This document shows, one piece after another, positions 1 through 64,000 of a stretch of DNA of 64,000 nucleotides (position 1 is its first letter; each line of letters begins with the position of its first letter). Source of the stretch: an uncultured Clostridia bacterium (lineage in GTDB: Bacteria > Bacillota > Clostridia > Lachnospirales > Anaerotignaceae); NCBI GenBank assembly GCA_944377425.1, contig CALWEX010000054.1:1-64000 (forward strand), written 5' to 3'. The translations under genes were made by a program, and so were the position numbers. The notes under the pieces are model-generated. The model searched no databases, was not told the DNA's origin, and saw only the letters and a program-made list of their open reading frames with translations.

Positions 1-1031
1 TCAACACCAAAAGCGTTTGAAAGCGCCCTTACAGGAACCATTAAACGGCTGCTGCTGTTTATATATGACTTTGTTTCTGATTTATAAGGAATTGAGCCTA
101 CATAATACATGTCGCTGCCTACTGTAAATTTAACTGTATTTTCGTTTGAAATTTCATTATCTGTATTATCTTGACTTCCGTCCTGATTGTTGTCATCAGT
201 TTCAGATGTGTCTGCTGTATACTTACCTAAAACAGTACTCTTTGAGTAATCGCTGTTGTTTATGGCTTTAATTGAAATCTTAGTATCACCAGTTACGCTC
301 TTTGATGTTGGCTCAATACCAACATTTTTAAGCTCTATGGTGCCTGAGCCTGCACCTGATGTTGACTCAATCTTAATATAGGCAGTTCTTTTATTTGTAT
401 CTACTGAAAACTCAGTTATGTTGCCAAATTTTCCTGTTGCGCTTAAATCCGCCTCACCTGTAAACTGAAAACCGTTATCAAGATTAAGCTCAAATATTCT
501 TCCGGCTACTATCTGGTAAGGATAATCGTCTTTAATGCTTAAATCAAAAGATGTTAAATCATCATTTGCTGAAACTTTAATATCCATATCAGGATAACCG
601 CAGTGAGCAAATATTAATTCACTTTCAGAAACTGGTGCACTCATAGGGTTAACTTTTACAGAAATTACACCTTCACCTGTAATTTTAGTATAAAGCGGTA
701 TACTTATTCCACCTGAAGCAGCGTCATATACATCGTTATCAACTGTAATTATCATTTCATTTGCAGTCATAACAGTGTAATTTAGGCCATTTTCAATAAT
801 GCCGCTTCCTTCATATAACCACTCAGCATTATTTAAAATAAGTGAAAAATCAGTAGTACCAGTGCCCTCAAAGTCATTACATTCGTCTAATGTAAGAACT
901 GGCGCCTGAGAGCCTGTAAGCTTTGTGTCTTCTTTTACTGAAATGTCTTTTGAAACATAGTTTTCGGTATAGGCAAAAGCGTTTGTGCTAAGAGCTAAAG
1001 CAAGAGTTAAAGCCAATATAATTTTTTTCAT
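1..1031 (-). CDS. Secreted stalk-domain protein (partial, C-terminus outside window)
   Basis: Partial gene: it starts with ATG at 1031 and stays open to base 1, giving about 343 codons. The first 20 residues (MKKIILALTLALALSTNAFA) form a clear signal peptide, so the product is exported. The middle is rich in Thr, Ser, Asp and Asn with no motif I recognise and looks like beta-sandwich surface-protein sequence. The last visible part (a Tyr-rich strand, then SSSRLMVPVRALSNAFGV) matches the start of a copper-amine-oxidase N-terminal-like 'stalk' domain, a surface module common in Clostridia. It lies 12 bases after dut on the same strand and is probably co-transcribed with it. A second stalk-domain protein lies at 24808-25569. 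The molecular role is unknown; a wall-associated or structural function is an inference. Confidence 0.8.
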   Translation of the reverse strand, partial: MKKIILALTLALALSTNAFAYTENYVSKDISVKEDTKLTGSQAPVLTLDECNDFEGTGTTDFSLILNNAEWLYEGSGIIENGLNYTVMTANEMIITVDNDVYDAASGGISIPLYTKITGEGVISVKVNPMSAPVSESELIFAHCGYPDMDIKVSANDDLTSFDLSIKDDYPYQIVAGRIFELNLDNGFQFTGEADLSATGKFGNITEFSVDTNKRTAYIKIESTSGAGSGTIELKNVGIEPTSKSVTGDTKISIKAINNSDYSKSTVLGKYTADTSETDDNNQDGSQDNTDNEISNENTVKFTVGSDMYYVGSIPYKSETKSYINSSSRLMVPVRALSNAFGV

Positions 1032-1043
1032 GCAATTCCCTCC

Positions 1044-1553
1044 TTAATTTGAAGTTGTGCTGCCGAAACCTCCGTTTCTTTCGTCAGTTGTGTCATCATC
1101 GTATGTAATGCCAAATTCAACAAATATTCCTTGAGCGAATCCCTGACCTTTTTGCACTTCAACAGTTTTATTTTCGTTGCTGTCGTTAGTTATTTTAATC
1201 ATAATATGGCCTTCGTTATCGCTGTAATAATAGTCACTGTCTATAATACCAACGGTATTATTAAGCTGAAGGCGATATTTAAAGCCAAGTCCACTTCTTG
1301 GGTAAATTTTAAGCACCCAGCCTTCTTCCATTTTACATCTTATACCAGTAGGAATTTTAATTGTTTCACCTGGTTTAAGTGTAAAGTCAAAAGGTGCATA
1401 AAAATCGTAACCTGCTGAGCCTTTTGTGGCTCTTTTAGGGAGTTTAATGTTTTCGTATGCATCTTTAGCCAGCTCCAAAACAGGGCATATATCAACAGAG
1501 TCATTTAAAAACCTTTCGGCACTTACTTTTTCAAATGCTGCTATTCTTTTCAA
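1044..1553 (-). CDS. dut: dUTP diphosphatase (dUTPase)
   Basis: Hydrolyses dUTP to dUMP and pyrophosphate in the cytoplasm, which keeps uracil out of DNA and supplies dUMP for dTMP synthesis. The 169-residue protein has the trimeric dUTPase motifs in order: AGYDFYA (motif 1), PRSGLGFK (motif 2), GIIDSDYYY (motif 3), a GQGFAQGIFV stretch (motif 4) and the C-terminal Gly-rich RNGGFGSTTSN (motif 5). About 40 residues precede motif 1, as in other clostridial members. The start is TTG at 1553, preceded by an AAGGAA Shine-Dalgarno about nine bases upstream; no better ATG lies nearby. The stalk-domain gene follows after 12 bases. Confidence 0.95.
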   Translation of the reverse strand: MKRIAAFEKVSAERFLNDSVDICPVLELAKDAYENIKLPKRATKGSAGYDFYAPFDFTLKPGETIKIPTGIRCKMEEGWVLKIYPRSGLGFKYRLQLNNTVGIIDSDYYYSDNEGHIMIKITNDSNENKTVEVQKGQGFAQGIFVEFGITYDDDTTDERNGGFGSTTSN

Positions 1554-1718
1554 GTAATATCATTCCTTTTTAATAATTTTACTGTTTTAAATAATTTTAC
1601 CACACAAGTAGGATTAATAAAATACGGGTTACAAAATTGTAATAGGAAGGTAATAAAGCTGTATTAAAGTTTACAAATTATTCATTTACTATACTGCTTT
1701 GATACAGAGCACAATAAA

Positions 1719-1745
1719 AAGCCCAAAGCATAAGTCTCTGGGCTA
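1719..1745 (-). terminator. Intrinsic terminator after the XRE gene
   Basis: On the minus strand the sequence forms AGCCCA-loop-TGGGCT (1720-1725 with 1739-1744) followed by a T-rich tail. It lies 4 bases past the stop of the XRE gene. Confidence 0.75.
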
Positions 1746-1747
1746 AA

Positions 1748-1981
1748 TTAATTATTCTTAGATTTTACATTTGGATTTTCGGGAATTTCTGTTCTTTCCA
1801 GCAAATAATCAGCTGAAACTCCAAAATAATCACATAATAAAATAATACTGTCATATTTAGGAAGCTGCCTACCTGTTTTCCAATTACTTATAAGTGCTTC
1901 GGATATTCCTGTATCCTTTGAGAGCTTATAGGCAGTAATACCTTTATTTTGTATAAGTTCTACAAGTAAATCTTTAAACAT
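1748..1981 (-). CDS. XRE-family transcriptional regulator
   Basis: Small 77-residue DNA-binding protein with a single Cro/CI-type helix-turn-helix: the segment YKLSKDTGISEALISNWKTG carries the two helices, and LLCDYFGVSADYLL is the usual closing helix. There is no further sensor domain, so it is probably an autoregulator or a repressor of a neighbouring promoter. The start ATG at 1981 has a strong AGGAGG Shine-Dalgarno. A perfect 13-bp inverted repeat lies immediately upstream (2005-2041) and overlaps a divergent plus-strand promoter, so it is a likely operator for this protein. Its target beyond itself is unknown. Confidence 0.9.
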   Translation of the reverse strand: MFKDLLVELIQNKGITAYKLSKDTGISEALISNWKTGRQLPKYDSIILLCDYFGVSADYLLERTEIPENPNVKSKNN

Positions 1982-2004
1982 TTATACAAACCTCCTAAAC
2001 TTAG

Positions 2005-2041
2005 CAAATGTTAAGTAATATCATTGACTACTTAACATTTG
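2005..2041. promoter_or_regulatory. 13-bp perfect inverted repeat, likely XRE operator
   Basis: CAAATGTTAAGTA (2005-2017) is repeated inverted as TACTTAACATTTG (2029-2041) with an 11-base spacer. It sits between the XRE gene and a divergent promoter and covers the spacer of that promoter, so binding would block it. Operator function is inferred. Confidence 0.65.
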
Positions 2042-2052
2042 TTATGTATAAT
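2024..2052 (+). promoter_or_regulatory. Strong SigA-type promoter facing the repeat tract
   Basis: TTGACT (2024-2029), a 17-base spacer, then TATAAT (2047-2052). It points rightward into 2060-3350, where I find no convincing gene before 3387. One arm of the inverted repeat lies inside its spacer. Confidence 0.65.
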
Positions 2053-2157
2053 GCAAATAGACCTAAATAAACAAAACAAATAAAAGCTTAATAATTAATT
2101 ATAACATACTGAATTTATTTAAACAAACAGGGAATATTGTTTTTTCTAAGTTGAAAA

Positions 2158-2278
2158 GCTCATGGTCAGGAATTTTGCTTTCAGCAAAACGGTCTGCGAC
2201 CGCCCCATTTTCTTTGGGGTTCCTTGTTGCTAAGGCCGCCTTCCTCCTTGCGCTCCAGTTTGAAAAATTTGGCCACGC
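2158..2278. repeat. Repeat family A, copy 1
   Basis: A 121-base unit beginning GCTCATGGTCAGG and ending GGCCACGC. It is nearly identical to copy 2 at 2380-2500. It is GC-richer than the surroundings and contains complementary stretches such as GCGACCGCCCC / GGGGTTCC, so it could fold as RNA. Open frames across it (for example 2151-2351) look accidental. Confidence 0.8.
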
Positions 2279-2379
2279 AAAAAGATACAAAGAATCAATA
2301 CTTTTCGGCAAAAGATTTTTAAAACATAAATTAAAGTTTATCAACTCTTAAATTAAATACTTTTTTGCGAGGGGGTTAC

Positions 2380-2500
2380 GCTCATGGTCAGGAATTTTGC
2401 TTGCAGCAAAACGGTCTGCGACCGCCCCAATGTCTTTGGGGTTCCTTGTTGCTAGGGCCGCCTTCTTCCTTGCGCTCCAGTTTGGAAAATTTGGCCACGC
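2380..2500. repeat. Repeat family A, copy 2
   Basis: Second 121-base copy, with only scattered substitutions relative to 2158-2278. It is preceded by GCGAGGGGGTTACG, the same lead-in found in family B, and followed by an 80-base tail (2493-2574) that recurs after the first family B copy (2890-2971). The families are therefore mosaics of shared modules. Confidence 0.8.
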
Positions 2501-2692
2501 TTAAAGACCCAAGCAAGATGGCTTGTGAACTTATTTTAAAATTGCTTATTAATTTTTACCAATAAATTTTAGTTCTCGGTGGTGCAGGGGTCTGTTTTAG
2601 ACCTGGCAAGCTCTCGAATTCCCTTCGGGAACGCTTCGCGCCGGCGAACTAGGGCTGCTTTAAGCGGTTTTGCGTAGCAAAATGCCGACAAG

Positions 2693-2920
2693 TCGAAATC
2701 GGTGCTGCTTTTGGTACTTTTCCAGAAAAGTACATTAAGAAGCTTTTTTGCAATGCATTATTTTAAAAACAATGCCTAAGTTTTTTTAGCAAAAGATTTT
2801 TTTAAGAAATATAAAAATTTAAGATTCTTTCGCGAGGGGGTTACGCTCATAGTTGCGAAGGCCGCCTACCCCCTCGCGCTCCCCCTTCCGGCCACGCTTA
2901 AAGACCAAAGCAAGATGGCT
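2693..2920. repeat. Repeat family B, copy 1 (228 bases)
   Basis: Begins TCGAAATC, contains the near-palindrome GGTACTTTTCCAGAAAAGTAC-like hairpin around 2711-2733, an AT-rich middle, then the GCGAGGGGGTTACGCTCAT module, and ends CAAGATGGCT. Copy 2 is offset by 329 bases. The only differences I see are a few substitutions. Confidence 0.85.
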
Positions 2921-3021
2921 TGTGAACTTATTTTAAAATTGCTTATTAATTTTTACCAATAAATTTTAGTTTTTGGGGGTGCAGGGGTCGGTTTAAGACC
3001 CATGCTCGTGGGTGCGCTGCA

Positions 3022-3249
3022 TCGAAATCAGCGCTGCTTTTGGTACTTTTCCAGAAAAGTACATTAAGAAGCTTTTTTGCAATGCATTATTTTAAAAACA
3101 ATGCCTAAGTTTTTTTAGCAAAAGATTTTTTTAAGCAATATAAAAATTTAAGATTCTTTCGCGAGGGGGTTACGCTCATAGTTGCGAAGGCCGCCTACCC
3201 CCTCGCGCACCCCCTTCCGGCCACGCTTAAAGACCAAAGCAAGATGGCT
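3022..3249. repeat. Repeat family B, copy 2 (228 bases)
   Basis: Same length and order of modules as 2693-2920. It is followed directly by one more copy of the hairpin module (about 3247-3274), so the tract ends in a partial third unit. No transposase or terminal inverted repeat is visible. The rest of the 1982-3386 spacer holds only AT-rich linkers. Confidence 0.85.
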
Positions 3250-3386
3250 TTTGGTACTTTTCCAGAAAAGTACATAGTTTTTAATTAAAAAACAAAATTT
3301 TATGCCGTCATTGTGCCGTCAAATCCTTTTTTTCCTTAAAATTTTATTTATAATTGTATTATAAAATTTTTAAAGAAGGGATATCC

Positions 3387-3626
3387 ATGAAAAACACCAT
3401 TTCAGAAAAACGCCTTAAACTGCTAAAAGAAGTTTTAGCCATGCCCGAAGAATACCGTGATTCTTTTGTATGGCTTATAAATAACATAGACTTTGTAAAA
3501 GATATGTGCTCAAAAAGCCACTTGTCTAATGATGAATTGGAAAAAAGCATAAATACGGCTCTTAATAACAACGACATACATTTGTATGTTATTCTGCTTT
3601 TTTACAAAGCCATAAATTACAAATAA
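3387..3626 (+). CDS. Small hypothetical protein
   Basis: A 79-residue, charged, mostly helical protein that I do not recognise. ATG at 3387 is chosen over an in-frame start at 3354 because a GAAGGG Shine-Dalgarno lies seven bases before it. There is no signal peptide, membrane segment or known motif; a Leu/Glu/Lys-rich N-terminal half (SEKRLKLLKEVLAMPEE) could form an amphipathic helix. It is followed by a strong bidirectional terminator, which supports it being a transcribed gene. It lies next to the tandem repeat tract, but nothing in the sequence shows a link. Function unknown. Confidence 0.6.
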   Translation: MKNTISEKRLKLLKEVLAMPEEYRDSFVWLINNIDFVKDMCSKSHLSNDELEKSINTALNNNDIHLYVILLFYKAINYK

Positions 3627-3638
3627 CAAACACAAAAA

Positions 3639-3665
3639 GGCGGTTCCTTTCGGAACCGCCAATTT
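3639..3665. terminator. Bidirectional intrinsic terminator
   Basis: GGCGGTTCC (3639-3647) and GGAACCGCC (3652-3660) with a 4-base loop, flanked by A-run and T-run. It can end both the small plus-strand gene and nifJ1 on the minus strand. Confidence 0.9.
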
Positions 3666-3683
3666 TTATTTAACAGTTATTTA

Positions 3684-6600
3684 TCAGTCTTTTTTAAGAC
3701 GAAGATAGCTTTCTGTTCTGTCTTTAGCATCCTGCTCAGCTTTAGCAAAGAGTTCTTCAGCTATTTCAGGGAATTTTCTTGAAAGTGATGTATAACGAAC
3801 TTCACTCATTAAGAAATCTCTGAAGCTTGCAGATGGCTCTTTAGAGTCGAGGATAAATGGATTCTTTCCTTCTTTCTTAAGGTCAGGATTGAATCTGTAG
3901 CAATGCCAGTAACCAGCCTCAACAGCTGCTTTAGCATGAAGCTGAGCATTGCTCATACCGCCCTTAATACCATGGTTGATACATGGAGCGTAAGCTATAA
4001 TAAGTGATGGGCCGTTGTAAGCCTCAGCCTCTTTAATAGCTGTAAGTGTCTGCTGTGGGTCATAACCCATAGCAACCTGTGCTACGTAAACATAGCCATA
4101 GCTCATAGCCATCATACCAAGGTCTTTCTTCTTTGTTCTCTTACCTGCAGCAGCGAACTGTGCAACAGCAGCTGTAGGTGTAGCCTTTGAAGACTGACCG
4201 CCTGTATTTGAGTAAACCTCTGTATCAACGCAGATGATGTTTACATCTTCATCAGCAGCGATTACGTGGTCAAGACCTGAGTAACCGATATCGTATGCCC
4301 AGCCGTCACCACCAACAATCCACTGTGACTGTTTTACAAGGTAATCTTTTCTGTCATAGATTGGTTTAAGTGTTTCATCAATGCCAGCTTTTTCCATAGT
4401 AGCAATGAATCTGTCTGCTCTTTCTCTTGTCTTATCAGCAACAAGATAGTTGTCAGCCCAATCCTTAGCAGCTGCTTTAAGCTCTGCATCTGTTGTTTTC
4501 TCAACAAGTTCTTCAACCTGTGCTTTTAACCATTTACGAACTGCTTTTGTACCAAGGTACATACCGTAGCCGTACTCTGCTGTATCTTCGAAAAGACCGC
4601 TGGCCCAAGCAACACCAAATCCTCTTTCGTCTGTGCAGTATGGGATTTCAGGAGAACCGCCCCAGATGTGTGTACATCCAGCTGAGTTAGCTACTCTCAT
4701 TCTGCCGCCGTAGAGCTGTGTAATAAGTTTAAGGTATGGTGTTTCACCACAACCAGCACAAGCGCCTGAGAACTCAAGGTATGGTTTAAGGAACTGGCTG
4801 CCCTTAACTGTGCCTTTCTGTTTCTCATCGATTTCTTTATCTTTAACGTTGTTGATTGTGTAATCCCATTCAGCATTCATCTTTTCTTTCATTGGAGCGA
4901 AAGCTTTAAGTGTAAGTGCCTTTGTAGGACATGTCTTAACACAAACGCCACAACCTGTACAGTCCATACCTGAAATTGAAAGATGATATTTGTATTCTTT
5001 TAATTCAGCTGGAGCCTTAACATCAAGCATAGCATAGCCTTCTGGAGCCTTTGCAGCTTCTTCAGCGTTAAGAAGTGTAGGACGGATTACAGCGTGTGAA
5101 CAAACGATTGAACATCTGTTACACTGAACGCATTTTGTAGAATCCCACTCTGGAACGTCGATAGCGATACCGCGTTTCTCCCACTGAGTAAAGCCTGGTT
5201 CCCAGCTACCGTCCTCATGGTCGTTAAATGCTGATACAGGGAGGTCATTTCCTTCCTGACGACCCATCTTAAAGAGAACGTCTTTGAAGAATTTAGGAAT
5301 AGCAGGGTTGTCCTCAACAGGCTCATCTACTGCGTTAGCCCATTCAGCTGGAACATTGATTTCTTTAATCATTGTAATACCTTTGTCGATAGCTGCGCAG
5401 TTCATATCAACAATATCCTGGCCCTTAGCGCCATATGTTTTGTTAACCTGCTCTTTAAGGTATTTAACAGCATCGTCTACAGGTATAATCTTTGAAATAG
5501 CAAAGAAACCAGCCTGCATTATCATGTTGATACGTCCGCCAAGACCAATTTCTTTAGCGATATCAACAGCATCAAGTGTATAGAATTTAGCTTTCTTCTG
5601 AGCAATTTTTCTCTTAAGAGAAGCTGGAAGTTCTTTTTCAAGTTCTTCTGGTGACCAGATTGTGTTAAGAAGGAAGCTGCCGCCTTCTTTAAGGTCGCCA
5701 ATAAGGTCATATTTATCAACATATGCCTGGTTATGACAAGCTATAAAGTTAGCTGCCTTAATCTGGTATGAACCTTCGATTTTCTTAGGACCGAAACGAA
5801 GGTGAGAAATTGTAACACCGCCTGATTTCTTTGAGTCGTAAGCGAAGTAAGCCTGTGCATTGTAATCAGTGTGGTCACCGATAATCTTAACAGCCTGTTT
5901 GTTAGCGCCTACTGTACCGTCTGAACCAAGACCCCAGAACTTACATGAGAAGTTACCATCTGGTGTTGAGTCAAATGGCTCTGCAAAGTCAGGAAGTGAA
6001 AGGTTTGTAACGTCGTCAACGATAGAAACTGTAAAGCCGTTCTTTGGCTCTGCCTGCCAAAGGTTCTGGTATACAGCCATAACGTCCATAGGTGTAAAGT
6101 CTTTAGAACCAAGACCGTAACGTCCGCCAACGATAAGAGGTTTTCTGTCGCTGTCAGCAAATACGTTCTTAACATCAAGGTAAAGTGGCTCGCCAAGTGA
6201 ACCAGGCTCTTTTGTTCTGTCAAGAACAGCAATTCTCTTAGCTGATACAGGAACAGCCTCAAGGAGTGCGTCAGCTACAAATGGTCTGTAAAGGTGAACT
6301 TCAACAAGACCAAGTTTTTTGCCTCTTGCGTTCCAGTACTCTATTGTTTCTCTAATAACACCACATGATGAACCCATAGAGATGATTACATCTTCAGCCT
6401 GTGGGTCGCCATAGTAGTTGAAAAGTTTATAGTCTGTTCCAGCGATTTCGTTAATCTTGTCCATATATTCCTGAACAACGCCTGGAATAGCTGTATAGAA
6501 TTTGTTGACAGACTCTCTTGCCTGGAAGAATACGTCTGGGTTTTCAGCTGAACCTCTGCTCTTTGGATGGTCTGGGTTAAGAGCGTTGTCTCTGAAAGCT

Positions 6601-7208
6601 TTTAAAGCATCCCAGTCAACAAGTTCTTTAAGGTCATCATAATCAATAAGCTCTATTTTCTGATATTCATGGCTTGTTCTGAAACCATCGAAGAAATGAA
6701 GTACAGGGATTCTGCTCTTAATAGCTGAAAGATGAGCTACACAGCCCATGTGGAATGCCTGCTGAACAGAGCTTCCTGCAAGGAGTGTAAAACCTGTGTT
6801 ACGGCATGTCATAACGTCCTGATGGTCACCGAAAATTGAAAGCGCATTTGAAGCAAGTGCTCTGGCGCTTACATGGAATACGCCTGGAAGAAGTTCTCCG
6901 GCTATTTTATACATGTTAGGAAGCATAAGCATAAGGCCCTGGCTTGCTGTGTATGTTGAAGCAAGACCGCCGCCCTGAAGTACGCCGTGAACAGCGCCTG
7001 CAGCGCCGCCTTCGTGCTGCATTTCTCTAACTTCTACAGTCTGTCCGAAAATGTTCTTTTTGCCATTAGCGCTCCACTCGTCAACCATTTCTGCCATAAC
7101 GGATGAAGGAGTGATAGGATAAATTGTAGCTACCTCGGTAAAAGCATATGATGCGTATGCAGCAGCTGTATTACCGTCCATAGTAGCTTTCTTTAATGGT
7201 CTTTTCAT
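3684..7208 (-). CDS. nifJ: Pyruvate:ferredoxin (flavodoxin) oxidoreductase, copy 1
   Basis: Cytoplasmic enzyme that oxidatively decarboxylates pyruvate with CoA to acetyl-CoA and CO2 and passes electrons to ferredoxin. The 1174 residues are the usual length of the fused single-chain form. Domains in order: pyrimidine-binding N-terminal domain (YPITPSSVMAE near residue 30), gamma domain, the 2x[4Fe-4S] domain (CVQCNRCSIVC and CTGCGVCVKTC, about 690-760), then the TPP/Mg and proximal-cluster domain (CAGCGETPY near 825, GDGWAYDIGY near 985). ATG at 7208 follows a GGGGGGAA Shine-Dalgarno. It is a single-gene unit with its own promoter about 190 bases upstream. A paralogue is at 55335-58868; the two differ throughout and so are not a recent duplication. 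Confidence 0.97.
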   Translation of the reverse strand: MKRPLKKATMDGNTAAAYASYAFTEVATIYPITPSSVMAEMVDEWSANGKKNIFGQTVEVREMQHEGGAAGAVHGVLQGGGLASTYTASQGLMLMLPNMYKIAGELLPGVFHVSARALASNALSIFGDHQDVMTCRNTGFTLLAGSSVQQAFHMGCVAHLSAIKSRIPVLHFFDGFRTSHEYQKIELIDYDDLKELVDWDALKAFRDNALNPDHPKSRGSAENPDVFFQARESVNKFYTAIPGVVQEYMDKINEIAGTDYKLFNYYGDPQAEDVIISMGSSCGVIRETIEYWNARGKKLGLVEVHLYRPFVADALLEAVPVSAKRIAVLDRTKEPGSLGEPLYLDVKNVFADSDRKPLIVGGRYGLGSKDFTPMDVMAVYQNLWQAEPKNGFTVSIVDDVTNLSLPDFAEPFDSTPDGNFSCKFWGLGSDGTVGANKQAVKIIGDHTDYNAQAYFAYDSKKSGGVTISHLRFGPKKIEGSYQIKAANFIACHNQAYVDKYDLIGDLKEGGSFLLNTIWSPEELEKELPASLKRKIAQKKAKFYTLDAVDIAKEIGLGGRINMIMQAGFFAISKIIPVDDAVKYLKEQVNKTYGAKGQDIVDMNCAAIDKGITMIKEINVPAEWANAVDEPVEDNPAIPKFFKDVLFKMGRQEGNDLPVSAFNDHEDGSWEPGFTQWEKRGIAIDVPEWDSTKCVQCNRCSIVCSHAVIRPTLLNAEEAAKAPEGYAMLDVKAPAELKEYKYHLSISGMDCTGCGVCVKTCPTKALTLKAFAPMKEKMNAEWDYTINNVKDKEIDEKQKGTVKGSQFLKPYLEFSGACAGCGETPYLKLITQLYGGRMRVANSAGCTHIWGGSPEIPYCTDERGFGVAWASGLFEDTAEYGYGMYLGTKAVRKWLKAQVEELVEKTTDAELKAAAKDWADNYLVADKTRERADRFIATMEKAGIDETLKPIYDRKDYLVKQSQWIVGGDGWAYDIGYSGLDHVIAADEDVNIICVDTEVYSNTGGQSSKATPTAAVAQFAAAGKRTKKKDLGMMAMSYGYVYVAQVAMGYDPQQTLTAIKEAEAYNGPSLIIAYAPCINHGIKGGMSNAQLHAKAAVEAGYWHCYRFNPDLKKEGKNPFILDSKEPSASFRDFLMSEVRYTSLSRKFPEIAEELFAKAEQDAKDRTESYLRLKKD

Positions 7209-7384
7209 TGTGTTCCCCCCTGTTAAAATTTAGGTTATTACTTTTTTATGAGCTTACATCTTTAAACCGGCAAATTCACAAAACAACTTGTCCACCGGAT
7301 AAGAGATTGCATAGCTTAGTAGCAATACACTCTATTTATTGTAACATAATCATTTCATAAACTCAACATAGTATAGACTATTTC

Positions 7385-7431
7385 GTTAATTTAACAACAA
7401 TAATTTTACCACACAATAACATACGTCACAA
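7385..7431 (-). promoter_or_regulatory. nifJ1 promoter with a palindrome at the start site
   Basis: On the minus strand TTGTGA (7431-7426), 17 bases, then TAAAAT (7408-7403). The palindrome GTTAA-T-TTAAC (7385-7395) lies at the expected transcription start and may be an operator. It has the half-sites of a Rex box, but the spacing is too short. The rest of 7209-7672 is AT-rich leader or spacer, with small hairpins in the leader (ATTGC/GCAAT, CCGG/CCGG). Confidence 0.5.
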
Positions 7432-7672
7432 AAAATATACAATTTTTTTATTCAAAGTTAATTTTTAGAGTTAAAAAAACAAAATATCTCACTATCAAAT
7501 CAACTTGCACAATAAAAAAAACAAAATTATTGTGATATTATACAACCCATAGCAACAATAGAGTTATTGATTATTACTTTGGTATAGCCGCTATATATCA
7601 AAATACATTTTAAAGCATATATAATGTACCTTTTAAATAACACAAATTAAGCTAATTAATGCGTTTTTCAAA

Positions 7673-9214
7673 TTATTGCTGCATAGAGCTGAGCATGCCG
7701 CCTATCTCGTCTATATCATTAAGTATGTTTTTCTGTCTTTGTTTGTAAAGCAGCTCTTTGTTGTACTGGTAGAATTTAACACAGCCGTTTTCGTCTATAA
7801 ATTTAATGCTGTAATAGCCGGAGTTAAGCTCTGTTACAAATATAATCATTTCTTGGCTTGGGCCAAAGACATACTCCATAAACTCAAAGGCATTATCAAG
7901 ATATTCTGAAGTTTTGTCCATAACAGCCTGTCTTTTTTCCACTTCAGCAGCAAAAAGCTCTTTTATAAACTCAAAACCTTCCTCACAAGAGCTGATTCCT
8001 TTTTTAACAATCTCAAAAACAAACTCGTTCAGTTTATCACATACATCTAACTGTAATTTTTCGTCACTCTTTTTAATAAGAGAATTTTTCTTCATTTTAG
8101 AAATATTGGAGCGTTTTATTTCAACAGCCGGCTTTATAATATCCTCCGGGCGTTTGTCTTTTGCATACTGGCTTAAAAGCTGATTTTTAAGTTCTTTAAG
8201 CTCCTGCTGAAGGGATGTAACAAATACATCTGCTCTGTCTGCCTTTTTAAAATAATCATTAAGGCTTGAAAGTATAAGGTTTACAACACTTACCCTTTCG
8301 TCAAATGCCGCAAGACGGAGCCTATCCACATAAGTGTTTCTTATGCCGCCTTCCAATATTTCCTGTATTGAATAGTCTTTTTTATATTTTTTATAAAGCT
8401 CCAAATAAGACGAAAAATCACGGGCAGTTTTCTTGTTTTGTATATACTGGTAAACAACATCAAAATCTATTGTTTTTCCAAGGCTTTCATAAACATATAT
8501 TATGTTTGAAAGGTCCTCCCAGCCTCTGGCAGTTGCAAAAATTTTGCCCTCGGCTGTATTTCTTACGGAATAAAAGTTTTCCTTTTTAATATCAAGATAG
8601 GATATAATGGCGTCGTGAACACCGTTTTTAACAGCATAATCCTTCCAAATGCTGTAGTCTTCTTCTACCTCTATTTTTTTAACCCTGTCAAGAGTTACTA
8701 TATCAAATTCCCTTACTGATTTGTTGTATTCCGGCGGATTTCCGGCAGCAACTATTATCCAGCCATCAGGCACTTTATGGCTTCCAAATGTTTTGTACTG
8801 CAAAAACTGGAGCATAGCCGGCGCAAGTGTTTCAGAAGCACAGTTTATCTCATCTATAAACAAAATGCCCTCTTTAAGTCCTGTTTCCTCTATCTGTTTG
8901 TATACAGAAGCTATAATTTCGCTCATTGTATACTCTGTTACGGAATACTTAACACCGCCGAACTCCTTTTCCTCAATATACGGCAAACCAATGGCGCTCT
9001 GCCTTGTATGGTGTGTTATGGTGTATGCCACAAGACCAATTTTACATTCCTGTGCAATCTGGCGCATAATGGCTGTTTTGCCTATACCCGGCGGGCCAAT
9101 TAATAAAAGCGGTCTTTGGCTTTCAACAGGTATAACATAATCGCCGTACTGGTCTTTAACAAGATACGCCTCTATGGAGTCTTTAATTTCGTCTTTTGCC
9201 TTTTTTATATTCAA
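7673..9214 (-). CDS. MoxR-type AAA+ ATPase
   Basis: A 513-residue AAA+ ATPase of the MoxR/dynein-related group, likely a chaperone acting with the VWA protein encoded just before it. Visible features: Walker A GPPGIGKTAI near residue 40, Walker B ILFIDEINCAS near 115, sensor-1-like IIVAAGNPPEYN, and a long C-terminal helical region (about 280-513) without a recognised domain. The start is TTG at 9214 with a GGAGG site; the preceding stop codon ends two bases earlier, so translation is probably coupled. It is the last gene of a three-gene minus-strand operon (LRR, VWA, MoxR). The substrate is unknown. Confidence 0.88.
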   Translation of the reverse strand: MNIKKAKDEIKDSIEAYLVKDQYGDYVIPVESQRPLLLIGPPGIGKTAIMRQIAQECKIGLVAYTITHHTRQSAIGLPYIEEKEFGGVKYSVTEYTMSEIIASVYKQIEETGLKEGILFIDEINCASETLAPAMLQFLQYKTFGSHKVPDGWIIVAAGNPPEYNKSVREFDIVTLDRVKKIEVEEDYSIWKDYAVKNGVHDAIISYLDIKKENFYSVRNTAEGKIFATARGWEDLSNIIYVYESLGKTIDFDVVYQYIQNKKTARDFSSYLELYKKYKKDYSIQEILEGGIRNTYVDRLRLAAFDERVSVVNLILSSLNDYFKKADRADVFVTSLQQELKELKNQLLSQYAKDKRPEDIIKPAVEIKRSNISKMKKNSLIKKSDEKLQLDVCDKLNEFVFEIVKKGISSCEEGFEFIKELFAAEVEKRQAVMDKTSEYLDNAFEFMEYVFGPSQEMIIFVTELNSGYYSIKFIDENGCVKFYQYNKELLYKQRQKNILNDIDEIGGMLSSMQQ

Positions 9215-9215
9215 T

Positions 9216-10670
9216 TTATATTCCTCCGTTTTTTAAAAGTTCCTCTGACTCAACTATAATTTCTGCTGCCCATGGCGGTACACCTGAATCGTCATAGCTT
9301 TCATTTAAAAATACAAAAGCTGTTTCGTAAGGCGGCATTTTTTCGGGATATGTTCCAAATCCGTCTGTAAAATATATCATTCCCTTTAAATTTTCCGCTT
9401 TGCCTTCTTCAATAAGACTATTTAAATACTCAAACGCCGGCCTAAAATCAGTTCCGCCAAAACCACGAGCCTCAAATGATTTTACATATTTTTCAAAGTC
9501 CTCACGGCATGTAATAACCATATCAGACTGAACTTTACTGTCGCACTGAATAATATGCACATTTATTTTTCTGAAAAAGCTTTCGTTATCCCTCAAAACA
9601 GAATATGTTTCGTTCAAAAAGCCTTTTATAAGCTCTCCGGAGCATGACGCCGATGTGTCCAGCACAATGGCAAATTCGTCTATTTTTTTGTCGTCTTTGT
9701 ACTCCAAAGGCTCTATAAGCGGCATGTTGTTATATACTTTTAAACCGTAAGTGTAATAAATATAATCAAAACTATCCAAATCCAGTTTCATTACTTCTTT
9801 TCGTGTAAAGAACTTACGCAGAAAATCTCTGTAATTATATCTCTCACGATTTTCTATTTTAATGTACTTTAAAAGCTCCCCAGCTTCATCCGCTTTCTGG
9901 CGTGAAAACGTGTCCATATCCGTCTGAGTTTTGGAGCTTATATCTTTCCATTTGTCGTCAAAATCTTTTTTGTTAGGTGTTCCCTTGTTTTTATTTTCTT
10001 TGCCTTTTTTATCGGAATTTCCTGGATTTATAGGTCCGCTTGAGTCATCGTCCTCGCCGTCACTGTTGTTCTGGCTGTTTTCGTCTTGTGAATTATCCGG
10101 CATTTGAAGTGTTTGTTCTACATTGTCATATACAGTCCAAAACTCATGGTCGTCAACAAAAAACTCTGAGGCTATGTTTTTAATTTCCTCATCATTAAGG
10201 CCCATACCCTCAAGGAGTCTGTAAACAGCCTGAGCCGAAACTGTTTTTATGTTATCGTCAACAAGTGAGTAAATGCGTCTTTTTTCCGCCGTCATATCCC
10301 GGCGTATACCGCCGTATTTAAGTGAATCAATTAAATGCTCGGCGGCTATGTCACAGGCAATATCCCAAATTTCTTTTACCCTGCCTTCACGTGATGAAGG
10401 GTGGCGGAACATGCAGTGGAATATCATGTGCAGATATGCCCTGTTAACCCATTTCATATCTGTGCGGTATTTTTCAATAAGAAACATAGGCGAATAGTAA
10501 ATATAATATCCGTCTGTGCCTACCCCTCCTGTTTTGTCGCTGGGAGCGTACCTGAAACCGCCAAAAGCCATTGCCAAAAAACGCATATACATATAAAGTT
10601 CGCTTCTTGATGTTTCAAGTATATCTTGGCCTACACGTTCAAGTTTTTTAATTATTTCATACTGTCCCAT
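9216..10670 (-). CDS. VWA-like / putative metallopeptidase-domain protein (COG3864 type)
   Basis: A 484-residue partner of the MoxR ATPase. The N-terminal part resembles the DUF2201 'putative metallopeptidase' domain: HMIFHCMFRH gives an HxxxH pair near residue 85, followed by EIWDIACDIAAEHLI. The middle (about 195-235) is a low-complexity Asp/Ser/Asn/Lys linker. The C-terminal part is a von Willebrand A-like domain with an intact MIDAS start, LDTSASCSG, and a later YFTDG strand. MoxR-VWA pairs generally act in protein or cofactor maturation; no client can be named. Its stop is one base from the start of the ATPase gene. Confidence 0.85.
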   Translation of the reverse strand: MGQYEIIKKLERVGQDILETSRSELYMYMRFLAMAFGGFRYAPSDKTGGVGTDGYYIYYSPMFLIEKYRTDMKWVNRAYLHMIFHCMFRHPSSREGRVKEIWDIACDIAAEHLIDSLKYGGIRRDMTAEKRRIYSLVDDNIKTVSAQAVYRLLEGMGLNDEEIKNIASEFFVDDHEFWTVYDNVEQTLQMPDNSQDENSQNNSDGEDDDSSGPINPGNSDKKGKENKNKGTPNKKDFDDKWKDISSKTQTDMDTFSRQKADEAGELLKYIKIENRERYNYRDFLRKFFTRKEVMKLDLDSFDYIYYTYGLKVYNNMPLIEPLEYKDDKKIDEFAIVLDTSASCSGELIKGFLNETYSVLRDNESFFRKINVHIIQCDSKVQSDMVITCREDFEKYVKSFEARGFGGTDFRPAFEYLNSLIEEGKAENLKGMIYFTDGFGTYPEKMPPYETAFVFLNESYDDSGVPPWAAEIIVESEELLKNGGI

Positions 10671-10690
10671 TTAAGTTTGACCTTTCAGTT

Positions 10691-11632
10691 TTATAAATCA
10701 AATGTTTTCTTTTTTATTCCGAATTTTCTCATTTTAATATCCATTAATTCTGCTGTAAAATCTGCCCTGTCGTTTTTAACTGTTTCATCAATGGCATCTT
10801 TTATATTATCTGCATTTAAAATATTAAGGCTTTCCATTTTTTCCAAAAAGCCTATATTTTCAATTTGAGAAATTACATTTATTGTTTCCGAAATATTCTC
10901 TGATAAATACTTTATATATTCCTCTTTAGCTGTTTCAGTAAGTCCAAAAGGCTTTTCCAGCCTGTTTATGGCTATCAAACACAGTGTTTGAGGAAATTCC
11001 TCATTTGCGGCATATTTAAAAGCAGAATCATACACTGCATAATTAAGCCTGTTTTTATCTATAGCACGCCTATATAAAACACCAGCGCCATGAGTTACTG
11101 TTTCAAATGTTTTGGAATAGCATTTATCTATATATTCATAGCCATAGCCGGGAAAAATAAGACTGCAATTATTTTTTACTATATTAAGTACAATTTCTCC
11201 GCTTAACTCACTTAAAAAGCCCGAAACAGAAGACGAAATTTTGTCATCTGTTATTGTTATTTCATTTAAACTATCGCAGTTTTTAACAAAACCGTCGCCT
11301 ATATATTCAACATTTGAAGGTATGCTTATTTTTTCAAGTGCGCGGCAGTTATAAAACAAATGCGCTCCGGCAAAATTAAGATTATCAGAAAAAACCGCTT
11401 CTTTTAAAGCACGGCACTCGCAAAAAGCATAGTTTCCAGCATAAACAATACTTTTTGGAAAAACAACTTCTTTAATTTCGCCATGGTTTCTGAAAGCTTC
11501 ATCACCAATATGAGTTACTGCATAATTTTCTATTTTATCAGGTATAACAACAAAGCTCTCAGAACCTATATATTTTTCAATAACAGCGCTGCCGTTATTT
11601 ATAGAATACTCAAAACTGCCAAAGGTACTCAT
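10691..11632 (-). CDS. BspA-type leucine-rich-repeat protein (LRR_5)
   Basis: A 313-residue protein whose first 150 residues contain four or five repeats of the Treponema/BspA LRR_5 type (VTHIGDEAFRNHGEIKEVVFP, then YAFCECRALKEAVF, LFYNCRALEKISIP, FVKNCDSLNEITI). There is no signal peptide, so it is predicted to be cytoplasmic, unlike typical BspA surface proteins. The C-terminal half is helical with no known domain. It lies 20 bases upstream of the VWA gene and is the first gene of the operon, so it is a plausible substrate-recognition or adaptor component of the MoxR-VWA system. That role is inferred from position only. Confidence 0.8.
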   Translation of the reverse strand: MSTFGSFEYSINNGSAVIEKYIGSESFVVIPDKIENYAVTHIGDEAFRNHGEIKEVVFPKSIVYAGNYAFCECRALKEAVFSDNLNFAGAHLFYNCRALEKISIPSNVEYIGDGFVKNCDSLNEITITDDKISSSVSGFLSELSGEIVLNIVKNNCSLIFPGYGYEYIDKCYSKTFETVTHGAGVLYRRAIDKNRLNYAVYDSAFKYAANEEFPQTLCLIAINRLEKPFGLTETAKEEYIKYLSENISETINVISQIENIGFLEKMESLNILNADNIKDAIDETVKNDRADFTAELMDIKMRKFGIKKKTFDL

Positions 11633-11727
11633 TTCAATCCTCCGCTATTAATATTTATATACACATTTTAAAAGTCATCTGCTATAATAACTAAAACTGT
11701 TTTTACTAATATAAAAGGAGCTTTAAA

Positions 11728-12537
11728 ATGGAAAAACAATTTAAAGGCGCCGTATTTTTCGACTACGACGGAACACTTACAGATAAAGACGCCGGACTTT
11801 TTGTTCCATCGCCAAAAACCGTTGAGGCAATAAAACGCCTGCAAAAAAACGGATATGCCGCATGTCTTGCAACCGGCAGAAGCTTAAAATATATACCAAA
11901 ATTTAATATAGACTTTGATATTATAATTACCGCAAACGGCGGCTGCACAGTATATAAAAATAAAGTAGTAGGCGAAAAACCATTTACGCCTGAAACAATT
12001 AAATCTCTTACAGAATATTTTACAGAAAAAAACATGATATTTGTACTTGAAAATTATGCGAAATGCTATGTAAATTTACCAAATGATAAATTATTCAATA
12101 AAATGATATCAATGTTTAATGTTAAGCCCATTGTTTTTACACCTTTAGAGCAGTACAGTAACGAAAATATATACAAAATACTGCTTATATACAGAAATAC
12201 TGGCGATATAATACCGTTAAAAAGCAATTTTTCAGATATTGCCGACATAACTGTACCAAATCACGGCATTACATCCTGCGACATTAACCCAAAAGGCGTA
12301 TCTAAAGCCAACGGTGTTATAGACGTATGCCAGTATTTTGGCATAGACATAAAAAATACCTATGCCTTTGGTGATGGCGAAAACGACTGCTCAATGCTTC
12401 AAAGCGCCGGCTTTGGCATTGCCATGCAAAAGCACCACCCTTGCCTTGATGATGTATGCAGTATGGTTACAGGTGAAGCGTCTAAAAACGGCATATATGA
12501 CGCCCTTACAAAATTAGGGCTTATTGATAAATTCTGA
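11728..12537 (+). CDS. HAD-superfamily Cof-type phosphatase
   Basis: A 269-residue cytoplasmic HAD hydrolase of the Cof/IIB type, acting on sugar phosphates or other small phosphate esters. Motif I is FFDYDGTLTD (both aspartates present), motif II is LATGRS, motif III Lys is in the KANGV region, and motif IV is GDGENDCSML. The Cof-type cap lies between motifs II and III (about 85-190). It is divergent from the LRR operon, with an AAGGAG site before ATG 11728. The exact substrate cannot be predicted from sequence. Confidence 0.92.
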   Translation: MEKQFKGAVFFDYDGTLTDKDAGLFVPSPKTVEAIKRLQKNGYAACLATGRSLKYIPKFNIDFDIIITANGGCTVYKNKVVGEKPFTPETIKSLTEYFTEKNMIFVLENYAKCYVNLPNDKLFNKMISMFNVKPIVFTPLEQYSNENIYKILLIYRNTGDIIPLKSNFSDIADITVPNHGITSCDINPKGVSKANGVIDVCQYFGIDIKNTYAFGDGENDCSMLQSAGFGIAMQKHHPCLDDVCSMVTGEASKNGIYDALTKLGLIDKF

Positions 12538-12539
12538 TT

Positions 12540-12592
12540 CTTAGAAATAATACCACAGTATTATATTTAATTCTACCTATTTCTAAGGTTTT
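12540..12592 (+). terminator. Probable terminator after the HAD gene
   Basis: CTTAGAAATA (12540-12549) pairs with TATTTCTAAG (12578-12587), followed by GTTTT. The stem is AT-rich and the loop long, so efficiency is uncertain. A short direct repeat GGTTTTAGCAA follows. Confidence 0.45.
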
Positions 12593-12658
12593 AGCAAGGT
12601 TTTAGCAATGTTTTTGATATTTTTTAAACAATCACAAAATTAGTTTATGGAGGATATT

Positions 12659-13639
12659 ATGACAGATAAAAATACATCTTTAAAAGAAATATACTTAGCC
12701 GGTGGATGTTTTTGGGGTGTTGAGCGTTTTATGAAAAACGTATACTCTGTTGTTTCTACCCAGTGCGGCTATGCCAACGGAAATACAGAAAACCCTACTT
12801 ATGAGCAAGTATGCTATTTTGGCACAAACCATGCCGAAACAGTAAAAGTAGTTTATGACACAGCAAAAGCTGATTTAAAATTTATACTTAAAATGTACTT
12901 TTCTATAATAGACCCTACACTTGTAGACCAGCAGGGACCGGATATAGGGCCGCAGTACCGCACTGGTATATATTACACAGAGCCTTCTGATGAGGAAACT
13001 ATAAGAAAGTGCCTTGCTGAGCTTAAAAAAGACTATCCTCACGACTTAATAGTTGTTGAGTGCCTGCCTCTTAGCAATTTTTACCCGGCAGAGGATTATC
13101 ACCAGAACTATTTAGACAAAAATCCAGGCGGATACTGCCATATTCCATGGGGCGATATTAAAAAGGCTTTCCATACCTACCCTATACTTGATTTTACAAT
13201 GTATCTTGAAAAGCCAGACGACGAGAAAATACAAAATACTCTCTCTCCTCTTTCATACGAAGTAACACAAAACGCCGCAACAGAGCCACCATTTAATAAT
13301 GAATACAATGACTTTTTTGAAGATGGTGTATATGTTGACATTATTACAGGCGAACCACTTTTTTCGTCAAAAGACAAATTTGCCTGCTCCTGCGGCTGGC
13401 CAAGCTTTTACAAGCCTATAGACAGAAGATGCCTTATATATAAAGAAGATACTTCTTTTGGTATGGTACGCACCGAGGTTTTGTGCCGTTCTTCTAAAGC
13501 ACACTTAGGCCATGTTTTTAATGACATAAACGAAAATGGTTATACAGAAAGGTACTGCATCAATTCGGCAGCCATTAAGTTTATACCAGTTGATAAACTT
13601 AAAGAAAAGGGATACAATGAATTAATTACGTTATTTTAA
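12659..13639 (+). CDS. msrAB: Fused peptide methionine sulfoxide reductase MsrA/MsrB
   Basis: Repairs both S- and R-methionine sulfoxide in proteins, using thioredoxin. The N-terminal MsrA domain (about 10-165) has the catalytic GGCFWGVER and DQQGPDIGPQYRTGIYY. The MsrB domain (about 190-320) has CGWPSF, HLGHVF and the catalytic cysteine in RYCINSAAI. The four-cysteine zinc site of some MsrB proteins is absent. ATG 12659 is used because the ATG at 12647 is part of the Shine-Dalgarno (ATGGAGG); this gives 326 residues. It is a single gene with no close partner. An intracellular location is inferred from the lack of a signal peptide. Confidence 0.95.
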   Translation: MTDKNTSLKEIYLAGGCFWGVERFMKNVYSVVSTQCGYANGNTENPTYEQVCYFGTNHAETVKVVYDTAKADLKFILKMYFSIIDPTLVDQQGPDIGPQYRTGIYYTEPSDEETIRKCLAELKKDYPHDLIVVECLPLSNFYPAEDYHQNYLDKNPGGYCHIPWGDIKKAFHTYPILDFTMYLEKPDDEKIQNTLSPLSYEVTQNAATEPPFNNEYNDFFEDGVYVDIITGEPLFSSKDKFACSCGWPSFYKPIDRRCLIYKEDTSFGMVRTEVLCRSSKAHLGHVFNDINENGYTERYCINSAAIKFIPVDKLKEKGYNELITLF

Positions 13640-13695
13640 GACTTATTATAACATCGAATTTTAAAACAAATATTATTAATGTGCAATTTTTCATA

Positions 13696-13717
13696 TTAAT
13701 TTAGCATGCTAAATTAA
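13696..13717. promoter_or_regulatory. 22-bp perfect palindrome upstream of the aminotransferase
   Basis: TTAATTTAGCA followed directly by its reverse complement TGCTAAATTAA, with no loop, which suggests a dimeric repressor site rather than a terminator. The 13640-13956 spacer also holds a 29-base imperfect direct repeat starting CGCTTAGTTTTTC at 13771 and 13876. Confidence 0.45.
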
Positions 13718-13868
13718 CCAAAATGCAATAGAAAAACTCTATTCTTACTACAGTTTTTTGTACAAAAAAGCGCTTAGTTTTTCCACGAAAAACATTTGTC
13801 TTTTTGTAGGAAATTCATAAAAATGAATTTTTTTGAAAAGAGGGCTTTTTTTCGTCAAATTGGTGTGC

Positions 13869-13874
13869 TATAAT
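13869..13874 (+). promoter_or_regulatory. Likely -10 box of the aminotransferase gene
   Basis: TATAAT (13869-13874) with a poor -35 (T-run near 13846). The second copy of the CGCTTAGTTTTTC repeat starts two bases later, at the expected transcript start. Confidence 0.4.
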
Positions 13875-13956
13875 ACGCTTAGTTTTTCACAGAAAGATAT
13901 TTGTTCACGATAGATAATACAAAGAGAAAACAAAGATATTAGGGAGGCAGATTATT

Positions 13957-15150
13957 ATGAATCCAGATTATATAGCAGAAAGAATTGGACGTTTAGGAAC
14001 AGAATCAGCATTTGAGGTTTTAAGCAAAGCAAAAGCTCTTGAGGCACAGGGCAAAGATATTATTCATCTTGAAATAGGTCAGCCTAACTTTGCTACACCT
14101 GAACATGTGGCAAAAGTTGCATGTGATTCTATACGTGATGGCGAAACAGGCTATACAGCTTCTCAGGGTGAGCTTTATTTAAGAGAAGCCATTGCAAAAA
14201 GAGCAAAAGAACAAGTAAACATTAACACAAATGCAGACGAAGTAGTTATAGTTCCTGGCGGTAAACCTATTATGTTCTTTACAATGCTTGCACTTATTAA
14301 TCCTGGCGATGAAGTAATATACCCTAACCCAGGTTTTCCTATATATGAATCATGCATACGTTTTGCAGGCGGTATTCCTGTTCCGGTACCTGTTATTATG
14401 GAAAACGATTTTAAAATAGACGCTAAGGTGCTTAAATCACTTATTACAGATAAAACAAAACTTGTTATTATTAACTCCCCTGGCAACCCTACAGGCGGTG
14501 TTATGGAAGAAAAAGACATTAGAGCTATTGCTAATGTTTTAAAAGATACAAACATTTTTGTTATGAGCGACGAAATATACAGCCGTCTTATATATAATGG
14601 CACAAAGCATTTTTCAATAGCTTCAATACCTGAAATGAAAGACCGCACAATAGTGCTTAACGGTTTTTCAAAACCTTACGCTATGACAGGCTGGAGAATT
14701 GGCTATGGTATTATGAATAAAGAGCTTGCTAAAGTAATGACACTTCTTATGGTTAACTCAAGTTCTTGCGTTGCTGGCTTTACACAAGAAGCTGCAAAAG
14801 CCGCTCTTGAAGGCCCACAGGATTGCGTTAGCGAAATGGCTGAGGCTTATAAATACAGACTTGAATACTTTGTAAACGAGCTTAACAAAATAGACGGCAT
14901 TAAATGCCTTATGCCAAAAGGCTCTTTCTACCTTTTCCCAAGCATTAAAGGCACAGGCCTTTCTGACAGGGAGTTTGCAGATAGACTTTTAAGAGAAGCT
15001 GGCGTTGCCTGCCTTGCCGGCAGCAGCTTTGGAAAATACGGCGAAGGCCATCTTCGTCTTTCATCTGCTACATCTTTCGAAAATCTTCAGGAGGCAATCG
15101 TTAGAATTAAAGACTTTATAGCTAAAATTAAGCTTGAAAAAACAGCTTAA
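13957..15150 (+). CDS. PLP-dependent class I aminotransferase (aspartate aminotransferase-like)
   Basis: A 397-residue fold-type I aminotransferase. PLP-site features: IVPGGKPIMF (phosphate-cup region), NSPGNPTGGV (Asn contacting the cofactor), VMSDEIYSRL (Asp and Tyr contacts) and the Schiff-base lysine in NGFSKPYAMTGWRIGYG near residue 235. The C-terminal arginine that binds the alpha-carboxylate is in LRLSSAT. It is most like the AspB/AspC-type group used in amino-acid metabolism. The actual amino donor cannot be read from the sequence. AGGGAGG precedes ATG 13957. It appears to be a single gene, with a terminator after it. Confidence 0.9.
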   Translation: MNPDYIAERIGRLGTESAFEVLSKAKALEAQGKDIIHLEIGQPNFATPEHVAKVACDSIRDGETGYTASQGELYLREAIAKRAKEQVNINTNADEVVIVPGGKPIMFFTMLALINPGDEVIYPNPGFPIYESCIRFAGGIPVPVPVIMENDFKIDAKVLKSLITDKTKLVIINSPGNPTGGVMEEKDIRAIANVLKDTNIFVMSDEIYSRLIYNGTKHFSIASIPEMKDRTIVLNGFSKPYAMTGWRIGYGIMNKELAKVMTLLMVNSSSCVAGFTQEAAKAALEGPQDCVSEMAEAYKYRLEYFVNELNKIDGIKCLMPKGSFYLFPSIKGTGLSDREFADRLLREAGVACLAGSSFGKYGEGHLRLSSATSFENLQEAIVRIKDFIAKIKLEKTA

Positions 15151-15203
15151 ACATAACCAAAATAAACAATAAACTCTTCCTACAATCCTTTTACCTACTT
15201 AAA

Positions 15204-15237
15204 AATACCCGGCTTAAACAGTCCGGGTATTTTTTTG
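15204..15237 (+). terminator. Intrinsic terminator after the aminotransferase
   Basis: AATACCCGG (15204-15212) pairs with CCGGGTATT (15223-15231), followed by a T-run. Confidence 0.9.
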
Positions 15238-15341
15238 TAACAAAATATAAACCATGCAGTTTTCCGCCTTAACAAAATTTAGTATATGACGAGATATAAA
15301 GTAACAAGTTGTAATTTTTTCTGGTGGAGGTGGATTAAATA

Positions 15342-16079
15342 ATGCGTATCAATGCATCAGGACAAAGTCAAGTATTAAATATATATTCTAATAATCAAAA
15401 TTCTGCAAAAATAAATATGAACACTGTAAGTCCTGTATTTAAAAACAGAGATGTACTTACTATTTCCAAGCAAGGAAAAACAGAAAGCTTGGTTCAGCAG
15501 CTTTTAAACCAAAAAAAGCTTATTCAGGAAAACAAAGAAGCATTATTGGAAAAAGGGTTGGAAAATGGATACATAGAACAAGAAAAGCTTGATGATTTTG
15601 ATGAGCAATTAAAAGCCATTGACGAACAAATAGCCAAAGCCTACAGTGAAGAAACCCAGGATAAAACAGATGAAAAAACCTCAAAAAAATATAAAACTAT
15701 GACCGAGGATGAATACAGACAGCAAAAATTAAACAGCATATCCAATATATCCGGCAGTTTAAAAAATTCAGAAATTGCTTTGTCAGTTAAAAGTAAAATG
15801 GAAGGCGAAAAAAATGTACTTGAATCCGAAATAAAAACAGACGGTTCAAATGCTTCTGAGAGTAAGTTTAAAAGAATAGCGGAAATTGATGCTAAAACAT
15901 CATCTATAATGAATAAAACAGGTGAAACATTATCAGAAATAAATAATTCTTTAAAACATGGTAATGAATATATTATTATAGAAGACCCAGAAAATGAACA
16001 AAGCAGTAAAACACCTGAAAAAGACAATAACAACCAAGAAATACTTTTTGATAAAGACGATGATGCATACATCAAATAA
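15342..16079 (+). CDS. Hypothetical coiled-coil protein
   Basis: A 245-residue protein I do not recognise. It has no signal peptide or membrane segment. Residues 1-45 are Asn/Ser-rich and include DVLTISKQGK, a short pattern seen near the N-terminus of several flagellar and secreted clostridial proteins. Residues 45-95 and 115-200 are strongly helical and Lys/Glu/Gln-rich, with likely coiled coils. The C-terminus is acidic (PENEQSSKTPEKDNNNQEIL). GGAGG before ATG 15342 and flanking terminators on both sides indicate a monocistronic gene. Function unknown; a flagellar-chaperone or cytoskeletal-like role is only a guess. Confidence 0.6.
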   Translation: MRINASGQSQVLNIYSNNQNSAKINMNTVSPVFKNRDVLTISKQGKTESLVQQLLNQKKLIQENKEALLEKGLENGYIEQEKLDDFDEQLKAIDEQIAKAYSEETQDKTDEKTSKKYKTMTEDEYRQQKLNSISNISGSLKNSEIALSVKSKMEGEKNVLESEIKTDGSNASESKFKRIAEIDAKTSSIMNKTGETLSEINNSLKHGNEYIIIEDPENEQSSKTPEKDNNNQEILFDKDDDAYIK

Positions 16080-16111
16080 ATTCCATAAAAAACAAATAAA
16101 TATATAAACAA

Positions 16112-16150
16112 AAAAGCTATAGAACAAACTCTGTTCTATAGCTTTTGTTA
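16112..16150. terminator. Bidirectional intrinsic terminator
   Basis: AAAAGCTATAGAACA (16112-16126) pairs perfectly with 16132-16146 around a 5-base loop. It lies between convergent genes and serves both strands. Confidence 0.9.
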
Positions 16151-16154
16151 TTTA

Positions 16155-17435
16155 TTACTTTCTACCTGCTGAAGGGTTATTAAATATTTCTCTATTAAAT
16201 TCTTTGTTCTGGTACGCAACTATTGTAGTACATATAGCGTCACCTGTAATATTTACTGCTGTTCTTGTCATATCAAGTATACGGTCAATACCCATAATAA
16301 GCGCTATAGCCTCAACAGGAAGACCAACAGAAGCGAATACCATTGAAAGGGTTATAAGTCCAACACCAGGTACACCAGCTGTACCAATAGATGCAAGGGT
16401 TGCTGTTGCTATAACTGTAATATAATCAGTCATTCCAAGGTCTATGCCGTAAGCCTGTGCGGCAAATACTACCGCTACACCCTGCATTATAGCTGTTCCG
16501 TCCATATTAATAGTAGCACCTAAAGGAATAGTAAAAGATGAAATCTTTCTTGATACGCCTAATTTGTTTTCAAGTGTATCTATAGAAAGCGGTATTGTAG
16601 CGTTTGATGTAGCTGTTGAAAAAGCAAAGCTCATTACAGGGAAAAACTTTTTAATAAACATAATAGGATTAAGTCCTGTAAGCACTTTTAAAAGGCCGGT
16701 GTAAATAATAAAGCAATGTATAAAAAGTGCTGCCAAAACGCCTATCATATATTTCAAAAGCGGCACAAATGCCATAAAGCCTATGCCTGCAAAAGTATTA
16801 GCTATAAGACAGAAAACACCAATAGGTGCCACATACATAACCATACTTGTCATTTCCATCATAATATCGTTAAACTGGCCAAAAAAGTTAGCCACTGTTT
16901 CTGTTTTGCTTCCCATTTTAGCCAATATAATACCTACAATAAGGGCAAATAAAATAGTAGGCAACATATCGCCGTTTGCCAAAGCCCCAATAGGGTTTTT
17001 AGGTATAATATTTAAAAGTGTATCCGCAAGGCTTGTACTTTCGGCAATAGTAACTTCAGCTGTTTCAATGCTTGATGTATCAAGGCCTATACCTGGATTA
17101 ATAATGTTTCCCACTGTAAGGGCTACAGTAATAGCAACAGCTGTTGTAACAAGGTAGAAAAGCAGTGTTTTAACACCAACCTTACCTAATGTGGCAGTAT
17201 CTCCTACAGCAGCACTGCCGCATACAAGTGAGCAGAAAACAAGAGGCACAACAAGCATCTGCATGAGCCTTAAAAAGCCGTTTCCGCATACATAAAATAT
17301 ACCGCCAATAAGTACTGTGTCTTTAAAATATCCGGCTGGCACAAAGTAGTGAAGTATTGTACCAGTAACAGCACCTAATATTAAAGAAATAAATATTTTT
17401 GTGGTTAGACCTAATTTTTTACCTTTATTTTCCAA
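16155..17435 (-). CDS. Sodium/proton:dicarboxylate (amino acid) symporter, DAACS family
   Basis: A 426-residue integral membrane transporter of the DAACS/SDF family (GltP, DctA, SstT relatives) that takes up glutamate, aspartate, C4-dicarboxylates or serine with Na+ or H+. Diagnostic features: the Ser-rich first hairpin FAFSTATSNATIPLS (about 270-285), the NMDGT motif in GATINMDGTAIMQG (about 308-320), and the second hairpin TAGVPGVGLITLS. About eight hydrophobic helices can be counted. The start is TTG at 17435 with AAAGGAG eight bases before it; it overlaps the end of the upstream RmlD-like gene by 11 bases, so the two are translationally coupled. Substrate not assignable. Confidence 0.92.
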   Translation of the reverse strand: MENKGKKLGLTTKIFISLILGAVTGTILHYFVPAGYFKDTVLIGGIFYVCGNGFLRLMQMLVVPLVFCSLVCGSAAVGDTATLGKVGVKTLLFYLVTTAVAITVALTVGNIINPGIGLDTSSIETAEVTIAESTSLADTLLNIIPKNPIGALANGDMLPTILFALIVGIILAKMGSKTETVANFFGQFNDIMMEMTSMVMYVAPIGVFCLIANTFAGIGFMAFVPLLKYMIGVLAALFIHCFIIYTGLLKVLTGLNPIMFIKKFFPVMSFAFSTATSNATIPLSIDTLENKLGVSRKISSFTIPLGATINMDGTAIMQGVAVVFAAQAYGIDLGMTDYITVIATATLASIGTAGVPGVGLITLSMVFASVGLPVEAIALIMGIDRILDMTRTAVNITGDAICTTIVAYQNKEFNREIFNNPSAGRK

Positions 17436-18297
17436 TTAAACCGCTCCTTTCAAGCATGTGCCTCTCAAGGGCAGTTTCCCAGTCAGGCATTTCATATATA
17501 CCAGTCATTTCCATCATAAGGTTTTCAAGAGCCGTATACCTTGGACGCATACTGTCCATATTTTCGCTTTCCTTGTTGTAAAGCACAGGTTTTAAAATAT
17601 CTGTTGATAAGCCTGAAAGCTCAAGTATTCTCTTTGCGTAATCAAATCTGCTGCACATACCAGTGCATGCGGCATGGAATATACCGTATTCGTCACTTCT
17701 TATAACCTTATTAATAAACTCAGATAAAGCATAAACACTTGTTGGTGAGCTAATCTGGTTTACAGCAGCTTCAATGGTTCTTTTTTCCTTAGCAGCATTT
17801 ATAACTTCAGAAACAAAGTCGCCTTCACCATAACCGTATATCCATGTACTTCTTATTATAATGTGCTTTGGTGTAAGTTCTTTGGCAAATACTTCTCCTG
17901 CCAGCTTAGATTTGCCGTAAACTGAAATAGGCTCTGTTTTATCAAACTCATTAAGCGCCCTTTCCTCATTTCCGGCAAAAACATCGTCAGTTGAAAGCTG
18001 AACCATTGTGGCTCCTATCTGCCTTGAAGCAGAGCTTAAGTTTCTGGCACCAAGAGAATTAACCTTATATGCCTTAACTCTGTCTTTTTCACATTCCTCA
18101 ATGTCGCTTATGCAGGCACAGTTTATAATAACATCTGGCCTGTTAATTACAGCAAAACGTGTTACTTCTTCAGTATTTGTAACATCCAACTCCAAGTCTG
18201 TAGAAAAAATCTTGTCACTATTGTTGCTTAAAGTTTCTTCAAGTATTCTTCCTATGTTGCCTGAAGAACCGGCTATCCAAATTTTTCTGTTTATCAT
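17425..18297 (-). CDS. RmlD-like NAD(P)-dependent sugar-nucleotide reductase
   Basis: A 290-residue extended short-chain dehydrogenase of the dTDP-4-dehydrorhamnose reductase (RmlD) group. It has the N-terminal nucleotide-binding glycine motif IAGSSGNIGR, the 'NCACISDIEECE' stretch, STDDVFAG, and the catalytic YGKSK (Tyr-x-x-x-Lys) near residue 125. ATG 18297 is chosen over the GTG at 18318 because AAAGGAC lies eight bases before it. No other dTDP-rhamnose genes (rmlA, B, C) lie in the window, and its partner is a dicarboxylate symporter, so rhamnose synthesis is uncertain. Confidence 0.82.
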   Translation of the reverse strand: MINRKIWIAGSSGNIGRILEETLSNNSDKIFSTDLELDVTNTEEVTRFAVINRPDVIINCACISDIEECEKDRVKAYKVNSLGARNLSSASRQIGATMVQLSTDDVFAGNEERALNEFDKTEPISVYGKSKLAGEVFAKELTPKHIIIRSTWIYGYGEGDFVSEVINAAKEKRTIEAAVNQISSPTSVYALSEFINKVIRSDEYGIFHAACTGMCSRFDYAKRILELSGLSTDILKPVLYNKESENMDSMRPRYTALENLMMEMTGIYEMPDWETALERHMLERSGLIGK

Positions 18298-18337
18298 GCT
18301 TACCGTCCTTTCAAACACAATAACTTAATGATACAGC

Positions 18338-18402
18338 AAAAAAGACAATCCGCCTGCCATATAATATTAAATTATTCAGGCAAATTAAATTGTCTTTTTT
18401 TA
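18338..18402. terminator. Long hairpin terminator between sleB and the RmlD-like gene
   Basis: AAAAAAGACAAT (18338-18349) pairs with ATTGTCTTTTTT (18389-18400), with an inner GCCTG/CAGGC stem. T-runs occur on both strands. On the minus strand it lies past the end of sleB. Confidence 0.75.
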
Positions 18403-18520
18403 GAAACACACTGTTAAAAATCAAACTTTTTCAGACGGGGCATATATTATCATATATCCATGTTTCTTGCAAGTTATTAAACTTAATTTCTTTAAAAAAA
18501 ATTAAAATTTTATAATATTT

Positions 18521-19201
18521 CTATTTTTTACCGAACACATGGTTTCCTATAGAATATGTAATTGGCACAGACCAAATCCAACGGCTGGTTGCTGTTGCCG
18601 GATTCCAATAATACAGCGCTCCGCCTGTAGGGTCCCATCCGTTAAGGGCATCCCTTGCGGCGGAGTAAGCTGTTTCGTTAGGTGTTAGGTTAATCTGTCC
18701 ATCACGTACAGCATCAAATGCCCCAGTCTGGTAAACAACATCAGGTATAGTATTTGGAAAATTAGGGCTTTCTACCCTATTTAGTATTACAGCACCTATA
18801 GCCACCTGGCCTTCATAAGGCTCTCCGCGGCCTTCGGCATAAATAGCTCTTGATAAAACCTCCAAATCATACTGGGCGTTTACTTCGTCTAAAATGCCTA
18901 AAGCTGTTAGTGTACTTTCTCCTACAATTCCGTCTGGTGTAAGTCCGTTATTCTGCTGAAAAAGCCGTACACCCTCATATGTTCCATATCCATATATTCC
19001 ATCTACATTGCCGGAATAATAACCTAAATCCTGTAGCCTTTGCTGTATTATTTTTACGGCATCTCCGCCTGAGCCGTATTGGAATATAGCCGTCATCTGG
19101 CTTTTTTCATAAGGCGTAAAAATAAATACCAAAGACGAAAAAATAACGGCCGCTGCCGAAAGCACAATATACATTTTTACTTTATTAAGACACTTAAACA
19201 T
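18521..19201 (-). CDS. sleB: SleB-like spore cortex-lytic hydrolase
   Basis: Degrades spore cortex peptidoglycan at germination (lytic transglycosylase in characterised SleB). The 226 residues show an N-terminal membrane or signal segment (about 9-29), a peptidoglycan-binding domain (about 43-100: GSGGDAVKIIQQRLQDLGY ... DGIVGESTLTAL) and a C-terminal Hydrolase_2/CwlJ-SleB domain (about 115-222) with the conserved AIYAEGRGEPYEGQVAIGAV, where the catalytic Glu lies. ATG 19201 follows TGGAG. It lies 22 bases downstream of spoIIR and after the gerA operon, all on one strand. No ypeB homologue follows. Confidence 0.9.
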   Translation of the reverse strand: MFKCLNKVKMYIVLSAAAVIFSSLVFIFTPYEKSQMTAIFQYGSGGDAVKIIQQRLQDLGYYSGNVDGIYGYGTYEGVRLFQQNNGLTPDGIVGESTLTALGILDEVNAQYDLEVLSRAIYAEGRGEPYEGQVAIGAVILNRVESPNFPNTIPDVVYQTGAFDAVRDGQINLTPNETAYSAARDALNGWDPTGGALYYWNPATATSRWIWSVPITYSIGNHVFGKK

Positions 19202-19223
19202 TTACTCCACCCCAAAAAGTATT

Positions 19224-19895
19224 TTAATCTATACCGTTAAAGCTTGTTTCAACCTTTTTTACTGCTTCAACTGCGGCAAACTTAAAATTAATGCCATCTC
19301 TGTCCGCTATTACACTATATTCCTCATTTGAAAGAATATTCTTAAGTTCTTCTTGGGCTGTGGAGTCTGTTTCATTTTCCGAGCCGTATATACAAAGTGA
19401 TGGGTACATAACGCACCACCAGTTTTGGCCTTTTGCCTCGCCTATGTCTATCCTTACAGCGTCATACATTCCCGAAGGAAGTGTTATGCCATCATAACTT
19501 TTAACAGGGAAAAGAGTTTTTTCAAAACTTACATTTACTGAATAATAACAGTTATTTTCAAAAATTATGCTTTCTGCTTTTGCCTTAATTTCGTCTTTGC
19601 TTTCTTCCAGTACTTTTATGCTTTCTTCACGGTTTTTACATTCTTTCATTTTATCCCGCATAAAATCAAGAACACCGTCACGCACTTTTAATTTCAAGTC
19701 TTGGTCAAAATCACTGTTGCTGTTTGCCACAATATGCAGCCGCACTATTTTTTCTGCAATGCCGCTTTGAATATTATCGGCATAAGTTTTAAGAGATACA
19801 ATTACAGTAAAGGCCAAAGAAACAATTACGGCAGCAGCTAATGAAATTATTAAATTCTTTTTTTCTTTTTTCAAAAACATTTTTAAACTTGTCAT
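19224..19895 (-). CDS. spoIIR: Stage II sporulation protein R
   Basis: Secreted forespore signal (SigF-dependent in B. subtilis) that triggers SpoIIGA processing of pro-SigE in the mother cell. The 223-residue product has an N-terminal transmembrane/signal segment (about 14-38) and the conserved KIVRLHIVANSNSDFDQDLKLKVRD signature near residue 50, shown here as separate parts: RLHIVANSNS and LKLKVRD. ATG 19895 is preferred over the TTG at 19913, because GGTGAT sits just upstream. It lies 58 bases after gerAC and 22 before sleB. I could not find a clear SigF promoter. Confidence 0.93.
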   Translation of the reverse strand: MTSLKMFLKKEKKNLIISLAAAVIVSLAFTVIVSLKTYADNIQSGIAEKIVRLHIVANSNSDFDQDLKLKVRDGVLDFMRDKMKECKNREESIKVLEESKDEIKAKAESIIFENNCYYSVNVSFEKTLFPVKSYDGITLPSGMYDAVRIDIGEAKGQNWWCVMYPSLCIYGSENETDSTAQEELKNILSNEEYSVIADRDGINFKFAAVEAVKKVETSFNGID

Positions 19896-19953
19896 ATCAA
19901 TCACCATAAACAATATTGACAGTTAATTCAAAATGTAATCAAAAAAATAATTT

Positions 19954-20979
19954 TTATTTTTCTTCAACATGAATTTCTAAATTAATAACCATGTTTTTAA
20001 ACATTTCTTCACTATAAAACTTGTTGTAAAGAGCGTTGTCCTGTCTTTTAAGCCTTTGAGCAATGCCTAAAGCGTCACAGTTAAGGTACTGAAGCTTTTC
20101 TACAGACGATAGGCATTTTTCTTTTATCTGCTGAGATAATATTTCCGACGCTTCTTCAGGATAATTAAATCCATCTGAGCGTTTTACTTTAAAGCTTATA
20201 TCATAACTTGCCTTTAAAACTCCGTCTTGTTCATAAAATTCAACATTGCTTACATTTTTTTCTATATTAAATGGCACCGCTTCCGAATTAATGTTTATGG
20301 TTTCGTTTCGGCCTTTGCCCTCGCCTAAAACATATATAAAACCCTGCATCTGATTATTGTCAAACTCACCTTTTTTTACATTGTCCGAAAATATAACTCC
20401 TCCGTTTATTATTAAATTCTCATCCTCGGCATCAACTAACGGAATTACTATACCTTTTTGTGTATCGAGCTTTTTAACGGCTTCGGCAAGAGTCAGCTTT
20501 TGGGTTGAATAAAGGCGTTCTTTATTATTTTTATAAAAATCCCAAATATAAAGTCCATCACCGGAATTGCTGACTGTGGATATAATGCCCGAAGCACTGT
20601 TTTTTGCACAAAGCACAACTGTATCCATACTTATATCGCCGTTTGACGATAAATCAAGCAGAATTTCATTTAAATTTCCGTTTTCAGCTGCGCTGCGGCC
20701 TATAACTACCGCCTTTAAATGGCCAAAATACATCTGCCTTTTGCTAGAAGATAAAACTTTATCCGTTACAGCAGCTGTAGGAGATACAACATCTGCTTTT
20801 GCAGCTGAGTACATGTCTTTTCCGTCTGGTTCAATAAAACATAATGAAATTTTATATCCGTTATTTGTTTCAGTATCATAACCAACTGTAGAAACAAAAT
20901 TCCTGCCTTCAATTTCGTTTCCGCCACAGCCGGTAACCAAAAAAGGCAGTATTAAAACAAACCCAATAAGCCTTTTCAT
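19954..20979 (-). CDS. gerAC: Ger(x)C-family germinant receptor lipoprotein (GerAC-like)
   Basis: C subunit of a nutrient germinant receptor, anchored to the outer face of the spore inner membrane. The 341-residue product has a lipoprotein signal peptide with the lipobox LVTGC (Cys18), then the Ger(x)C N-terminal domain (NEIEGRNFVSTVGYD) and a C-terminal GerAC domain ending in short basic strands. The start overlaps the gerAB stop by four bases, giving tight coupling. Length and order match classical gerA operons. The germinant cannot be predicted. Confidence 0.92.
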   Translation of the reverse strand: MKRLIGFVLILPFLVTGCGGNEIEGRNFVSTVGYDTETNNGYKISLCFIEPDGKDMYSAAKADVVSPTAAVTDKVLSSSKRQMYFGHLKAVVIGRSAAENGNLNEILLDLSSNGDISMDTVVLCAKNSASGIISTVSNSGDGLYIWDFYKNNKERLYSTQKLTLAEAVKKLDTQKGIVIPLVDAEDENLIINGGVIFSDNVKKGEFDNNQMQGFIYVLGEGKGRNETININSEAVPFNIEKNVSNVEFYEQDGVLKASYDISFKVKRSDGFNYPEEASEILSQQIKEKCLSSVEKLQYLNCDALGIAQRLKRQDNALYNKFYSEEMFKNMVINLEIHVEEK

Positions 20980-22055
20980 TTTTTCCTCCTTAAAAGAGAT
21001 GCTATAGGCGCTAAAAGCATAACGCCATACATAGCCAAATTAAAACCATATACACTGTATACCGCTTCAAAACCGCCTTTTCTTAAAGCGCACAAACAAA
21101 AAAACAACACCACAGCACAGGCTGCTAATACCGAAAATACCCTGTTTATATTTTTAAATATGCTCTCCAGCACCACCGAAGATATATGCACACTTAAAGA
21201 TGTAAGTATAAATGATGAAAAAACATAAAAACCGCTCATTAAAACTTCTTGCCTTTCAACAAGTGAGCCAGGAAATTCTGTGTAATTCATCATCTGAATA
21301 ACAGGCCAAAGCTTTCTTTTAGACTCCTCAACACCAAAACAGCTTACAGCAAGGGCTGTACCAAAAGACAAAACAACAGTTATAATTAAAAATGCCAAAA
21401 AAACAGAAAAAGCTGTTTTCTTTGTATTTCCTCCATTAGGCAGCATTACAAAAACATATCCTGCAACACTTAAAGCAGAAAAACTCATAAAAGCGCCTTT
21501 TAAAATACCTCGCCATTCATCAGGTGTAGGCCTAAGTGTTATTAAATCCATTGATGGCGCTGATATTACAAATATAAATACAATAAAAGCTAACATAAGC
21601 ACAGCAGCTATTTCGGATATACGCCCCACACATTCTCTTCCGCGCAAAGCCGTATAAAATGCCACAAAAACTATAAGAATGGCTGCAAACAAACTGCTTA
21701 CGCTCTTTTCCATTGTAAAATGTACCATTCTGGCTGTTGTAGAGAGCTGAAAGCCACCATAAACAGATGTATATACAAAAATAGCCGAAAGAACTAAAAA
21801 ACCTAAAAATTTGCCCAAACTATTATATACAACATTTTGATAACTATCGGTTATTCTTTTGCCTGTAAGCCTTACAAGTATATAAAAAAATATGGAGGCG
21901 GCAAAGCCGCCTAAAAATACACTTATACACGCTCCGCCTCCGGCTGTTTCTATAATTCCAAGAGGAGCAGATACAGCTGTGCAGCCTAAAAAGGCCGCTA
22001 CAATTACTGCTAAAAGCTGGTTGTTTGAAATTTTATTGTTGCATGAAAAATTCAT
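20976..22055 (-). CDS. gerAB: GerAB/ArcD-family germinant receptor permease subunit
   Basis: B subunit of the receptor, an APC-superfamily membrane protein thought to hold the germinant-binding site. The 359 residues form about ten hydrophobic helices (first at 13-35, last near 330-352). It starts at ATG 22055, overlapping the gerAA stop by four bases, with GGAGGGC upstream. The family call rests on length, topology and fixed A-B-C gene order, with a glycine-rich first helix region (AAFLGCTAVSAPLGIIETAGGG, quoted in two parts: AAFLGCTAVSAPLG and IIETAGGG). Confidence 0.9.
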   Translation of the reverse strand: MNFSCNNKISNNQLLAVIVAAFLGCTAVSAPLGIIETAGGGACISVFLGGFAASIFFYILVRLTGKRITDSYQNVVYNSLGKFLGFLVLSAIFVYTSVYGGFQLSTTARMVHFTMEKSVSSLFAAILIVFVAFYTALRGRECVGRISEIAAVLMLAFIVFIFVISAPSMDLITLRPTPDEWRGILKGAFMSFSALSVAGYVFVMLPNGGNTKKTAFSVFLAFLIITVVLSFGTALAVSCFGVEESKRKLWPVIQMMNYTEFPGSLVERQEVLMSGFYVFSSFILTSLSVHISSVVLESIFKNINRVFSVLAACAVVLFFCLCALRKGGFEAVYSVYGFNLAMYGVMLLAPIASLLRRKK

Positions 22056-23527
22056 TTGTTGCCCTCCTTGTTTTTAAAGAGCATACGTATTCTTTGACCT
22101 GCTTTGGCAAAAACAGGTCTTCTGCGCATTTTTCTTAAAGGCACTCGTAATATGCTGTCTTTAAAATCTGTATAATTGTTTGCGCTTCCGCCGCAGAATG
22201 GGTATAAATACGGTACTCCGTAGCTTTCAAGTGAAGCAAGATGAGCCAGCACAAGAAAAACGGATGTATAAAACCCAAATAAACCGAAAAAAGCTGACAT
22301 AAAAATTATGAGGTATTTTACAATACGCAAAGCAGAAACAAAAGCCGGGTTAGGCACTGCAAAAGAACATATACCGCTTAGCGCCGCCATTATAACTACA
22401 ACAGGGCCTACTATTCCTGCTTCTACCGCAGCAGAACCAATAACTATACCGCCTACTATGCCAAAAGCTGAGCTTACAGGTGAAGGAAGCCTTACTCCTG
22501 CTTCTCTTAAAAGCTCAAAAGCCGTTTCCATTATAAGCACCTCAGCTATAGCCGGAAAAGGTACATAAGCCCGGCCGGAGGCAATTTTAAGTGCCAATGA
22601 AGTAGGTATCAAATCGGGTCTATATACTGTAAGAGCTATATAAAGCCCTGGAAGCGCAACAGATAAAATTGCGGCAAAGAACCTTAAAATACGCATAAAG
22701 CTCATAATTTCCCATCTTTCGTAGTAGTCCTCTGCCGATTGGAAAAATATATTAAGTGTTGAAGGCACAAGTATAACAAAAGGCGAATTATCTACAACTA
22801 CCGCCACCCTGCCCTCGTATATTGCTGAAGCTGCCTTATCTGGTCTTTCTGTAAGCTGAAGCTGTGGAAAAGGTGATGAATACCTTTTTTCCATAAACTG
22901 CTCCAAATAACCGCTGTCAAGTATGCAGTCTACATCTAACGATTTAATTTGACTTATAACATTTTCCACAAGTTCCTCTTTTGCTACATCTTTTAGATAC
23001 ATAACAGTTATATCTGTTTTGCTGCGCCTGCCGCACTTAAACCTGCGAACTTTTAATGCTGTATCCCTTATCCTTCGTCTTATAAGTACGGTATTCATAC
23101 TGCCAAGCTCAGTAAAAGCATCTTTAGGCCCCTGAACCACAACTTCTGTTTTAGCCTCTGGGATTCCCCTTGATGGCCAGCCTTTAGTTGAAATAACAAC
23201 AGCACGGTTGTCATTTTCTACAATAAGTACCGTATCACCTAAAAGCACTGCATCAAAAACTTCTTCAAAACTTTGTACAAGCTTTGTTTCTCCAACGGCT
23301 ATTAAGTTGTTCTGCATATCAAACGCATCGAAATTTTTTTCTCCGCGCACCATAATATTAGTAAGAATGCCTTCTTCAATAGTTGTTCCTCTTATTATAT
23401 TATCAGCATAAATGAGAAAGCATTTTGTGCCGTTATTTTCAAACTCTTTAAAAACTATATCATCAGAGCCATAAAGTGTGTTTTTAATATATTCCTTGTT
23501 TTTATTCAGCTCTTTATAAAGTTCCAT
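22052..23527 (-). CDS. gerAA: GerAA/GerA-family germinant receptor subunit
   Basis: A subunit of the receptor. The 491-residue product has a large soluble N-terminal part (about 1-240, including RRIRDTALKVRRFKCGRRS and the DVDCILDSGYLEQF stretch) and a C-terminal membrane part with about five helices (about 285-440), with the conserved GLYIALTVYRPDLIPT and PFPAIAEVLIME patterns. ATG 23527 is chosen over GTG 23536 because GGTGA lies five bases before it. It is first in the gerAA-gerAB-gerAC operon. A GTATA / GATAATA pair upstream weakly resembles a SigG promoter. Confidence 0.93.
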   Translation of the reverse strand: MELYKELNKNKEYIKNTLYGSDDIVFKEFENNGTKCFLIYADNIIRGTTIEEGILTNIMVRGEKNFDAFDMQNNLIAVGETKLVQSFEEVFDAVLLGDTVLIVENDNRAVVISTKGWPSRGIPEAKTEVVVQGPKDAFTELGSMNTVLIRRRIRDTALKVRRFKCGRRSKTDITVMYLKDVAKEELVENVISQIKSLDVDCILDSGYLEQFMEKRYSSPFPQLQLTERPDKAASAIYEGRVAVVVDNSPFVILVPSTLNIFFQSAEDYYERWEIMSFMRILRFFAAILSVALPGLYIALTVYRPDLIPTSLALKIASGRAYVPFPAIAEVLIMETAFELLREAGVRLPSPVSSAFGIVGGIVIGSAAVEAGIVGPVVVIMAALSGICSFAVPNPAFVSALRIVKYLIIFMSAFFGLFGFYTSVFLVLAHLASLESYGVPYLYPFCGGSANNYTDFKDSILRVPLRKMRRRPVFAKAGQRIRMLFKNKEGNK

Positions 23528-23587
23528 ACACATCACCGTTATTTATTATCAACATGTAAATGAATATTATACCTTTAAAGGAAATAA

Positions 23588-23622
23588 AAAAAGCAGACAC
23601 TTTTTAAAGCGTCTGCCTTTTG
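23588..23622 (-). terminator. Intrinsic terminator after the TolC-family gene
   Basis: The GCAGAC/GTCTGC stem with AAAG/CTTT extensions (about 23590-23619) is followed on the minus strand by a long T-run. It separates the TolC operon from the gerA operon. Confidence 0.85.
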
Positions 23623-23642
23623 ATTTTTAATTTATTGAATTA

Positions 23643-24785
23643 TTATTTAGAAGAACTTGATGAGCCAGATGAACTTGAAAGCATGTAAGGATGTTCAAAC
23701 TGGAAAACAAGTATATCATGGCTTGATGTGTTAGAGAGAATATCATTTTCAGCACTCTTAACAGCAAGCTCAGCCTGTTTGTATTCAAGCTCTGTAATAT
23801 TGCCAAGCTCATATTTTACCTTAGCTGTTTCATAAGCTGTTTGAGCATCAGCTAAAGCTGCCTCTAAAGATTCTCTTGTAGACTCAAGCTGTGTAATTGA
23901 GTTGTATCCGCTAACAATACTTGTTCTTAAGTTCTTTTGTGTATCACCTAAATCCCTGTCAGCTGAATTTACGTTGTTTTCTTTTGATAAATAGCTGTAA
24001 GGCTCAGTATCATAAAGTGATATTTTTTTCTGGTACTCTGCATCTTCCAACTTAGCTTTAGCTACCATAACACTTGGGTCTGACTCTGTTTTAACATTTA
24101 TATAACCCTCAAGACCTGTTGTCATAGTAAATGGCTCATATTCAAGCTCATAATCAATCTCAAAATCAGCATATTTACTAAGACCAATAGTGCTTGCAAG
24201 GCTTTCATAAACACTGTCAATAGCAAGCTCTGCAGTTGTTACATTGCTCATCATTTTAGTTATTTCATTTTTTGCTGTTTCCAGTTCGTTATCACTTAAC
24301 ATACCAAGATTGTGTTTCATAACAAGCTGTGAGTATTCTTCCTGCTTAAGCTGAAGGCTCTCCTTTGTAAGCTCAAGAGCATTTTCTGAAGTAACAATAG
24401 TGTTAAAATAATTTTTAACCATAAGCTCAGCTGTTTCTTCAAGCATTTGTTTCTGGTATCTGTATGACTTTGTACTGGAATCTATTGTTCCAATACTGCT
24501 AAGCAGTGAACCAATACTGGAATCTACAGTTACATCTGAACTAACATAAGGAAAATATCCTTCAAGACTTGTAAAAAGAGCTTCCTTATTTTTTTCCATA
24601 AGGTCTACGGCCTCATCAATAGCGGCTATTGATGTTGTATTGTCAATTGCTTTTTGAACTGCTTCATCGTATGTTATTACGATTTTATCCTGCTCATAAT
24701 CTGAAGTCTTATCTGCAGCAAAAGCATTAGCAGTAAATACCATTGTAAAGGCTAACGCTGCTGCTGTTAATTTCTTAAAATTCAT
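23643..24785 (-). CDS. TolC-family (outer membrane efflux-like) protein
   Basis: A 380-residue exported protein: signal peptide 1-23 (ending NAFA), then two long helical-hairpin OEP repeats (about 40-200 and 230-360) with the typical QLKQEEYSQLVMKHNLGM and AYETAKVKYELGNITELEYK patterns. In diderms such proteins form the outer-membrane channel of RND and ABC exporters. The C-terminus is a Ser-rich tail. It lies 22 bases after a stalk-domain gene. An RND pump and adaptor lie 2.3 kb away on the other strand, inside the split-gene element. In a Gram-positive cell it probably spans or attaches to the wall; this is an inference. Confidence 0.85.
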   Translation of the reverse strand: MNFKKLTAAALAFTMVFTANAFAADKTSDYEQDKIVITYDEAVQKAIDNTTSIAAIDEAVDLMEKNKEALFTSLEGYFPYVSSDVTVDSSIGSLLSSIGTIDSSTKSYRYQKQMLEETAELMVKNYFNTIVTSENALELTKESLQLKQEEYSQLVMKHNLGMLSDNELETAKNEITKMMSNVTTAELAIDSVYESLASTIGLSKYADFEIDYELEYEPFTMTTGLEGYINVKTESDPSVMVAKAKLEDAEYQKKISLYDTEPYSYLSKENNVNSADRDLGDTQKNLRTSIVSGYNSITQLESTRESLEAALADAQTAYETAKVKYELGNITELEYKQAELAVKSAENDILSNTSSHDILVFQFEHPYMLSSSSGSSSSSK

Positions 24786-24807
24786 ATTAAGCTGTCACAC
24801 TCCCAAA

Positions 24808-25569
24808 TTAATCATCATCGTCTGAGCCTGCATCATAAGAAAAATGGAACTCATGAACATCTTCTTTATTGTTAGTATTATCTCTAACAACAAGTTCAAG
24901 GTCACAATCAAGTTTTCCGTCTTCTGTAAGCTCAAATGTAACATAGCCTTCTTTTTCTTCATCAGGCTGAATATCAGCTAAATACCAAGAATTATCCTGC
25001 TGATTACTTATCTTTGTAAGATTTACTTCTTCACCATTAACAGTTAATTTAGACTTTGTAGGCTGAAGCTGAAGATTAACAGAGCTGTTTTCAGAATTAT
25101 CAATTTTTACAAGAATCTTAGTTGTGTTATTAGCAGGTGTTCTTGTAACACCTGTAATTTCTACAGTATAGTTATCCTTGCTTGATTTCTGAGGAAGGCT
25201 GCTGTATGTATACTTAACATCCTTGCCTTCTGATGTTTCTTTGTCGATATATACAGGAACTTCTTTAATTACTTCAACTTCTTTTTCTACTACTTTTTCA
25301 GGCAAATCAACAGAAACAGTTTTTGATACTGTATCATAAGTAGCTTTGCCACCCAAAGATTCAGTAATAAATCTTAAAGGTACATATGTATATCCATTGT
25401 AATTAAGTGTAGGCTGGTCAGTTGCGTCTACCTTGCTTCCATTAATATTAAATGAAACATCGTTCCACAATTTAGCTGTAACATCGCTGTAAGCCGCCAT
25501 AGCTGTAACTGTAACCATGCATAAAGAACCTGCAACAAAACCCATAGCCACAGACTTAAAATTTTTCAT
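24808..25569 (-). CDS. Secreted stalk-domain protein
   Basis: A 253-residue exported protein. A signal peptide (1-26) is followed by a copper-amine-oxidase-N-like stalk domain (about 30-95: VSFNINGSKVDATDQPTLNY, YVPLRFITESLGG), a charged connector (KVVEKEVEVIKEVP) and a C-terminal domain (about 125-245) resembling DUF4352-type immunoglobulin-like folds (YTVEITGVTRTP, WYLADIQPDEEKEGYVTFEL). The tail is acidic (DAGSDDDD). It is the first gene of the pair with the TolC-family gene, 22 bases apart, so it may serve as a wall anchor for that protein. Function is inferred. Confidence 0.82.
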   Translation of the reverse strand: MKNFKSVAMGFVAGSLCMVTVTAMAAYSDVTAKLWNDVSFNINGSKVDATDQPTLNYNGYTYVPLRFITESLGGKATYDTVSKTVSVDLPEKVVEKEVEVIKEVPVYIDKETSEGKDVKYTYSSLPQKSSKDNYTVEITGVTRTPANNTTKILVKIDNSENSSVNLQLQPTKSKLTVNGEEVNLTKISNQQDNSWYLADIQPDEEKEGYVTFELTEDGKLDCDLELVVRDNTNNKEDVHEFHFSYDAGSDDDD

Positions 25570-25762
25570 TCAAATATTCCTCCATTCCTCAATCTTTATA
25601 ATTAATATAATGCCTTACATTGGTATTTTACAGCCTGCATGCTTAAATTACAATTACAAATTATTTACAAAAGCCCATGTTTAAAAAAAATTAACAGTTT
25701 ATTAATAAAGTAGTAAAGGAACAACCTTTTTAACTAATATACTATACCGGAGGTGTTAGTAT

Positions 25763-26317
25763 ATGAAAAAAATAATTAAAGTTAAAAAGCGTATTTTTAT
25801 TGTTGCGTCAGCCTGCATATTTGCTCTCTGTCTGCTTTCATTTACCCGTCCGGCAGCAATAAGCGTTTTCAGCTCTTTTTCACAAGGTGAACGAAAACTG
25901 CCTATTTACTGCGTAGATACTCCAGAAAAGAAAATATCAGTCAGCTTTGACGCTGCTTGGGGTGCTGACGATACCGATCAGCTGCTTCAAATACTTGCTG
26001 ATAACGACGTAAAAGCAACATTTTTTATGTGCGGCTATTGGGTAGATAAATATCCGGAAGAAGTTAAAAAAATAGCCGAAGCCGGTCATGATTTAGGCAA
26101 CCATTCAGCCACACATCCACACATGAATTCTCTTTCAAGCGAGCAGATAAAAACAGAGTTAGAACAGACCCACCAAAAAGTTCTTGACTTAACGGGAGAA
26201 AGCATGAATCTTTTCAGGCCTCCCTTTGGTGAGTATAACAACACAGTAATACAAACTGCCAATGACTGTGGTTATTATCCTATCCAGTGGGACGTTGAAA
26301 CAAATGCCACTAAGTAA
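25763..26317 (+). CDS. Polysaccharide deacetylase (PdaB/YlxY-like), 5' part of a split gene
   Basis: N-terminal 178 codons of a NodB-fold deacetylase plus six junk codons. Visible: membrane segment (11-28), motif 1 SFDAAWGADD (61-70), motif 2 HSATHP (114-119) and motif 3 RPPFGEY (152-158). The frame then reads QWDVETNATK and stops at 26317, so motif 4 (D-x-x-D-W) and motif 5 (L-x-H) are missing and the protein should be inactive. The missing C-terminus is encoded at 41815-42055. Fusing base 26298 to 41815 gives 258 codons in one frame, the normal family length. Relatives act on peptidoglycan and many are sporulation proteins. GGAGGTG precedes ATG 25763. The break is recombinational, not a frameshift. 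Confidence 0.93.
   Translation: MKKIIKVKKRIFIVASACIFALCLLSFTRPAAISVFSSFSQGERKLPIYCVDTPEKKISVSFDAAWGADDTDQLLQILADNDVKATFFMCGYWVDKYPEEVKKIAEAGHDLGNHSATHPHMNSLSSEQIKTELEQTHQKVLDLTGESMNLFRPPFGEYNNTVIQTANDCGYYPIQWDVETNATK
26284..26308 (+). other. Left attachment site (attL) of the split-gene element
   Basis: Host half CCAGT-GGGACGTT (26284-26296), crossover dinucleotide GA (26297-26298), then element half AACA-AATGCC (26299-26308). Each half finds its symmetric mate only at the right junction (41803-41827), as expected for a recombined serine-integrase site. Confidence 0.85.
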
Positions 26318-26461
26318 AATTACAGCATACATTTCAATAGGATAATTTTAGTTTTATCACAAAACTATATTTTATGTCAATATAAATTACACCAAAATAT
26401 TTCATTAAAAATATTTAATGATTTTATTGCCTTATCACGCCCTTTAAAGCATATATTTGTA

Positions 26462-26521
26462 TTGACACAGAAATAGTTTTATAGTAAAATCAATTCCCGT
26501 AATATAGTTTTATTGTAAATC
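26462..26521 (+). promoter_or_regulatory. marR promoter with two operator-like repeats
   Basis: TTGACA (26462-26467), 17 bases, TAAAAT (26485-26490). The pseudo-palindrome ATAGTTTTATAGTAAAAT overlaps the -10, and a second version (ATAGTTTTATTGTAAAT) begins about 32 bases later. This suggests autorepression by MarR. Confidence 0.65.
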
Positions 26522-26544
26522 ATTGTTTATGGAGACGATAAAAT

Positions 26545-26997
26545 ATGGAAAATACAAACGAAGATATACCTAAATTAATCAATGACTTACTGTCATTTAA
26601 TATGCGTTTGGGATGCATAATGCGAAACAAATTTAATGTAAATGGTAAGGGTCAGTTTGAAATATCTATGCGGCAGTTTCAAATTTTATTAGCTCTAAGG
26701 TTAAACAGTATAGATAGTATTTCAGACCTAGAGCAGCTGTTCAATATTAGCAAAAGCAGCCTTTCTTTAACCATCTCAAAAATGGAAAAGTCCGGCTTTA
26801 TACATAAAGAACAGCTTCCGGATGATAAAGATAAACGGACAGTGCATTTAAAAATTACATCAAAGGGTGAAGAAATAACAAAGAAGTTCGATGAAATAAT
26901 TTGCCAATCCTTCACAGATTTTTATAAGACATTAAATGAAAAGCAGAAAGAAAATTTAAAAATCGGAGTAAATAGTTTAATCAAAGTATTTGAATAG
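26545..26997 (+). CDS. MarR-family transcriptional regulator
   Basis: A 150-residue winged-helix regulator. The DNA-binding core is about residues 45-105, with LEQLFNISKSSLSLTISKME as recognition helix region and DDKDKRTVHLKIT as the wing. Long N- and C-terminal helices would form the dimer interface. It lies 13 bases upstream of the adaptor gene and heads the MarR-adaptor-RND operon, the usual arrangement for drug-responsive repression of an efflux pump. Paired operator-like repeats lie in its promoter. The inducer is unknown. Confidence 0.92.
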   Translation: MENTNEDIPKLINDLLSFNMRLGCIMRNKFNVNGKGQFEISMRQFQILLALRLNSIDSISDLEQLFNISKSSLSLTISKMEKSGFIHKEQLPDDKDKRTVHLKITSKGEEITKKFDEIICQSFTDFYKTLNEKQKENLKIGVNSLIKVFE

Positions 26998-27010
26998 GAG
27001 GATATTATTA

Positions 27011-28408
27011 ATGAAAAGAAGAATTATACCATCAGCTTTAATAGCTGCTCTTGTGGCCGCAACAATGCTCACTGCCTGTGGCAAAAGCGATGATACACAG
27101 GCAGCAAATTCAGCAGAAAATACAGCTGTTACTTATGTTGAGGTACTTAATACATCTTCAGACACAATTAAAAATGAGTATCTTTACAGCGGTACTGTAA
27201 AGCCAGTTAACGAGATTACAGTTTCCGGCACAATACAGGGAAAAGTAGCATCTGTAAATTTTGATGTAGGCGATTATGTAAACGCCGGAGATGTGCTTTA
27301 TACAATGGACACATCCGATATACTTAACTCCAAAAGAGTAGCCGAAGCATCTTTAGCCACAGCTGAGGCCAATATCCAGTCAGCTCAGACAAGCCTTGAC
27401 CTTGTAAACGGTGCATCAATGCAAAGCCAGATAGAAAGCGCCAAAGCAGCTTTGGATAAGGCAGAGGTAGCTTACAACACAGCCAAAACAAACTACGAAA
27501 ATAATAAAGTACTTTTTGAAAACGGTATTATAAGCCAAACAGAAATGGATAATATTTCTGATACATACACAAATGCTGAAATAGCATATAACCAAGCTAA
27601 AGAGTCTTATAACATTACAATGCAAATGCCTGATGAAAATCTGAGAAAGGCTCAAGACGCCCTTAATATAGCTCAGGCTTCAAAAGAAAGTGTTATTGCA
27701 CAAATCAATTCATATAATAAATCACTTTCAGACGCTGTTGTAAAAAGTCCAATATCAGGCTATGTTACAGCATGTAATGTTGACGCCGGAACAGTACTTG
27801 CTTCAAATGAGCCTTTTAAAATTTCTGATACATCAAAAGTTACTATTAATGTAAGCGTATCAGAAGAAATAATAAACTCCATAACAACCGGCCAAACAGT
27901 TTCTGTTACAATACCTGCTGTATCCAGCATAGCTAAAATAGGAACAATTAAAACTATAAATCCAGCAGCTAACGCAGGCGGAACATATGATGTTGAAATA
28001 GAAATAGACAACGCCGACGGAAAACTTAAAAGTGGTATGTTCGGCGAGGTAAGCTTTGTAAAAGACCAAAGTGAAAAAACCATTGTACTTCCTGTAGATT
28101 CCGTTATTACAAAAGGCGGTGAAAAATACGTATTTGTATTAAAAGATAATACAGCCGTTAAAACACCTGTTCAAACAGGCATAGAAAACGGAAACGAAGT
28201 AGAAATTACAAGCGGTCTTACAGAAAATATGTATGTAGTAATTAAAGGTCAAACATACCTTGAAGACGGAGACCATATAGAAGTAGCTCCAGAAACATAC
28301 GACGCCGAAAACAATGAGGTATTAATAAACGGCGAAGAAACATCACAAGACTCATCATCGTCATCAGCAGCCGTATCCTCCGCTGATTCCGACAAAAAGG
28401 AGGAATAA
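27011..28408 (+). CDS. RND efflux periplasmic-adaptor (HlyD/MFP) lipoprotein
   Basis: A 465-residue adaptor subunit linking an RND pump to its exit path. A lipoprotein signal peptide ends in LTAC (Cys23). A biotinyl-lipoyl half (VSGTIQGKVASVNFDVGDYVNAGDVLYTMD) is followed by a long alpha-hairpin (about 105-220), the second lipoyl half (VVKSPISGYVTACNVDAGTV), then beta-barrel and membrane-proximal domains. I list the long stretches only by type: the lipoyl halves are near 65-95 and 245-275. The C-terminal tail is Ser/Asp-rich. ATG 27011 has AGGAGG eight bases upstream, favoured over a start at 26990. The RND gene follows 3 bases later. Confidence 0.92.
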   Translation: MKRRIIPSALIAALVAATMLTACGKSDDTQAANSAENTAVTYVEVLNTSSDTIKNEYLYSGTVKPVNEITVSGTIQGKVASVNFDVGDYVNAGDVLYTMDTSDILNSKRVAEASLATAEANIQSAQTSLDLVNGASMQSQIESAKAALDKAEVAYNTAKTNYENNKVLFENGIISQTEMDNISDTYTNAEIAYNQAKESYNITMQMPDENLRKAQDALNIAQASKESVIAQINSYNKSLSDAVVKSPISGYVTACNVDAGTVLASNEPFKISDTSKVTINVSVSEEIINSITTGQTVSVTIPAVSSIAKIGTIKTINPAANAGGTYDVEIEIDNADGKLKSGMFGEVSFVKDQSEKTIVLPVDSVITKGGEKYVFVLKDNTAVKTPVQTGIENGNEVEITSGLTENMYVVIKGQTYLEDGDHIEVAPETYDAENNEVLINGEETSQDSSSSSAAVSSADSDKKEE

Positions 28409-28411
28409 TAA

Positions 28412-31400
28412 ATGCTAATTAAAACAGCTATAAAACGACCGGTAACTACTATTATGGCAATATTAATAGTAATACTCGCCGGCGTTATATCACTTACTAC
28501 TTTAAAACTTGACCTTATGCCATCCATAGACATACCTATGGCAATAGTAAGCACAACTTATGTAGGCGCAGGTCCAGAGGAAATAGAAAACCTTATTACA
28601 AAACCTATTGAAGAAGCTGTAGGTACTGTAAGTAATGTAGATACCATTTCTTCCACATCCTCATCAAACTCATCAATGGTAATGATACAGTTTGTTGATG
28701 GAACAAATATAGATACAGCTGCTTCAGACCTTAGGGAGAAAATAGACCTTATAAAAGGTACCCTGCCCGAGGATGCCAGTGAACCAATGGTTATGAAGCT
28801 GGACATAAATGAAATGTCATCAATAGTAGTAGGTGTAGGCTCTGATAAAATGGATATTGCAGACCTTACAGCATTTGTAGATGACAACATATCAAGCGAT
28901 ATTGAAAAAATAGATGGTGTAGCATCTGTAAGCTTAATAGGTGGCATTGATGATGTTATAAACATAACACTTGATTCAAACAAAATGAACGGTTATGGCA
29001 TAACAGCGTCACAAATAACAAATGCTCTTAAAGCCGAAAATATTAATATGCCTATAGGCCAGATAAATAATGGTTCAACAAAAATTACAGCTAAAACTGT
29101 AGGCGAGTTTAAATCTCTTGATGATATTAAGAATATACTTCTTACAACATCAGGCGGAAGTACTGTTCGCTTAAGTGATGTAGCTGATGTAGAGCTTACA
29201 ACAGAAGATGAAAACTCTTACGCTATAGTTAACGGCAGTAAAAGCGTTATTATGGCAATAAGTAAACAGTCTGATGCCAATATAGTTGATATTTCAGATA
29301 AAATAAATGCTGAAATAGCTAAAATAAATCAGCAGTATCCAGACTTAAGCATAAAAATGCTCTCAGATACATCGGAATATATCAGAACATCTGTAAATAA
29401 CGTGCTTACAACAGCTTTTCAGGCCGCAATACTTGCCGTTATAGTGCTTTTCATATTCCTTAGAAGTATAAGCACATCAGCAATTATAGCCGTTTCAATA
29501 CCTACATCAATAGTAGCAACATTCGCCTTAATGTATATGTGCGATATGACACTTAACATTATATCATTAGGCGGTATAACAATCGGTATAGGTATGTTGG
29601 TTGATAACTCGGTCGTTGTACTTGAAAATATATATAAATACCACTCCAAGGGTTATCCCGCAAAAGAAGCCGCCGAAATTGGTGCTTCAGAAGTTGGTCT
29701 TTCTGTTATGGCCTCTACCCTTACAACAGTAGCCGTATTCATTCCACTTATGTTCGTTTCCGGTACAATAGGCCAGATGTTTAAAGACCTTTCACTTACA
29801 GTATGCTTCTCATTAGGCGCATCCCTTGTGGTATCACTTTCATTTGTGCCTATGGCTTGCTCCAAACTTCTTGTACATGAAGAAAGAAGCGAAGAAAACC
29901 TTTCAAAAGGCGACCCAATAGGCAGACTTCTTGATAAATGGGGCGCTGCTCTTAACAAAATAGATACAACTTACAGAAAGTGTCTTCATTTTGTTTTAAG
30001 ACGCAAAAAGAGAACTCTTTTGGTAACAACATTAATATTTATATTGTCTATAGGCCTTATACCAATAGTAGGTTTTGACCTTATGCCTACAATGGATGAA
30101 GGCTCTGCTTCTATAAGCATTGAAATGCCTTCAGGTACTGTAATAGACGAAACAACAAATGTTGTTAACGAGGTTATGAACCGTATAAGCGACATACCAG
30201 AAACAGAAGAATATTATATAATGGCAGGCTCAAGCACAGCTTCTATGCTCAGCGGCTCAAGCCAGACAGATACAGCTACAATTACATTAAACTTTGTGGA
30301 TATAAAAGACCGTGACCGCTCTACAGACGAAATTGTTGAAGATATAAAAGAGCGTGTTAAAACAATACCAGGTGCAGATATTACTGTATCAGCATCAAGC
30401 AGTGCTATGGGTTCATATTCAGCTGCCAGCGATGTAGAAATACAGATAAATGGCGATGATATAGATAACCTTCGTCAAGCTGGTTATGAAATTGAAAAAA
30501 TATTTGAACAGCAGCCATGGGCAAAAGATGTAGTTAACTCATCCGAAACCAGTGTTCTTGAAGCAAATGTTGTAATAAACAGAGAAAAAGCTTCTCAGTA
30601 TGGTTTAACAACATCAGCTATAGCAAGTACCCTTTCTACAGCTGTAAACGGCAGTACTGCCACAACTTATAAACTAGACGGCGATGAAATAGACGTTATT
30701 ATAAAAGATAACGAAGACCGTGTAAGCTATTTGAACGACCTTCAGAAAGTTACAATACAGACATCAAGAGGTATAATACCTATAACAGATGTTGTGGATA
30801 TCTCAACTGATGAATCAGCAACAAGCATATCTCGTACAGATAACCATAAATACCTTACTATAGGCTTAAACCTTAATGGAATAGACTCTAATCAGGCTCA
30901 AAAGAACATAGTAAATCTCCTTAACCAGTATTCATTCCCAGATGGATGCAGTTATGAGTTTACAGGCGATATAGAAACAATGGTTGAAACATTCCAGAGT
31001 CTGCTTTTAGCCCTTGTAGTAGCCCTTGCTTTAGTTTACATGATAATGGCTTCTCAGTTTGAATCACTTATTCATCCGTTCCTTATTATGTTTGCCGTAC
31101 CTCTTGCTATAACAGGCGCTGTATTTGGTCTTTTCATAACAGGCGAATCTATTACATCTGTTACATTTATGGGCTTTATAATGCTTGTCGGCATGGTTGT
31201 TAATAACGGTATCGTGCTTATTGACTATACAAACCAGCTTAGAGCAAAAGGCATGGAGTGTATAGAAGCTCTTGAGGAAGCCGGCCCTAACCGTTTAAGA
31301 CCTATACTTATGACAACACTTACAACAGTTATAGGTATGGTTCCTATGGCACTTGCTATAGGCGAAGGTACCGAAATGCAGCGTCCTATGGCTGTAGCTA

Positions 31401-31555
31401 TTATATTCGGTCTTTCAATATCAACACTTGTAACACTTTTCTTCATACCTGTTTTATACTCTGCCGTTGAATCAATACGTTTAAAAAATGTTTCTAAGAA
31501 AACAAAAAATAAACTTTTCGGCTCAAAATTTAAAGACCATCAGGTAAGACAGTAA
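28412..31555 (+). CDS. RND-family efflux transporter (AcrB/SwrC-like)
   Basis: A 1047-residue proton-driven exporter of the HAE/AcrB type, full family length with 12 predicted membrane helices in two halves. Visible: TM1 at 10-30, the long extracytoplasmic loops after TM1 and TM7, the TM4 region GGITIGIGMLVDNSVVVLEN with the conserved Asp used in proton relay, and the TM10 equivalent FMGFIMLVGMVVNNGIVLID. Closest in style to Bacillus SwrC/YerP, which exports lipopeptides and drugs in a monoderm. It is co-transcribed with MarR and the adaptor. A TolC-family partner is encoded outside the element at 23643-24785. Confidence 0.95.
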   Translation: MLIKTAIKRPVTTIMAILIVILAGVISLTTLKLDLMPSIDIPMAIVSTTYVGAGPEEIENLITKPIEEAVGTVSNVDTISSTSSSNSSMVMIQFVDGTNIDTAASDLREKIDLIKGTLPEDASEPMVMKLDINEMSSIVVGVGSDKMDIADLTAFVDDNISSDIEKIDGVASVSLIGGIDDVINITLDSNKMNGYGITASQITNALKAENINMPIGQINNGSTKITAKTVGEFKSLDDIKNILLTTSGGSTVRLSDVADVELTTEDENSYAIVNGSKSVIMAISKQSDANIVDISDKINAEIAKINQQYPDLSIKMLSDTSEYIRTSVNNVLTTAFQAAILAVIVLFIFLRSISTSAIIAVSIPTSIVATFALMYMCDMTLNIISLGGITIGIGMLVDNSVVVLENIYKYHSKGYPAKEAAEIGASEVGLSVMASTLTTVAVFIPLMFVSGTIGQMFKDLSLTVCFSLGASLVVSLSFVPMACSKLLVHEERSEENLSKGDPIGRLLDKWGAALNKIDTTYRKCLHFVLRRKKRTLLVTTLIFILSIGLIPIVGFDLMPTMDEGSASISIEMPSGTVIDETTNVVNEVMNRISDIPETEEYYIMAGSSTASMLSGSSQTDTATITLNFVDIKDRDRSTDEIVEDIKERVKTIPGADITVSASSSAMGSYSAASDVEIQINGDDIDNLRQAGYEIEKIFEQQPWAKDVVNSSETSVLEANVVINREKASQYGLTTSAIASTLSTAVNGSTATTYKLDGDEIDVIIKDNEDRVSYLNDLQKVTIQTSRGIIPITDVVDISTDESATSISRTDNHKYLTIGLNLNGIDSNQAQKNIVNLLNQYSFPDGCSYEFTGDIETMVETFQSLLLALVVALALVYMIMASQFESLIHPFLIMFAVPLAITGAVFGLFITGESITSVTFMGFIMLVGMVVNNGIVLIDYTNQLRAKGMECIEALEEAGPNRLRPILMTTLTTVIGMVPMALAIGEGTEMQRPMAVAIIFGLSISTLVTLFFIPVLYSAVESIRLKNVSKKTKNKLFGSKFKDHQVRQ

Positions 31556-31562
31556 AATAACC

Positions 31563-31608
31563 AACAGTGCTTTATAAGAATAACTGCTTATAAGGCACTG
31601 TTTTTTAT
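31563..31608 (+). terminator. Intrinsic terminator after the RND gene
   Basis: AACAGTGC-T-TTATAAG pairs with CTTATAA-G-GCACTGTT (31563-31602), then a T-run. Confidence 0.92.
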
Positions 31609-31655
31609 GGTTTAAAACCAATTTTTAATATTTTATTTTATGTGTTAAATTTATG

Positions 31656-31683
31656 TTGTAATTTCCATTTTTTGCTGTATAAT
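31656..31683 (+). promoter_or_regulatory. Promoter of the TPP-riboswitch operon
   Basis: TTGTAA (31656-31661), 16 bases, TATAAT (31678-31683). The transcript would begin about 10 bases before the aptamer. Confidence 0.65.
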
Positions 31684-31699
31684 AAACTTGTAATTAAAT

Positions 31700-31785
31700 A
31701 TCTGCGGGGGAACTATATGTTGAGAAGGTTAAAACCTGACCCTTTGAACCTGTTGGTTAACACCAGCGTAGGGAAGCATACAAAA
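31700..31785 (+). promoter_or_regulatory. TPP riboswitch (THI element) aptamer
   Basis: The conserved THI-box core is present: TGAGA (from 31721), CCCTTTGAACCTG (from 31740) and CACCAGCGTAGGGAA (31761-31775). Binding of thiamine pyrophosphate is expected to stabilise the aptamer and turn off the downstream binding-protein and hydrolase genes. Confidence 0.95.
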
Positions 31786-31801
31786 TAAAAAAGATTTTTA
31801 T

Positions 31802-31830
31802 ATCCTTCCCTTAGTGGAAGGATTTTTTTG
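31802..31830 (+). terminator. Riboswitch-controlled terminator
   Basis: ATCCTTCC-CTTAGT-GGAAGGAT then seven T. The left arm CTTCCCT (31805-31811) is complementary to AGGGAAG in the aptamer's 3' strand (31770-31776), giving the alternative antiterminator pairing. A further 8-base complement joins 31700-31707 with 31832-31839. Confidence 0.9.
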
Positions 31831-31864
31831 TCCGCAGATTACACAAAAAGGAGGAGATTCAAAA

Positions 31865-32959
31865 ATGAAAAAACTTATCACCATGGCACTTACAGCAGTA
31901 TTATCTGTATCATGCCTTGCAGGCTGCTCATCAGGCAGCACATCATCAGCCACATCAGGAAGTACAGAACAAAGCTCAGCTTCCACATCAGGGAGTGAAA
32001 CAGCAGAAAATACCGATTTAGAGGACTTTGACTTAGTTCTTGACTGGTACCCTAACGCCGTACATGCCTTTATTTATGACGCTATAGAAAAAGGCTATTT
32101 TGCCGAAGAAGGCCTTAATGTAAATATTCTTTTCCCTTCCAACAGCAATGATGCCATATCTCTTACAGCAGCAGGCAAAGCAGACGCTGGTCTTTATTAT
32201 CAGGACGATATAATTATGGCTATAGCCAACGAAGATGTTCCGGTTAAAATTATAGGTTCTGTAGTTCAGGAACCACTTGACCTTATAGCTTCTTTAAGCG
32301 AAAAAAATATAACACGACCAAAAGACCTTGAAGGCAAAACACTTGGCTATACAGGTGTAGCTTTCAGCGAAGCAGTAATTAATGCCATGATGGAAAGCGA
32401 CGGTTCTTCAATAGATAAAGTAAACTTAATAAACGTAGGCTTTGACCTTATGAGCGCTATGACAACAGGCAATGTAGATGCCACATTTGGCTGCTTTATA
32501 AACCACGAGATACCTCAGCTTGAAAAAGAAGGTTTCCCTATGAGCTACTTTGTTCCTTCTGAATATGGTGTGCCAAACTACTACTCACTTGTTTTTGTTG
32601 CAAATAAAGACAGTGCTGAAAAAGAAAACGACAAATACTATAGATTTTTAAGAGCCTGCTCAAAAGGTTTTTACGATATGAAAACAGACCCTGAAGGAAC
32701 ACTTAACATTCTTCTTGCAAACCAGAACGAGGACAACTTCCCTCTTGACCCTGATGTAGAAACAGAGAGTATAAATATTCTTTTGCCTATGATGGAAAAA
32801 GAGTTCTCTCCTTTCCTTTCACAGGACCCTAACTGCTATCTTGAAAACATTAACTGGCTTTATGATAACGGACTTTTAAACGAAAAGATAGATGCATCAG
32901 AAGTTTTTATTGACTGTATTGACCAGGATTATTACATGGGAGAAGATGAAGTACAATGA
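31865..32959 (+). CDS. ThiY-like ABC substrate-binding lipoprotein (thiamine pyrimidine precursor)
   Basis: A 364-residue extracellular binding protein of the NMT1/THI5-like family. Lipobox CLAGC (Cys21), then a Ser/Thr linker, then the type-II binding fold with the family's DWYPNAVHAFIYDA start (near 60), LFPSNSND, and KPKDLEGKTLGYTG-like segment (TRPKDLEGKTLGYTG). ThiY relatives bind N-formyl-aminopyrimidine made by thiamine breakdown. ATG 31865 has GGAGGAG upstream. It lies behind a TPP riboswitch, which supports the call. No ThiX or ThiZ permease/ATPase genes follow, so the membrane partners must be elsewhere. Confidence 0.88.
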   Translation: MKKLITMALTAVLSVSCLAGCSSGSTSSATSGSTEQSSASTSGSETAENTDLEDFDLVLDWYPNAVHAFIYDAIEKGYFAEEGLNVNILFPSNSNDAISLTAAGKADAGLYYQDDIIMAIANEDVPVKIIGSVVQEPLDLIASLSEKNITRPKDLEGKTLGYTGVAFSEAVINAMMESDGSSIDKVNLINVGFDLMSAMTTGNVDATFGCFINHEIPQLEKEGFPMSYFVPSEYGVPNYYSLVFVANKDSAEKENDKYYRFLRACSKGFYDMKTDPEGTLNILLANQNEDNFPLDPDVETESINILLPMMEKEFSPFLSQDPNCYLENINWLYDNGLLNEKIDASEVFIDCIDQDYYMGEDEVQ

Positions 32960-34131
32960 AAGATTACGAAAAAATAGTTAAAGCTGCTACAGAAGGTGCC
33001 GAAAAATACTTTCCTTCCCAAATGGAATACTTAAAAAAATTCTCAGCTATAGACTGCGGTACAGGAAACGAAGAAGGCAACGAAAAAGTAGTAAATTTAT
33101 TAAAAGACCTGCTTATTTCAATGGGTGCTGATGTTGAAATACATCACGAAAAAGGCCTTGGCCGCCATATAACAGCAAAAATAACACCACAAAACCCAAA
33201 TGGCAAAATAATACTTAACGGACATATAGACACAGTTTTTGGTGAAGGTTTTACAGCTGCTCATCCTTTTCATATTGAAGGCGACTGGGCTTATGGCCTT
33301 GGCATAGCCGACTGCAAAAGCGGTGTTATGATTTCAATATTTGCTGTAAAAGCTATGCAGGACGCTGGACTGCTTCCAAACAAAGAAATTGAATTTATAT
33401 TCAACTGTGACGAGGAAATAGGAACAGCTTCCGGCAGCAAATTATATGCAAAAGAAGCACAAAACGCAGAATATGCCTTTGTTTTTGAAGGTGCCGAAAA
33501 AGAAGACGGCAAAGACGGCTTTGTAACTGCCCGTCGCGGAGTAATACTTGGAACTATAGATATTGAAGGAAAAGAAGCTCATGCCGGCTGTGCCTACCTT
33601 GAAGGCCGCAGTGCTATACTTGAAATGGCACATAAAATAATTGAGTTTTATAACTTTAACGATTACGAAAAAGGCATTTATTACAATGTAGCCCCTGTTT
33701 CAGGCGGAAGACCAAACGGTATTGTAGCCGGAAGCGCTCACTGTGAATTTTGCGTAGCCGGAATACCTTATAATTCGGATTTTGCCGCTGTAGAAGCAAA
33801 TCTTAAATCCCTTGAAAATAGCGTAACAGTTGAAGGCTGCAAAGTAAAAGTAAATTACCATACCCTTTTCCCTGCCATGGAAAAAGGCGAGCAGAACACA
33901 AAAGCATTTAACACACTTAAAAAGCCTGCCGAGCTTTTGGGCATGGAAATTAATGAGCTTTACGTTCCGGGCGCTACAGATGGAGCTTATTTCAGCTCCC
34001 TTGGAATACCTACTGTAGATGCTCTTTCAGCAGAGTTTAAAGACATTCATACAGTAAACGAATGTGTAAACATGCCATCAATTAAAGAACGTACAAAGTT
34101 CTTTGCCACAGTTTTAGGTTGTCTTGAGTAA
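32956..34131 (+). CDS. M20-family hydrolase, likely formyl-aminopyrimidine deformylase (YlmB-like)
   Basis: A 391-residue M20/ArgE-type zinc amidohydrolase. Metal-site motifs: NGHIDTVFGEG (His and Asp), LGIADCKSGV (bridging Asp), NCDEEIG (catalytic and zinc Glu), and the late His in FKDIHTVNECVN. A dimerisation lid is inserted at about 180-290. On its own it would be called a generic acetylornithine-deacetylase-like protein. Its four-base overlap with the ThiY-like gene and shared TPP riboswitch point to the YlmB role: removing the formyl group from the imported thiamine pyrimidine so it can be reused. That step is inferred from context. Confidence 0.85.
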   Translation: MKDYEKIVKAATEGAEKYFPSQMEYLKKFSAIDCGTGNEEGNEKVVNLLKDLLISMGADVEIHHEKGLGRHITAKITPQNPNGKIILNGHIDTVFGEGFTAAHPFHIEGDWAYGLGIADCKSGVMISIFAVKAMQDAGLLPNKEIEFIFNCDEEIGTASGSKLYAKEAQNAEYAFVFEGAEKEDGKDGFVTARRGVILGTIDIEGKEAHAGCAYLEGRSAILEMAHKIIEFYNFNDYEKGIYYNVAPVSGGRPNGIVAGSAHCEFCVAGIPYNSDFAAVEANLKSLENSVTVEGCKVKVNYHTLFPAMEKGEQNTKAFNTLKKPAELLGMEINELYVPGATDGAYFSSLGIPTVDALSAEFKDIHTVNECVNMPSIKERTKFFATVLGCLE

Positions 34132-34154
34132 AAATTAATATAAATAACACAAAT

Positions 34155-34195
34155 AAAAAGTACGAAAATCTTTAAGAAATTCGTACTTTTTTATT
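34155..34195 (+). terminator. Intrinsic terminator after the thiamine salvage genes
   Basis: AAAAAGTACGAA (34155-34166) pairs with TTCGTACTTTTT (34180-34191), then a T-rich tail. Confidence 0.88.
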
Positions 34196-34280
34196 TTATT
34201 TGCTATATTTTGATTTGACAATGCTTAAACATGGCTGTAAACTAAAACCTGCTTAAAAACTTTTTAAGGAGCTGATTAAA

Positions 34281-34829
34281 CTGGACTGCTTAAATCTTTT
34301 TATTATATTTGCCAAAATAGGTGCTTTTACATTTGGCGGTGGATACGCTATGCTGCCCCTTATACAGCACGAAGTTGTAGACAGACACAAATACATTTCT
34401 TATAACGAGCTTATAGACATGATTTCACTAAGCGAAAGCACTCCCGGTTCTTTAGCTGTAAATATCGCTACATTTGTAGGCTACAAAAAACACGGCTTTT
34501 TAGGCGCCGCAGCCGCCACCTTTGGTGTTATAGTACCATCTTTTGTTATAATAGCCATACTTTCATTCTTTATAGAAGCATTTAAAGAAAACGAGATAGT
34601 TTCTTTTGCTTTTTACGGCATAAGAATAGGCGTTTTATCACTTATAATAAACGCATTTTTGTCTGTTTATAAAAGCTTTAAAAAAACACCTGTTAATGTA
34701 TTTCTTATTATACTTACATTTATATGTGTAGCTGTATTTAAAATAAATGCCATTATAATGCTTGTTTTCTGTGCCGCAGCAGGCATAATACGTGCCGCTA
34801 TTACAAGAAAGGAGAGTTTAAAACAATGA
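34281..34829 (+). CDS. Chromate transporter family, half-size subunit 1
   Basis: A 182-residue membrane protein of the short-chain CHR family, in which two tandem genes each encode one homologous domain. The hallmark FTFGGGYAMLPLIQ lies at the N-terminus, with SESTPGSLAVNIATF soon after. About six hydrophobic helices. The first ATG in frame (34350) would cut off the conserved first helix (LFIIFAKIGAFTFGGGYA); an AAGGAG site at 34266 points to a non-ATG start, most likely CTG at 34281. It overlaps the next gene by four bases. Family members export chromate or related anions; the substrate here is not known. Confidence 0.85.
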   Translation: MDCLNLFIIFAKIGAFTFGGGYAMLPLIQHEVVDRHKYISYNELIDMISLSESTPGSLAVNIATFVGYKKHGFLGAAAATFGVIVPSFVIIAILSFFIEAFKENEIVSFAFYGIRIGVLSLIINAFLSVYKSFKKTPVNVFLIILTFICVAVFKINAIIMLVFCAAAGIIRAAITRKESLKQ

Positions 34830-35395
34830 TATATTTAACTCTTTTTATAACTTTCTTTAAAATAGGCGCATTTACTTTTGGCGGCGGTTACGCCATGCTG
34901 CCTCTTATTCAAAACGAGGTTTTAAATCACGGCTGGACAACTATGGAAGAACTTGTTAACTTCCTAGCCATAAGTGAAAGTACTCCCGGCCCTTTTGCCA
35001 TTAATATTTCAACATACATAGGTATGCGCTCTGCCGGTGTTTTAGGCGCTATATGCGCCACAAGCGGTGTTGTGGCGCCATCTTTTATAGTCATACTTAT
35101 ACTTGCACGCTGTTACAAAGCTTTCAGTAATCATTGGGCAGTAAAAGGCGCTTTGTTTGGTTTAAGACCAGCAGCCTGTGCCCTTGTGCTCTCCTCAGTT
35201 TTATCGGTTTTTATAACCGTTTTTTCGCCTTTCTGGCAAGAAAGCTTTAAAATAAGCCCTCTGCTTTTGGCATCATTAGGCATATTTGCCCTTTCAACTG
35301 TAGGCTGTATTAAAAAAGTACATCCTATACTTGTAATTGTGCTTTCGGCTGTAATAGGCATAATATTGGGTATGGCTGGTTTAATTACTATTTAG
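34826..35395 (+). CDS. Chromate transporter family, half-size subunit 2
   Basis: A 189-residue partner of the preceding gene with the same opening (FKIGAFTFGGGYAMLPLIQN) and a SESTPGPFAINISTY motif, about six membrane helices. GAAAGGAG precedes ATG 34826, which overlaps the stop of subunit 1 (ATGA). The two are expected to form an antiparallel heterodimer. Its stop codon overlaps that of the convergent gene on the other strand, so no terminator separates them. Confidence 0.9.
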   Translation: MIYLTLFITFFKIGAFTFGGGYAMLPLIQNEVLNHGWTTMEELVNFLAISESTPGPFAINISTYIGMRSAGVLGAICATSGVVAPSFIVILILARCYKAFSNHWAVKGALFGLRPAACALVLSSVLSVFITVFSPFWQESFKISPLLLASLGIFALSTVGCIKKVHPILVIVLSAVIGIILGMAGLITI

Positions 35396-36075
35396 CACCA
35401 GTAAAAGCATTTATAATAAGTTTCTTCATTTACATAAAACAGCTGTAAAAAGTGACTGTTAGAAAGTGAATTTTCAAAAGAAAATTCTTTTCTGCTCTCA
35501 TAAATCAGCTCCATAGCGTCTTTATCTTTATTGCAATAAAAAACAGTTAAAGTGCCTTTAAGAGAGTTACTTTTAATAAGTTCTTCTCTTTGGGCGCTTT
35601 TTATTATTTTTAAGCTTTTGCTGTTTGTTCCAAACTCATTGGAAAAAGCATCTAAATCCAGATTAAAAAATCCGTTTCCTTTTATGCTGTCCATCAGCAC
35701 CATTGCCATCTGAGCACAATCCTTAAAATTATCAAAGCACAAAACATAGCTTAAAATATATCTTTCTTTGTCGTCTGCTTCCCAATCCATAGGAAAAAAC
35801 GGCGACTGTGCTTCTTTTTGCTCTGCCTCTAAAACAGCCTTTTTAATCTCGTTTTCGTCAGGTGAAACAATAAACAAAAACCTGCTTCCTAAAACATCAT
35901 ATTCCGGATCAAAATACCCATCTACAGATATAATTAAGTCATCAACAGTTGGTATTTTGCCGTTAAAAAATTTAAACTCTGTTTTGTCATATCCGCCTTC
36001 ACTGCTTAAATCAATGCTGTTAAAATCAATATAATCTTTTAAATTATCTAAATCACCGGAAAAATAAAAATCCAT
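35392..36075 (-). CDS. Hypothetical protein
   Basis: A 227-residue soluble protein that I do not recognise. It has no signal peptide or membrane segment, is acidic, and rich in Phe, Asp and Asn, with alternating strands (LGSRFLFIVSPDENEIKKAV; RYILSYVLCFDNFKDCAQMA). A C-terminal YYKCFYWC ends with two cysteines. GGAGGGC precedes ATG 36075. It lies within the element, with its own transcription unit and convergent with the chromate transporters. Function unknown. Confidence 0.65.
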   Translation of the reverse strand: MDFYFSGDLDNLKDYIDFNSIDLSSEGGYDKTEFKFFNGKIPTVDDLIISVDGYFDPEYDVLGSRFLFIVSPDENEIKKAVLEAEQKEAQSPFFPMDWEADDKERYILSYVLCFDNFKDCAQMAMVLMDSIKGNGFFNLDLDAFSNEFGTNSKSLKIIKSAQREELIKSNSLKGTLTVFYCNKDKDAMELIYESRKEFSFENSLSNSHFLQLFYVNEETYYKCFYWC

Positions 36076-36133
36076 GTTATGCCCTCCTTATGTTATAAAT
36101 ACAGTATACCATTACAAAGGCAGTATTAAAAGA

Positions 36134-36961
36134 TTACTTAATAAGCATTTCAAGGTCTGTTATATTTTTGGGCACAGGAGAGTTAATTTTTATAACGCCT
36201 TTATTTATAAGCATTTTGTAAGTTTTTATTATTTGCGGCTCATCTAAACAGGCATATTTTAAAAGCTCATTATTTAAAAATAAATCTTCTGTTCTGCCGC
36301 AAAAAACCGCTTTTCCATCTTTAAGCACAACTACACTATCAGCCCAGTTTAAAACAAAGTCCATATTGTGGCTTGATATAATAACCGTTTTGCCTTTTTG
36401 GCTTAAGCCTTCTATTATTTTGTAAACTGTTTTGGCATTTACTGTATCGAGATAAGCTCCCGGCTCATCAAGTATAATAACTTCTGGTTCCATAACCATA
36501 ACACCGGCCAAAGAAACTCTTTTTTTCTCTCCTCCGCTTAAGGCATGAACAGGCTTATCAAGAAGGTTTTCTAAATTAAGAAATTTTGATATACTTTTTA
36601 TTTTTTCCTCTGCCTGACTGCTTGAAAAACCCATATTCAAAAGGCCAAAAGCTATATCCTGCCTTACACTTGAGGAAAATATCATATCATCAGGATTTTG
36701 AAAAACTATTCCCACAGAGCGCCTTAAATTTAAAAGGCCTTTTGAAGAATAATCTATTTCTTTGCCTTTAAAAAATACATCTCCTTTTTGCGGCTTATTT
36801 ATGCCGTTTAAACACAAAAACAATGTAGATTTTCCAGAACCGTTATGGCCTATAACGGCTGTTTTTTCTCCTGATTTTATACCAATATCAACATCAAAAA
36901 GAGCTTTTTGCCCGTTATGGTAGCTGTAATTTAAGTCTTGAGTTTTAATAATATAATCCAT
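36134..36961 (-). CDS. cbiO: Cobalt ECF/CbiO-type ABC transporter ATPase
   Basis: A 275-residue ATPase energising cobalt uptake by CbiMNQ. Motifs: Walker A GHNGSGKST, Q-loop FQNPDD, signature LSGGEKKRVSLA, Walker B EVIILDEP, and H-loop VIISSHN. ATG 36961 is used (GAGAGGA site), because the longer frame back to 37084 lies inside cbiQ and has no matching sequence. It overlaps the stop of cbiQ by one base. Last gene of the B12-riboswitch-controlled cbiMNQO operon. Confidence 0.95.
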   Translation of the reverse strand: MDYIIKTQDLNYSYHNGQKALFDVDIGIKSGEKTAVIGHNGSGKSTLFLCLNGINKPQKGDVFFKGKEIDYSSKGLLNLRRSVGIVFQNPDDMIFSSSVRQDIAFGLLNMGFSSSQAEEKIKSISKFLNLENLLDKPVHALSGGEKKRVSLAGVMVMEPEVIILDEPGAYLDTVNAKTVYKIIEGLSQKGKTVIISSHNMDFVLNWADSVVVLKDGKAVFCGRTEDLFLNNELLKYACLDEPQIIKTYKMLINKGVIKINSPVPKNITDLEMLIK

Positions 36962-37731
36962 TAATATATCCTCTCCAAAACACTTATTAAAACAACTGTA
37001 AAAACAATAAATACAGCTAAAATTACAAATTTTCTGCTGCTTACATACTTTTGATTTAAAAAATAAATCTCTCCGCTGTAGCATCGGCTTAACATGGCAT
37101 TATACATAAAAAGCGACTTGTTATAGGAAAGCACAAAAACACTTGAAAGCATAAGTGCCATAGCATTAATACGTGTTTTAAATGTTCTCTGTGCCATACG
37201 GCAGTTTTGCGCCGTAGTAATGCTTTGTGCCATATTAAGCACAATAAATATAAATCTGTAAATTAGCATAAAAAGCTCAGTTATTTCTTTAGGGCACTTT
37301 ATAGTTTTAAACACATACACAATATCATTTACAGGAGTTGTAAAAGATAAAAAATACATTGTGCTTAACGACGCGGCTGATGTAAAAAACAGCCTTATGG
37401 CTTTTTTAATTCCTTGTGCATTTACAGTTAAAAAATAATTATTTATTATTTTTAAAGAAAATACTTCTCCCCTGTAATTAGCTATATCAAAAGACACCAT
37501 AAAGGAGCTTAAAGCAATAAACAAAATCGGCCACAATACAATATGACAAATTAAATGTTTGCTTAAACGGCAGTTTTTTATAATAATCACCCACATAACA
37601 GACATAGCAAAAATACAGCCTAAAGGCTCTTTAAATATTATGCATGATAATATAACACTTAAGGCAAAAACTGCTTTTATGTTAGGGTTTATATTTTTTA
37701 TATATTCTGAAACATATACCGAATTAATCAT
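36961..37731 (-). CDS. cbiQ: Cobalt ECF transporter transmembrane component CbiQ
   Basis: The 256-residue T-component that couples the ATPase to the CbiMN substrate unit. It has about five or six membrane helices, and an arginine-containing coupling segment RMAQRTFKTRINAMALMLSS near residue 185, corresponding to the conserved cytoplasmic helices that contact CbiO. It starts 12 bases after cbiN. Gene order M-N-Q-O is standard for Co2+ transport. Confidence 0.92.
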   Translation of the reverse strand: MINSVYVSEYIKNINPNIKAVFALSVILSCIIFKEPLGCIFAMSVMWVIIIKNCRLSKHLICHIVLWPILFIALSSFMVSFDIANYRGEVFSLKIINNYFLTVNAQGIKKAIRLFFTSAASLSTMYFLSFTTPVNDIVYVFKTIKCPKEITELFMLIYRFIFIVLNMAQSITTAQNCRMAQRTFKTRINAMALMLSSVFVLSYNKSLFMYNAMLSRCYSGEIYFLNQKYVSSRKFVILAVFIVFTVVLISVLERIY

Positions 37732-37743
37732 ATAAACATACCC

Positions 37744-38046
37744 TTAAACAATATCTTTTTTAGCTTTTTTGTTTTTCTCATAAAGCACACCCAATCCAAA
37801 ACCAAATACTCCTGCGCCTAATGCTGCCTGAAGGCAAAAAAGGAGTGATTCCGTTTCAGAGCCTGGCGGTTCAAAAACAGGCGATGCCCAAGGCTCATAC
37901 TCATGACCTATTATTTCAGAAATTTCATCACTTGCAGCATCGTCAGAACCGCCGAAATCAGATGTATGGTTTGTTAAAAGTGGAAAAACCGCTATAGCAA
38001 CACAAACTAACAAACAAGCAATAACTTTTTTAAATGATAAATTCAT
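37744..38046 (-). CDS. cbiN: Cobalt transport protein CbiN
   Basis: A 100-residue accessory component with two membrane helices flanking a short extracytoplasmic loop: an N-terminal helix (about 7-25), the loop containing SDFGGSDDAASDEI and EYEPWASPVFEPP (a hallmark of CbiN), and a C-terminal helix (about 66-88). It helps CbiM load Co2+. ATG 38046 follows a GGGAGG site; the frame extending to 38073 is not needed. It lies 2 bases after cbiM. Confidence 0.92.
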   Translation of the reverse strand: MNLSFKKVIACLLVCVAIAVFPLLTNHTSDFGGSDDAASDEISEIIGHEYEPWASPVFEPPGSETESLLFCLQAALGAGVFGFGLGVLYEKNKKAKKDIV

Positions 38047-38048
38047 TC

Positions 38049-38798
38049 TTACGCCTCCCTGCTTATAACACATTTGCCGTCAAAGTCTATATCCGAAATT
38101 TTTTCAATGGCAGATAACGCCAAAGCTGTTATTATACCCTCAATAATTGCAAGGGGTATTTGAGTTACGGCAAATATACCTAAAAACTTAATCATAGACA
38201 TAATTACTCCGCCGTTTTGCGATGGATACGCCAATGAAAGCTGAAAAGACGTTACACAATATGTAAATAAGTCCCCTATTCCTGCTGATAAAGCTACTGA
38301 AATAAACTTTCCGGCATTTAATTTTCTGCAAAGTTTATAAACTCCATACGACACAAAAGGCCCTGCCACAGCCATAGAAAATGTATTGGCTCCAAGAGTT
38401 GTAATTCCGCCATGTGCCAAAAGTAGGGACTGAAAAACAAGTACAATAACGCCTATAATACTCATTACCCATGGCCCGAATATAACTGAACCAAAGCCCA
38501 TTCCTGTTGGGTGTGAACTGCTGCCTGTAACAGACGGTATTTTAAGCGATGAGAGTACAAACGTAAAAGCTCCAGCCATAGCCAATATAATAAGAGCCTT
38601 TTTGTTTTGAGTCGTTATTTTTTTCAGCGACATAAACCCTGCAATAATAAAAGGAATACATAATACAAACCACAAAATACAATCCTTAGGCGGAAGATAG
38701 CCTTCCATAATGTGCATAGCCTGTGCCTTTTGGGGAACAGCAAAAAGCAGGCACAAAACAGCTGTTAACAAAAACACTTTCTTTTCTTTCTTTGTCAT
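38049..38798 (-). CDS. cbiM: Cobalt ECF transporter substrate-capture protein CbiM
   Basis: A 249-residue Co2+-specific S-component. The N-terminal 27 residues look like a cleavable signal peptide, leaving MHIMEGYLPP, where the new N-terminal amine and the second-residue His ligate the metal. Another conserved stretch is SSSHPTGMGFG, containing a metal-ligand His, and about six further helices follow. AGGAGG precedes ATG 38798. First gene of the operon, right after a cobalamin riboswitch and its terminator. Confidence 0.95.
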   Translation of the reverse strand: MTKKEKKVFLLTAVLCLLFAVPQKAQAMHIMEGYLPPKDCILWFVLCIPFIIAGFMSLKKITTQNKKALIILAMAGAFTFVLSSLKIPSVTGSSSHPTGMGFGSVIFGPWVMSIIGVIVLVFQSLLLAHGGITTLGANTFSMAVAGPFVSYGVYKLCRKLNAGKFISVALSAGIGDLFTYCVTSFQLSLAYPSQNGGVIMSMIKFLGIFAVTQIPLAIIEGIITALALSAIEKISDIDFDGKCVISREA

Positions 38799-38820
38799 AT
38801 AAATCCTCCTTTTGATAAAT

Positions 38821-38866
38821 AAAAAAGCTGCCCATATTTGAAAGCAACAACAAATACGCGCAGCAA
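38821..38866 (-). terminator. Terminator of the cobalamin riboswitch
   Basis: On the minus strand GCTGCGCGTATTT pairs with AAATATGGGCAGC (one mismatch), then six T. It lies between aptamer and cbiM, so it is the likely switch output. Confidence 0.8.
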
Positions 38867-38934
38867 AATAAGGCTTTTAAAAAAGCCCATTCAACACAAA
38901 TTTGTTATACACCGCAACAAATAAGCTTCCTTAT

Positions 38935-39095
38935 TACATGGCAGGTCTTCTGGCTTAGACATCACAACGTATTTACGCCTTCCCATTTAAAACAGTGACA
39001 TAATATAAATACATTCCGTCAACACAGCGGCGGGACCGCACAGGCTTATCCTGTTTCCCTATTATCCTTCCTTAAAAAAGGCACCATATAATACT
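38935..39095 (-). promoter_or_regulatory. Cobalamin (B12) riboswitch
   Basis: Read on the minus strand: GGTGCC start near 39087, GGGAAACAGG, the AGCCTGTGCGGTCCCGCCGC block, the GGAATGT segment, GTCACTG, GGGAAGGCG and the closing GATGTCTAAGCCAGAAGACC with TGCCATG. These are the B12-box elements in order. It is expected to shut off cbiMNQO when cobalamin is plentiful. Confidence 0.95.
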
Positions 39096-39177
39096 AAATT
39101 TTAAAAGTACACAATTTTTGTAATTATATAACACACCTTTTGGGGCAGTCAATATAAATTAATTATATGTTCCAAAT

Positions 39178-39837
39178 TTAATCCAAAACACTTTTTATAA
39201 ATTCCATTGCCTCAATAGCGTTTTTAGCAACAAACAAAGCTTTTTTAAGTACTTCATCCGGCGGACAAACCAAATCCGGTATACAAATAACATCCATATT
39301 CGCTCTTAAAGCGGCTGTAACACCGTTTGGTGAGTCCTCAAAAACAATTGTATTTTCCGGAACGGAGTTTTCTTTTTTGCAGGCCGCTAAAAATATATCA
39401 GGTTCAGGCTTAGAGCGCTCAGTTTCTTCTCCACCTGTTACAGAGTTAAAATAATTTCTTAATCCTGCTGACTTTAAATATAAATCCACATACTCACTTT
39501 TGGTAGATGAAGCAACAGCACATTTTATGCCTTTATCATTAAAATACTTTAAAAGTTCTGGTATGCCAAATTTTATATCTATATCACCATTTTTAAACAG
39601 TGTGTTTACTCTTTGCCTTGCTTTTTTGCTTATCTCCTCAAAAGGATAGTCCATTCCAAAATTTAAAAGCATTTTTTCCTTAAGCCCTTTGCCTGTAAGG
39701 CCTATTGTGCTTTTATATATATCTTCTGTAAGCTCATAGCCGTAAGAGTGCATTACTTCTTTAAGCTCTTTTTCAAAAGCCCTCTCTGAATCGAATATAA
39801 GCCCGTCCATATCAAATATGGCAAGTTTAATTTTCAT
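39178..39837 (-). CDS. HAD-family hydrolase (beta-phosphoglucomutase / phosphatase-like)
   Basis: A 219-residue HAD subfamily IA protein with a helical cap. Motif I is FDMDGLIFDSE (both Asp), motif II AVASST, motif III the Lys in GEETERSKPEPD, and motif IV EDSPNG. The cap spans about 16-85. Acts on small phosphate esters; the substrate cannot be assigned. GGGAGG lies before ATG 39837. It lies between the B12-controlled operon and the recombinase block, inside the element. Confidence 0.9.
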   Translation of the reverse strand: MKIKLAIFDMDGLIFDSERAFEKELKEVMHSYGYELTEDIYKSTIGLTGKGLKEKMLLNFGMDYPFEEISKKARQRVNTLFKNGDIDIKFGIPELLKYFNDKGIKCAVASSTKSEYVDLYLKSAGLRNYFNSVTGGEETERSKPEPDIFLAACKKENSVPENTIVFEDSPNGVTAALRANMDVICIPDLVCPPDEVLKKALFVAKNAIEAMEFIKSVLD

Positions 39838-39853
39838 TTTATACCTCCCAAAA

Positions 39854-39925
39854 AAGCCGCATACTTAGGCCATATACCATAAAACAGTTTTATGGTCTGC
39901 ACCTTATAAGCATGCGGCAGTTTTA
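39854..39925 (-). terminator. Terminator after the small unknown gene
   Basis: On the minus strand GCCGCATGCTTA pairs with TAAGTATGCGGC across a loop that contains a second stem (CATAAAAC/GTTTTATG), then TTTTTT. Confidence 0.8.
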
Positions 39926-39931
39926 AGGTCA

Positions 39932-40324
39932 TTATTCATCAAAAGCGTCTAAACAGAATTTGTAGAAGTTATAGTCATAACTGTCGCTTCCTACACCTAT
40001 AGTAAATAGAAGCTCGTCAACGCCTTCTTCCATAAGGAATTTATATGCCCTGTTGTAACCTTCAAGTATTGACTTTCTATTTACATAATATGTATAAAGC
40101 CATAAAACAGTCTTTTTTTCGCCGTCAATTTCTATTTCCTGTGTTGGATTTTCCTCAACTAATTTTTCAACATCTGTAGGCGAAATACCTGTTTTTTTCT
40201 CCATGTCATCAACATCTTTAATCATTTTTTTGCCTTCTTTAACAAGCTTGGCAAAATCGTCGTGTGTAGCTTTAAGATAGCGTATAGTTTTAATTTTTCC
40301 GTCCGGAGTAAGATTTTCAAACAT
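39932..40324 (-). CDS. Hypothetical protein next to the recombinase
   Basis: A 130-residue soluble, acidic, helical protein that I do not recognise. ATG 40324 is chosen for its AGGGGGTG Shine-Dalgarno; the open frame extends to 40429 but overlaps the recombinase end. Sequence pieces include IRYLKATHDDFAKLVKEGK, a Glu-rich middle (VEKLVEENPTQEIEIDGEKK) and a Tyr-rich end (GVGSDSYDYNFYKFCLDAF). It lies 70 bases downstream of the recombinase on the same strand. A recombination-accessory role is possible from position only; there is no sequence support. Confidence 0.65.
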   Translation of the reverse strand: MFENLTPDGKIKTIRYLKATHDDFAKLVKEGKKMIKDVDDMEKKTGISPTDVEKLVEENPTQEIEIDGEKKTVLWLYTYYVNRKSILEGYNRAYKFLMEEGVDELLFTIGVGSDSYDYNFYKFCLDAFDE

Positions 40325-40394
40325 AATAACACCCCCTGAAATTTCTTTTATAAAATTAGAATATTTTAAAAAAAGGCTCTTGTCAATACACATA

Positions 40395-41744
40395 TTAAAT
40401 TCCATAAAAAATATGAGCTGTTTTTCCATTTAAAATTATTTTTTCAATCATAAGACTTAATAAAAGTTTCTTTTTCTCAAAATCCAAATTTTTTATATTT
40501 AAGTCAAAAAAACTTTTACTTTCAGAATAATTATTCTTTAATTCCTCAAGATTTTTAATTCTTTCGTTTATATACTTTACACTTACACCGCCTTCTTCAA
40601 TAGCTTTTACAAGATTGTTAATTCTGCTTTCAATTTCTATTTTTTCAATATTTTCACTGTAAGACGATAAATAATATTTAATAACATTATCAACATCAAT
40701 TATTATTTCATCTTCTAATTCATATATATCAAAACTCTTTACTCCCATACAGCCTTTAGAGCAGAACATATACCTTTTTTTACCTGATGAAACAATTTTA
40801 ACACTTCTTCCACATATGCCGCATTTTAAAAGTCCAGATAAAACCGACTGCCTACCGTATGTATTTACACATACAGCACTATTTAAATCAAGCCGTCTAT
40901 TGCAGTTTAAAAATATATCCGTCGGTATAACGCCTTTATGCCCGGCAATAGAAAGCTTTTTAGCACATCCGCCTTCTTTGCCTGTAAGCATAGCGGCATT
41001 AATACCATTAAATTCTGTTTCATCATTTTCAACTTCAACGCCTTTTTCTGCATAATACCAGTAAACATCTCTGTTGCAGGCAGCATAAACCGGATTTTTT
41101 ATTATTCTTGAAACAGCACGGCTGTCCCAGTATTTTTCAGGACACAAAATACCAGCTTTTTCCGCCGTATAATATAGGCTCTCACCTGAACAGTATATAT
41201 TAAACACAGTTTTTACAACTTCAATCATAGCATTTTGTCTTAAATAAGATACTTTTTTACCATCCACCTTTTCTTTAACAATATCAAAACCCAAAGGCGC
41301 CGGTCCTCCCGTCCAAACACCTCTTTTAAACCGAGCAAAATAATTATCCCGTATTCTCTCGGCTATAGTCTCACGCTCCAGCTGGGCAAAGCTCATTATA
41401 ATATACAGCATAGCCCGGCCTATAGGCGACGATGTATCGAATTTTTCGTTAACAGACAAAAACTCTACTCCATACTTTTCTAACTCCTGCCAGAAAACAG
41501 AAAAATCCGCAATAGAGCGGCTGAGTCTGTCAATTCTGTAAACTATAATTCTGTCTATACTTTTGTTTCTAATTTGACTAAGCATATTTTTAAACGCCGG
41601 CCTGTTGGTGTTTTTTCCCGAAAACCCTTTATCAGCAAAAACAGTATACTCACCCCTTGCCTGAACAGCGCACATCTCTATCTGTGCCTCTATGGATATA
41701 CTGTCTTTTTTGTCAACTGACTGCCTTACATAAAGCGCGTCCAT
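40395..41744 (-). CDS. Large serine site-specific recombinase (SpoIVCA-like)
   Basis: A 449-residue large serine recombinase. The N-terminal resolvase domain (1-145) has the catalytic serine in YVRQSVDKK (Ser9) and the arginine-rich YRIDRLSRS. A recombinase domain (about 150-260: GGPAPLGFDI, SRAVSRIIKNPVY) follows. Then comes a zinc ribbon (LKCGICGRSVK ... FCSKGC, about 305-330) and a coiled coil (about 360-420). ATG 41744 is chosen for AAGGCGG and homology to the family start; a longer frame reaches 41819 but crosses the attachment site. The gene sits 69 bases from the right crossover and reads into the element, as spoIVCA does in skin. It very likely catalyses integration and, perhaps with a directionality factor, excision. 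Confidence 0.93.
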   Translation of the reverse strand: MDALYVRQSVDKKDSISIEAQIEMCAVQARGEYTVFADKGFSGKNTNRPAFKNMLSQIRNKSIDRIIVYRIDRLSRSIADFSVFWQELEKYGVEFLSVNEKFDTSSPIGRAMLYIIMSFAQLERETIAERIRDNYFARFKRGVWTGGPAPLGFDIVKEKVDGKKVSYLRQNAMIEVVKTVFNIYCSGESLYYTAEKAGILCPEKYWDSRAVSRIIKNPVYAACNRDVYWYYAEKGVEVENDETEFNGINAAMLTGKEGGCAKKLSIAGHKGVIPTDIFLNCNRRLDLNSAVCVNTYGRQSVLSGLLKCGICGRSVKIVSSGKKRYMFCSKGCMGVKSFDIYELEDEIIIDVDNVIKYYLSSYSENIEKIEIESRINNLVKAIEEGGVSVKYINERIKNLEELKNNYSESKSFFDLNIKNLDFEKKKLLLSLMIEKIILNGKTAHIFYGI

Positions 41745-41771
41745 ACAAAAACCGCCTTTATCTTTTTTTAC

Positions 41772-41799
41772 ATTATATTTAATAACGATTTTTTTATTC
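41772..41799 (-). promoter_or_regulatory. Candidate promoter of the recombinase gene
   Basis: On the minus strand, GAATAAA (41799-41793) and AATATAAT (41779-41772) with a 13-base spacer resemble a SigE promoter (consensus about KMATATT / CATACAAT); TATAAT could also serve SigA, though a -35 is lacking. The region is very AT-rich, so the match is weak evidence. Confidence 0.3.
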
Positions 41800-41802
41800 A
41801 TT

Positions 41803-41827
41803 GGCATTACCTGATTCACTTGACTGG
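41803..41827 (+). other. Right attachment site (attR) of the split-gene element
   Basis: Element half GGCATT-ACCT (41803-41812), crossover GA (41813-41814), host half TTCACTTG-ACTGG (41815-41827). Element halves joined: GGCATT-N4-GA-N4-AATGCC. Host halves joined: CCAGT-N8-GA-N8-ACTGG. The element arms keep partial symmetry for about 12 further bases, 8 of 12 matching. Confidence 0.85.
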
Positions 41828-42055
41828 AAAGAACAGGGGCCGGAAGCTGAAATAAACCAAGTGCTTAACCATAAACACTTGTCAAACGGCTCAATTATAC
41901 TTTTCCATAACGATGCCAAGTACACTCCTCAGGTGCTGGATACAATATTAAAAGGCCTTAAAGAAAAAGGTTATGAAATTGTGCCTATAAGCGAGCTTAT
42001 ATATAAAGACAACTATTACATGGATAATGAAGGACGGCAGAAGCTTAATTCTTAA
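41815..42055 (+). pseudogene. Polysaccharide deacetylase, 3' part of the split gene
   Basis: Encodes the C-terminal 80 residues missing from 25763-26317. It starts within the codon for motif 4 (the residues S-L-D-W of DVDSLDW) and contains motif 5 in SIILFHNDAKYTP, with its catalytic-site His, then LKGLKEKGYEIVPISELI, the typical end of PdaB/YlxY-like enzymes. There is no Shine-Dalgarno, and only a TTG codon (41801) is available upstream within the element, so it should not be translated alone. All motifs are intact and there is no frameshift, which suggests that the gene is still under selection and is rebuilt by excision, or that the insertion is recent. Confidence 0.92.
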
Positions 42056-42103
42056 AGCCGTGGTGACATAGAAAATTTTTTGAAAAAAAATCTAAAAAAA
42101 GTC

Positions 42104-42132
42104 TTGTAAATTTTATACTTAAGTATTATAAT
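42104..42132 (+). promoter_or_regulatory. Strong SigA-type promoter
   Basis: TTGTAA (42104-42109), 17 bases, TATAAT (42127-42132). It drives a short leader that meets the terminator-like hairpin at 42204-42245 before the XRE gene. Confidence 0.7.
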
Positions 42133-42139
42133 GTTTGCG

Positions 42140-42245
42140 TTAGATAAATAAGTTAGAAAAAGTTAGGAAAAATTAACAAAATAGGTTAAATATAGTTGAT
42201 GTCAAGGTGGACACTTCGTAGGAGTTGTCCGCCTTTTTGCTTTTT
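42140..42245 (+). ncRNA. Possible small RNA or attenuated leader of the XRE gene
   Basis: About 105 bases between a strong promoter and a terminator-like hairpin (AAGG-T-GGACA pairing with TGTCC-G-CCTT, then T-rich). The AG-rich body has repeated GTTAG/GTTAGAAA-like stretches. It could be an independent sRNA or a leader controlling 42274-42495. Confidence 0.4.
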
Positions 42246-42273
42246 TACGGATTATTTAAAGGAGTGATTTGTA

Positions 42274-42495
42274 ATGCTTAAACTTGATGTACTTAGACTG
42301 CTTGAGGAAAATGGAAAAACAAAATACTGGCTTTATAAAAGACTTGGCATGAGCTACCAGAATTTTAATAAAATGGTTAATAACGAAACTTCATCTATAC
42401 GTTATGAAGTTATAGAAGAACTTTGCGGTCTTTTTAACTGTACCCCAAACAGACTTTTTTCTCTTGACTCCGCCGTATCAAAGCAAAGCTCATAA
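42274..42495 (+). CDS. XRE/YozG-type small transcriptional regulator
   Basis: A 73-residue single-domain helix-turn-helix protein: KTKYWLYKRLGMSYQNFNKM is the HTH core and IEELCGLFNCTPNRLFSLD the closing helix. GGAGTG precedes ATG 42274. It lies just outside the split-gene element, after the 3' part of the deacetylase and behind a possible attenuator. No target is evident; it may be autoregulatory. Confidence 0.88.
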   Translation: MLKLDVLRLLEENGKTKYWLYKRLGMSYQNFNKMVNNETSSIRYEVIEELCGLFNCTPNRLFSLDSAVSKQSS

Positions 42496-42574
42496 TACAG
42501 CACACCCCTAAAGGAAATAAAATATCCTTTTTCCTTTATTTAAACCATTTCCAAATAAAAATCTCCTCAATTTA

Positions 42575-42745
42575 AAAATTGGGGAGAACAAAAACCCCAA
42601 GGTGTTTAGCCTGCTGAAGCTTTTCAAAATACTTCACCCAATTCACCCAATAAATATATAATATCATTTCATTTTAACCAGCAGGCCGCACCTTATAATT
42701 TATATTCCATACTTAAGAACGCGTTAAAACGCGTTCTTTTGTTTT
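42575..42745 (+). ncRNA. Structured non-coding region ending in a terminator
   Basis: Consists of a hairpin TTGGGG/CCCCAA (about 42579-42600), a long-range stem AAGGTG..GCCTGCTG (42599-42616) with CAGCAGGC..CACCTT (42679-42694), an inner GAAG-TTTT/AAAA-CTTC hairpin, and two tandem TTCACCCAA copies (42633-42650) in the loop. It ends in the strong terminator AAGAACGCG/CGCGTTCTT (42715-42738). No open frame is convincing here. A candidate sRNA, not matched to a family I know. Confidence 0.45.
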
Positions 42746-42746
42746 T
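42715..42746 (+). terminator. Intrinsic terminator
   Basis: AAGAACGCG, loop TTAAAA, CGCGTTCTT, then TTGTTTTT. Confidence 0.85.
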
Positions 42747-42819
42747 AATACTAAACTTTAAGCCATATAAATTTACACAATAATCATAAATATACTTTCA
42801 CTTATATTCCTAAACATTT

Positions 42820-43809
42820 TTAGCCGCTGTACTTAACTATAAGTATTTCAACAGCCGTTTCGTCCTGAAGCATACCTGATTTAATACCATAATCAGTATT
42901 TAAGCAGTCCTTAAAAGCAGATTTTAAAGTATCCGGCGTAAAGTTACGGCTTTGACTTAAAGCCATTTTAACAACAAAATCCTTCTGCCCCATTAACTCA
43001 CATACTTCCTTTTGGCTTTTTCCACTGTTAGTTAATCCGGCGGCCTCTATCATAAGCCTAAACTGCCGTGCAATCATGGCAAGTATACCTATTGGCTGTT
43101 CTTTAAGCGCAATAAGGTTTCTGTATATTTTAACGGCTTTATCAGTTTCTCTCTTGCCTATAGCCTCAACTAAATCAAAAATATGCGCTTCCATAGCTTT
43201 AACACATACTTTCTCTATATCAGCGTTTTCAACCACTGTATCCGGTCCTTTGTAGCTTATAAGCTTGTTAAGCTCTGCGGCAGCATTTTCCATGCTGTAG
43301 CCTACGGTTTTAAAAAAGAACATCGTCTGTGCTCTGTCCATTTTAATTTTATTCTTAGACAGCATTTTTTCCGCCCAAATATAAAGCTCGTTGCCTTGAG
43401 GTGCCGCACATAAAGCGGCATAGCCGCATTTAACTACTGCTTTAAAAAGCCTAAGCCTTTTGTCCGCTTCTTCTTCTGAAAAAACTACACATGTGCTCTC
43501 CGGCAGGTTTTCTATCATCTCTGCTATACGCTCACTGTCGTTTTTCCTTCCAGCTTTAAAAAGCCCGCTGTCTTTAATAATTAAAAGACGCTTATCACTC
43601 ATAAAAGGTATAGTTTCGCTGGCGTCTATTATACGGTTTATGTCAACAGCACCGTTAAATACATCTGTATTCATTTCTGAAAAACTTCCGCCAGCAACAG
43701 CGTTTTTAAGCCTTTTAACATATAAATCTCTTAAAAAGCTTTCACCGCCATAAAGCAGATAACATTTCTCGAAATTCTTTTTAGCTATATCGCTTTTAAT
43801 CCTTTTCAT
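42820..43809 (-). CDS. holA: DNA polymerase III delta subunit
   Basis: Clamp-loader subunit that opens the beta sliding clamp. The 329-residue length and domain layout fit: an N-terminal domain starting KCYLLYGGESFLRD, a RecA-like AAA+ core (TIPFMSDKRLLIIKD; CVVFSEEEADKRLRLFKAV), and a C-terminal collar domain (PIGILAMIARQFRLMIEA ... KMALSQSRNFTPDTLKSAF). No Walker A is expected in this subunit. It lies 48 bases after comEC, a common neighbour pair in Firmicutes. Confidence 0.92.
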   Translation of the reverse strand: MKRIKSDIAKKNFEKCYLLYGGESFLRDLYVKRLKNAVAGGSFSEMNTDVFNGAVDINRIIDASETIPFMSDKRLLIIKDSGLFKAGRKNDSERIAEMIENLPESTCVVFSEEEADKRLRLFKAVVKCGYAALCAAPQGNELYIWAEKMLSKNKIKMDRAQTMFFFKTVGYSMENAAAELNKLISYKGPDTVVENADIEKVCVKAMEAHIFDLVEAIGKRETDKAVKIYRNLIALKEQPIGILAMIARQFRLMIEAAGLTNSGKSQKEVCELMGQKDFVVKMALSQSRNFTPDTLKSAFKDCLNTDYGIKSGMLQDETAVEILIVKYSG

Positions 43810-43857
43810 ATCACATTACCACCATATTACTTAGCTAATTTATTAATAACAGCTTTG

Positions 43858-46071
43858 TTAGTGTTTAATAAAAAATTCAGTTCCATTTGTTTTAAATGTT
43901 ATTTTTCCGTAATTTTCAGTATCAATAACATCAAAATTTACAGCTTCATTGTTTTCAGTAATTACATATTTAGCTTTTGACTCAGTTATAAAATCTTTAA
44001 TACTGTCACTTTCTAAACTTTCCGAATATACAGCGTCAGATAAAATATCATAACCAGCATACATTAAATATTTTAACTCGGTTTCTTCAGCCCCACCCAA
44101 ATAAAAAAATACATAATCACCGCTTTTAAACTTAAACATTGCATTTTCACACATTATGCCGTCTATCATATTTTCATTAGGAAATACACAGTACATGTTA
44201 AAATTATTCTCAAAATCTGCAAAGCATGGGGCTGATATGTACTTAATTTCTGTACCAGTGTTATATGCGGCAAATAGCAGAGTTTCAAGGCTTTCTTTGT
44301 TCTCAGCCGTACCCTTAGGTATATAAATTACATCTGTTCCTCCGTCATTAATAAAATCAATGGCAAAATTTATATTGCTTTTGTCTGTGCCATCAATAAA
44401 AAGTGCGTCAGCGGTTTTTCTGCCTAAAAGATTAATGTACTCTACCGCATTTTTGGCTTCGTTGCCAAAACCACCTTTATTTCTTTGGCCTATTAAAAAC
44501 ACTTTACCGCTGTATGTTTTTATAACAGCACCTCCGCCGTAATCAGATGGCATAAACTCAACTGTGTTGTACTTAAATATAAGCCTGTTGGAAATAACAC
44601 TAAAAACACAAGCCGCCGTAAGCAAAACAGAAATTGCTCTGCTTTTTCTGCTGTCTTTTAAAACAATAAAAGATAGCAATACACAATAAAACAGTACCAC
44701 AAACACAATACTTGGCCTGCCAGTAATAATAACAGAAAATGGTATACGTGTTATAATACCACAAACTAAGCTTATAAAATTTAATATTAAATAAACTATT
44801 CCGCCTAGAAATATACCAAGTGCTGTGCTAAAAACACCAGCTACAGCACTGGCAAAGCCTAAAGCAGTTAGCACACCTAAAAGCGGAACAACAAAAACAT
44901 TTGTAATAAAACCGTAAACCGGCACTTCATAAAAATTATACGCCAATATTGGCAAAGTACATATATTTACAAAAAGTGATATACATACCATTTCTTTAAT
45001 ACGGCTTAGTACAGTATCCTGTTTAAATTCACAAATATTATTAAATGCCAAAATAGCCGTTACAGATATAAAGCTTAACTGAAATCCAACGGAAAATAAA
45101 CTGTAAGGGTTAAAGGCCAGCAGTGCCAAACCAGCTATACCCATAGAATTTAAAGTATCGGCTTCACGGTATATAACCTTTGATAAAAGATATACATTAA
45201 CCATAATTGCACTTCTTACAATACTTGCTTTGCCGCCGGCGAAAACTGCATAAAATGAAATAGCAAAAATTGTGATGACAGCCGCTTTTCTGCTGTTAAT
45301 ACGCATCATTTTAAGTGCTCTAAGAATCATAATAGAAATTACAGCTGTATGCAGGCCGGATACTGAAAGTATATGTGCAATGCCGGCTGAAGTATACAGT
45401 TCTCTGGTTTCATCACTTAAATAAGACCCATCACCTAAAATAACAGCTTTAAGTACCGAAGATTCATCTCTTGGATAAATGCTGTCAAATATTCTGCCTA
45501 TATATTCACTTAATTCAAAAAGCCTTTGTGATATGCTTTCCTTGTGACCTAAAAGATAAACATTGTCAGCGTTTGCCGTAAATACAATGTTGTTAAGCAA
45601 AATATATTGATTATAATCAAAGCCCGAAACATAGTTTTCTTTTTCGTTTTTATAATTGGAATATGTAATGCCTATATAGTCCCCACGGCGCACAAATACA
45701 CCTTCTGGTGTATAAATAATGCCTCTGCCGCTTACAGTTGTTTCTTTGTTATCTGTTACAAAAGTCATATCTTTAAGAGTAACTGTCTGTCCGCCGTTGG
45801 AATTATAAGAAGTATCGTAAACATAGCCTTTTAAGCTTCCGGATTTATCAAAGCTCTGCTCTTTATATGCACAAGAACCCATAGTAATAATTCCGGCACC
45901 AAATATAAAAGACAGTATAAAAACACTTAGGCTTTTAATTTTGAAATACAAATAAAAATTAATAATTACAGCTAAAAAGGCAAAAAGCATCAGCCCTTTG
46001 CCTTTTAAACATGCTACAGCGGCAATACCTGCCGAAAAATATATAAAAGAATATAACGCAGGTCTTTTCAT
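43858..46071 (-). CDS. comEC: ComEC/Rec2-family DNA uptake channel, without the usual metal-site motifs
   Basis: A 737-residue membrane protein forming the DNA channel for natural transformation. N-terminal helices and a DUF4131-like OB region (about 1-180), then the competence domain (about 200-470) with LSVSGLHTAVISIMIL (the HILSVSGLH signature) and PYSLFSVGFQLSF. In typical ComEC a metallo-beta-lactamase domain with HxHxDH follows. Here the C-terminal 230 residues keep a similar strand pattern (AVIKTYSGKVFLIG, ADALFIDGT) but lack that motif, so nuclease activity is doubtful. It overlaps the GerMN gene by one base and belongs to the comEA-RR-HK-GerMN-comEC run. Confidence 0.92.
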   Translation of the reverse strand: MKRPALYSFIYFSAGIAAVACLKGKGLMLFAFLAVIINFYLYFKIKSLSVFILSFIFGAGIITMGSCAYKEQSFDKSGSLKGYVYDTSYNSNGGQTVTLKDMTFVTDNKETTVSGRGIIYTPEGVFVRRGDYIGITYSNYKNEKENYVSGFDYNQYILLNNIVFTANADNVYLLGHKESISQRLFELSEYIGRIFDSIYPRDESSVLKAVILGDGSYLSDETRELYTSAGIAHILSVSGLHTAVISIMILRALKMMRINSRKAAVITIFAISFYAVFAGGKASIVRSAIMVNVYLLSKVIYREADTLNSMGIAGLALLAFNPYSLFSVGFQLSFISVTAILAFNNICEFKQDTVLSRIKEMVCISLFVNICTLPILAYNFYEVPVYGFITNVFVVPLLGVLTALGFASAVAGVFSTALGIFLGGIVYLILNFISLVCGIITRIPFSVIITGRPSIVFVVLFYCVLLSFIVLKDSRKSRAISVLLTAACVFSVISNRLIFKYNTVEFMPSDYGGGAVIKTYSGKVFLIGQRNKGGFGNEAKNAVEYINLLGRKTADALFIDGTDKSNINFAIDFINDGGTDVIYIPKGTAENKESLETLLFAAYNTGTEIKYISAPCFADFENNFNMYCVFPNENMIDGIMCENAMFKFKSGDYVFFYLGGAEETELKYLMYAGYDILSDAVYSESLESDSIKDFITESKAKYVITENNEAVNFDVIDTENYGKITFKTNGTEFFIKH

Positions 46072-47012
46072 TATTCAATCACAATCTCTTTTGGTTCAAA
46101 GGGCTGACCAAACTCTACATTGCCCTTGTATTCCTCCTGTTTTTCGCCTTCTATAAGGAATTGCACTTTGCTTACATCGTCAAGGGCAGTAAGAGAATTA
46201 ACAATGGAATATATAGTTAAAAGCTCTTTGTCCTTTCCGCCGCTGTGCCTAGAAACAAATTCAGAGCTAAGGTCAACATAACATATTCCGTCCTGAGTCA
46301 TTATATTTCTTACCTTTGTTTCAGAAGGAACTGTAGCCAAATTTCCTTTTGTCTGTGGCCCTTTTATAAGCTCATCCATAACGTATTTTTCAAGAGGCTG
46401 ATTTCGATTAACCTCAACCTTGCGTTCTTCCTGAACTAAGCCTGTGCCGTCGGAATTTGAAAAATACAGTGTTATAAGCTTAACTGAAGTAACCGGTTCA
46501 GCCTCTATTGTGCCGCTTATAATAATATCATCGCCGCTTACAGGGCCTATAGGCTGACCGCCTGTAGTTTTAAGGGACTCACCGTCTATTAAAATTTCAA
46601 CCTGCTTAATAAATGAAATGCCTGTCATTGTTTTTATAAGCGCACCTCGGCAGAACATCTCATCACTTTTTGTCATTTGCAGATATTCCTTGGATAAATT
46701 AAGCTCTAATGTGCCGTTTTCAATTTTTGTACTTAAAATATTAATATTCTCTGGTACTGTACTTACATATTTTTCGTTTTTAGGCTTTGTTTTCATTGTA
46801 TTGAAAGCACTTTGAATTATTTCTTCTTCTGTTTTGCCAACAATGTTGTATTTCTCGCTTTTAAGAGTTCTGTTTTCCATATCAAGGTAATAAATATCAA
46901 GGCCTTGATTAATATTATTTTCTGACGAGTTAATGCTTATAAGTACAGTAACAATAGCAGATAAAATCAAAACAGCCAAAACGACTATTATTGCAATGCT
47001 TATTTTTTTCAT
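46071..47012 (-). CDS. GerMN-domain protein (GerM-like)
   Basis: A 313-residue exported protein, with an N-terminal membrane anchor (about 7-29) followed by two GerMN repeats (about 40-155 and 170-300). Each repeat has the strand pattern of the family (GTLELNLSKEYLQM; GICYVDLSSEFVSRHSGG) and ends in ILIDGE / FLIEGE. GerM in Bacillus acts in the SpoIIQ-SpoIIIAH sporulation complex; GerMN proteins are also found with two-component systems such as LpqB-MtrAB in Actinobacteria. Here it directly follows a histidine kinase, which fits the second association. GGAGG upstream of ATG 47012. Confidence 0.9.
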   Translation of the reverse strand: MKKISIAIIVVLAVLILSAIVTVLISINSSENNINQGLDIYYLDMENRTLKSEKYNIVGKTEEEIIQSAFNTMKTKPKNEKYVSTVPENINILSTKIENGTLELNLSKEYLQMTKSDEMFCRGALIKTMTGISFIKQVEILIDGESLKTTGGQPIGPVSGDDIIISGTIEAEPVTSVKLITLYFSNSDGTGLVQEERKVEVNRNQPLEKYVMDELIKGPQTKGNLATVPSETKVRNIMTQDGICYVDLSSEFVSRHSGGKDKELLTIYSIVNSLTALDDVSKVQFLIEGEKQEEYKGNVEFGQPFEPKEIVIE

Positions 47013-47024
47013 TGGCGCACCTCC

Positions 47025-48449
47025 TTACATGTTATGAATAAGAGGTATTCTTACAACAAAAGTTGTACCCTCATTTTCACGACTTGTAACTTTAATGCTT
47101 CCATTATGCATTAAAACCGTTGAGTGAGTTATAGAAAGGCCAAGTCCGGTTCCTCCCGTTTCTCTGTTGCGTGTTTTGTCTATTCTGTAAAATCTCTGGA
47201 AAATTTTAGAAAGCTCCTCCTCAGCCATGCCAATGCCTGTATCCGACACAGTAATAAAAGCGTTCTGATGGTCACAGTCAAGCACAACTTTAACCTTGCC
47301 GCCTTCATCGGTGTATTTTATGCCGTTTTCCACAAGGTTTGAAACGGCTAATGTAAATTTAGTCCTGTCTATTTCCGCATTTACTTCTTTAACAGCAGTA
47401 TACTCAAAATCTATATTTTTATTGTCCGCCAAAGGCCTGAGCCTTTTTACAATATCCTCTATAACAGAATTTAAGCTTTCTTGGTTAAATGTAACAGGAA
47501 TTTCTTTCTGGTCAAGTTTAACAAGTGTAAGTAAATCATTAATAATTTCTGTCATTCTGTCAACTTCGGAATTTATATCTTTTAAAAACTCAATATATGT
47601 TTCCTTAGGCGCTTCACTGTCAAGAAGTATTGATTCACTGAGAACTTTAATAGAGCTTAAAGGCGTTTTAAGCTCATGGCTTACATTTGAAACAAAGTGC
47701 TGGCGTGAAGTTTCCACTTCTTCCAGTTTTTCGGCCATGTTATTTACAGCGGCGCCTACCTGCATAATCTCGTTGTCGGAATTTTCGTCAACCGGCATGC
47801 GCTCATCAAAATGTCCTTCAGAAATATTGCGTATTACCTCCATAAGCTTGCTTAAAGGACCTGTTATTGTATGAGAAAGCACAAGCACAAATGTAAGAAC
47901 AATACATGAAATAAGTATTGTCATTATATAAACCGGTTTTCGTATTCCGGCAATCATGGCGTGTATATCCTCTGGTTTATAAATAATAAGCACTGTGCCT
48001 GCTTTTTTGCCGCTTTCATCAACTATTGACGTAACAACATAAATATCGCCGCTTTCCTGCTCACGTGCCACGTCTTTAGTTTCAAGAGCTTCTACTATTT
48101 CAGGTATAATAATTGTTTTTCCGTTATCCGTTCCGTTAGAATCCTCAATTACAACACCCATGTCATCGGTAACTATTATTCTAAATCCGCCCTGCTCGCT
48201 TGTAAGCTCAATATCCCTATCAAAAGCATGGCGCATATCCTCGTTTTTAAGATAGCCCGAAATTGTAATATGCCCCGAAAATATATTAGCTTGGTTTAAA
48301 AGCTCCTTCTTTTTTTCTTCTATAAAATAGTTCTCTGTTGTTTTAAACACAACAGCAGTAAAAAGGAAAAGCGGTATTAATCCGGCGCACAGATATGTTA
48401 TTATCATTAAAAATTTAATTCTGTAGCTGCCGCCTTTTTTCTTAGCCAA
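47025..48449 (-). CDS. Membrane sensor histidine kinase (WalK/PhoR-like)
   Basis: A 474-residue transmembrane kinase. TM1 (about 13-33), an extracytoplasmic sensor (about 35-170), TM2 (about 172-195), HAMP (about 196-248), HisKA with the phospho-acceptor His in FVSNVSHELKTPLSS (about 260), and HATPase_c with N-box, DTGIGM and GTGLGLSI. A canonical ATG is lacking: the frame opens with TTG at 48461, directly at the Shine-Dalgarno (GGGGAG); TTG at 48449 is a better-spaced start, with eight bases overlapping the regulator gene. Pairs with the response regulator 48442-49134. Signal unknown. Confidence 0.93.
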   Translation of the reverse strand: MAKKKGGSYRIKFLMIITYLCAGLIPLFLFTAVVFKTTENYFIEEKKKELLNQANIFSGHITISGYLKNEDMRHAFDRDIELTSEQGGFRIIVTDDMGVVIEDSNGTDNGKTIIIPEIVEALETKDVAREQESGDIYVVTSIVDESGKKAGTVLIIYKPEDIHAMIAGIRKPVYIMTILISCIVLTFVLVLSHTITGPLSKLMEVIRNISEGHFDERMPVDENSDNEIMQVGAAVNNMAEKLEEVETSRQHFVSNVSHELKTPLSSIKVLSESILLDSEAPKETYIEFLKDINSEVDRMTEIINDLLTLVKLDQKEIPVTFNQESLNSVIEDIVKRLRPLADNKNIDFEYTAVKEVNAEIDRTKFTLAVSNLVENGIKYTDEGGKVKVVLDCDHQNAFITVSDTGIGMAEEELSKIFQRFYRIDKTRNRETGGTGLGLSITHSTVLMHNGSIKVTSRENEGTTFVVRIPLIHNM

Positions 48450-49134
48450 AATAATAACCAACTCCCCATTTTGTAAATATATACTTAGGCTCGCTTGGCT
48501 TTTCCTCTATCTTTTCCCTAAGACGCCTTACATGTACATCTACTGTTCTGGCATCTCCCGGATAATCATAGCCCCAAATAGTGTCAAGAAGTGTTTCTCT
48601 GCTGTACACTTTACCCGGATTTTCCATAAATAATACAAGCATATCAAATTCTTTTGCTGTAAGGTTTGTTTCTTTGCCGTTTATAAACACACGTCTTGAG
48701 TCAAAATCAACTTTAAGCCCGCGTACTTCAAGGACATTAGGCTTTTTAGCCTCGTTAATATCTACCTTTTTAACACTGCGCCTTAAAATAGCTTTAATTC
48801 GGGCTTTAAGCTCCAAAATATTAAAAGGCTTAACTATATAATCATCTGCGCCGTACTCAAGGCCCATAATTTTGTCCATATCCTCGCCTTTAGCTGTAAC
48901 CATTATAATAGGCACTTGAGAAAAACCGCGTACCTGCTGACATACTTCAAGGCCGTTCATTTTAGGCAGCATAACATCAAGCACAACTAAATCAAATTTT
49001 CTTTCTTTTATATAATTAAGGGCTTCTTCACCATCGTAAGCGGCCTCTACTTCCATGCCGTCCTGCTGAAGGCTGAATTTAATGCCTTTTACAATTAATT
49101 TTTCATCATCAACTACAAGTATTTTATACGCCAT
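48442..49134 (-). CDS. OmpR/PhoB-family response regulator
   Basis: A 230-residue two-domain regulator. Receiver: ILVVDDEKLI (acidic pocket), the phospho-Asp in DLVVLDVMLPKMNG (about residue 52), conserved Thr in VPIIMVTAKG and Lys in YIVKPFN. C-terminal winged helix with TAKEFDMLVLFMENPG, RTVDVHVRRLREKI and WGVGYYF. ATG 49134 follows GAGGGAG; a TTG at 49152 is less well placed. It lies between comEA and its kinase on the same strand, within an 8-base overlap. WalR/PhoP-like by sequence; targets unknown. Confidence 0.94.
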   Translation of the reverse strand: MAYKILVVDDEKLIVKGIKFSLQQDGMEVEAAYDGEEALNYIKERKFDLVVLDVMLPKMNGLEVCQQVRGFSQVPIIMVTAKGEDMDKIMGLEYGADDYIVKPFNILELKARIKAILRRSVKKVDINEAKKPNVLEVRGLKVDFDSRRVFINGKETNLTAKEFDMLVLFMENPGKVYSRETLLDTIWGYDYPGDARTVDVHVRRLREKIEEKPSEPKYIFTKWGVGYYFG

Positions 49135-49135
49135 A

Positions 49136-49510
49136 TCAACTATCTCCCTCAACCGAAATAAAGTCTTTTATATCATTAAATTTACTCTCGCCGATACCAC
49201 TTACATTCATAATTTCCTCAATAGATTTAAAAGGACCGTTTTTAGTTCTATACTCAATTATATTTTCAGCTGTCTTAACACCTATGCCTTTTAAAGAATC
49301 AAGACTTTCAATATCGGCTGTATTTATGTTTATTATTTTATCTTTGTTCAGCTGGTCTAAAAATTCTGTCTGTGTTTTAACATTGTAATAGTATACTGTC
49401 TCATCCGGAGCAAATACAACTATACTGTTTTTGGTATAATTGCTGTACCAAAGACCGCTTAATATTACACATATAGACAAAATCATAAGAAATTTTCTTT
49501 CTTTTACCAA
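49136..49510 (-). CDS. comEA: ComEA-like helix-hairpin-helix DNA receptor
   Basis: A short (124-residue) ComEA: an N-terminal membrane anchor (about 7-26), a short SLBB-like linker, and two helix-hairpin-helix repeats (about 58-122: ININTADIESLDSLKGIGVK; IIEYRTKNGPFKSIEEIMNV). It binds duplex DNA outside the membrane for transformation. The start is TTG at 49510 with a GGGAAG site nine bases before it; ATG 49486 would shorten the anchor. It leads the run to comEC, but four genes separate them, unlike the classic comEA-comEC order. Confidence 0.9.
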   Translation of the reverse strand: MVKERKFLMILSICVILSGLWYSNYTKNSIVVFAPDETVYYYNVKTQTEFLDQLNKDKIININTADIESLDSLKGIGVKTAENIIEYRTKNGPFKSIEEIMNVSGIGESKFNDIKDFISVEGDS

Positions 49511-49594
49511 AATAATCAGCTTCCCGCAATTTATTCATACATTATACATAAAAATCTGTTATAATTATTAAGATTGCGTAAATTATATAAAATT

Positions 49595-49616
49595 TGGTTA
49601 TACTAAATTATAACCA
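49595..49616. promoter_or_regulatory. Inverted repeat upstream of comEA
   Basis: TGGTTATA-CTAAAT-TATAACCA is a perfect 8-bp inverted repeat. It is within the 49511-49864 spacer between divergent genes. It may be an operator or a weak terminator (T-run to the right). I see nothing else convincing in this spacer. Confidence 0.4.
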
Positions 49617-49864
49617 TTTTTTATATGTATTCATAATCTTTTTATATCAGCTATAGAGCTGTTTTGCAGCCCTTCTTATTTATACACTGCCAGATAATTG
49701 TATCACGAATTCAGGCAAAATAGTAGAGCGTAAAAAAATTATTTTAAAACAAAATATATTTGCGGTTTAATTTTAATATAAAATATATAAAACGTAAAAC
49801 CGCATTTAATAAATCCCTTAAACCGTAAAATAAATAATAAATTTAAAGGAGTTACTGTTTAATA

Positions 49865-51250
49865 ATGAAAAAAATAAGACATATAGCTTTATTTATTCTC
49901 ATATCATCAATAATACTTACTCCAACTCAATCAATGGCCTTTACCGTTCCGGCCGAAATAAAACAAAAAGCCGATGAACTTCAGCTTGATGCCGAGGCCG
50001 CCATATTAATAAACGCCGATACAGGCGATATATTATACGAAAAAAACATAAACCAAAAGGAATACCCAGCCAGTATTACAAAACTTATGACAATGCTTTT
50101 GGCATTTGAAAACTGCGACATGGACGAAACAATAACTTTTTCAAAAGAAGCCGTATTTTCAATAGAGCCTGGAAGCAGTCACATAGGCATAGACCAAGGC
50201 GAAGAAATAACAGTTGACCAAGCAATGTACGCCATTATGCTGCAGTCGGCAAACGAGGTTTCAAACGGCGTTGCAGAGCACATAGACGGAAGCCTTGAGG
50301 CCTTTGCCCAGCACATGACCCAAAGAGCAAAAGAATTAGGTGCGCTTAATACCAACTTTGTAAACGCCAACGGTCTGCATGATGAAAACCATTATACAAC
50401 AGCTTATGACATGGCGCTTATTGCCCGTGAACTTCTTAAATACCCGCATTTTAAAGATGTTTTAGCATGCACATATTACGAAATACCGCCTACAAATATA
50501 CAGCCGGAAACCCGTTATCTCCATGGCCAGACACAGCTTATAAAAGAAGCCTCTGCTTTTTATTATGAATACTGCGAAGGCGGAAAAACCGGTTTTACCG
50601 ACCAAGCCGGAAACACTCTTGTAGCCTATGCCCAAAAGGATGGAACAGAAATAATATCCGTTGTGCTTAAATCTACAGGCTATGGGGAATATACCGACAC
50701 TATAAAACTTTTTGACTATGGCTTTGAAAACTTTAAAACACAAAATCTTTGTACAGAAGGCAGTCTTTGCCAAAACACTACCGCCCTTGAAGAAGGCCTC
50801 CTTAAAGACCAGACTTTTGATGTAACAGGTAATTACGCTTCCGATGTTACAGTAACTCTTCCTTTAAATTGCTCTTTAAGCGATATCAAAACAAATATTG
50901 ACTTACCGGAAAATCTTCCTGTGCCTTTAAGCAAAGGCGATGTTATAGGCAGTGTATCATACACACTAAACGGTGAGGAAATAGGAAAAACGGATATTGT
51001 TTCGGCAGATGACGTAGGTGAGCAGTCAGTTGCTGCAATGGCAAATACAGAAAATAAAAAACCAATAAATATTAAGCTTGCCGCCATACTGATTTTATCT
51101 GCGGCCGTTATAGTGTTTTTAGCCCGTCTTGTAATAATGAAAATACGCTATGAACACCACAAGAAAAAACGCCGTAAACGCCTTAAATACTATCGTGAAA
51201 CTAATTTCCAAAATTTAGAGCTGACACCAAAAAGCCGTAAATACAGATAA
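49865..51250 (+). CDS. D-alanyl-D-alanine carboxypeptidase (DacF-like, S11)
   Basis: A 461-residue penicillin-binding protein that trims the terminal D-Ala from peptidoglycan stem peptides. Signal peptide 1-25 is followed by the S11 domain with SITK (S70-K73, catalytic Ser and Lys), SAN (128-130) and KTG in the GGKTGFT stretch (near 245). Then a PBP5_C beta domain (about 280-375), a C-terminal membrane helix (about 405-425) and a basic cytoplasmic tail (HHKKKRRKRLKYYRE). The membrane-anchoring helix replaces the usual amphipathic tail. AAAGGAG precedes ATG 49865. Sporulation role of DacF is known in Bacillus; here it is inferred. Confidence 0.92.
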   Translation: MKKIRHIALFILISSIILTPTQSMAFTVPAEIKQKADELQLDAEAAILINADTGDILYEKNINQKEYPASITKLMTMLLAFENCDMDETITFSKEAVFSIEPGSSHIGIDQGEEITVDQAMYAIMLQSANEVSNGVAEHIDGSLEAFAQHMTQRAKELGALNTNFVNANGLHDENHYTTAYDMALIARELLKYPHFKDVLACTYYEIPPTNIQPETRYLHGQTQLIKEASAFYYEYCEGGKTGFTDQAGNTLVAYAQKDGTEIISVVLKSTGYGEYTDTIKLFDYGFENFKTQNLCTEGSLCQNTTALEEGLLKDQTFDVTGNYASDVTVTLPLNCSLSDIKTNIDLPENLPVPLSKGDVIGSVSYTLNGEEIGKTDIVSADDVGEQSVAAMANTENKKPINIKLAAILILSAAVIVFLARLVIMKIRYEHHKKKRRKRLKYYRETNFQNLELTPKSRKYR

Positions 51251-51257
51251 AATTTTT

Positions 51258-51342
51258 AATTGCCCGTTTTATTTTACTTAAGGCAAATTCATAATTTATA
51301 AACAGCCTTAAATAAAAATTCAGCAAACGGGCAATTTTTTAT
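51258..51342. terminator. Long hairpin terminator after the carboxypeptidase gene
   Basis: AATTGCCCGTTT (51258-51269) pairs with AAACGGGCAATT (51325-51336), with an inner TTAAGGC/GCCTTAA stem, then T-run. Confidence 0.85.
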
Positions 51343-51389
51343 TTCCTATTGAAAAAGTAGTAAAAAAGTAATAGAATTATAAAATAAAT

Positions 51390-51460
51390 GCGGATATAGT
51401 TCATCGGTAGAATGAGAGCTTCCCAAGCTTTAGAGACGAGTTCGACTCCCGCTATCCGCT
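51390..51460 (+). tRNA. tRNA-Gly (anticodon CCC)
   Basis: A 71-base cloverleaf: acceptor GCGGATA/TATCCGC, D-arm AGTTCATCGGTAGAAT, anticodon stem-loop AGAGC-TTCCCAA-GCTTT, T-arm with GTTCGACTC. Discriminator T; CCA is not encoded. The start and end were set by acceptor pairing. Confidence 0.93.
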
Positions 51461-51503
51461 TTATTTTTTTGCCCATTTTAAACCAATAAAAAGGAGTGAA
51501 TAT

Positions 51504-52649
51504 ATGAATACATTTGAATCCGGCGTATACAGACCGCCAATGCACAGTTTCAGTCTTTTATTAAGGGTTACAGAAAACTGCCCTTGGAATAAATGCAACT
51601 TTTGTATGCTTTACCGCGGCTGCCAGTTTAAAACACGTCCTGTTGAAGACGTTTTAAAAGATATAGATTCAATGGCTGAAATTAAAGAGCGTGTGCTTTC
51701 TCATGTACTGCCTAACGGTGAGTTTGACACCGTTTCATTAAATAATGAGTATTTCTCACTTAAAACCGATAAAGAACGTGAATGTTATGCTATGGTATTT
51801 AACTGGGCTGCCAACGGAAATATGGAAGCTATATTCCTTCAAGACGGAAATACAATGGTTCTTCAGACTGAAAAACTTATTAAAATAGTTGAAAGAATAG
51901 CCCAAAAATTCCCTGAGCTTAAAATTATAGCATCTTACGGCAGAGCAGACTCTATATGCCGAAAATCCATTGAGGAGCTTAAAGACTTAAAAGCCGCTGG
52001 TTTAAACATGATACATTCCGGCTTTGAAACATGCTGTGATGAAACACTTAAAGTAATAAACAAAGGCTTTACAGTTGAACAGGAGCTGGAAGCAGGTTTA
52101 AAGCTTAAAGAAGCCCAAATGACAATTAATCTTTTTTATATGCCGGGTAACGGCGGTATTGATTTAAGCGAGAAAAACGCCTTTGAAACAGCCAAAGTTA
52201 TGAAACAGATTAACCCGGAATTTATAAGAATACGTACATTTATGATGAAGGAAGGCTCACCCCTTTACGATATGAATAATGCAGGAACATTCAGAAACTG
52301 TACTGAAGACGGCAAAGTTCGTGAGCTTAGAAGCTTTATTGATAATTTAAAAGGCTCAACATCTTATGTAATAAGCGACCACATTATAAACCTTCTGCCT
52401 TATGTTGAAGGATATATTGATAAACGCCGTGAGGATATTTTAAACTACATGGATGAGTATTTTGCTTTACCGGAATATGAGAAAAAGCGTTTTCAGCTTG
52501 CTAGAAGGCTGTATTATTTAGACTCATGGAAGAATTTTGATTACTTAACCCAAACACAGATTAATAACATAGATTATATGATTAAAAGTGTGCCTAACGA
52601 TTATGCTTGGGAAAAGCTTATACTCTCTTACGCTTCTAAAATGATTTAA
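51504..52649 (+). CDS. Radical SAM protein of unknown specificity
   Basis: A 381-residue cytoplasmic radical SAM enzyme. The iron-sulfur cysteines are in RVTENCPWNKCNFCML near residue 25, a C-x4-C-x2-C arrangement rather than the usual C-x3-C-x2-C, with a further Cys in YRGCQF. The (beta/alpha) barrel continues with IFLQDGNTMVL, IIASYGRADSICRKS, and GLNMIHSGFETC; all typical of the COG1032/YgiQ-like group. A helical C-terminal third includes LPYVEGYIDKRREDIL. AGGAG is upstream of ATG 51504. Substrate unknown; located after the tRNA gene with no operon partner. Confidence 0.88.
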   Translation: MNTFESGVYRPPMHSFSLLLRVTENCPWNKCNFCMLYRGCQFKTRPVEDVLKDIDSMAEIKERVLSHVLPNGEFDTVSLNNEYFSLKTDKERECYAMVFNWAANGNMEAIFLQDGNTMVLQTEKLIKIVERIAQKFPELKIIASYGRADSICRKSIEELKDLKAAGLNMIHSGFETCCDETLKVINKGFTVEQELEAGLKLKEAQMTINLFYMPGNGGIDLSEKNAFETAKVMKQINPEFIRIRTFMMKEGSPLYDMNNAGTFRNCTEDGKVRELRSFIDNLKGSTSYVISDHIINLLPYVEGYIDKRREDILNYMDEYFALPEYEKKRFQLARRLYYLDSWKNFDYLTQTQINNIDYMIKSVPNDYAWEKLILSYASKMI

Positions 52650-52652
52650 AAT

Positions 52653-52695
52653 AAAAAGGCCTTTTTGCTCTTTAAGCAATTAGGCCTTTTTTATT
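52653..52695. terminator. Bidirectional terminator
   Basis: AAAAAGGCC (52653-52661) and GGCCTTTTTT (52683-52692), with an inner TTGCT/AGCAA stem. It lies between convergent genes. Confidence 0.88.
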
Positions 52696-52716
52696 ATTTA
52701 TTTTATAATATTAACT

Positions 52717-54366
52717 TTAGTTTCCAAAAACTGTTTTCTGAGCATTATACGCCTGAATATTAAATGTTTTAAAATCTCCGTTATACCAAACAAAATTACT
52801 TTCATCATTTTTAATTACCATTTCAATATCAGTTTTTAACTGTATCAGCTCGTCAGTATTTAAAGCCATAACGCCTTTATTTTTATTTCCGCTTTCTGAG
52901 GCAGTCTTTCCAACATACTCCCCGTCGGTTGTTATATTGTTGTAAAACTCATATAAATACGGAACAGAGCCTGCTGAAAGACTTCTGTAGTCATAAGGGC
53001 TGAATGTATCAAGTGTGCCTTTTTCAAACCTTGATATATTATATTTTGTCATATACCCGTCTATATTAGAAAAACACAGAGCAAAAAGACCTACACAAAA
53101 TACACCAAATGCGGCTTTTGGCGCATTAAAGTTTATAGCACTTTTAGCTATTATTATAATAAACATAATAAAGAGCATAACCATAAACCATGAGGCATAA
53201 ATTCTAAGGCGTGTTAAACCGTAGCAGTCAATATACATAGCCATTTTGCTTAAAGCAGTTGCTATTAAAAGCAGTGTAAAAACTGAAAGAAGCATTATTT
53301 GAACAGTTAGCGCCTTTGGTCTTTTGCCCTCGCTGTTTCTTTCTACTATAACAAATGAAAGATAAGTAATACCAAAGTTAATAAACGCTATTACACAGAG
53401 CTCAAAAAATCCCTTTCTTGCGTATTGAGAATAAGTAAACTCCTCTGGCAGCAAATTTGAAAAACCAGAAAACAAATAAGCTGACTGTGATACAAAAAAC
53501 AGTATATATATTAAGTTTATAACTGTTAAAACAGTATATGCCGTTACCTTTGGCATTTTGCACATGCCTTTTCTTACCTTTTCAACACTTTCAGCTGTAA
53601 TACCATTAAAACTCCTGTTCCTTAAATTGCCGTAAAAAAGGCCAAAAAAATAACACCATACCGGAATTGCAATAAAAAGCTTAATTACGGAGCTGTATAT
53701 TTTACCAAAGAACATATCATACAAAATACTAACTAAATTATCAAATGCCGCATCTGCACTGGCAAGAAGGGTTATTACAACAAAAGCAACAGGAATACAA
53801 ATTAAAATACCTATTAAAATCTGCCCTGATGTACTGCTGCTTTTGCCTTTGCCAAAAGAATGTTTTATGCTTCCAAAAGCACAGGCAAAGTGTGAAAACG
53901 GCACGTTTAAAAGCTGGTTTAATATATCCCATATAAACAAAGAAGATATTTTATCCTTTGCATTACCAGCACCTATGCGCTTTTTAGCAAAAACACCAAC
54001 CCAGTAAACAGCCATAAAAGTTATAAACATAAAAAGCATAACACCCGGCAAATCATTATCAAATACAACAAACCTTACTGCGCCCAAAAGCAGTATAACC
54101 AAATATGGAATTGATTTTCTGCTCTGCTTAAATCCCGCTGCATTTCCGTAAACAATACCAATTATAACAAACATCACTACAAACAAAGCAGTTGAAAGTG
54201 CTGGTCTAAAAGTATATGCCCACTGAACATACAAATAGCCTAATACAAAAAATACTATTGCAAAAATACCATCAGACTTTTCAAAAGTGAATTTTTGCTT
54301 TTTTTCTTCGACCTGCTGAGTATTTTCGCTTATTTTTACATTGCTTAAATAATTTAAGTCAGTCAT
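52717..54366 (-). CDS. DUF4173-type polytopic membrane protein
   Basis: A 549-residue integral membrane protein with a soluble N-terminal 30 residues, about twelve hydrophobic helices, and a C-terminal soluble tail (about 460-549). The layout and segments such as LVSILYDMFFG, YSQYARKGFFELC and DCYGLTRLRIYASWFM match DUF4153/DUF4173 proteins. Function is unknown in the family. AAAGGAGG precedes ATG 54366. It is the third gene of a DUF2975-XRE-DUF4173 operon, which suggests regulation by the small XRE protein. Confidence 0.85.
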   Translation of the reverse strand: MTDLNYLSNVKISENTQQVEEKKQKFTFEKSDGIFAIVFFVLGYLYVQWAYTFRPALSTALFVVMFVIIGIVYGNAAGFKQSRKSIPYLVILLLGAVRFVVFDNDLPGVMLFMFITFMAVYWVGVFAKKRIGAGNAKDKISSLFIWDILNQLLNVPFSHFACAFGSIKHSFGKGKSSSTSGQILIGILICIPVAFVVITLLASADAAFDNLVSILYDMFFGKIYSSVIKLFIAIPVWCYFFGLFYGNLRNRSFNGITAESVEKVRKGMCKMPKVTAYTVLTVINLIYILFFVSQSAYLFSGFSNLLPEEFTYSQYARKGFFELCVIAFINFGITYLSFVIVERNSEGKRPKALTVQIMLLSVFTLLLIATALSKMAMYIDCYGLTRLRIYASWFMVMLFIMFIIIIAKSAINFNAPKAAFGVFCVGLFALCFSNIDGYMTKYNISRFEKGTLDTFSPYDYRSLSAGSVPYLYEFYNNITTDGEYVGKTASESGNKNKGVMALNTDELIQLKTDIEMVIKNDESNFVWYNGDFKTFNIQAYNAQKTVFGN

Positions 54367-54379
54367 TTTAAAACCTCCT

Positions 54380-54598
54380 TTATTTGTTTTCGTCGTCTGT
54401 TACATATTCCAGTATATCTCCCGGCTGACAGTCCAAAACTCGGCATATCTCTTCCAGTGTGGAAAACCTTATGGCTTTTGCTTTGTTATTTTTAAGTATT
54501 GAAAGATTGGCAGGTGTAATTCCTATAAGTGAGGCTAACTCGCCGGAAGAAATTTTGCGCTTTGCCATAATTACATCAAGATTAACTATAATAGGCAT
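54380..54598 (-). CDS. XRE/YozG-type regulator
   Basis: A 72-residue single HTH protein of the YozG group: MAKRKISSGELASLIGIT, PANLSILKNNK (recognition helix) and FSTLEEICRVLDCQPGDILEY, the classic YozG end. ATG 54598 is favoured over a TTG at 54604, because GGGAGG lies eight bases before it. Such regulators commonly sit next to DUF2975 membrane proteins, as here (15 bases away). No ligand is known. Confidence 0.92.
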   Translation of the reverse strand: MPIIVNLDVIMAKRKISSGELASLIGITPANLSILKNNKAKAIRFSTLEEICRVLDCQPGDILEYVTDDENK

Positions 54599-54613
54599 AT
54601 CCAATTCCTCCCG

Positions 54614-55060
54614 TTAAATAGTAAAGTCATTTTCGTTTTTAATTATAACTGCCTGTTCTATTACGTTTTTAACTACACGCAGTATTAAACCGAAAAATCC
54701 GGCGGCAACAGCGCCAAACAAAAACAGTATATAATAAAAGCCCGAAAACAAAAGTATTACCGCTACAACAAAACAGCACCATGATATAGCCCTTAAAAGT
54801 TTTACATTATCAAATATAAACACATTTTCATTTCTTATATTAGAAAGCAGTTTATTAAGGCTAAAAAGCAATACAAGTGAAACAATACCTGCTGCATAAA
54901 CTGTAAAAATAAGCGGATTTTTAATATCTGCATTTTTTGATGCATAATCTACATACAGCCCAACCCAATAAGGCGCAGTAAGCAAAAACAGTACCGAAAA
55001 AACTATAACAATTTTAGTGCATATACAAGATAATATAACAGACCTTTTAGCATTCCACAT
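54614..55060 (-). CDS. DUF2975 membrane protein
   Basis: A 148-residue membrane protein with four helices (about 12-34, 48-68, 88-108, 112-132). It fits the DUF2975/YoaS family by length, topology and the adjacent YozG-like gene. ATG 55060 has a GAGAGGA site. The spacer 55061-55334 upstream is very AT-rich and contains only the nifJ2 terminator and, presumably, the promoter of this operon. Function unknown. Confidence 0.85.
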   Translation of the reverse strand: MWNAKRSVILSCICTKIVIVFSVLFLLTAPYWVGLYVDYASKNADIKNPLIFTVYAAGIVSLVLLFSLNKLLSNIRNENVFIFDNVKLLRAISWCCFVVAVILLFSGFYYILFLFGAVAAGFFGLILRVVKNVIEQAVIIKNENDFTI

Positions 55061-55249
55061 ATAACCAATCCTCTCTTACTTTCTTTTCTTTAATGCCATT
55101 ATATACATAATAATATTGTTTGTCAATTATTATTTATCGAAAAACAATAAATAATTATTAATATTCAATAAATATTAATTTTTTATTTTACTTTTATAAT
55201 TGTAATACTAATATAATTATTTATTCTCCCAAACAGCCTGTTTTTTACA

Positions 55250-55294
55250 CAAAAAAACGGCTTACGCCGCCGATAAAGGCAGTATAAGCCGTTT
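55250..55294 (-). terminator. Terminator after nifJ2
   Basis: AAACGGCTTA (55255-55264) pairs with TAAGCCGTTT (55285-55294); on the minus strand it is followed by a T-run. Confidence 0.85.
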
Positions 55295-55334
55295 TATAAT
55301 TTACACTATATTTTCTTACAGCTTTTAAAAATAA

Positions 55335-58300
55335 TTACATTTCGCCTGCTGCAAGTTTTTTATATTTCTCAAGTCTGTCTTTAGCGTCAGCTTCAGCCTT
55401 AGCAAAAAGTTCCTGTGCTAATTCTGGGAATGTTCTTAAAAGTGATGAATAACGAACTTCGCCTTTTATGAACTCCTGGAAATCGCCTTTTGGCTCTGGT
55501 GTAGAGTCAAGAGTAAACGGATTTTTGCCTTCTGCTTTAAGCTCAGGATTAAATCTGTAGCAATGCCAGTATCCTGCCTCAACAGCTTTCTTAATTTCAA
55601 GCTGTGAGTTAGCCATTTTAATACCATGGTTAATACATGGAGCATAACCAATTATAAGTGATGGACCTGGGTAAGCCTCTGCCTCCATAAGGGCTTTAAC
55701 AAGCTGTGCCTGGTTAGCTCCCATAGCTACCTGTGCTACATATACATAGCCGTAGCTCATAGCCATCATACCAAGGTCTTTCTTTCTTACTTTCTTACCG
55801 CTTGCAGCAAACTGTGCAACAGCACCAGCCGGTGTAGCCTTTGATGACTGTCCGCCTGTATTTGAGTAAACCTCTGTATCAAATACAAATACGTTAATAT
55901 CTTCGCCGGAAGCTAAAACGTGGTCAAGTCCGCCGTAGCCAATATCGTAAGCCCAGCCGTCACCGCCAAATATCCACTGGCTCTTCTTAGCAAGCTGGTC
56001 TTTGTTTTTAAGAACGTCGTTTATAATCTCCTGAGCCTCAGCATTTGCGCCATTATAGTTTTCAAGAAGCTCAATAAGGTCTGCTGTAGCCTGTTTATTT
56101 TTTTCGCCGTCGTTCATTGTAGCAATCCACTCGTCAACACGTTCTGCCATAACTTCGCAGCCCTGAACACTTCTGAGTTTTTCAAGCTGTGCTTTAAGTC
56201 TTTCTCTCATCTGTTTAACAGCAAGAGCCATACCAAGACCAAACTCTGCATTATCCTCGAAAAGTGAGTTAGCCCAAGCAGGACCATGTCCCTTATGGTT
56301 TGTTGTATAAGGTGTTGAAGGTGCGCTGCCGCCCCAGATTGATGAACAGCCTGTTGCGTTAGCAATATACATTCTGTCACCAAAAAGCTGTGTTATAAGC
56401 TTAGCGTAAGGTGTTTCGCCGCAGCCTGCACATGCGCCGCTGAACTCAAGAAGTGGCTGAACAAACTGGCTGCCTTTAACAGAGTTTTTAGCCATAACAT
56501 TTTCTTTAACAGAAAGATTCATAGCATAATCCCAGTTAGCAGCTTCTTTCTCCTGTGTATAAGCAGGAACCATAGTAAGGGCTTTGCCAGGAGCAGGACA
56601 TACATTAGCACAGCTTCCGCAGCCTAAGCAGTCAAGAGCTGAAATCTGTACTCTGAACTGATAGTTTTCAAGACCTTTACCAATAGCTTTCTTTGTATCA
56701 AAGCCTTCTGGTGCATTTTTAACTTCGTCTTCTGTGAGAAGGAAAGGACGAATTGCTGCATGAGGGCATACAAATGAACACTGGTTACACTGAACACATT
56801 TTGTAACATCCCATTTTGGAAGGTCTACTGCAACGCCTCTCTTTTCGTAAGCTGCTGTACCCTGTGGGAATGTACCGTCTTCACGGCCTTTAAATGCGCT
56901 TACAGGAAGGCTGTCGCCTTTTTGTGCGTTAATAGGCTCAACAATATTTTTAATAAACTCAGGTACTTCTTTCTTAGCGCCTGCGTTTTCGTCAACAGCG
57001 TTTTTCCAGCTTTCAGGAACTTCTACTTTAACAACTTTCTGTGTTCCCTGGTCAACAGCTGCATAGTTCATGTTAAGTATAGCATCGCCTTTTTTGCCGT
57101 ATGTCTTTTTAATAGCGGCTTTCATATACTCAACAGCTTCATCTATAGGTATAATATTTGCAAGTTTAAAGAATGCTGCCTGTAAAACGGAGTTTACTCT
57201 GTTTCCAAGGCCAATTTCTCTTGCAATATCTGTACCGTTAATTACATAGAACTTAATGTCGTTTTCTGCAAAGTATTTCTTCATAGCTGCCGGAAGATGT
57301 TTGTCAAGCTCATCTACAGGCCACTCTGTATTAAGAAGGAATGTGCCGCCTTTATTAAGCTCTGAATACATATCATAAAGGTTTACATATTCCTGTTTGT
57401 GGCAGGCAACAAAGTCTGCTGTTTTAACAAGATATGTGGAACGTATAGGCTTCTTACCAAAACGAAGGTGGCTCTGTGTTACACCGCCTGATTTTTTGGA
57501 GTCGTATGAGAAATAAGCCTGAGCATACATGTCTGTATGGTCACCTATAATCTTAATTGAGTTTTTGTTAGCGCCTACAGTACCGTCGGAACCAATGCCC
57601 CAGAACTTGCAGCTTATTGTTCCGTCGCCTTCTGTTACGTTAACCTCAGCACCTACATTAAGTGAAAGATTTGTAACATCATCCACAATACCTATTGTAA
57701 AGTGGCTCTTAGGTGCATCAAGCTTAAGGTTTTCATAAACAGCTATAAACTGAGCAGGTGTAACGTCTTTTGAACCAAGTCCGTAACGACCAGCAACAAT
57801 CATAGGCTGCTCTTTAGCCTCGAACATAGCTGTACATACATCCTGATATAAAGGCTCACCAAGAGCTCCTGGCTCTTTTGTTCTGTCAAGAACAGCAATC
57901 TTTTTAGCTGTTTTTGGAATAGCATCTATAAGGTGTTTAGCTGAGAATGGTCTGTAAAGATGAACTTTAACAAGGCCTACCTTCTCGCCTTTAGCTCTTA
58001 AATAGTCAATTGTTTCTTCTATAGCCTCGCAAGCTGAACCCATAGCTATAATTACTCTGTCGGCCTCAGGGTCGCCATAGTAGTTAAATAACTTATAGTC
58101 ACGGCCTGTAAGAGCGCTGATTTTAGCCATATAGTCCTCGCAAACACCTACTATGTTTTCGTAGTAAGGGTTGCATGCCTCTCTTGCCTGGAAGAAAATA
58201 TCCGGGTTCTGAGCTGTACCTCTTAATACAGGGTGCTCAGGGTTAAGGGCATTTCTCTTAAATGTGTTTACAGCGTCCATATCTACAATTTTAGCTAAAT

Positions 58301-58868
58301 CGTCGTAGTCAAGACACTCAATTTTCTGAATTTCGTGTGAAGTACGGAAACCATCAAAGAAATGAAGGAAAGGTACTCTGCCTTTAATAGCGCTTAAGTG
58401 CGCAACAGCGCCTAAATCCATAACCTCCTGAACGGAGTTTGAAGCTAAAAGCGCAAAGCCTGTCTGACGGCATGCCATAACGTCGGAATGGTCGCCAAAT
58501 ATAGAAAGAGCATGGCTTGCAAGTGCTCTGGCACTTACATGAAACACACACGGAAGAAGCTCGCCGGCTATCTTATACATATTAGGAATCATAAGGAGAA
58601 GACCCTGGCTTGCTGTATAAGTAGTTGTAAGGGCGCCTGCCGCAAGGGAACCGTGTACGGTACCGGAAGCGCCTCCCTCTGACTGCATTTCAACAACCTT
58701 AACTGTCTGACCGAAAATATTTTTCTTTCCGTTTGCAGCCCAGTCATCTGTGTGCTCAGCCATTGGTGACGACGGTGTAATAGGGAAAATGCCAGCTACT
58801 TCAGTAAAAGCATAAGAAGTATAAGCGGCAGCCTCGTTGCCGTCCATGGTTTTCATAATCTTGGACAT
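55335..58868 (-). CDS. nifJ: Pyruvate:ferredoxin (flavodoxin) oxidoreductase, copy 2
   Basis: A 1177-residue paralogue of copy 1 with the same domain order: pyrimidine domain (FPITPSSPMAEHTDDW), CVQCNQCSFVCPHAAIRP and CLGCGSCANVCPAPGKAL ferredoxin-like cluster motifs, CAGCGETPYAKL (proximal cluster) and GDGWAYDIGYGGLDH (TPP). The distal cluster sequence differs from copy 1 (an insertion in CPAPGKAL), and the region near 880-980 is the least alike. It may differ in electron acceptor or expression. Monocistronic with its own strong promoter and terminator. GAAAGGAAG precedes ATG 58868. Confidence 0.96.
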   Translation of the reverse strand: MSKIMKTMDGNEAAAYTSYAFTEVAGIFPITPSSPMAEHTDDWAANGKKNIFGQTVKVVEMQSEGGASGTVHGSLAAGALTTTYTASQGLLLMIPNMYKIAGELLPCVFHVSARALASHALSIFGDHSDVMACRQTGFALLASNSVQEVMDLGAVAHLSAIKGRVPFLHFFDGFRTSHEIQKIECLDYDDLAKIVDMDAVNTFKRNALNPEHPVLRGTAQNPDIFFQAREACNPYYENIVGVCEDYMAKISALTGRDYKLFNYYGDPEADRVIIAMGSACEAIEETIDYLRAKGEKVGLVKVHLYRPFSAKHLIDAIPKTAKKIAVLDRTKEPGALGEPLYQDVCTAMFEAKEQPMIVAGRYGLGSKDVTPAQFIAVYENLKLDAPKSHFTIGIVDDVTNLSLNVGAEVNVTEGDGTISCKFWGIGSDGTVGANKNSIKIIGDHTDMYAQAYFSYDSKKSGGVTQSHLRFGKKPIRSTYLVKTADFVACHKQEYVNLYDMYSELNKGGTFLLNTEWPVDELDKHLPAAMKKYFAENDIKFYVINGTDIAREIGLGNRVNSVLQAAFFKLANIIPIDEAVEYMKAAIKKTYGKKGDAILNMNYAAVDQGTQKVVKVEVPESWKNAVDENAGAKKEVPEFIKNIVEPINAQKGDSLPVSAFKGREDGTFPQGTAAYEKRGVAVDLPKWDVTKCVQCNQCSFVCPHAAIRPFLLTEDEVKNAPEGFDTKKAIGKGLENYQFRVQISALDCLGCGSCANVCPAPGKALTMVPAYTQEKEAANWDYAMNLSVKENVMAKNSVKGSQFVQPLLEFSGACAGCGETPYAKLITQLFGDRMYIANATGCSSIWGGSAPSTPYTTNHKGHGPAWANSLFEDNAEFGLGMALAVKQMRERLKAQLEKLRSVQGCEVMAERVDEWIATMNDGEKNKQATADLIELLENYNGANAEAQEIINDVLKNKDQLAKKSQWIFGGDGWAYDIGYGGLDHVLASGEDINVFVFDTEVYSNTGGQSSKATPAGAVAQFAASGKKVRKKDLGMMAMSYGYVYVAQVAMGANQAQLVKALMEAEAYPGPSLIIGYAPCINHGIKMANSQLEIKKAVEAGYWHCYRFNPELKAEGKNPFTLDSTPEPKGDFQEFIKGEVRYSSLLRTFPELAQELFAKAEADAKDRLEKYKKLAAGEM

Positions 58869-58932
58869 AATAAAACTTCCTTTCTGTAAAGTATATATAT
58901 AAAGTAATTACCAACCAACACAAATTGTATTT

Positions 58933-58961
58933 ATTATAGTACAATCTTAAAACCAATTCAA
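58933..58961 (-). promoter_or_regulatory. nifJ2 promoter
   Basis: On the minus strand TTGAAT (58961-58956), 17 bases, TATAAT (58938-58933), about 65 bases before the start codon. Confidence 0.75.
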
Positions 58962-59135
58962 CATATAAATTAAAGTATACATTACATTTATTTAAGTTTT
59001 AACACAGATTATCTAATTTTGCAATTTACAGTCAAAAATTTCATGGTGTTTTACAATTATTTAACAGATATAACTATGTTTTATAACAAAAATTAATTCT
59101 AATTTTTCCGTATTGTACAAAATTTATAATTATGC

Positions 59136-59702
59136 TTAAAAAAACATATGCTCAATAAGTATTTTTACACCTATTAATATTAAAATAATGCCGCCTGCCA
59201 TTTCAGCACGTTTTTTAAGCATTTTACCTGCATTTTTGCCTATTATAGAGCCAAAAACAGAAATTATAAAACATACAACACCTATTACAGCACTGGCAGA
59301 AAGTATATTTACATTTAATACGGCAAAACTTACACCTACAGCTAAAGCATCTATACTTGTGGCTATAGCCTGAAACAGAAGTTTAGTTGGCGTAAGAGCT
59401 TGTCTTTGCTCACAGTCATCGTCATCATCACCGCCGAAAGACTCTTTAACCATATTAAAACCTATAAGGCCTAAAAGTGCAAAAGCTATCCAATGGTCAA
59501 AGGCCTCAATATATCCTTTAACACTGAAACCAAGTAAGAAGCCCAAAACAGGCATTAAAAACTGGAATCCACCAAAAAACAGCGCTTCAAGAAATATCTC
59601 ACTTTTGCGTATTTCCTTAATTGAAAGACCATTTGATACTGATACCGCAAAGGCATCCATAGAAAGACTTACGGCTATAAGAAGAATATATAAAAATCCC
59701 AT
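59136..59702 (-). CDS. mntP: Putative manganese efflux pump MntP
   Basis: A 188-residue membrane protein with six helices that exports Mn2+. The family signature in helix 1, SLSMDAFAVSVSNGL, and its repeat in helix 4, ATSIDALAVGVSFAVL, carry the paired Asp residues. Between them is the acidic cytoplasmic loop GGDDDDDCEQRQ. The predicted start ATG is at 59702, ten bases after the DUF3842 gene on the same strand. No yybP-ykoY riboswitch is visible upstream, unlike many mntP genes. Confidence 0.93.
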   Translation of the reverse strand: MGFLYILLIAVSLSMDAFAVSVSNGLSIKEIRKSEIFLEALFFGGFQFLMPVLGFLLGFSVKGYIEAFDHWIAFALLGLIGFNMVKESFGGDDDDDCEQRQALTPTKLLFQAIATSIDALAVGVSFAVLNVNILSASAVIGVVCFIISVFGSIIGKNAGKMLKKRAEMAGGIILILIGVKILIEHMFF

Positions 59703-59711
59703 AATTCCTCC

Positions 59712-60146
59712 TTATATCTCACAGCCTTTTTTACTGCGTTTAACCATTTCAACACATGTATCAACAGCTTCTTCTATCATTTTAGGCATAGAGTCCGAGC
59801 ACATACCAACTACATAAATACCGCAGCGTTTAATAGGTATTAATATTTTTTCAGCCGGGCTTTCGCTTATGGCCCTTGCCATTTTATGGCTCAGCTCACC
59901 AAACATTGAATTAGAAGATATAATGCCAATACTTCCCATTATAATATCAGCTCTTGCAGCATTAACTTTAATTGCGTTTTCACCTGTAGCTGCTTTATCA
60001 GCTCCGGCTTTAATCATGTTAGCCGTTGCTATGGAGTTTGTGCCTATTGCTATAAGCTGATTTTCAGGACCTAAAAGAGGCTTTAATTTTTCTATTATTG
60101 CTTTGCCCATTCCGCCGCCCTGTCCGTCTACAACCATAATAACCAT
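59712..60146 (-). CDS. DUF3842 protein
   Basis: A 144-residue conserved protein typical of Clostridia, recognised by its start MVIMVVDGQGGGMGKAI and by IGTNSIATANMIKAGAD and IMGSIGIISSNSMFGEL. The glycine-rich beginning suggests a nucleotide-binding Rossmann-like fold. Function unknown. ATG 60146 follows GGAGGAA. It lies between the metallophosphoesterase and mntP genes (6 and 9 bases), in one operon. Confidence 0.85.
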   Translation of the reverse strand: MVIMVVDGQGGGMGKAIIEKLKPLLGPENQLIAIGTNSIATANMIKAGADKAATGENAIKVNAARADIIMGSIGIISSNSMFGELSHKMARAISESPAEKILIPIKRCGIYVVGMCSDSMPKMIEEAVDTCVEMVKRSKKGCEI

Positions 60147-60152
60147 TTTAAT

Positions 60153-60854
60153 TTATTCCTCCTCATATATAAGCTGCGGCGTAAAATTAATATAATCCGC
60201 CGAAACAAGTTTGTACTCTATTTTTTCAATTATACCTTGAAATCCCGTTTTAAAATTATCTGCTCCATGCAGATGGCCATAAACGGCTTTTATTATAGGA
60301 TAATTTTTAAAAAGCTCACATATATCACTGCCCGTTTCACCAAAAAGCAAAGGTGGATAGTGGCTCATAAATATAATTTTTTCGCACTTTTTACGCATAG
60401 CTGCATCAAGGGAAAGTTTTGCACGTATAACTTCGCGCCTATAAATTTTTATATCCTCCGCCTCAGTGCTGTCTTTTTTCCACAGTCTTGCGCCGCAAAT
60501 AGCAGTTTTTCCATCAGGCAGCATAAAGCAGTCGTTCTGCAAAAAATACATTCCGCTTTTTGCGTAAAGCCCATTAAGGCGTGAAACACTGCTCCACCAA
60601 TAATCATGGTTTCCTCTTAAAAGCACTTTATTTCCTTTTAAGTCTTTAATAAATAAAATATCTTTTTCGGCCTCATTAAAGCCCATAGCCCAAGAAATAT
60701 CCCCCGGTATAAGTACTATATCGTTGTCACGCACAATACTGTTCCAGTTTGTCTGTATTTTTTCAGCATGGTTTTCCCATTCACCGCCGAACTTATCCAT
60801 AGGCTTATTAACCGAATGTCCCAAATGAAGGTCCGATAAAGCAAATACCCTCAT
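60153..60854 (-). CDS. Metallophosphoesterase
   Basis: A 233-residue calcineurin-like phosphoesterase with the full di-metal set: ALSDLHLGH, PGDISWAM, LRGNHDYWW, MSHYPPLL and VYGHLHG. ATG 60854 is used, since the ATG at 60866 forms part of the Shine-Dalgarno (ATGGAGG). Cytoplasmic, substrate unknown. It heads the operon with DUF3842 and mntP. Similar proteins in Firmicutes are annotated as YkuE-like or serine/threonine phosphatases, but I see no specificity mark. Confidence 0.92.
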   Translation of the reverse strand: MRVFALSDLHLGHSVNKPMDKFGGEWENHAEKIQTNWNSIVRDNDIVLIPGDISWAMGFNEAEKDILFIKDLKGNKVLLRGNHDYWWSSVSRLNGLYAKSGMYFLQNDCFMLPDGKTAICGARLWKKDSTEAEDIKIYRREVIRAKLSLDAAMRKKCEKIIFMSHYPPLLFGETGSDICELFKNYPIIKAVYGHLHGADNFKTGFQGIIEKIEYKLVSADYINFTPQLIYEEE

Positions 60855-60980
60855 AAAAGCCTCCATATTTTGTATTATTTGATTTAATTATTTTACTATT
60901 TATTCATGTTTTTAGCAACTTAATATTAATTAATCTGTTTAAAGTATAACAAATTCAGTTCATTTAATATTATAAACCGT

Positions 60981-61009
60981 TTGTATTTTTTAATTAATAA
61001 ATGTATAAT
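60981..61009 (+). promoter_or_regulatory. Promoter of the second aminotransferase
   Basis: TTGTAT (60981-60986), 17 bases, TATAAT (61004-61009), 33 bases before the start codon. Confidence 0.75.
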
Positions 61010-61042
61010 AGGAAAAACAAATAAAGGCAGGAGGTACAAATA

Positions 61043-62221
61043 ATGCCAAAATTAAGCAATAGAACAGATACATTTACAGAATCTATGATTCGTAAAATGA
61101 CAAGAATATCAATTGATAATAACGCTATAAATCTTTCACAGGGCTTTCCTGACTTTAATCCGCCTAAAGCTCTTCTTGACCGACTTGCTGAAGTTTCTTA
61201 CGAAAACCATCATCAATACGAAGTAACATGGGGTTCACAAGCTATAAGAGAAGGCCTTGCAAAAAAACATTTTCATTTTACTGGCCAGAAAATAGACCCT
61301 GACAAAAATATAGTTGTAACATGCGGCAGCACTGAGGCAATGATGGCTTCTATGCTCACTGTTTGCAATCCTGGAGAAAAGGTAATTGTTTTTTCACCTT
61401 TTTATGAAAACTACAGTGCAGATGCTATACTTTCCAGCGCTCAGCCTATATTCGTACCGCTTAACCCGCCAGATTTTACATTTGACCCAAATGTACTTGA
61501 AGAAGCTTTTAAACAGGGTCCAAAAGCTATTATTGTCTGCAATCCTTCTAACCCAAGTGGAAGAGTATTTACAGAAAGCGAGCTTAAAATAATAGCTGAT
61601 TTAGCTGTTAAATACGACACATTTGTTATAACAGATGAAGTTTATGAGCATATAGTTTACAAGCCTTTTAAGCACGTATATTTTTCAAACCTTCCAGGTA
61701 TGAGAGAAAGAACAATTACATGTAATTCCCTTTCAAAAACATATTCTATAACCGGCTGGCGTTTAGGTTACGTCGTAGCTGAGGAATACATAATTGACCG
61801 TGTTAAAAAAGTACATGACTTTCTTACAGTAGGCGCTGCCGCTCCGCTTCAGGAAGCTGTTGTTACTGCTCTTAATTTTGATGACAGTTATTACGATGAG
61901 CTTTTGGGTATTTATACCGATAGGAAAGAACTTTTTATTAATGGCCTTAAAAATATGGGCTTTGACTATACAGACCCTCAAGGCGCATACTATGTAATGG
62001 TTAATGTAGGAAAATATGGTGTTACAGATGATATTAAATTCTGTGAATGGATGGCACGTGAAGTAGGCGTAGGCGCTGTTCCAGGCTCAAGTTTCTTTAA
62101 TGAAAATATAAATAACTATGTTCGTTTCCATTTTGCCAAAAGTCGTGAAACACTTACAGAAGCACTTAACAGACTTGAAACTCTCGACAAGAAGGCTCTT
62201 AACGCTAAAGGCTGCTTCTAA
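61043..62221 (+). CDS. PLP-dependent class I/II aminotransferase
   Basis: A 392-residue fold-type I aminotransferase. Marks: INLSQGFPDFNPP near residue 35, TCGSTEAMMASM (phosphate cup), NPSNPSGRVF, VITDEVYEHIVY, and the Schiff-base Lys in NSLSKTYSITGWRLGYV near 237; the substrate Arg is in NYVRFHFAKS. The SQGFPDF start resembles the kynurenine/methionine aminotransferase-like group (YbdL, PatA) rather than AspB at 13957. AGGAGG is upstream of ATG 61043, and a good promoter precedes it. Monocistronic. Confidence 0.9.
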   Translation: MPKLSNRTDTFTESMIRKMTRISIDNNAINLSQGFPDFNPPKALLDRLAEVSYENHHQYEVTWGSQAIREGLAKKHFHFTGQKIDPDKNIVVTCGSTEAMMASMLTVCNPGEKVIVFSPFYENYSADAILSSAQPIFVPLNPPDFTFDPNVLEEAFKQGPKAIIVCNPSNPSGRVFTESELKIIADLAVKYDTFVITDEVYEHIVYKPFKHVYFSNLPGMRERTITCNSLSKTYSITGWRLGYVVAEEYIIDRVKKVHDFLTVGAAAPLQEAVVTALNFDDSYYDELLGIYTDRKELFINGLKNMGFDYTDPQGAYYVMVNVGKYGVTDDIKFCEWMAREVGVGAVPGSSFFNENINNYVRFHFAKSRETLTEALNRLETLDKKALNAKGCF

Positions 62222-62254
62222 TATTCAGCATTAAATTTTATAAATAAACAATAT

Positions 62255-62300
62255 AAAACCCCTGCATATATTTAAACAAATAATGCTGGGGTTTTATTTT
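62255..62300 (+). terminator. Intrinsic terminator
   Basis: AAAACCCC-T-GCAT (62255-62267) pairs with ATGC-T-GGGGTTTT (62283-62295), then T-rich. Confidence 0.88.
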
Positions 62301-62362
62301 ATTATATCAGATACATAAAAAACAAAGGGCACCTATAAAGTGCCCTAATTAATTTTTATATT

Positions 62363-62599
62363 TTACAATATATCACATTTTTTGCAGTTGTCAAACTTTA
62401 TCAGCAATATGCCGAATATTACGCACAGTATAGCACATATAAAGGAGCCGGCGTTGCCGTAGCTTAAAAAGCTTTTAAAGCAGCTGCCTGAAGTGCTGGA
62501 ATTTATAAAAGCTGTATTTAAAGCTGCGTATGTAAAAGCCTGAACCCACATAGCTGCCCCCAAAAACATAAATAACAAACCTAAATCTTTTTTATCCAT
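62363..62599 (-). CDS. Small membrane protein
   Basis: A 78-residue protein with two hydrophobic helices (about 6-28 and 50-70) joined by a Ser/Asn loop with one Cys, and a short cytoplasmic tail NCKKCD ending in a CxxC pair. I do not recognise the family. GGAGGAG lies before ATG 62599. It lies 27 bases after the winged-helix regulator on the same strand and is probably co-transcribed with it. Confidence 0.65.
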   Translation of the reverse strand: MDKKDLGLLFMFLGAAMWVQAFTYAALNTAFINSSTSGSCFKSFLSYGNAGSFICAILCVIFGILLIKFDNCKKCDIL

Positions 62600-62626
62600 A
62601 ACACTTCTCCTCCTTAACTGTCAAAT

Positions 62627-63040
62627 TCAGCCTACCCTGTAGCCTACACCCCATACAGCCTTTACAAAATGAGGCTTCTTAGGGTCATGCTCAATTTTCA
62701 TTCTTATGCGTCTAATATGTACAGCAATTACGTTTTCTTCTACACCTATTGTTTCAACATGCCATATAGCTCTGTAAATCTGTTCTGCCGAAAGTACTCT
62801 GCCCTTCTGCTTCATAAGTATGCACAATATGTTATACTCTGTAGGTGTTAAAGCAATACTTCTTCCGTCTACTGTTACACGTTTTTTCTCGTCATCAATT
62901 TCCAAACCGTCAAAACGGTAGATATAATCTGATGTATCTGTTATTTTTGTTTCGTCTGCCTCAAATCCGTTTTCGAAAAGCAGTTTTTTTAATTTCTCAA
63001 GTTTTTCCGTATCGTTTACCTGTATAGTGATGTATGCCAT
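62627..63040 (-). CDS. OmpR-type winged-helix regulator without receiver domain
   Basis: A 137-residue protein whose residues 40-137 are a complete OmpR/PhoB DNA-binding domain (ALTPTEYNILCILMKQKGR, ENVIAVHIRRIRMKIEHDP, VKAVWGVGYRVG). The first 35 residues (ITIQVNDTEKLEKLKKLLF) are too short for a receiver and carry no phospho-Asp. A GGAGGG site before ATG 63040 and no upstream homology indicate that it is complete. It would respond to something other than a histidine kinase. It lies between an unknown large gene and a small membrane protein on the same strand. Confidence 0.88.
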   Translation of the reverse strand: MAYITIQVNDTEKLEKLKKLLFENGFEADETKITDTSDYIYRFDGLEIDDEKKRVTVDGRSIALTPTEYNILCILMKQKGRVLSAEQIYRAIWHVETIGVEENVIAVHIRRIRMKIEHDPKKPHFVKAVWGVGYRVG

Positions 63041-63084
63041 ATTACTACCCTCCGTTCAATAGTACGCCTTTAAGTATTTAATGT

Positions 63085-64000
63085 TTAATTCTGTTTGATA
63101 AAATCAGGGACATGTCCATTTTTAAAACCGCATCCTATATTGTAATATCCATTGTATTTTTCAGGCTTAATAGAAATATCAACATCGTAGTCATTATTGT
63201 AATGTGAATTTACGGCACTGAAATATACCTGGCTTCTTGCATAAACAGCATCTAAAATTTCTTCTATCTGGTCAGCATCTGTAATCTCAATAGGTTCTGT
63301 ATTGTTAACATAATCATAAACTGTTACCGAGAAAACATCTTCTTTGCTAACTCTTTCATTAATATCTATTCCCTGCTTTTGTAAAACAGCTTTTGTATTT
63401 TCAAAAGAGTCGAAAACTGGAAATTCGTAGTAAATGTTTATTGAATCATCCATACCTGAATTTTCGTCTGCATTATCATTTTTTATAACAGCGTACATTT
63501 CCAAATATCCTGAAGCAAGAGTGTTTTCAACATCGCTAAATGTCATATCGATAAAATCTTTTTTGTAAGCACTTATAAGCTCATTATTTAAACCATTTGA
63601 CAATGTCTCAGTAATAAAGTCATTGCTGTAACGGATTTCGTATAAGCTTTCATTCTTTGCGAATATGCTGTCAAAAAGCTGCAAATAGTTTTCTTTAAAA
63701 TTAACATCAGCAAATATTCTGTTTAAAAGCTCTTGATTTTCTTTATAATCAAAGTATACATTTCTGTATACACTCTTGCCATTTGACAGTGTATATTTCA
63801 TTGTGGCACTTATTGTATATGGATTATCCTCTGAGCCATATCCTGTGCTGTAGTTATCTATCTCCTGTGCCGCAGTATACGCTATATCGCATAATAGAGA
63901 TTTGTCTATTATATTCATGTTGTTAAATCTGTATCTGTCACCTGTAACATTGTCATACTCATCATCATAAAAGCTTGCTCTGTTGCCAAAAGGTGTATCA
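63085..64000 (-). CDS. Unknown protein, C-terminal part (gene continues past the window)
   Basis: The frame stays open from the stop at 63085 to base 64000, so the visible 304 codons are only the C-terminal part; the ATG at 63918 is internal. The sequence is soluble, acidic and Tyr/Asn/Asp-rich, with mixed strands and helices (FITETLSNGLNNELISAY; INIYYEFPVFDSFENTKAVL). It may be the extracellular domain of a multi-domain membrane protein such as those with a DUF6449-type end, but this is a low-confidence guess. It lies 44 bases upstream of the winged-helix gene on the same strand. Confidence 0.6.
   Translation of the reverse strand, partial: DTPFGNRASFYDDEYDNVTGDRYRFNNMNIIDKSLLCDIAYTAAQEIDNYSTGYGSEDNPYTISATMKYTLSNGKSVYRNVYFDYKENQELLNRIFADVNFKENYLQLFDSIFAKNESLYEIRYSNDFITETLSNGLNNELISAYKKDFIDMTFSDVENTLASGYLEMYAVIKNDNADENSGMDDSINIYYEFPVFDSFENTKAVLQKQGIDINERVSKEDVFSVTVYDYVNNTEPIEITDADQIEEILDAVYARSQVYFSAVNSHYNNDYDVDISIKPEKYNGYYNIGCGFKNGHVPDFIKQN

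Follow-up and report, generated by a model that had tools for sequence, protein, structure and literature searches.

A handful of sporulation genes are known to be rebuilt by programmed excision: sigK, spsM, spoVFB, spoVR, gerE, kamA, and yabG. The excision of skin, the element that interrupts sigK, requires a recombinase and a small recombination directionality factor (CD1234 or skr; PMC5025042, PMC6957869). PdaB belongs to the mother-cell sigma-E regulon of Bacillus subtilis (PMC4703394), and no intervening element in pdaB is described in the literature that we searched, in agreement with the original prediction, made without database searches, which knew of no case in this gene family. In the window, the whole 64,000-nucleotide stretch of DNA that was analysed, pdaB is interrupted by an element that encodes its own serine recombinase and whose att half-sites form a palindrome about a GA dinucleotide (Table 1). 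The element is likely to act like skin and to be excised in the mother cell; this reading is inferred from sequence alone and by analogy, and no excised molecule, expression, or phenotype has been observed.

Anatomy of the split pdaB gene

The 5′ frame of pdaB (25763–26317) stops directly past catalytic motif 3, at QWDVETNATK and a stop codon, and lacks motifs 4 and 5. The 3′ part is on the same strand and ends at position 42055. Joining base 26298 to base 41815 produces 777 bases in frame (536 + 241), equivalent to 258 codons, and regenerates QWDVDSLDWK; the cut falls at the codon for the Asp of catalytic motif 4. The original prediction had proposed this join, with the same positions, frames, and strand, and an inward-reading serine recombinase at the right end of the element, and all of this held, the recombinase by domain search. 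The two pieces cover adjoining stretches of the PdaB profile TIGR02764, and the joined protein matches its full length (positions 1–191) with 231.3 bits, 6 bits short of the curated cut-off of 237.4. TIGR02764 is clearly the top-scoring of all models, with YlxY at 159.8 bits, which narrows the predicted "PdaB/YlxY-like" gene to PdaB. The identification as PdaB and not YlxY is likely, although it rests on sequence only.

The only sequence that the two ends of the element have in common is TGA. The crossover is the GA dinucleotide at 26297–26298, equivalent to 41813–41814, and in the attP site of the rejoined element this GA occupies the exact centre of the inverted repeat TGGCATT-N10-AATGCCA. 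Centring the palindrome of the window's attP on GA gives 15 of 22 matching pairs; any other centre gives at most 11. Among the 22 complete element pairs compared, GA is the best palindrome centre of attP in 20, the junction reading frame is intact in all, and the att symmetry is conserved. No phage structural genes were recognised among the genes of the window's element in the ORF list or by profile and domain searches.

Table 1. Coordinates of the split pdaB gene, the intervening element, and its flank in the window.
Feature	Position	Strand	Evidence
pdaB 5′ exon: catalytic motifs 1–3 and first part of motif 4	25763..26298	+	TIGR02764 positions 1–131, 5.3e-44; Polysacc_deac_1
attL: GA crossover 26297–26298, element half-site arm AATGCCA 26303–26309	26290..26312		Palindrome centre test; same GA in 22/22 element pairs
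Intervening element, 15,516 bp	26299..41814		Junction analysis and genus comparison
Read-through codons into element and stop (TNATK, stop) of interrupted pdaB frame	26299..26317	+	Sequence
MarR-type regulator (cargo, conserved in genus)	26545..26997	+	Domain search; genus comparison
RND periplasmic adaptor (cargo)	27011..28408	+	TIGR01730 2.3e-62
RND efflux permease (cargo)	28412..31555	+	NF033617 2.3e-231
TPP riboswitch, upstream of NMT1-type binding protein	31696..31792	+	Rfam RF00059, 62 bits
NMT1/THI5-like substrate-binding protein (cargo)	31868..32959	+	PF09084 3.6e-65
M20-type peptidase (cargo)	32956..34131	+	Family assigned by eye; genus comparison
Two-gene ChrA-type chromate transporter (cargo)	34350..35395	+	Family assigned by eye; genus comparison
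Conserved hypothetical 227-aa protein	35392..36075	-	No Pfam match; kept in G001–G003, partly in G005
ECF cobalt transporter cbiMNQO (cargo; not in G001)	36134..38798	-	Names assigned by eye; cobalamin riboswitch upstream
Cobalamin riboswitch	38923..39103	-	Rfam RF00174, 114.8 bits
HAD hydrolase (cargo)	39178..39837	-	PF13419 2.9e-34
Conserved hypothetical protein downstream of recombinase, 130 aa from downstream start	39932..40324	-	75–96% identity within the genus; G004 has it next to its intact pdaB
Large serine recombinase, predicted excision enzyme of the element; 449 aa when read from ATG (MDALYVRQS)	40395..41744	-	PF00239 2.5e-36, PF07508, PF13408; orthologues in same place in 5/6 species
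Possible sigma-E-like promoter, GAATAAA-N13-AATATAAT, 35 nt ahead of the recombinase start (suggestive only)	41772..41799	-	Promoter motif scan
attR: element arm TGGCATT 41802–41808, GA crossover 41813–41814	41800..41828		Palindrome centre test
pdaB 3′ exon: rest of motif 4 (SLDWK), motif 5 (LFHND), stop	41815..42055	+	TIGR02764 positions 130–191, 7.2e-18; dN/dS 0.005–0.06
Conserved 73-aa HTH-like protein, outside element, flanking 3′ exon	42274..42495	+	82–99% identity in genus; also in G044, G056, G057

Distribution and conservation of the split among Clostridia

The same break is present in five of the six species of the window's genus. The sixth, G004, has no recombinase and an intact gene, an example of the uninterrupted 258-codon relatives that the original prediction proposed to search for. 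In the host family, that of Candidatus Neoanaerotignum, from which 58 genomes of 17 genera were sampled, pdaB is split at the same codon in 26 genomes, belonging to 11 genera, and intact in 30. None of the split genomes tested contains an intact junction elsewhere, and the split gene is therefore their only pdaB. Only one pdaB half was found in G031, G037, and G043, and the family census found no close PdaB match in G006 and G045. In other families of Clostridia, about 20 further recombinase loci adjoin pdaB halves that are divided at the same GA; this count is a lower bound, as the class-level profile search gave the strongest matches only. The locus L135 was excluded from the class set, as its 3′ junction differs. 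Truncated pdaB genes in G109 and G231 were considered in the class census and ruled out, as their contigs end beyond or outside the site. This family- and class-wide use of the site was beyond what the original prediction could see.

The two halves are collinear, in the same order and on the same strand, in all 21 pairs located on one contig. The elements range from a 2.5-kb remnant, comprising the recombinase, an ORF of roughly 50 aa, and a phage endolysin, to a 46-kb myovirus prophage. The element of G027 is a complete prophage form of the myovirus type, with terminase, portal, sheath, tape measure, and baseplate genes, those of G051–G053 are minimal remnants, and that of the window carries host-type cargo. 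Two arrangements are not explained by a simple in-and-out element: in G004, where pdaB is intact, several cargo genes flank it in another order, and in G044 each half is on a large contig of its own, and core biosynthesis genes intervene. The recombinase is positioned at the left or right end of the element, depending on the lineage. Inversion of the element between lineages was rejected, as the GA core fixes its orientation, and independent acquisition or internal rearrangement is the likelier source of the difference.

Both exons are under strong purifying selection across saturated synonymous divergence, with dN/dS values of 0.005–0.06 for exon 2 in the window's genus and 0.046–0.073 for exon 1 where measurable. 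The original prediction would have been refuted by long-diverged pseudogene halves in relatives, which the values for the 3′ part do not bear out. Since the exons are constrained while the recombinases of the genus have diverged to 54–78% identity, the rebuilt gene must be in use; the selection, together with the recurrence of the break across the genus and family, shows that the split is not a chance event. Contigs of G035 fork at the crossover into attL and attB, with an overlap of 77 bp, those of G049 fork there into attB and a second predecessor, with an overlap of 141 bp, and one contig of G206 ends with GTTGA at the crossover. These contig ends suggest that joined and split forms coexist in these samples; mixtures of strains with and without the element could also account for the forks.

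Recombinase, candidate directionality factors, and promoter

The recombinase lies at the right end of the window's element, reads inward, and contains Resolvase, Recombinase, and Zn-ribbon domains. The catalytic residues Arg32-Gln33-Ser34 and Arg95, Arg98, and Arg101 are invariant in five species of the genus, and the recombinase is an open frame in 24 lineages. The window's protein matches the XisF model NF041201 with an E-value of 6.5e-29, under that model's cut-off. Small ORFs of about 42–58 aa adjoin or overlap the recombinase start in G051–G053, G056, G057, G035, L128, and L158, the overlapping ones being those of G035, G056, and G057; the three that were tested have no PHROG match. A search for conserved small ORFs in the window's genus gave only riboswitch-derived or spurious frames and no directionality-factor candidate. 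The 130/165-aa protein beside the recombinase was downgraded as a candidate, since it is retained in G004, which has no recombinase, and was not detected in G044.

The best sigma-E-like site is located 28–40 nt before the start of 14 of 24 recombinases, compared with 1 of 33 control genes. The motif is weak, a single genome supplied the control genes, and the recombinases do not count as independent cases. Scanned for a sigma-E promoter, pdaB itself showed no clear signal. The host possesses sigE- and sigK-like genes, which are intact.

Proposed excision, rival explanations, and comparison with known systems

Site-specific, reversible excision that restores pdaB is very likely, and is strongly supported by the attP palindrome centred on GA, the intact recombinase in 24 lineages, the intact 258-codon relatives, purifying selection, and the contig forks, even though no excised molecule has been observed. 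The original prediction of a reversible rearrangement is supported to this extent; its developmental part remains an inference. The timing, in the mother cell during sporulation, is inferred from the place of PdaB in the sigma-E regulon of B. subtilis, the sigE/sigK-like genes of the host, and the suggestive promoter motif. Acting on attL and attR, the recombinase, probably aided in most lineages by a small directionality factor from an adjacent gene, would release the element as a 15.5-kb circle and restore pdaB. Excision would take place mainly in the mother cell with active sigma-E, where PdaB is needed; the mother cell would then die, and the germ-line chromosome in the spore would keep the element. 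The element probably descends from a prophage for which the conserved motif-4 codons of pdaB served as attB; complete prophages, minimal remnants, and domesticated forms with host cargo are all found.

In a bolder reading, which we would neither favour nor discount, the motif-4 codons of pdaB may be a Clostridia-wide attachment hot spot, at which one recombinase clade repeatedly made pdaB switches out of prophages, switches that are inherited and excised in development. The window's element would have been kept vertically with its riboswitch-controlled transport operons, so that mother cells would programmatically delete metabolic genes while completing the spore (in G044 possibly more than 170 kb, including asd-dapA-dapB).

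The best-surviving rival, which we consider unlikely, is low-rate excision and re-insertion in growing cells without sporulation control, giving a mixture of PdaB-on and PdaB-off cells as in phase variation or prophage induction. In its favour, the contig ends at the crossover suggest both forms in ordinary samples, yin of Clostridium botulinum has the joined form at all time points (PMC10747680), and phage-type induction is likely for the myovirus prophage of G027. However, PdaB is a sporulation gene on which selection would act only via sporulation, the minimal 2.5-kb and cargo elements have no recognised phage induction machinery, and the sigma-E-like motif is clustered at a fixed distance before the recombinases. 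Another use of the 3′ exon or of the truncated 5′ protein, as a stand-alone product or by complementation in trans, with excision irrelevant, is very unlikely to explain their retention. Both parts are open frames, and some 5′ products run tens of codons into the element, but the 3′ exon lacks its own conserved start codon and upstream sequence, motif 4 is divided exactly at the recombination dinucleotide, and intact single genes are common in relatives. A dead interruption, in which an old element inactivated pdaB and left decaying pseudogene parts, fits the genomes with one half or no close PdaB match but is all but excluded by the selection on both exons, the intact junction frames, the open recombinases, and the conserved att symmetry.

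Under developmental excision, the reading that we prefer, the recurrence of the split at one spot of this widely conserved spore-wall gene, in about half of the family members sampled and also elsewhere in the Clostridia, points to what is likely a widespread, apparently undescribed sporulation switch, its timing being inferred. The co-occurrence of prophage, remnant, and cargo forms offers a natural series in which to study the conversion of phages into developmental switches and the preference for mother-cell genes as targets. In many gut Clostridia, annotation can be expected to list pdaB as a pseudogene or as two fragments even though the gene is maintained, which bears on the calling of spore formers from metagenomes.

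The pdaB element resembles skin of Clostridioides difficile and B. subtilis in that a serine-recombinase element with directly oriented att sites splits a mother-cell sporulation gene, and the small ORFs of G035, G056, and G057 overlap the recombinase start as skr does in skr-spoIVCA (PMC6957869). In contrast to skin, it interrupts a cell-wall deacetylase gene and not a sigma factor gene, uses another att site, and, in the window, has transport operons as cargo, with no phage genes recognised. The gin element in gerE of Bacillus cereus ATCC10987 (PMC5595907) is likewise non-phage and sporulation-specific, with a serine recombinase and palindromic att sites around a central dinucleotide, but it encodes three recombinases and its common core is 9 bp long, whereas the pdaB element has one recombinase and a GA core and is kept vertically across a genus. 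The fdxN, nifD, and hupL elements of heterocyst-forming cyanobacteria are also excised developmentally in a terminal cell, and XisF is matched by the window's recombinase below the cut-off, but they differ in phylum, cell type, and target genes. Vfbin in spoVFB, the spoVR element, SPbeta in spsM, the kamA prophages, and yin in yabG (PMC6957869, PMC4191935, PMC10747680) are prophages or prophage-like elements that interrupt mother-cell genes and, like those of G027 and G051–G053, occur as prophage and remnant forms at one site. None of them is in pdaB, whose split spans about half of one family and extends to other families of Clostridia.

Split pdaB of the window and its genus

The interrupted 5' frame of pdaB ends with QWDVETNATK and a stop codon, and the 3' part is located on the same strand. 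Joining base 26298 to 41815 gives 777 bases and restores the sequence QWDVDSLDWK. The original prediction had claimed this joint, as well as the stop and the position of the 3' part, and all of these held. The 5' piece spans positions 1-131 of the PdaB profile TIGR02764 and the 3' piece positions 130-191, whereas the joined protein covers positions 1-191 with a score of 231.3 bits, compared to 159.8 bits for YlxY and 152.5 bits for PdaA. PdaB is probably the best name for the joined protein, although the score is formally 6 bits short of the curated cut-off of 237.4 bits; of the earlier designation PdaB/YlxY-like, the PdaB part held. The genome has two other PF01522 proteins, one a true PdaA (313.5 bits) and the other PgaB-like, and therefore the split gene is its sole PdaB. 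The 3' exon is directly followed by a gene for a 73-residue HTH-like protein, which is 82-99% identical within the genus, occupies the same place in G044, G056, and G057 from the wider family, and is more conserved than its neighbours.

Coordinates of features in the window
Feature	Position	Remark
Interrupted 5' pdaB frame	25763-26317	
GA, left copy	26297-26298	
TPP riboswitch	31696-31792	inside element, controlling transport cargo
Cobalamin riboswitch	38923-39103	inside element, controlling transport cargo
GA, right copy	41813-41814	
3' part of pdaB	41815-42055	strand as 5' part
HTH-like protein, 73 aa	42274-42495	directly 3' of 3' exon

The identical split is present in five of the six genomes of the genus, which include G005 and G001, which we take to be Candidatus Neoanaerotignum tabaqchaliae and Lachnospiraceae bacterium NSJ-143, respectively. 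The orthologous recombinases at the right end of the element share 78, 71, 62, and 54% identity. The efflux, substrate-binding, M20, HAD, and 130-aa protein genes are common to all five. The cargo of the window element comprises efflux, a substrate-binding protein with the TPP riboswitch, and a cobalt transporter with the cobalamin riboswitch, and upon excision the mother cell would lose these vitamin and cobalt uptake genes. The cobalt transporter is present in G000 (the window genome), G002, and G003, and was not seen in G001; G005 is broken within the element. In the sixth genome, G004, pdaB is uninterrupted and no recombinase was found.

Within the genus, the dN/dS ratio is 0.005-0.058 for exon 2 and, where computable, 0.046-0.073 for exon 1, with synonymous sites of both exons near or at saturation. 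Both exons are under strong purifying selection. Decaying pseudogenes would not give such low ratios at near-saturated synonymous sites, and this reading of the halves was rejected. Relatives with two long-diverged pseudogene parts, which would have refuted the original prediction, are excluded within the genus by these ratios, and the search that it proposed for uninterrupted relatives identified intact pdaB in 30 of 58 family genomes, G004 among them.

Crossover site and possible traces of excision

The ends of the window element have only TGA in common. In the rejoined element, GA is the exact centre of TGGCATT-N10-AATGCCA. GA is in frame at both ends in all 22 element pairs of the host family, and symmetry is highest around GA in 20 of them. 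The mean symmetry at GA is 14.8 of 22 pairs, compared to a mean of 7.1 at other centres. Certain element pairs share GA alone, for example ATAGATA and AGGGACA in G027. Judging from sequence alone, this pattern marks GA as the crossover dinucleotide of a serine recombinase, in line with the published account of gin (PMC5595907). Closely related recombinases are located at the left end of the elements in G007-G012, G043, and G047, and at the right end in G017, G020, G027, G029, and G039, always reading outward. The GA core should fix the orientation of an element, yet the recombinase end varies.

Contig C28 of G035 (L206) ends with GTGGATAG, and contig C27 (L207) opens with the same 77 bases and continues into the element; the fork is the exact point of divergence between attL and attB. 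In G049, contig C173 (L233) covers the joined pdaB, and contig C147 (L234) begins 2-3 bases ahead of the crossover; the two overlap by 141 identical bases, which implies a second predecessor there. Contig C89 of G206 (L295) terminates at GTTGA. These contig ends may reflect the coexistence of joined and split forms; strain mixtures are not excluded, and in both G035 and G049 only a single junction of the pair is broken. A degenerate search pattern representing the uninterrupted junction had no match in the 33 split genomes tested and matched in four of four positive controls. Contig ends at the crossover dinucleotide could be used as markers when public assemblies are searched for active excision.

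Distribution, contents, and inferred origin of the elements

Among 58 family genomes, pdaB is split in 26 (G000-G003, G005, G007-G009, G011, G012, G017, G020, G027, G029, G031, G035, G037, G039, G043, G044, G047, G051-G053, G056, and G057), intact in 30, and without a close match in two. Only the 5' part is visible in G031 and G043, and only the 3' part in G037. Split members occur in 11 of the 17 genera, and both states are found together in seven. When 84,980 species were scanned with the recombinase alignment, many recombinases outside the family proved to adjoin pdaB halves interrupted at this GA, in Oscillospiraceae, Butyricicoccaceae, Anaerovorax odorimutans DSM 5092, Oscillibacter ruminantium GH1, Flavonifractor, Eubacterium, Peptococcaceae, and others. 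In the recombinase tree, 45 of 75 members are pdaB-linked, which requires 14 changes. Of 393 evenly sampled Clostridia genomes, at least seven from outside the family have pdaB cut at the site (G082, G111, G150, G200, G207, G280, and G435); the G082 junction was inferred solely from a profile match, and the corresponding 3' half was located for six of the seven. Wherever both halves share a contig, they are collinear and have the same orientation (21 of 21 cases).

The two pdaB halves of G044 are on separate large contigs. The 5' half is located 165 kb into contig C1 (C1:146000-165900, L286), and its element side carries asd-dapA-dapB and gltBD, named by eye; the 3' half is found on C9 (C9:130000-142119, L287). 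An assembly error or a rearrangement may have placed core chromosome between the att sites; the interval, if real, exceeds 170 kb.

The elements range from about 2.5 to 46 kb. The largest (G027:C1:1395900-1442010, L283-L285) is a myovirus prophage at the pdaB site, with terminase, portal, sheath, tape measure, and baseplate genes. A HEPN/MNT-like pair adjoins its recombinase, resembling G017 and G029 (families assigned by eye). The 2.5-kb elements of G051-G053 (L193, L194, and L195) contain just the recombinase, a small ORF (~45-58 aa), and, as sole cargo, an Amidase_3-like phage-type endolysin, of which the G052 copy was put through the phage-gene family test. The G056 element carries an apparent ABC transporter and metabolic genes, assigned by eye. 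The simplest history, which we infer to be likely, is that a phage attachment site lay within the conserved protein motif of pdaB, and that the phage would then have decayed or been domesticated, with selection keeping pdaB restorable. Neither the arrangement in G044 nor the gene order around the intact pdaB of G004 fits a simple in-and-out element. In G004, on contig C61 (L054), the HAD, 130-aa, M20, and SBP genes, which are cargo in the other five species, flank the gene in changed order.

Directionality, timing, and comparison with known elements

Small ORFs are located directly upstream of the recombinase, in some cases overlapping it, in L158 (50 aa), L128 (53 aa), G056, G057, and G035, and divergent from it in G051-G053. 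RDFs of this type are known in skr and CD1234 (PMC6957869, PMC5025042). A sigma-E-like motif, such as CATACAAT in G047 and G051, precedes 14 of 24 recombinases by 28-40 nucleotides, compared to one of 33 control genes. Since the related recombinases are not independent and all controls come from one genome, the motif is merely suggestive of a possible promoter, inferred without experimental data. The pdaB gene of B. subtilis (spoVIE) belongs to the sigma-E regulon, and its value of 5 in a sporulation screen table is interpreted as percent sporulation (PMC4703394). The sigK-like and sigE-like genes of the host genome are intact.

Interruption of pdaB by an intervening element was not found in the open-access literature searched, other papers being outside the scope; within these limits, the claim that no case had been described in this gene family held. 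The predicted skin-like layout also held: the pdaB element meets every sequence feature of skin-like elements that was tested, with no small-ORF RDF candidate found in the window's genus. By analogy, the pdaB element would work like skin, gin, and yin, with its developmental excision and timing remaining inferred.
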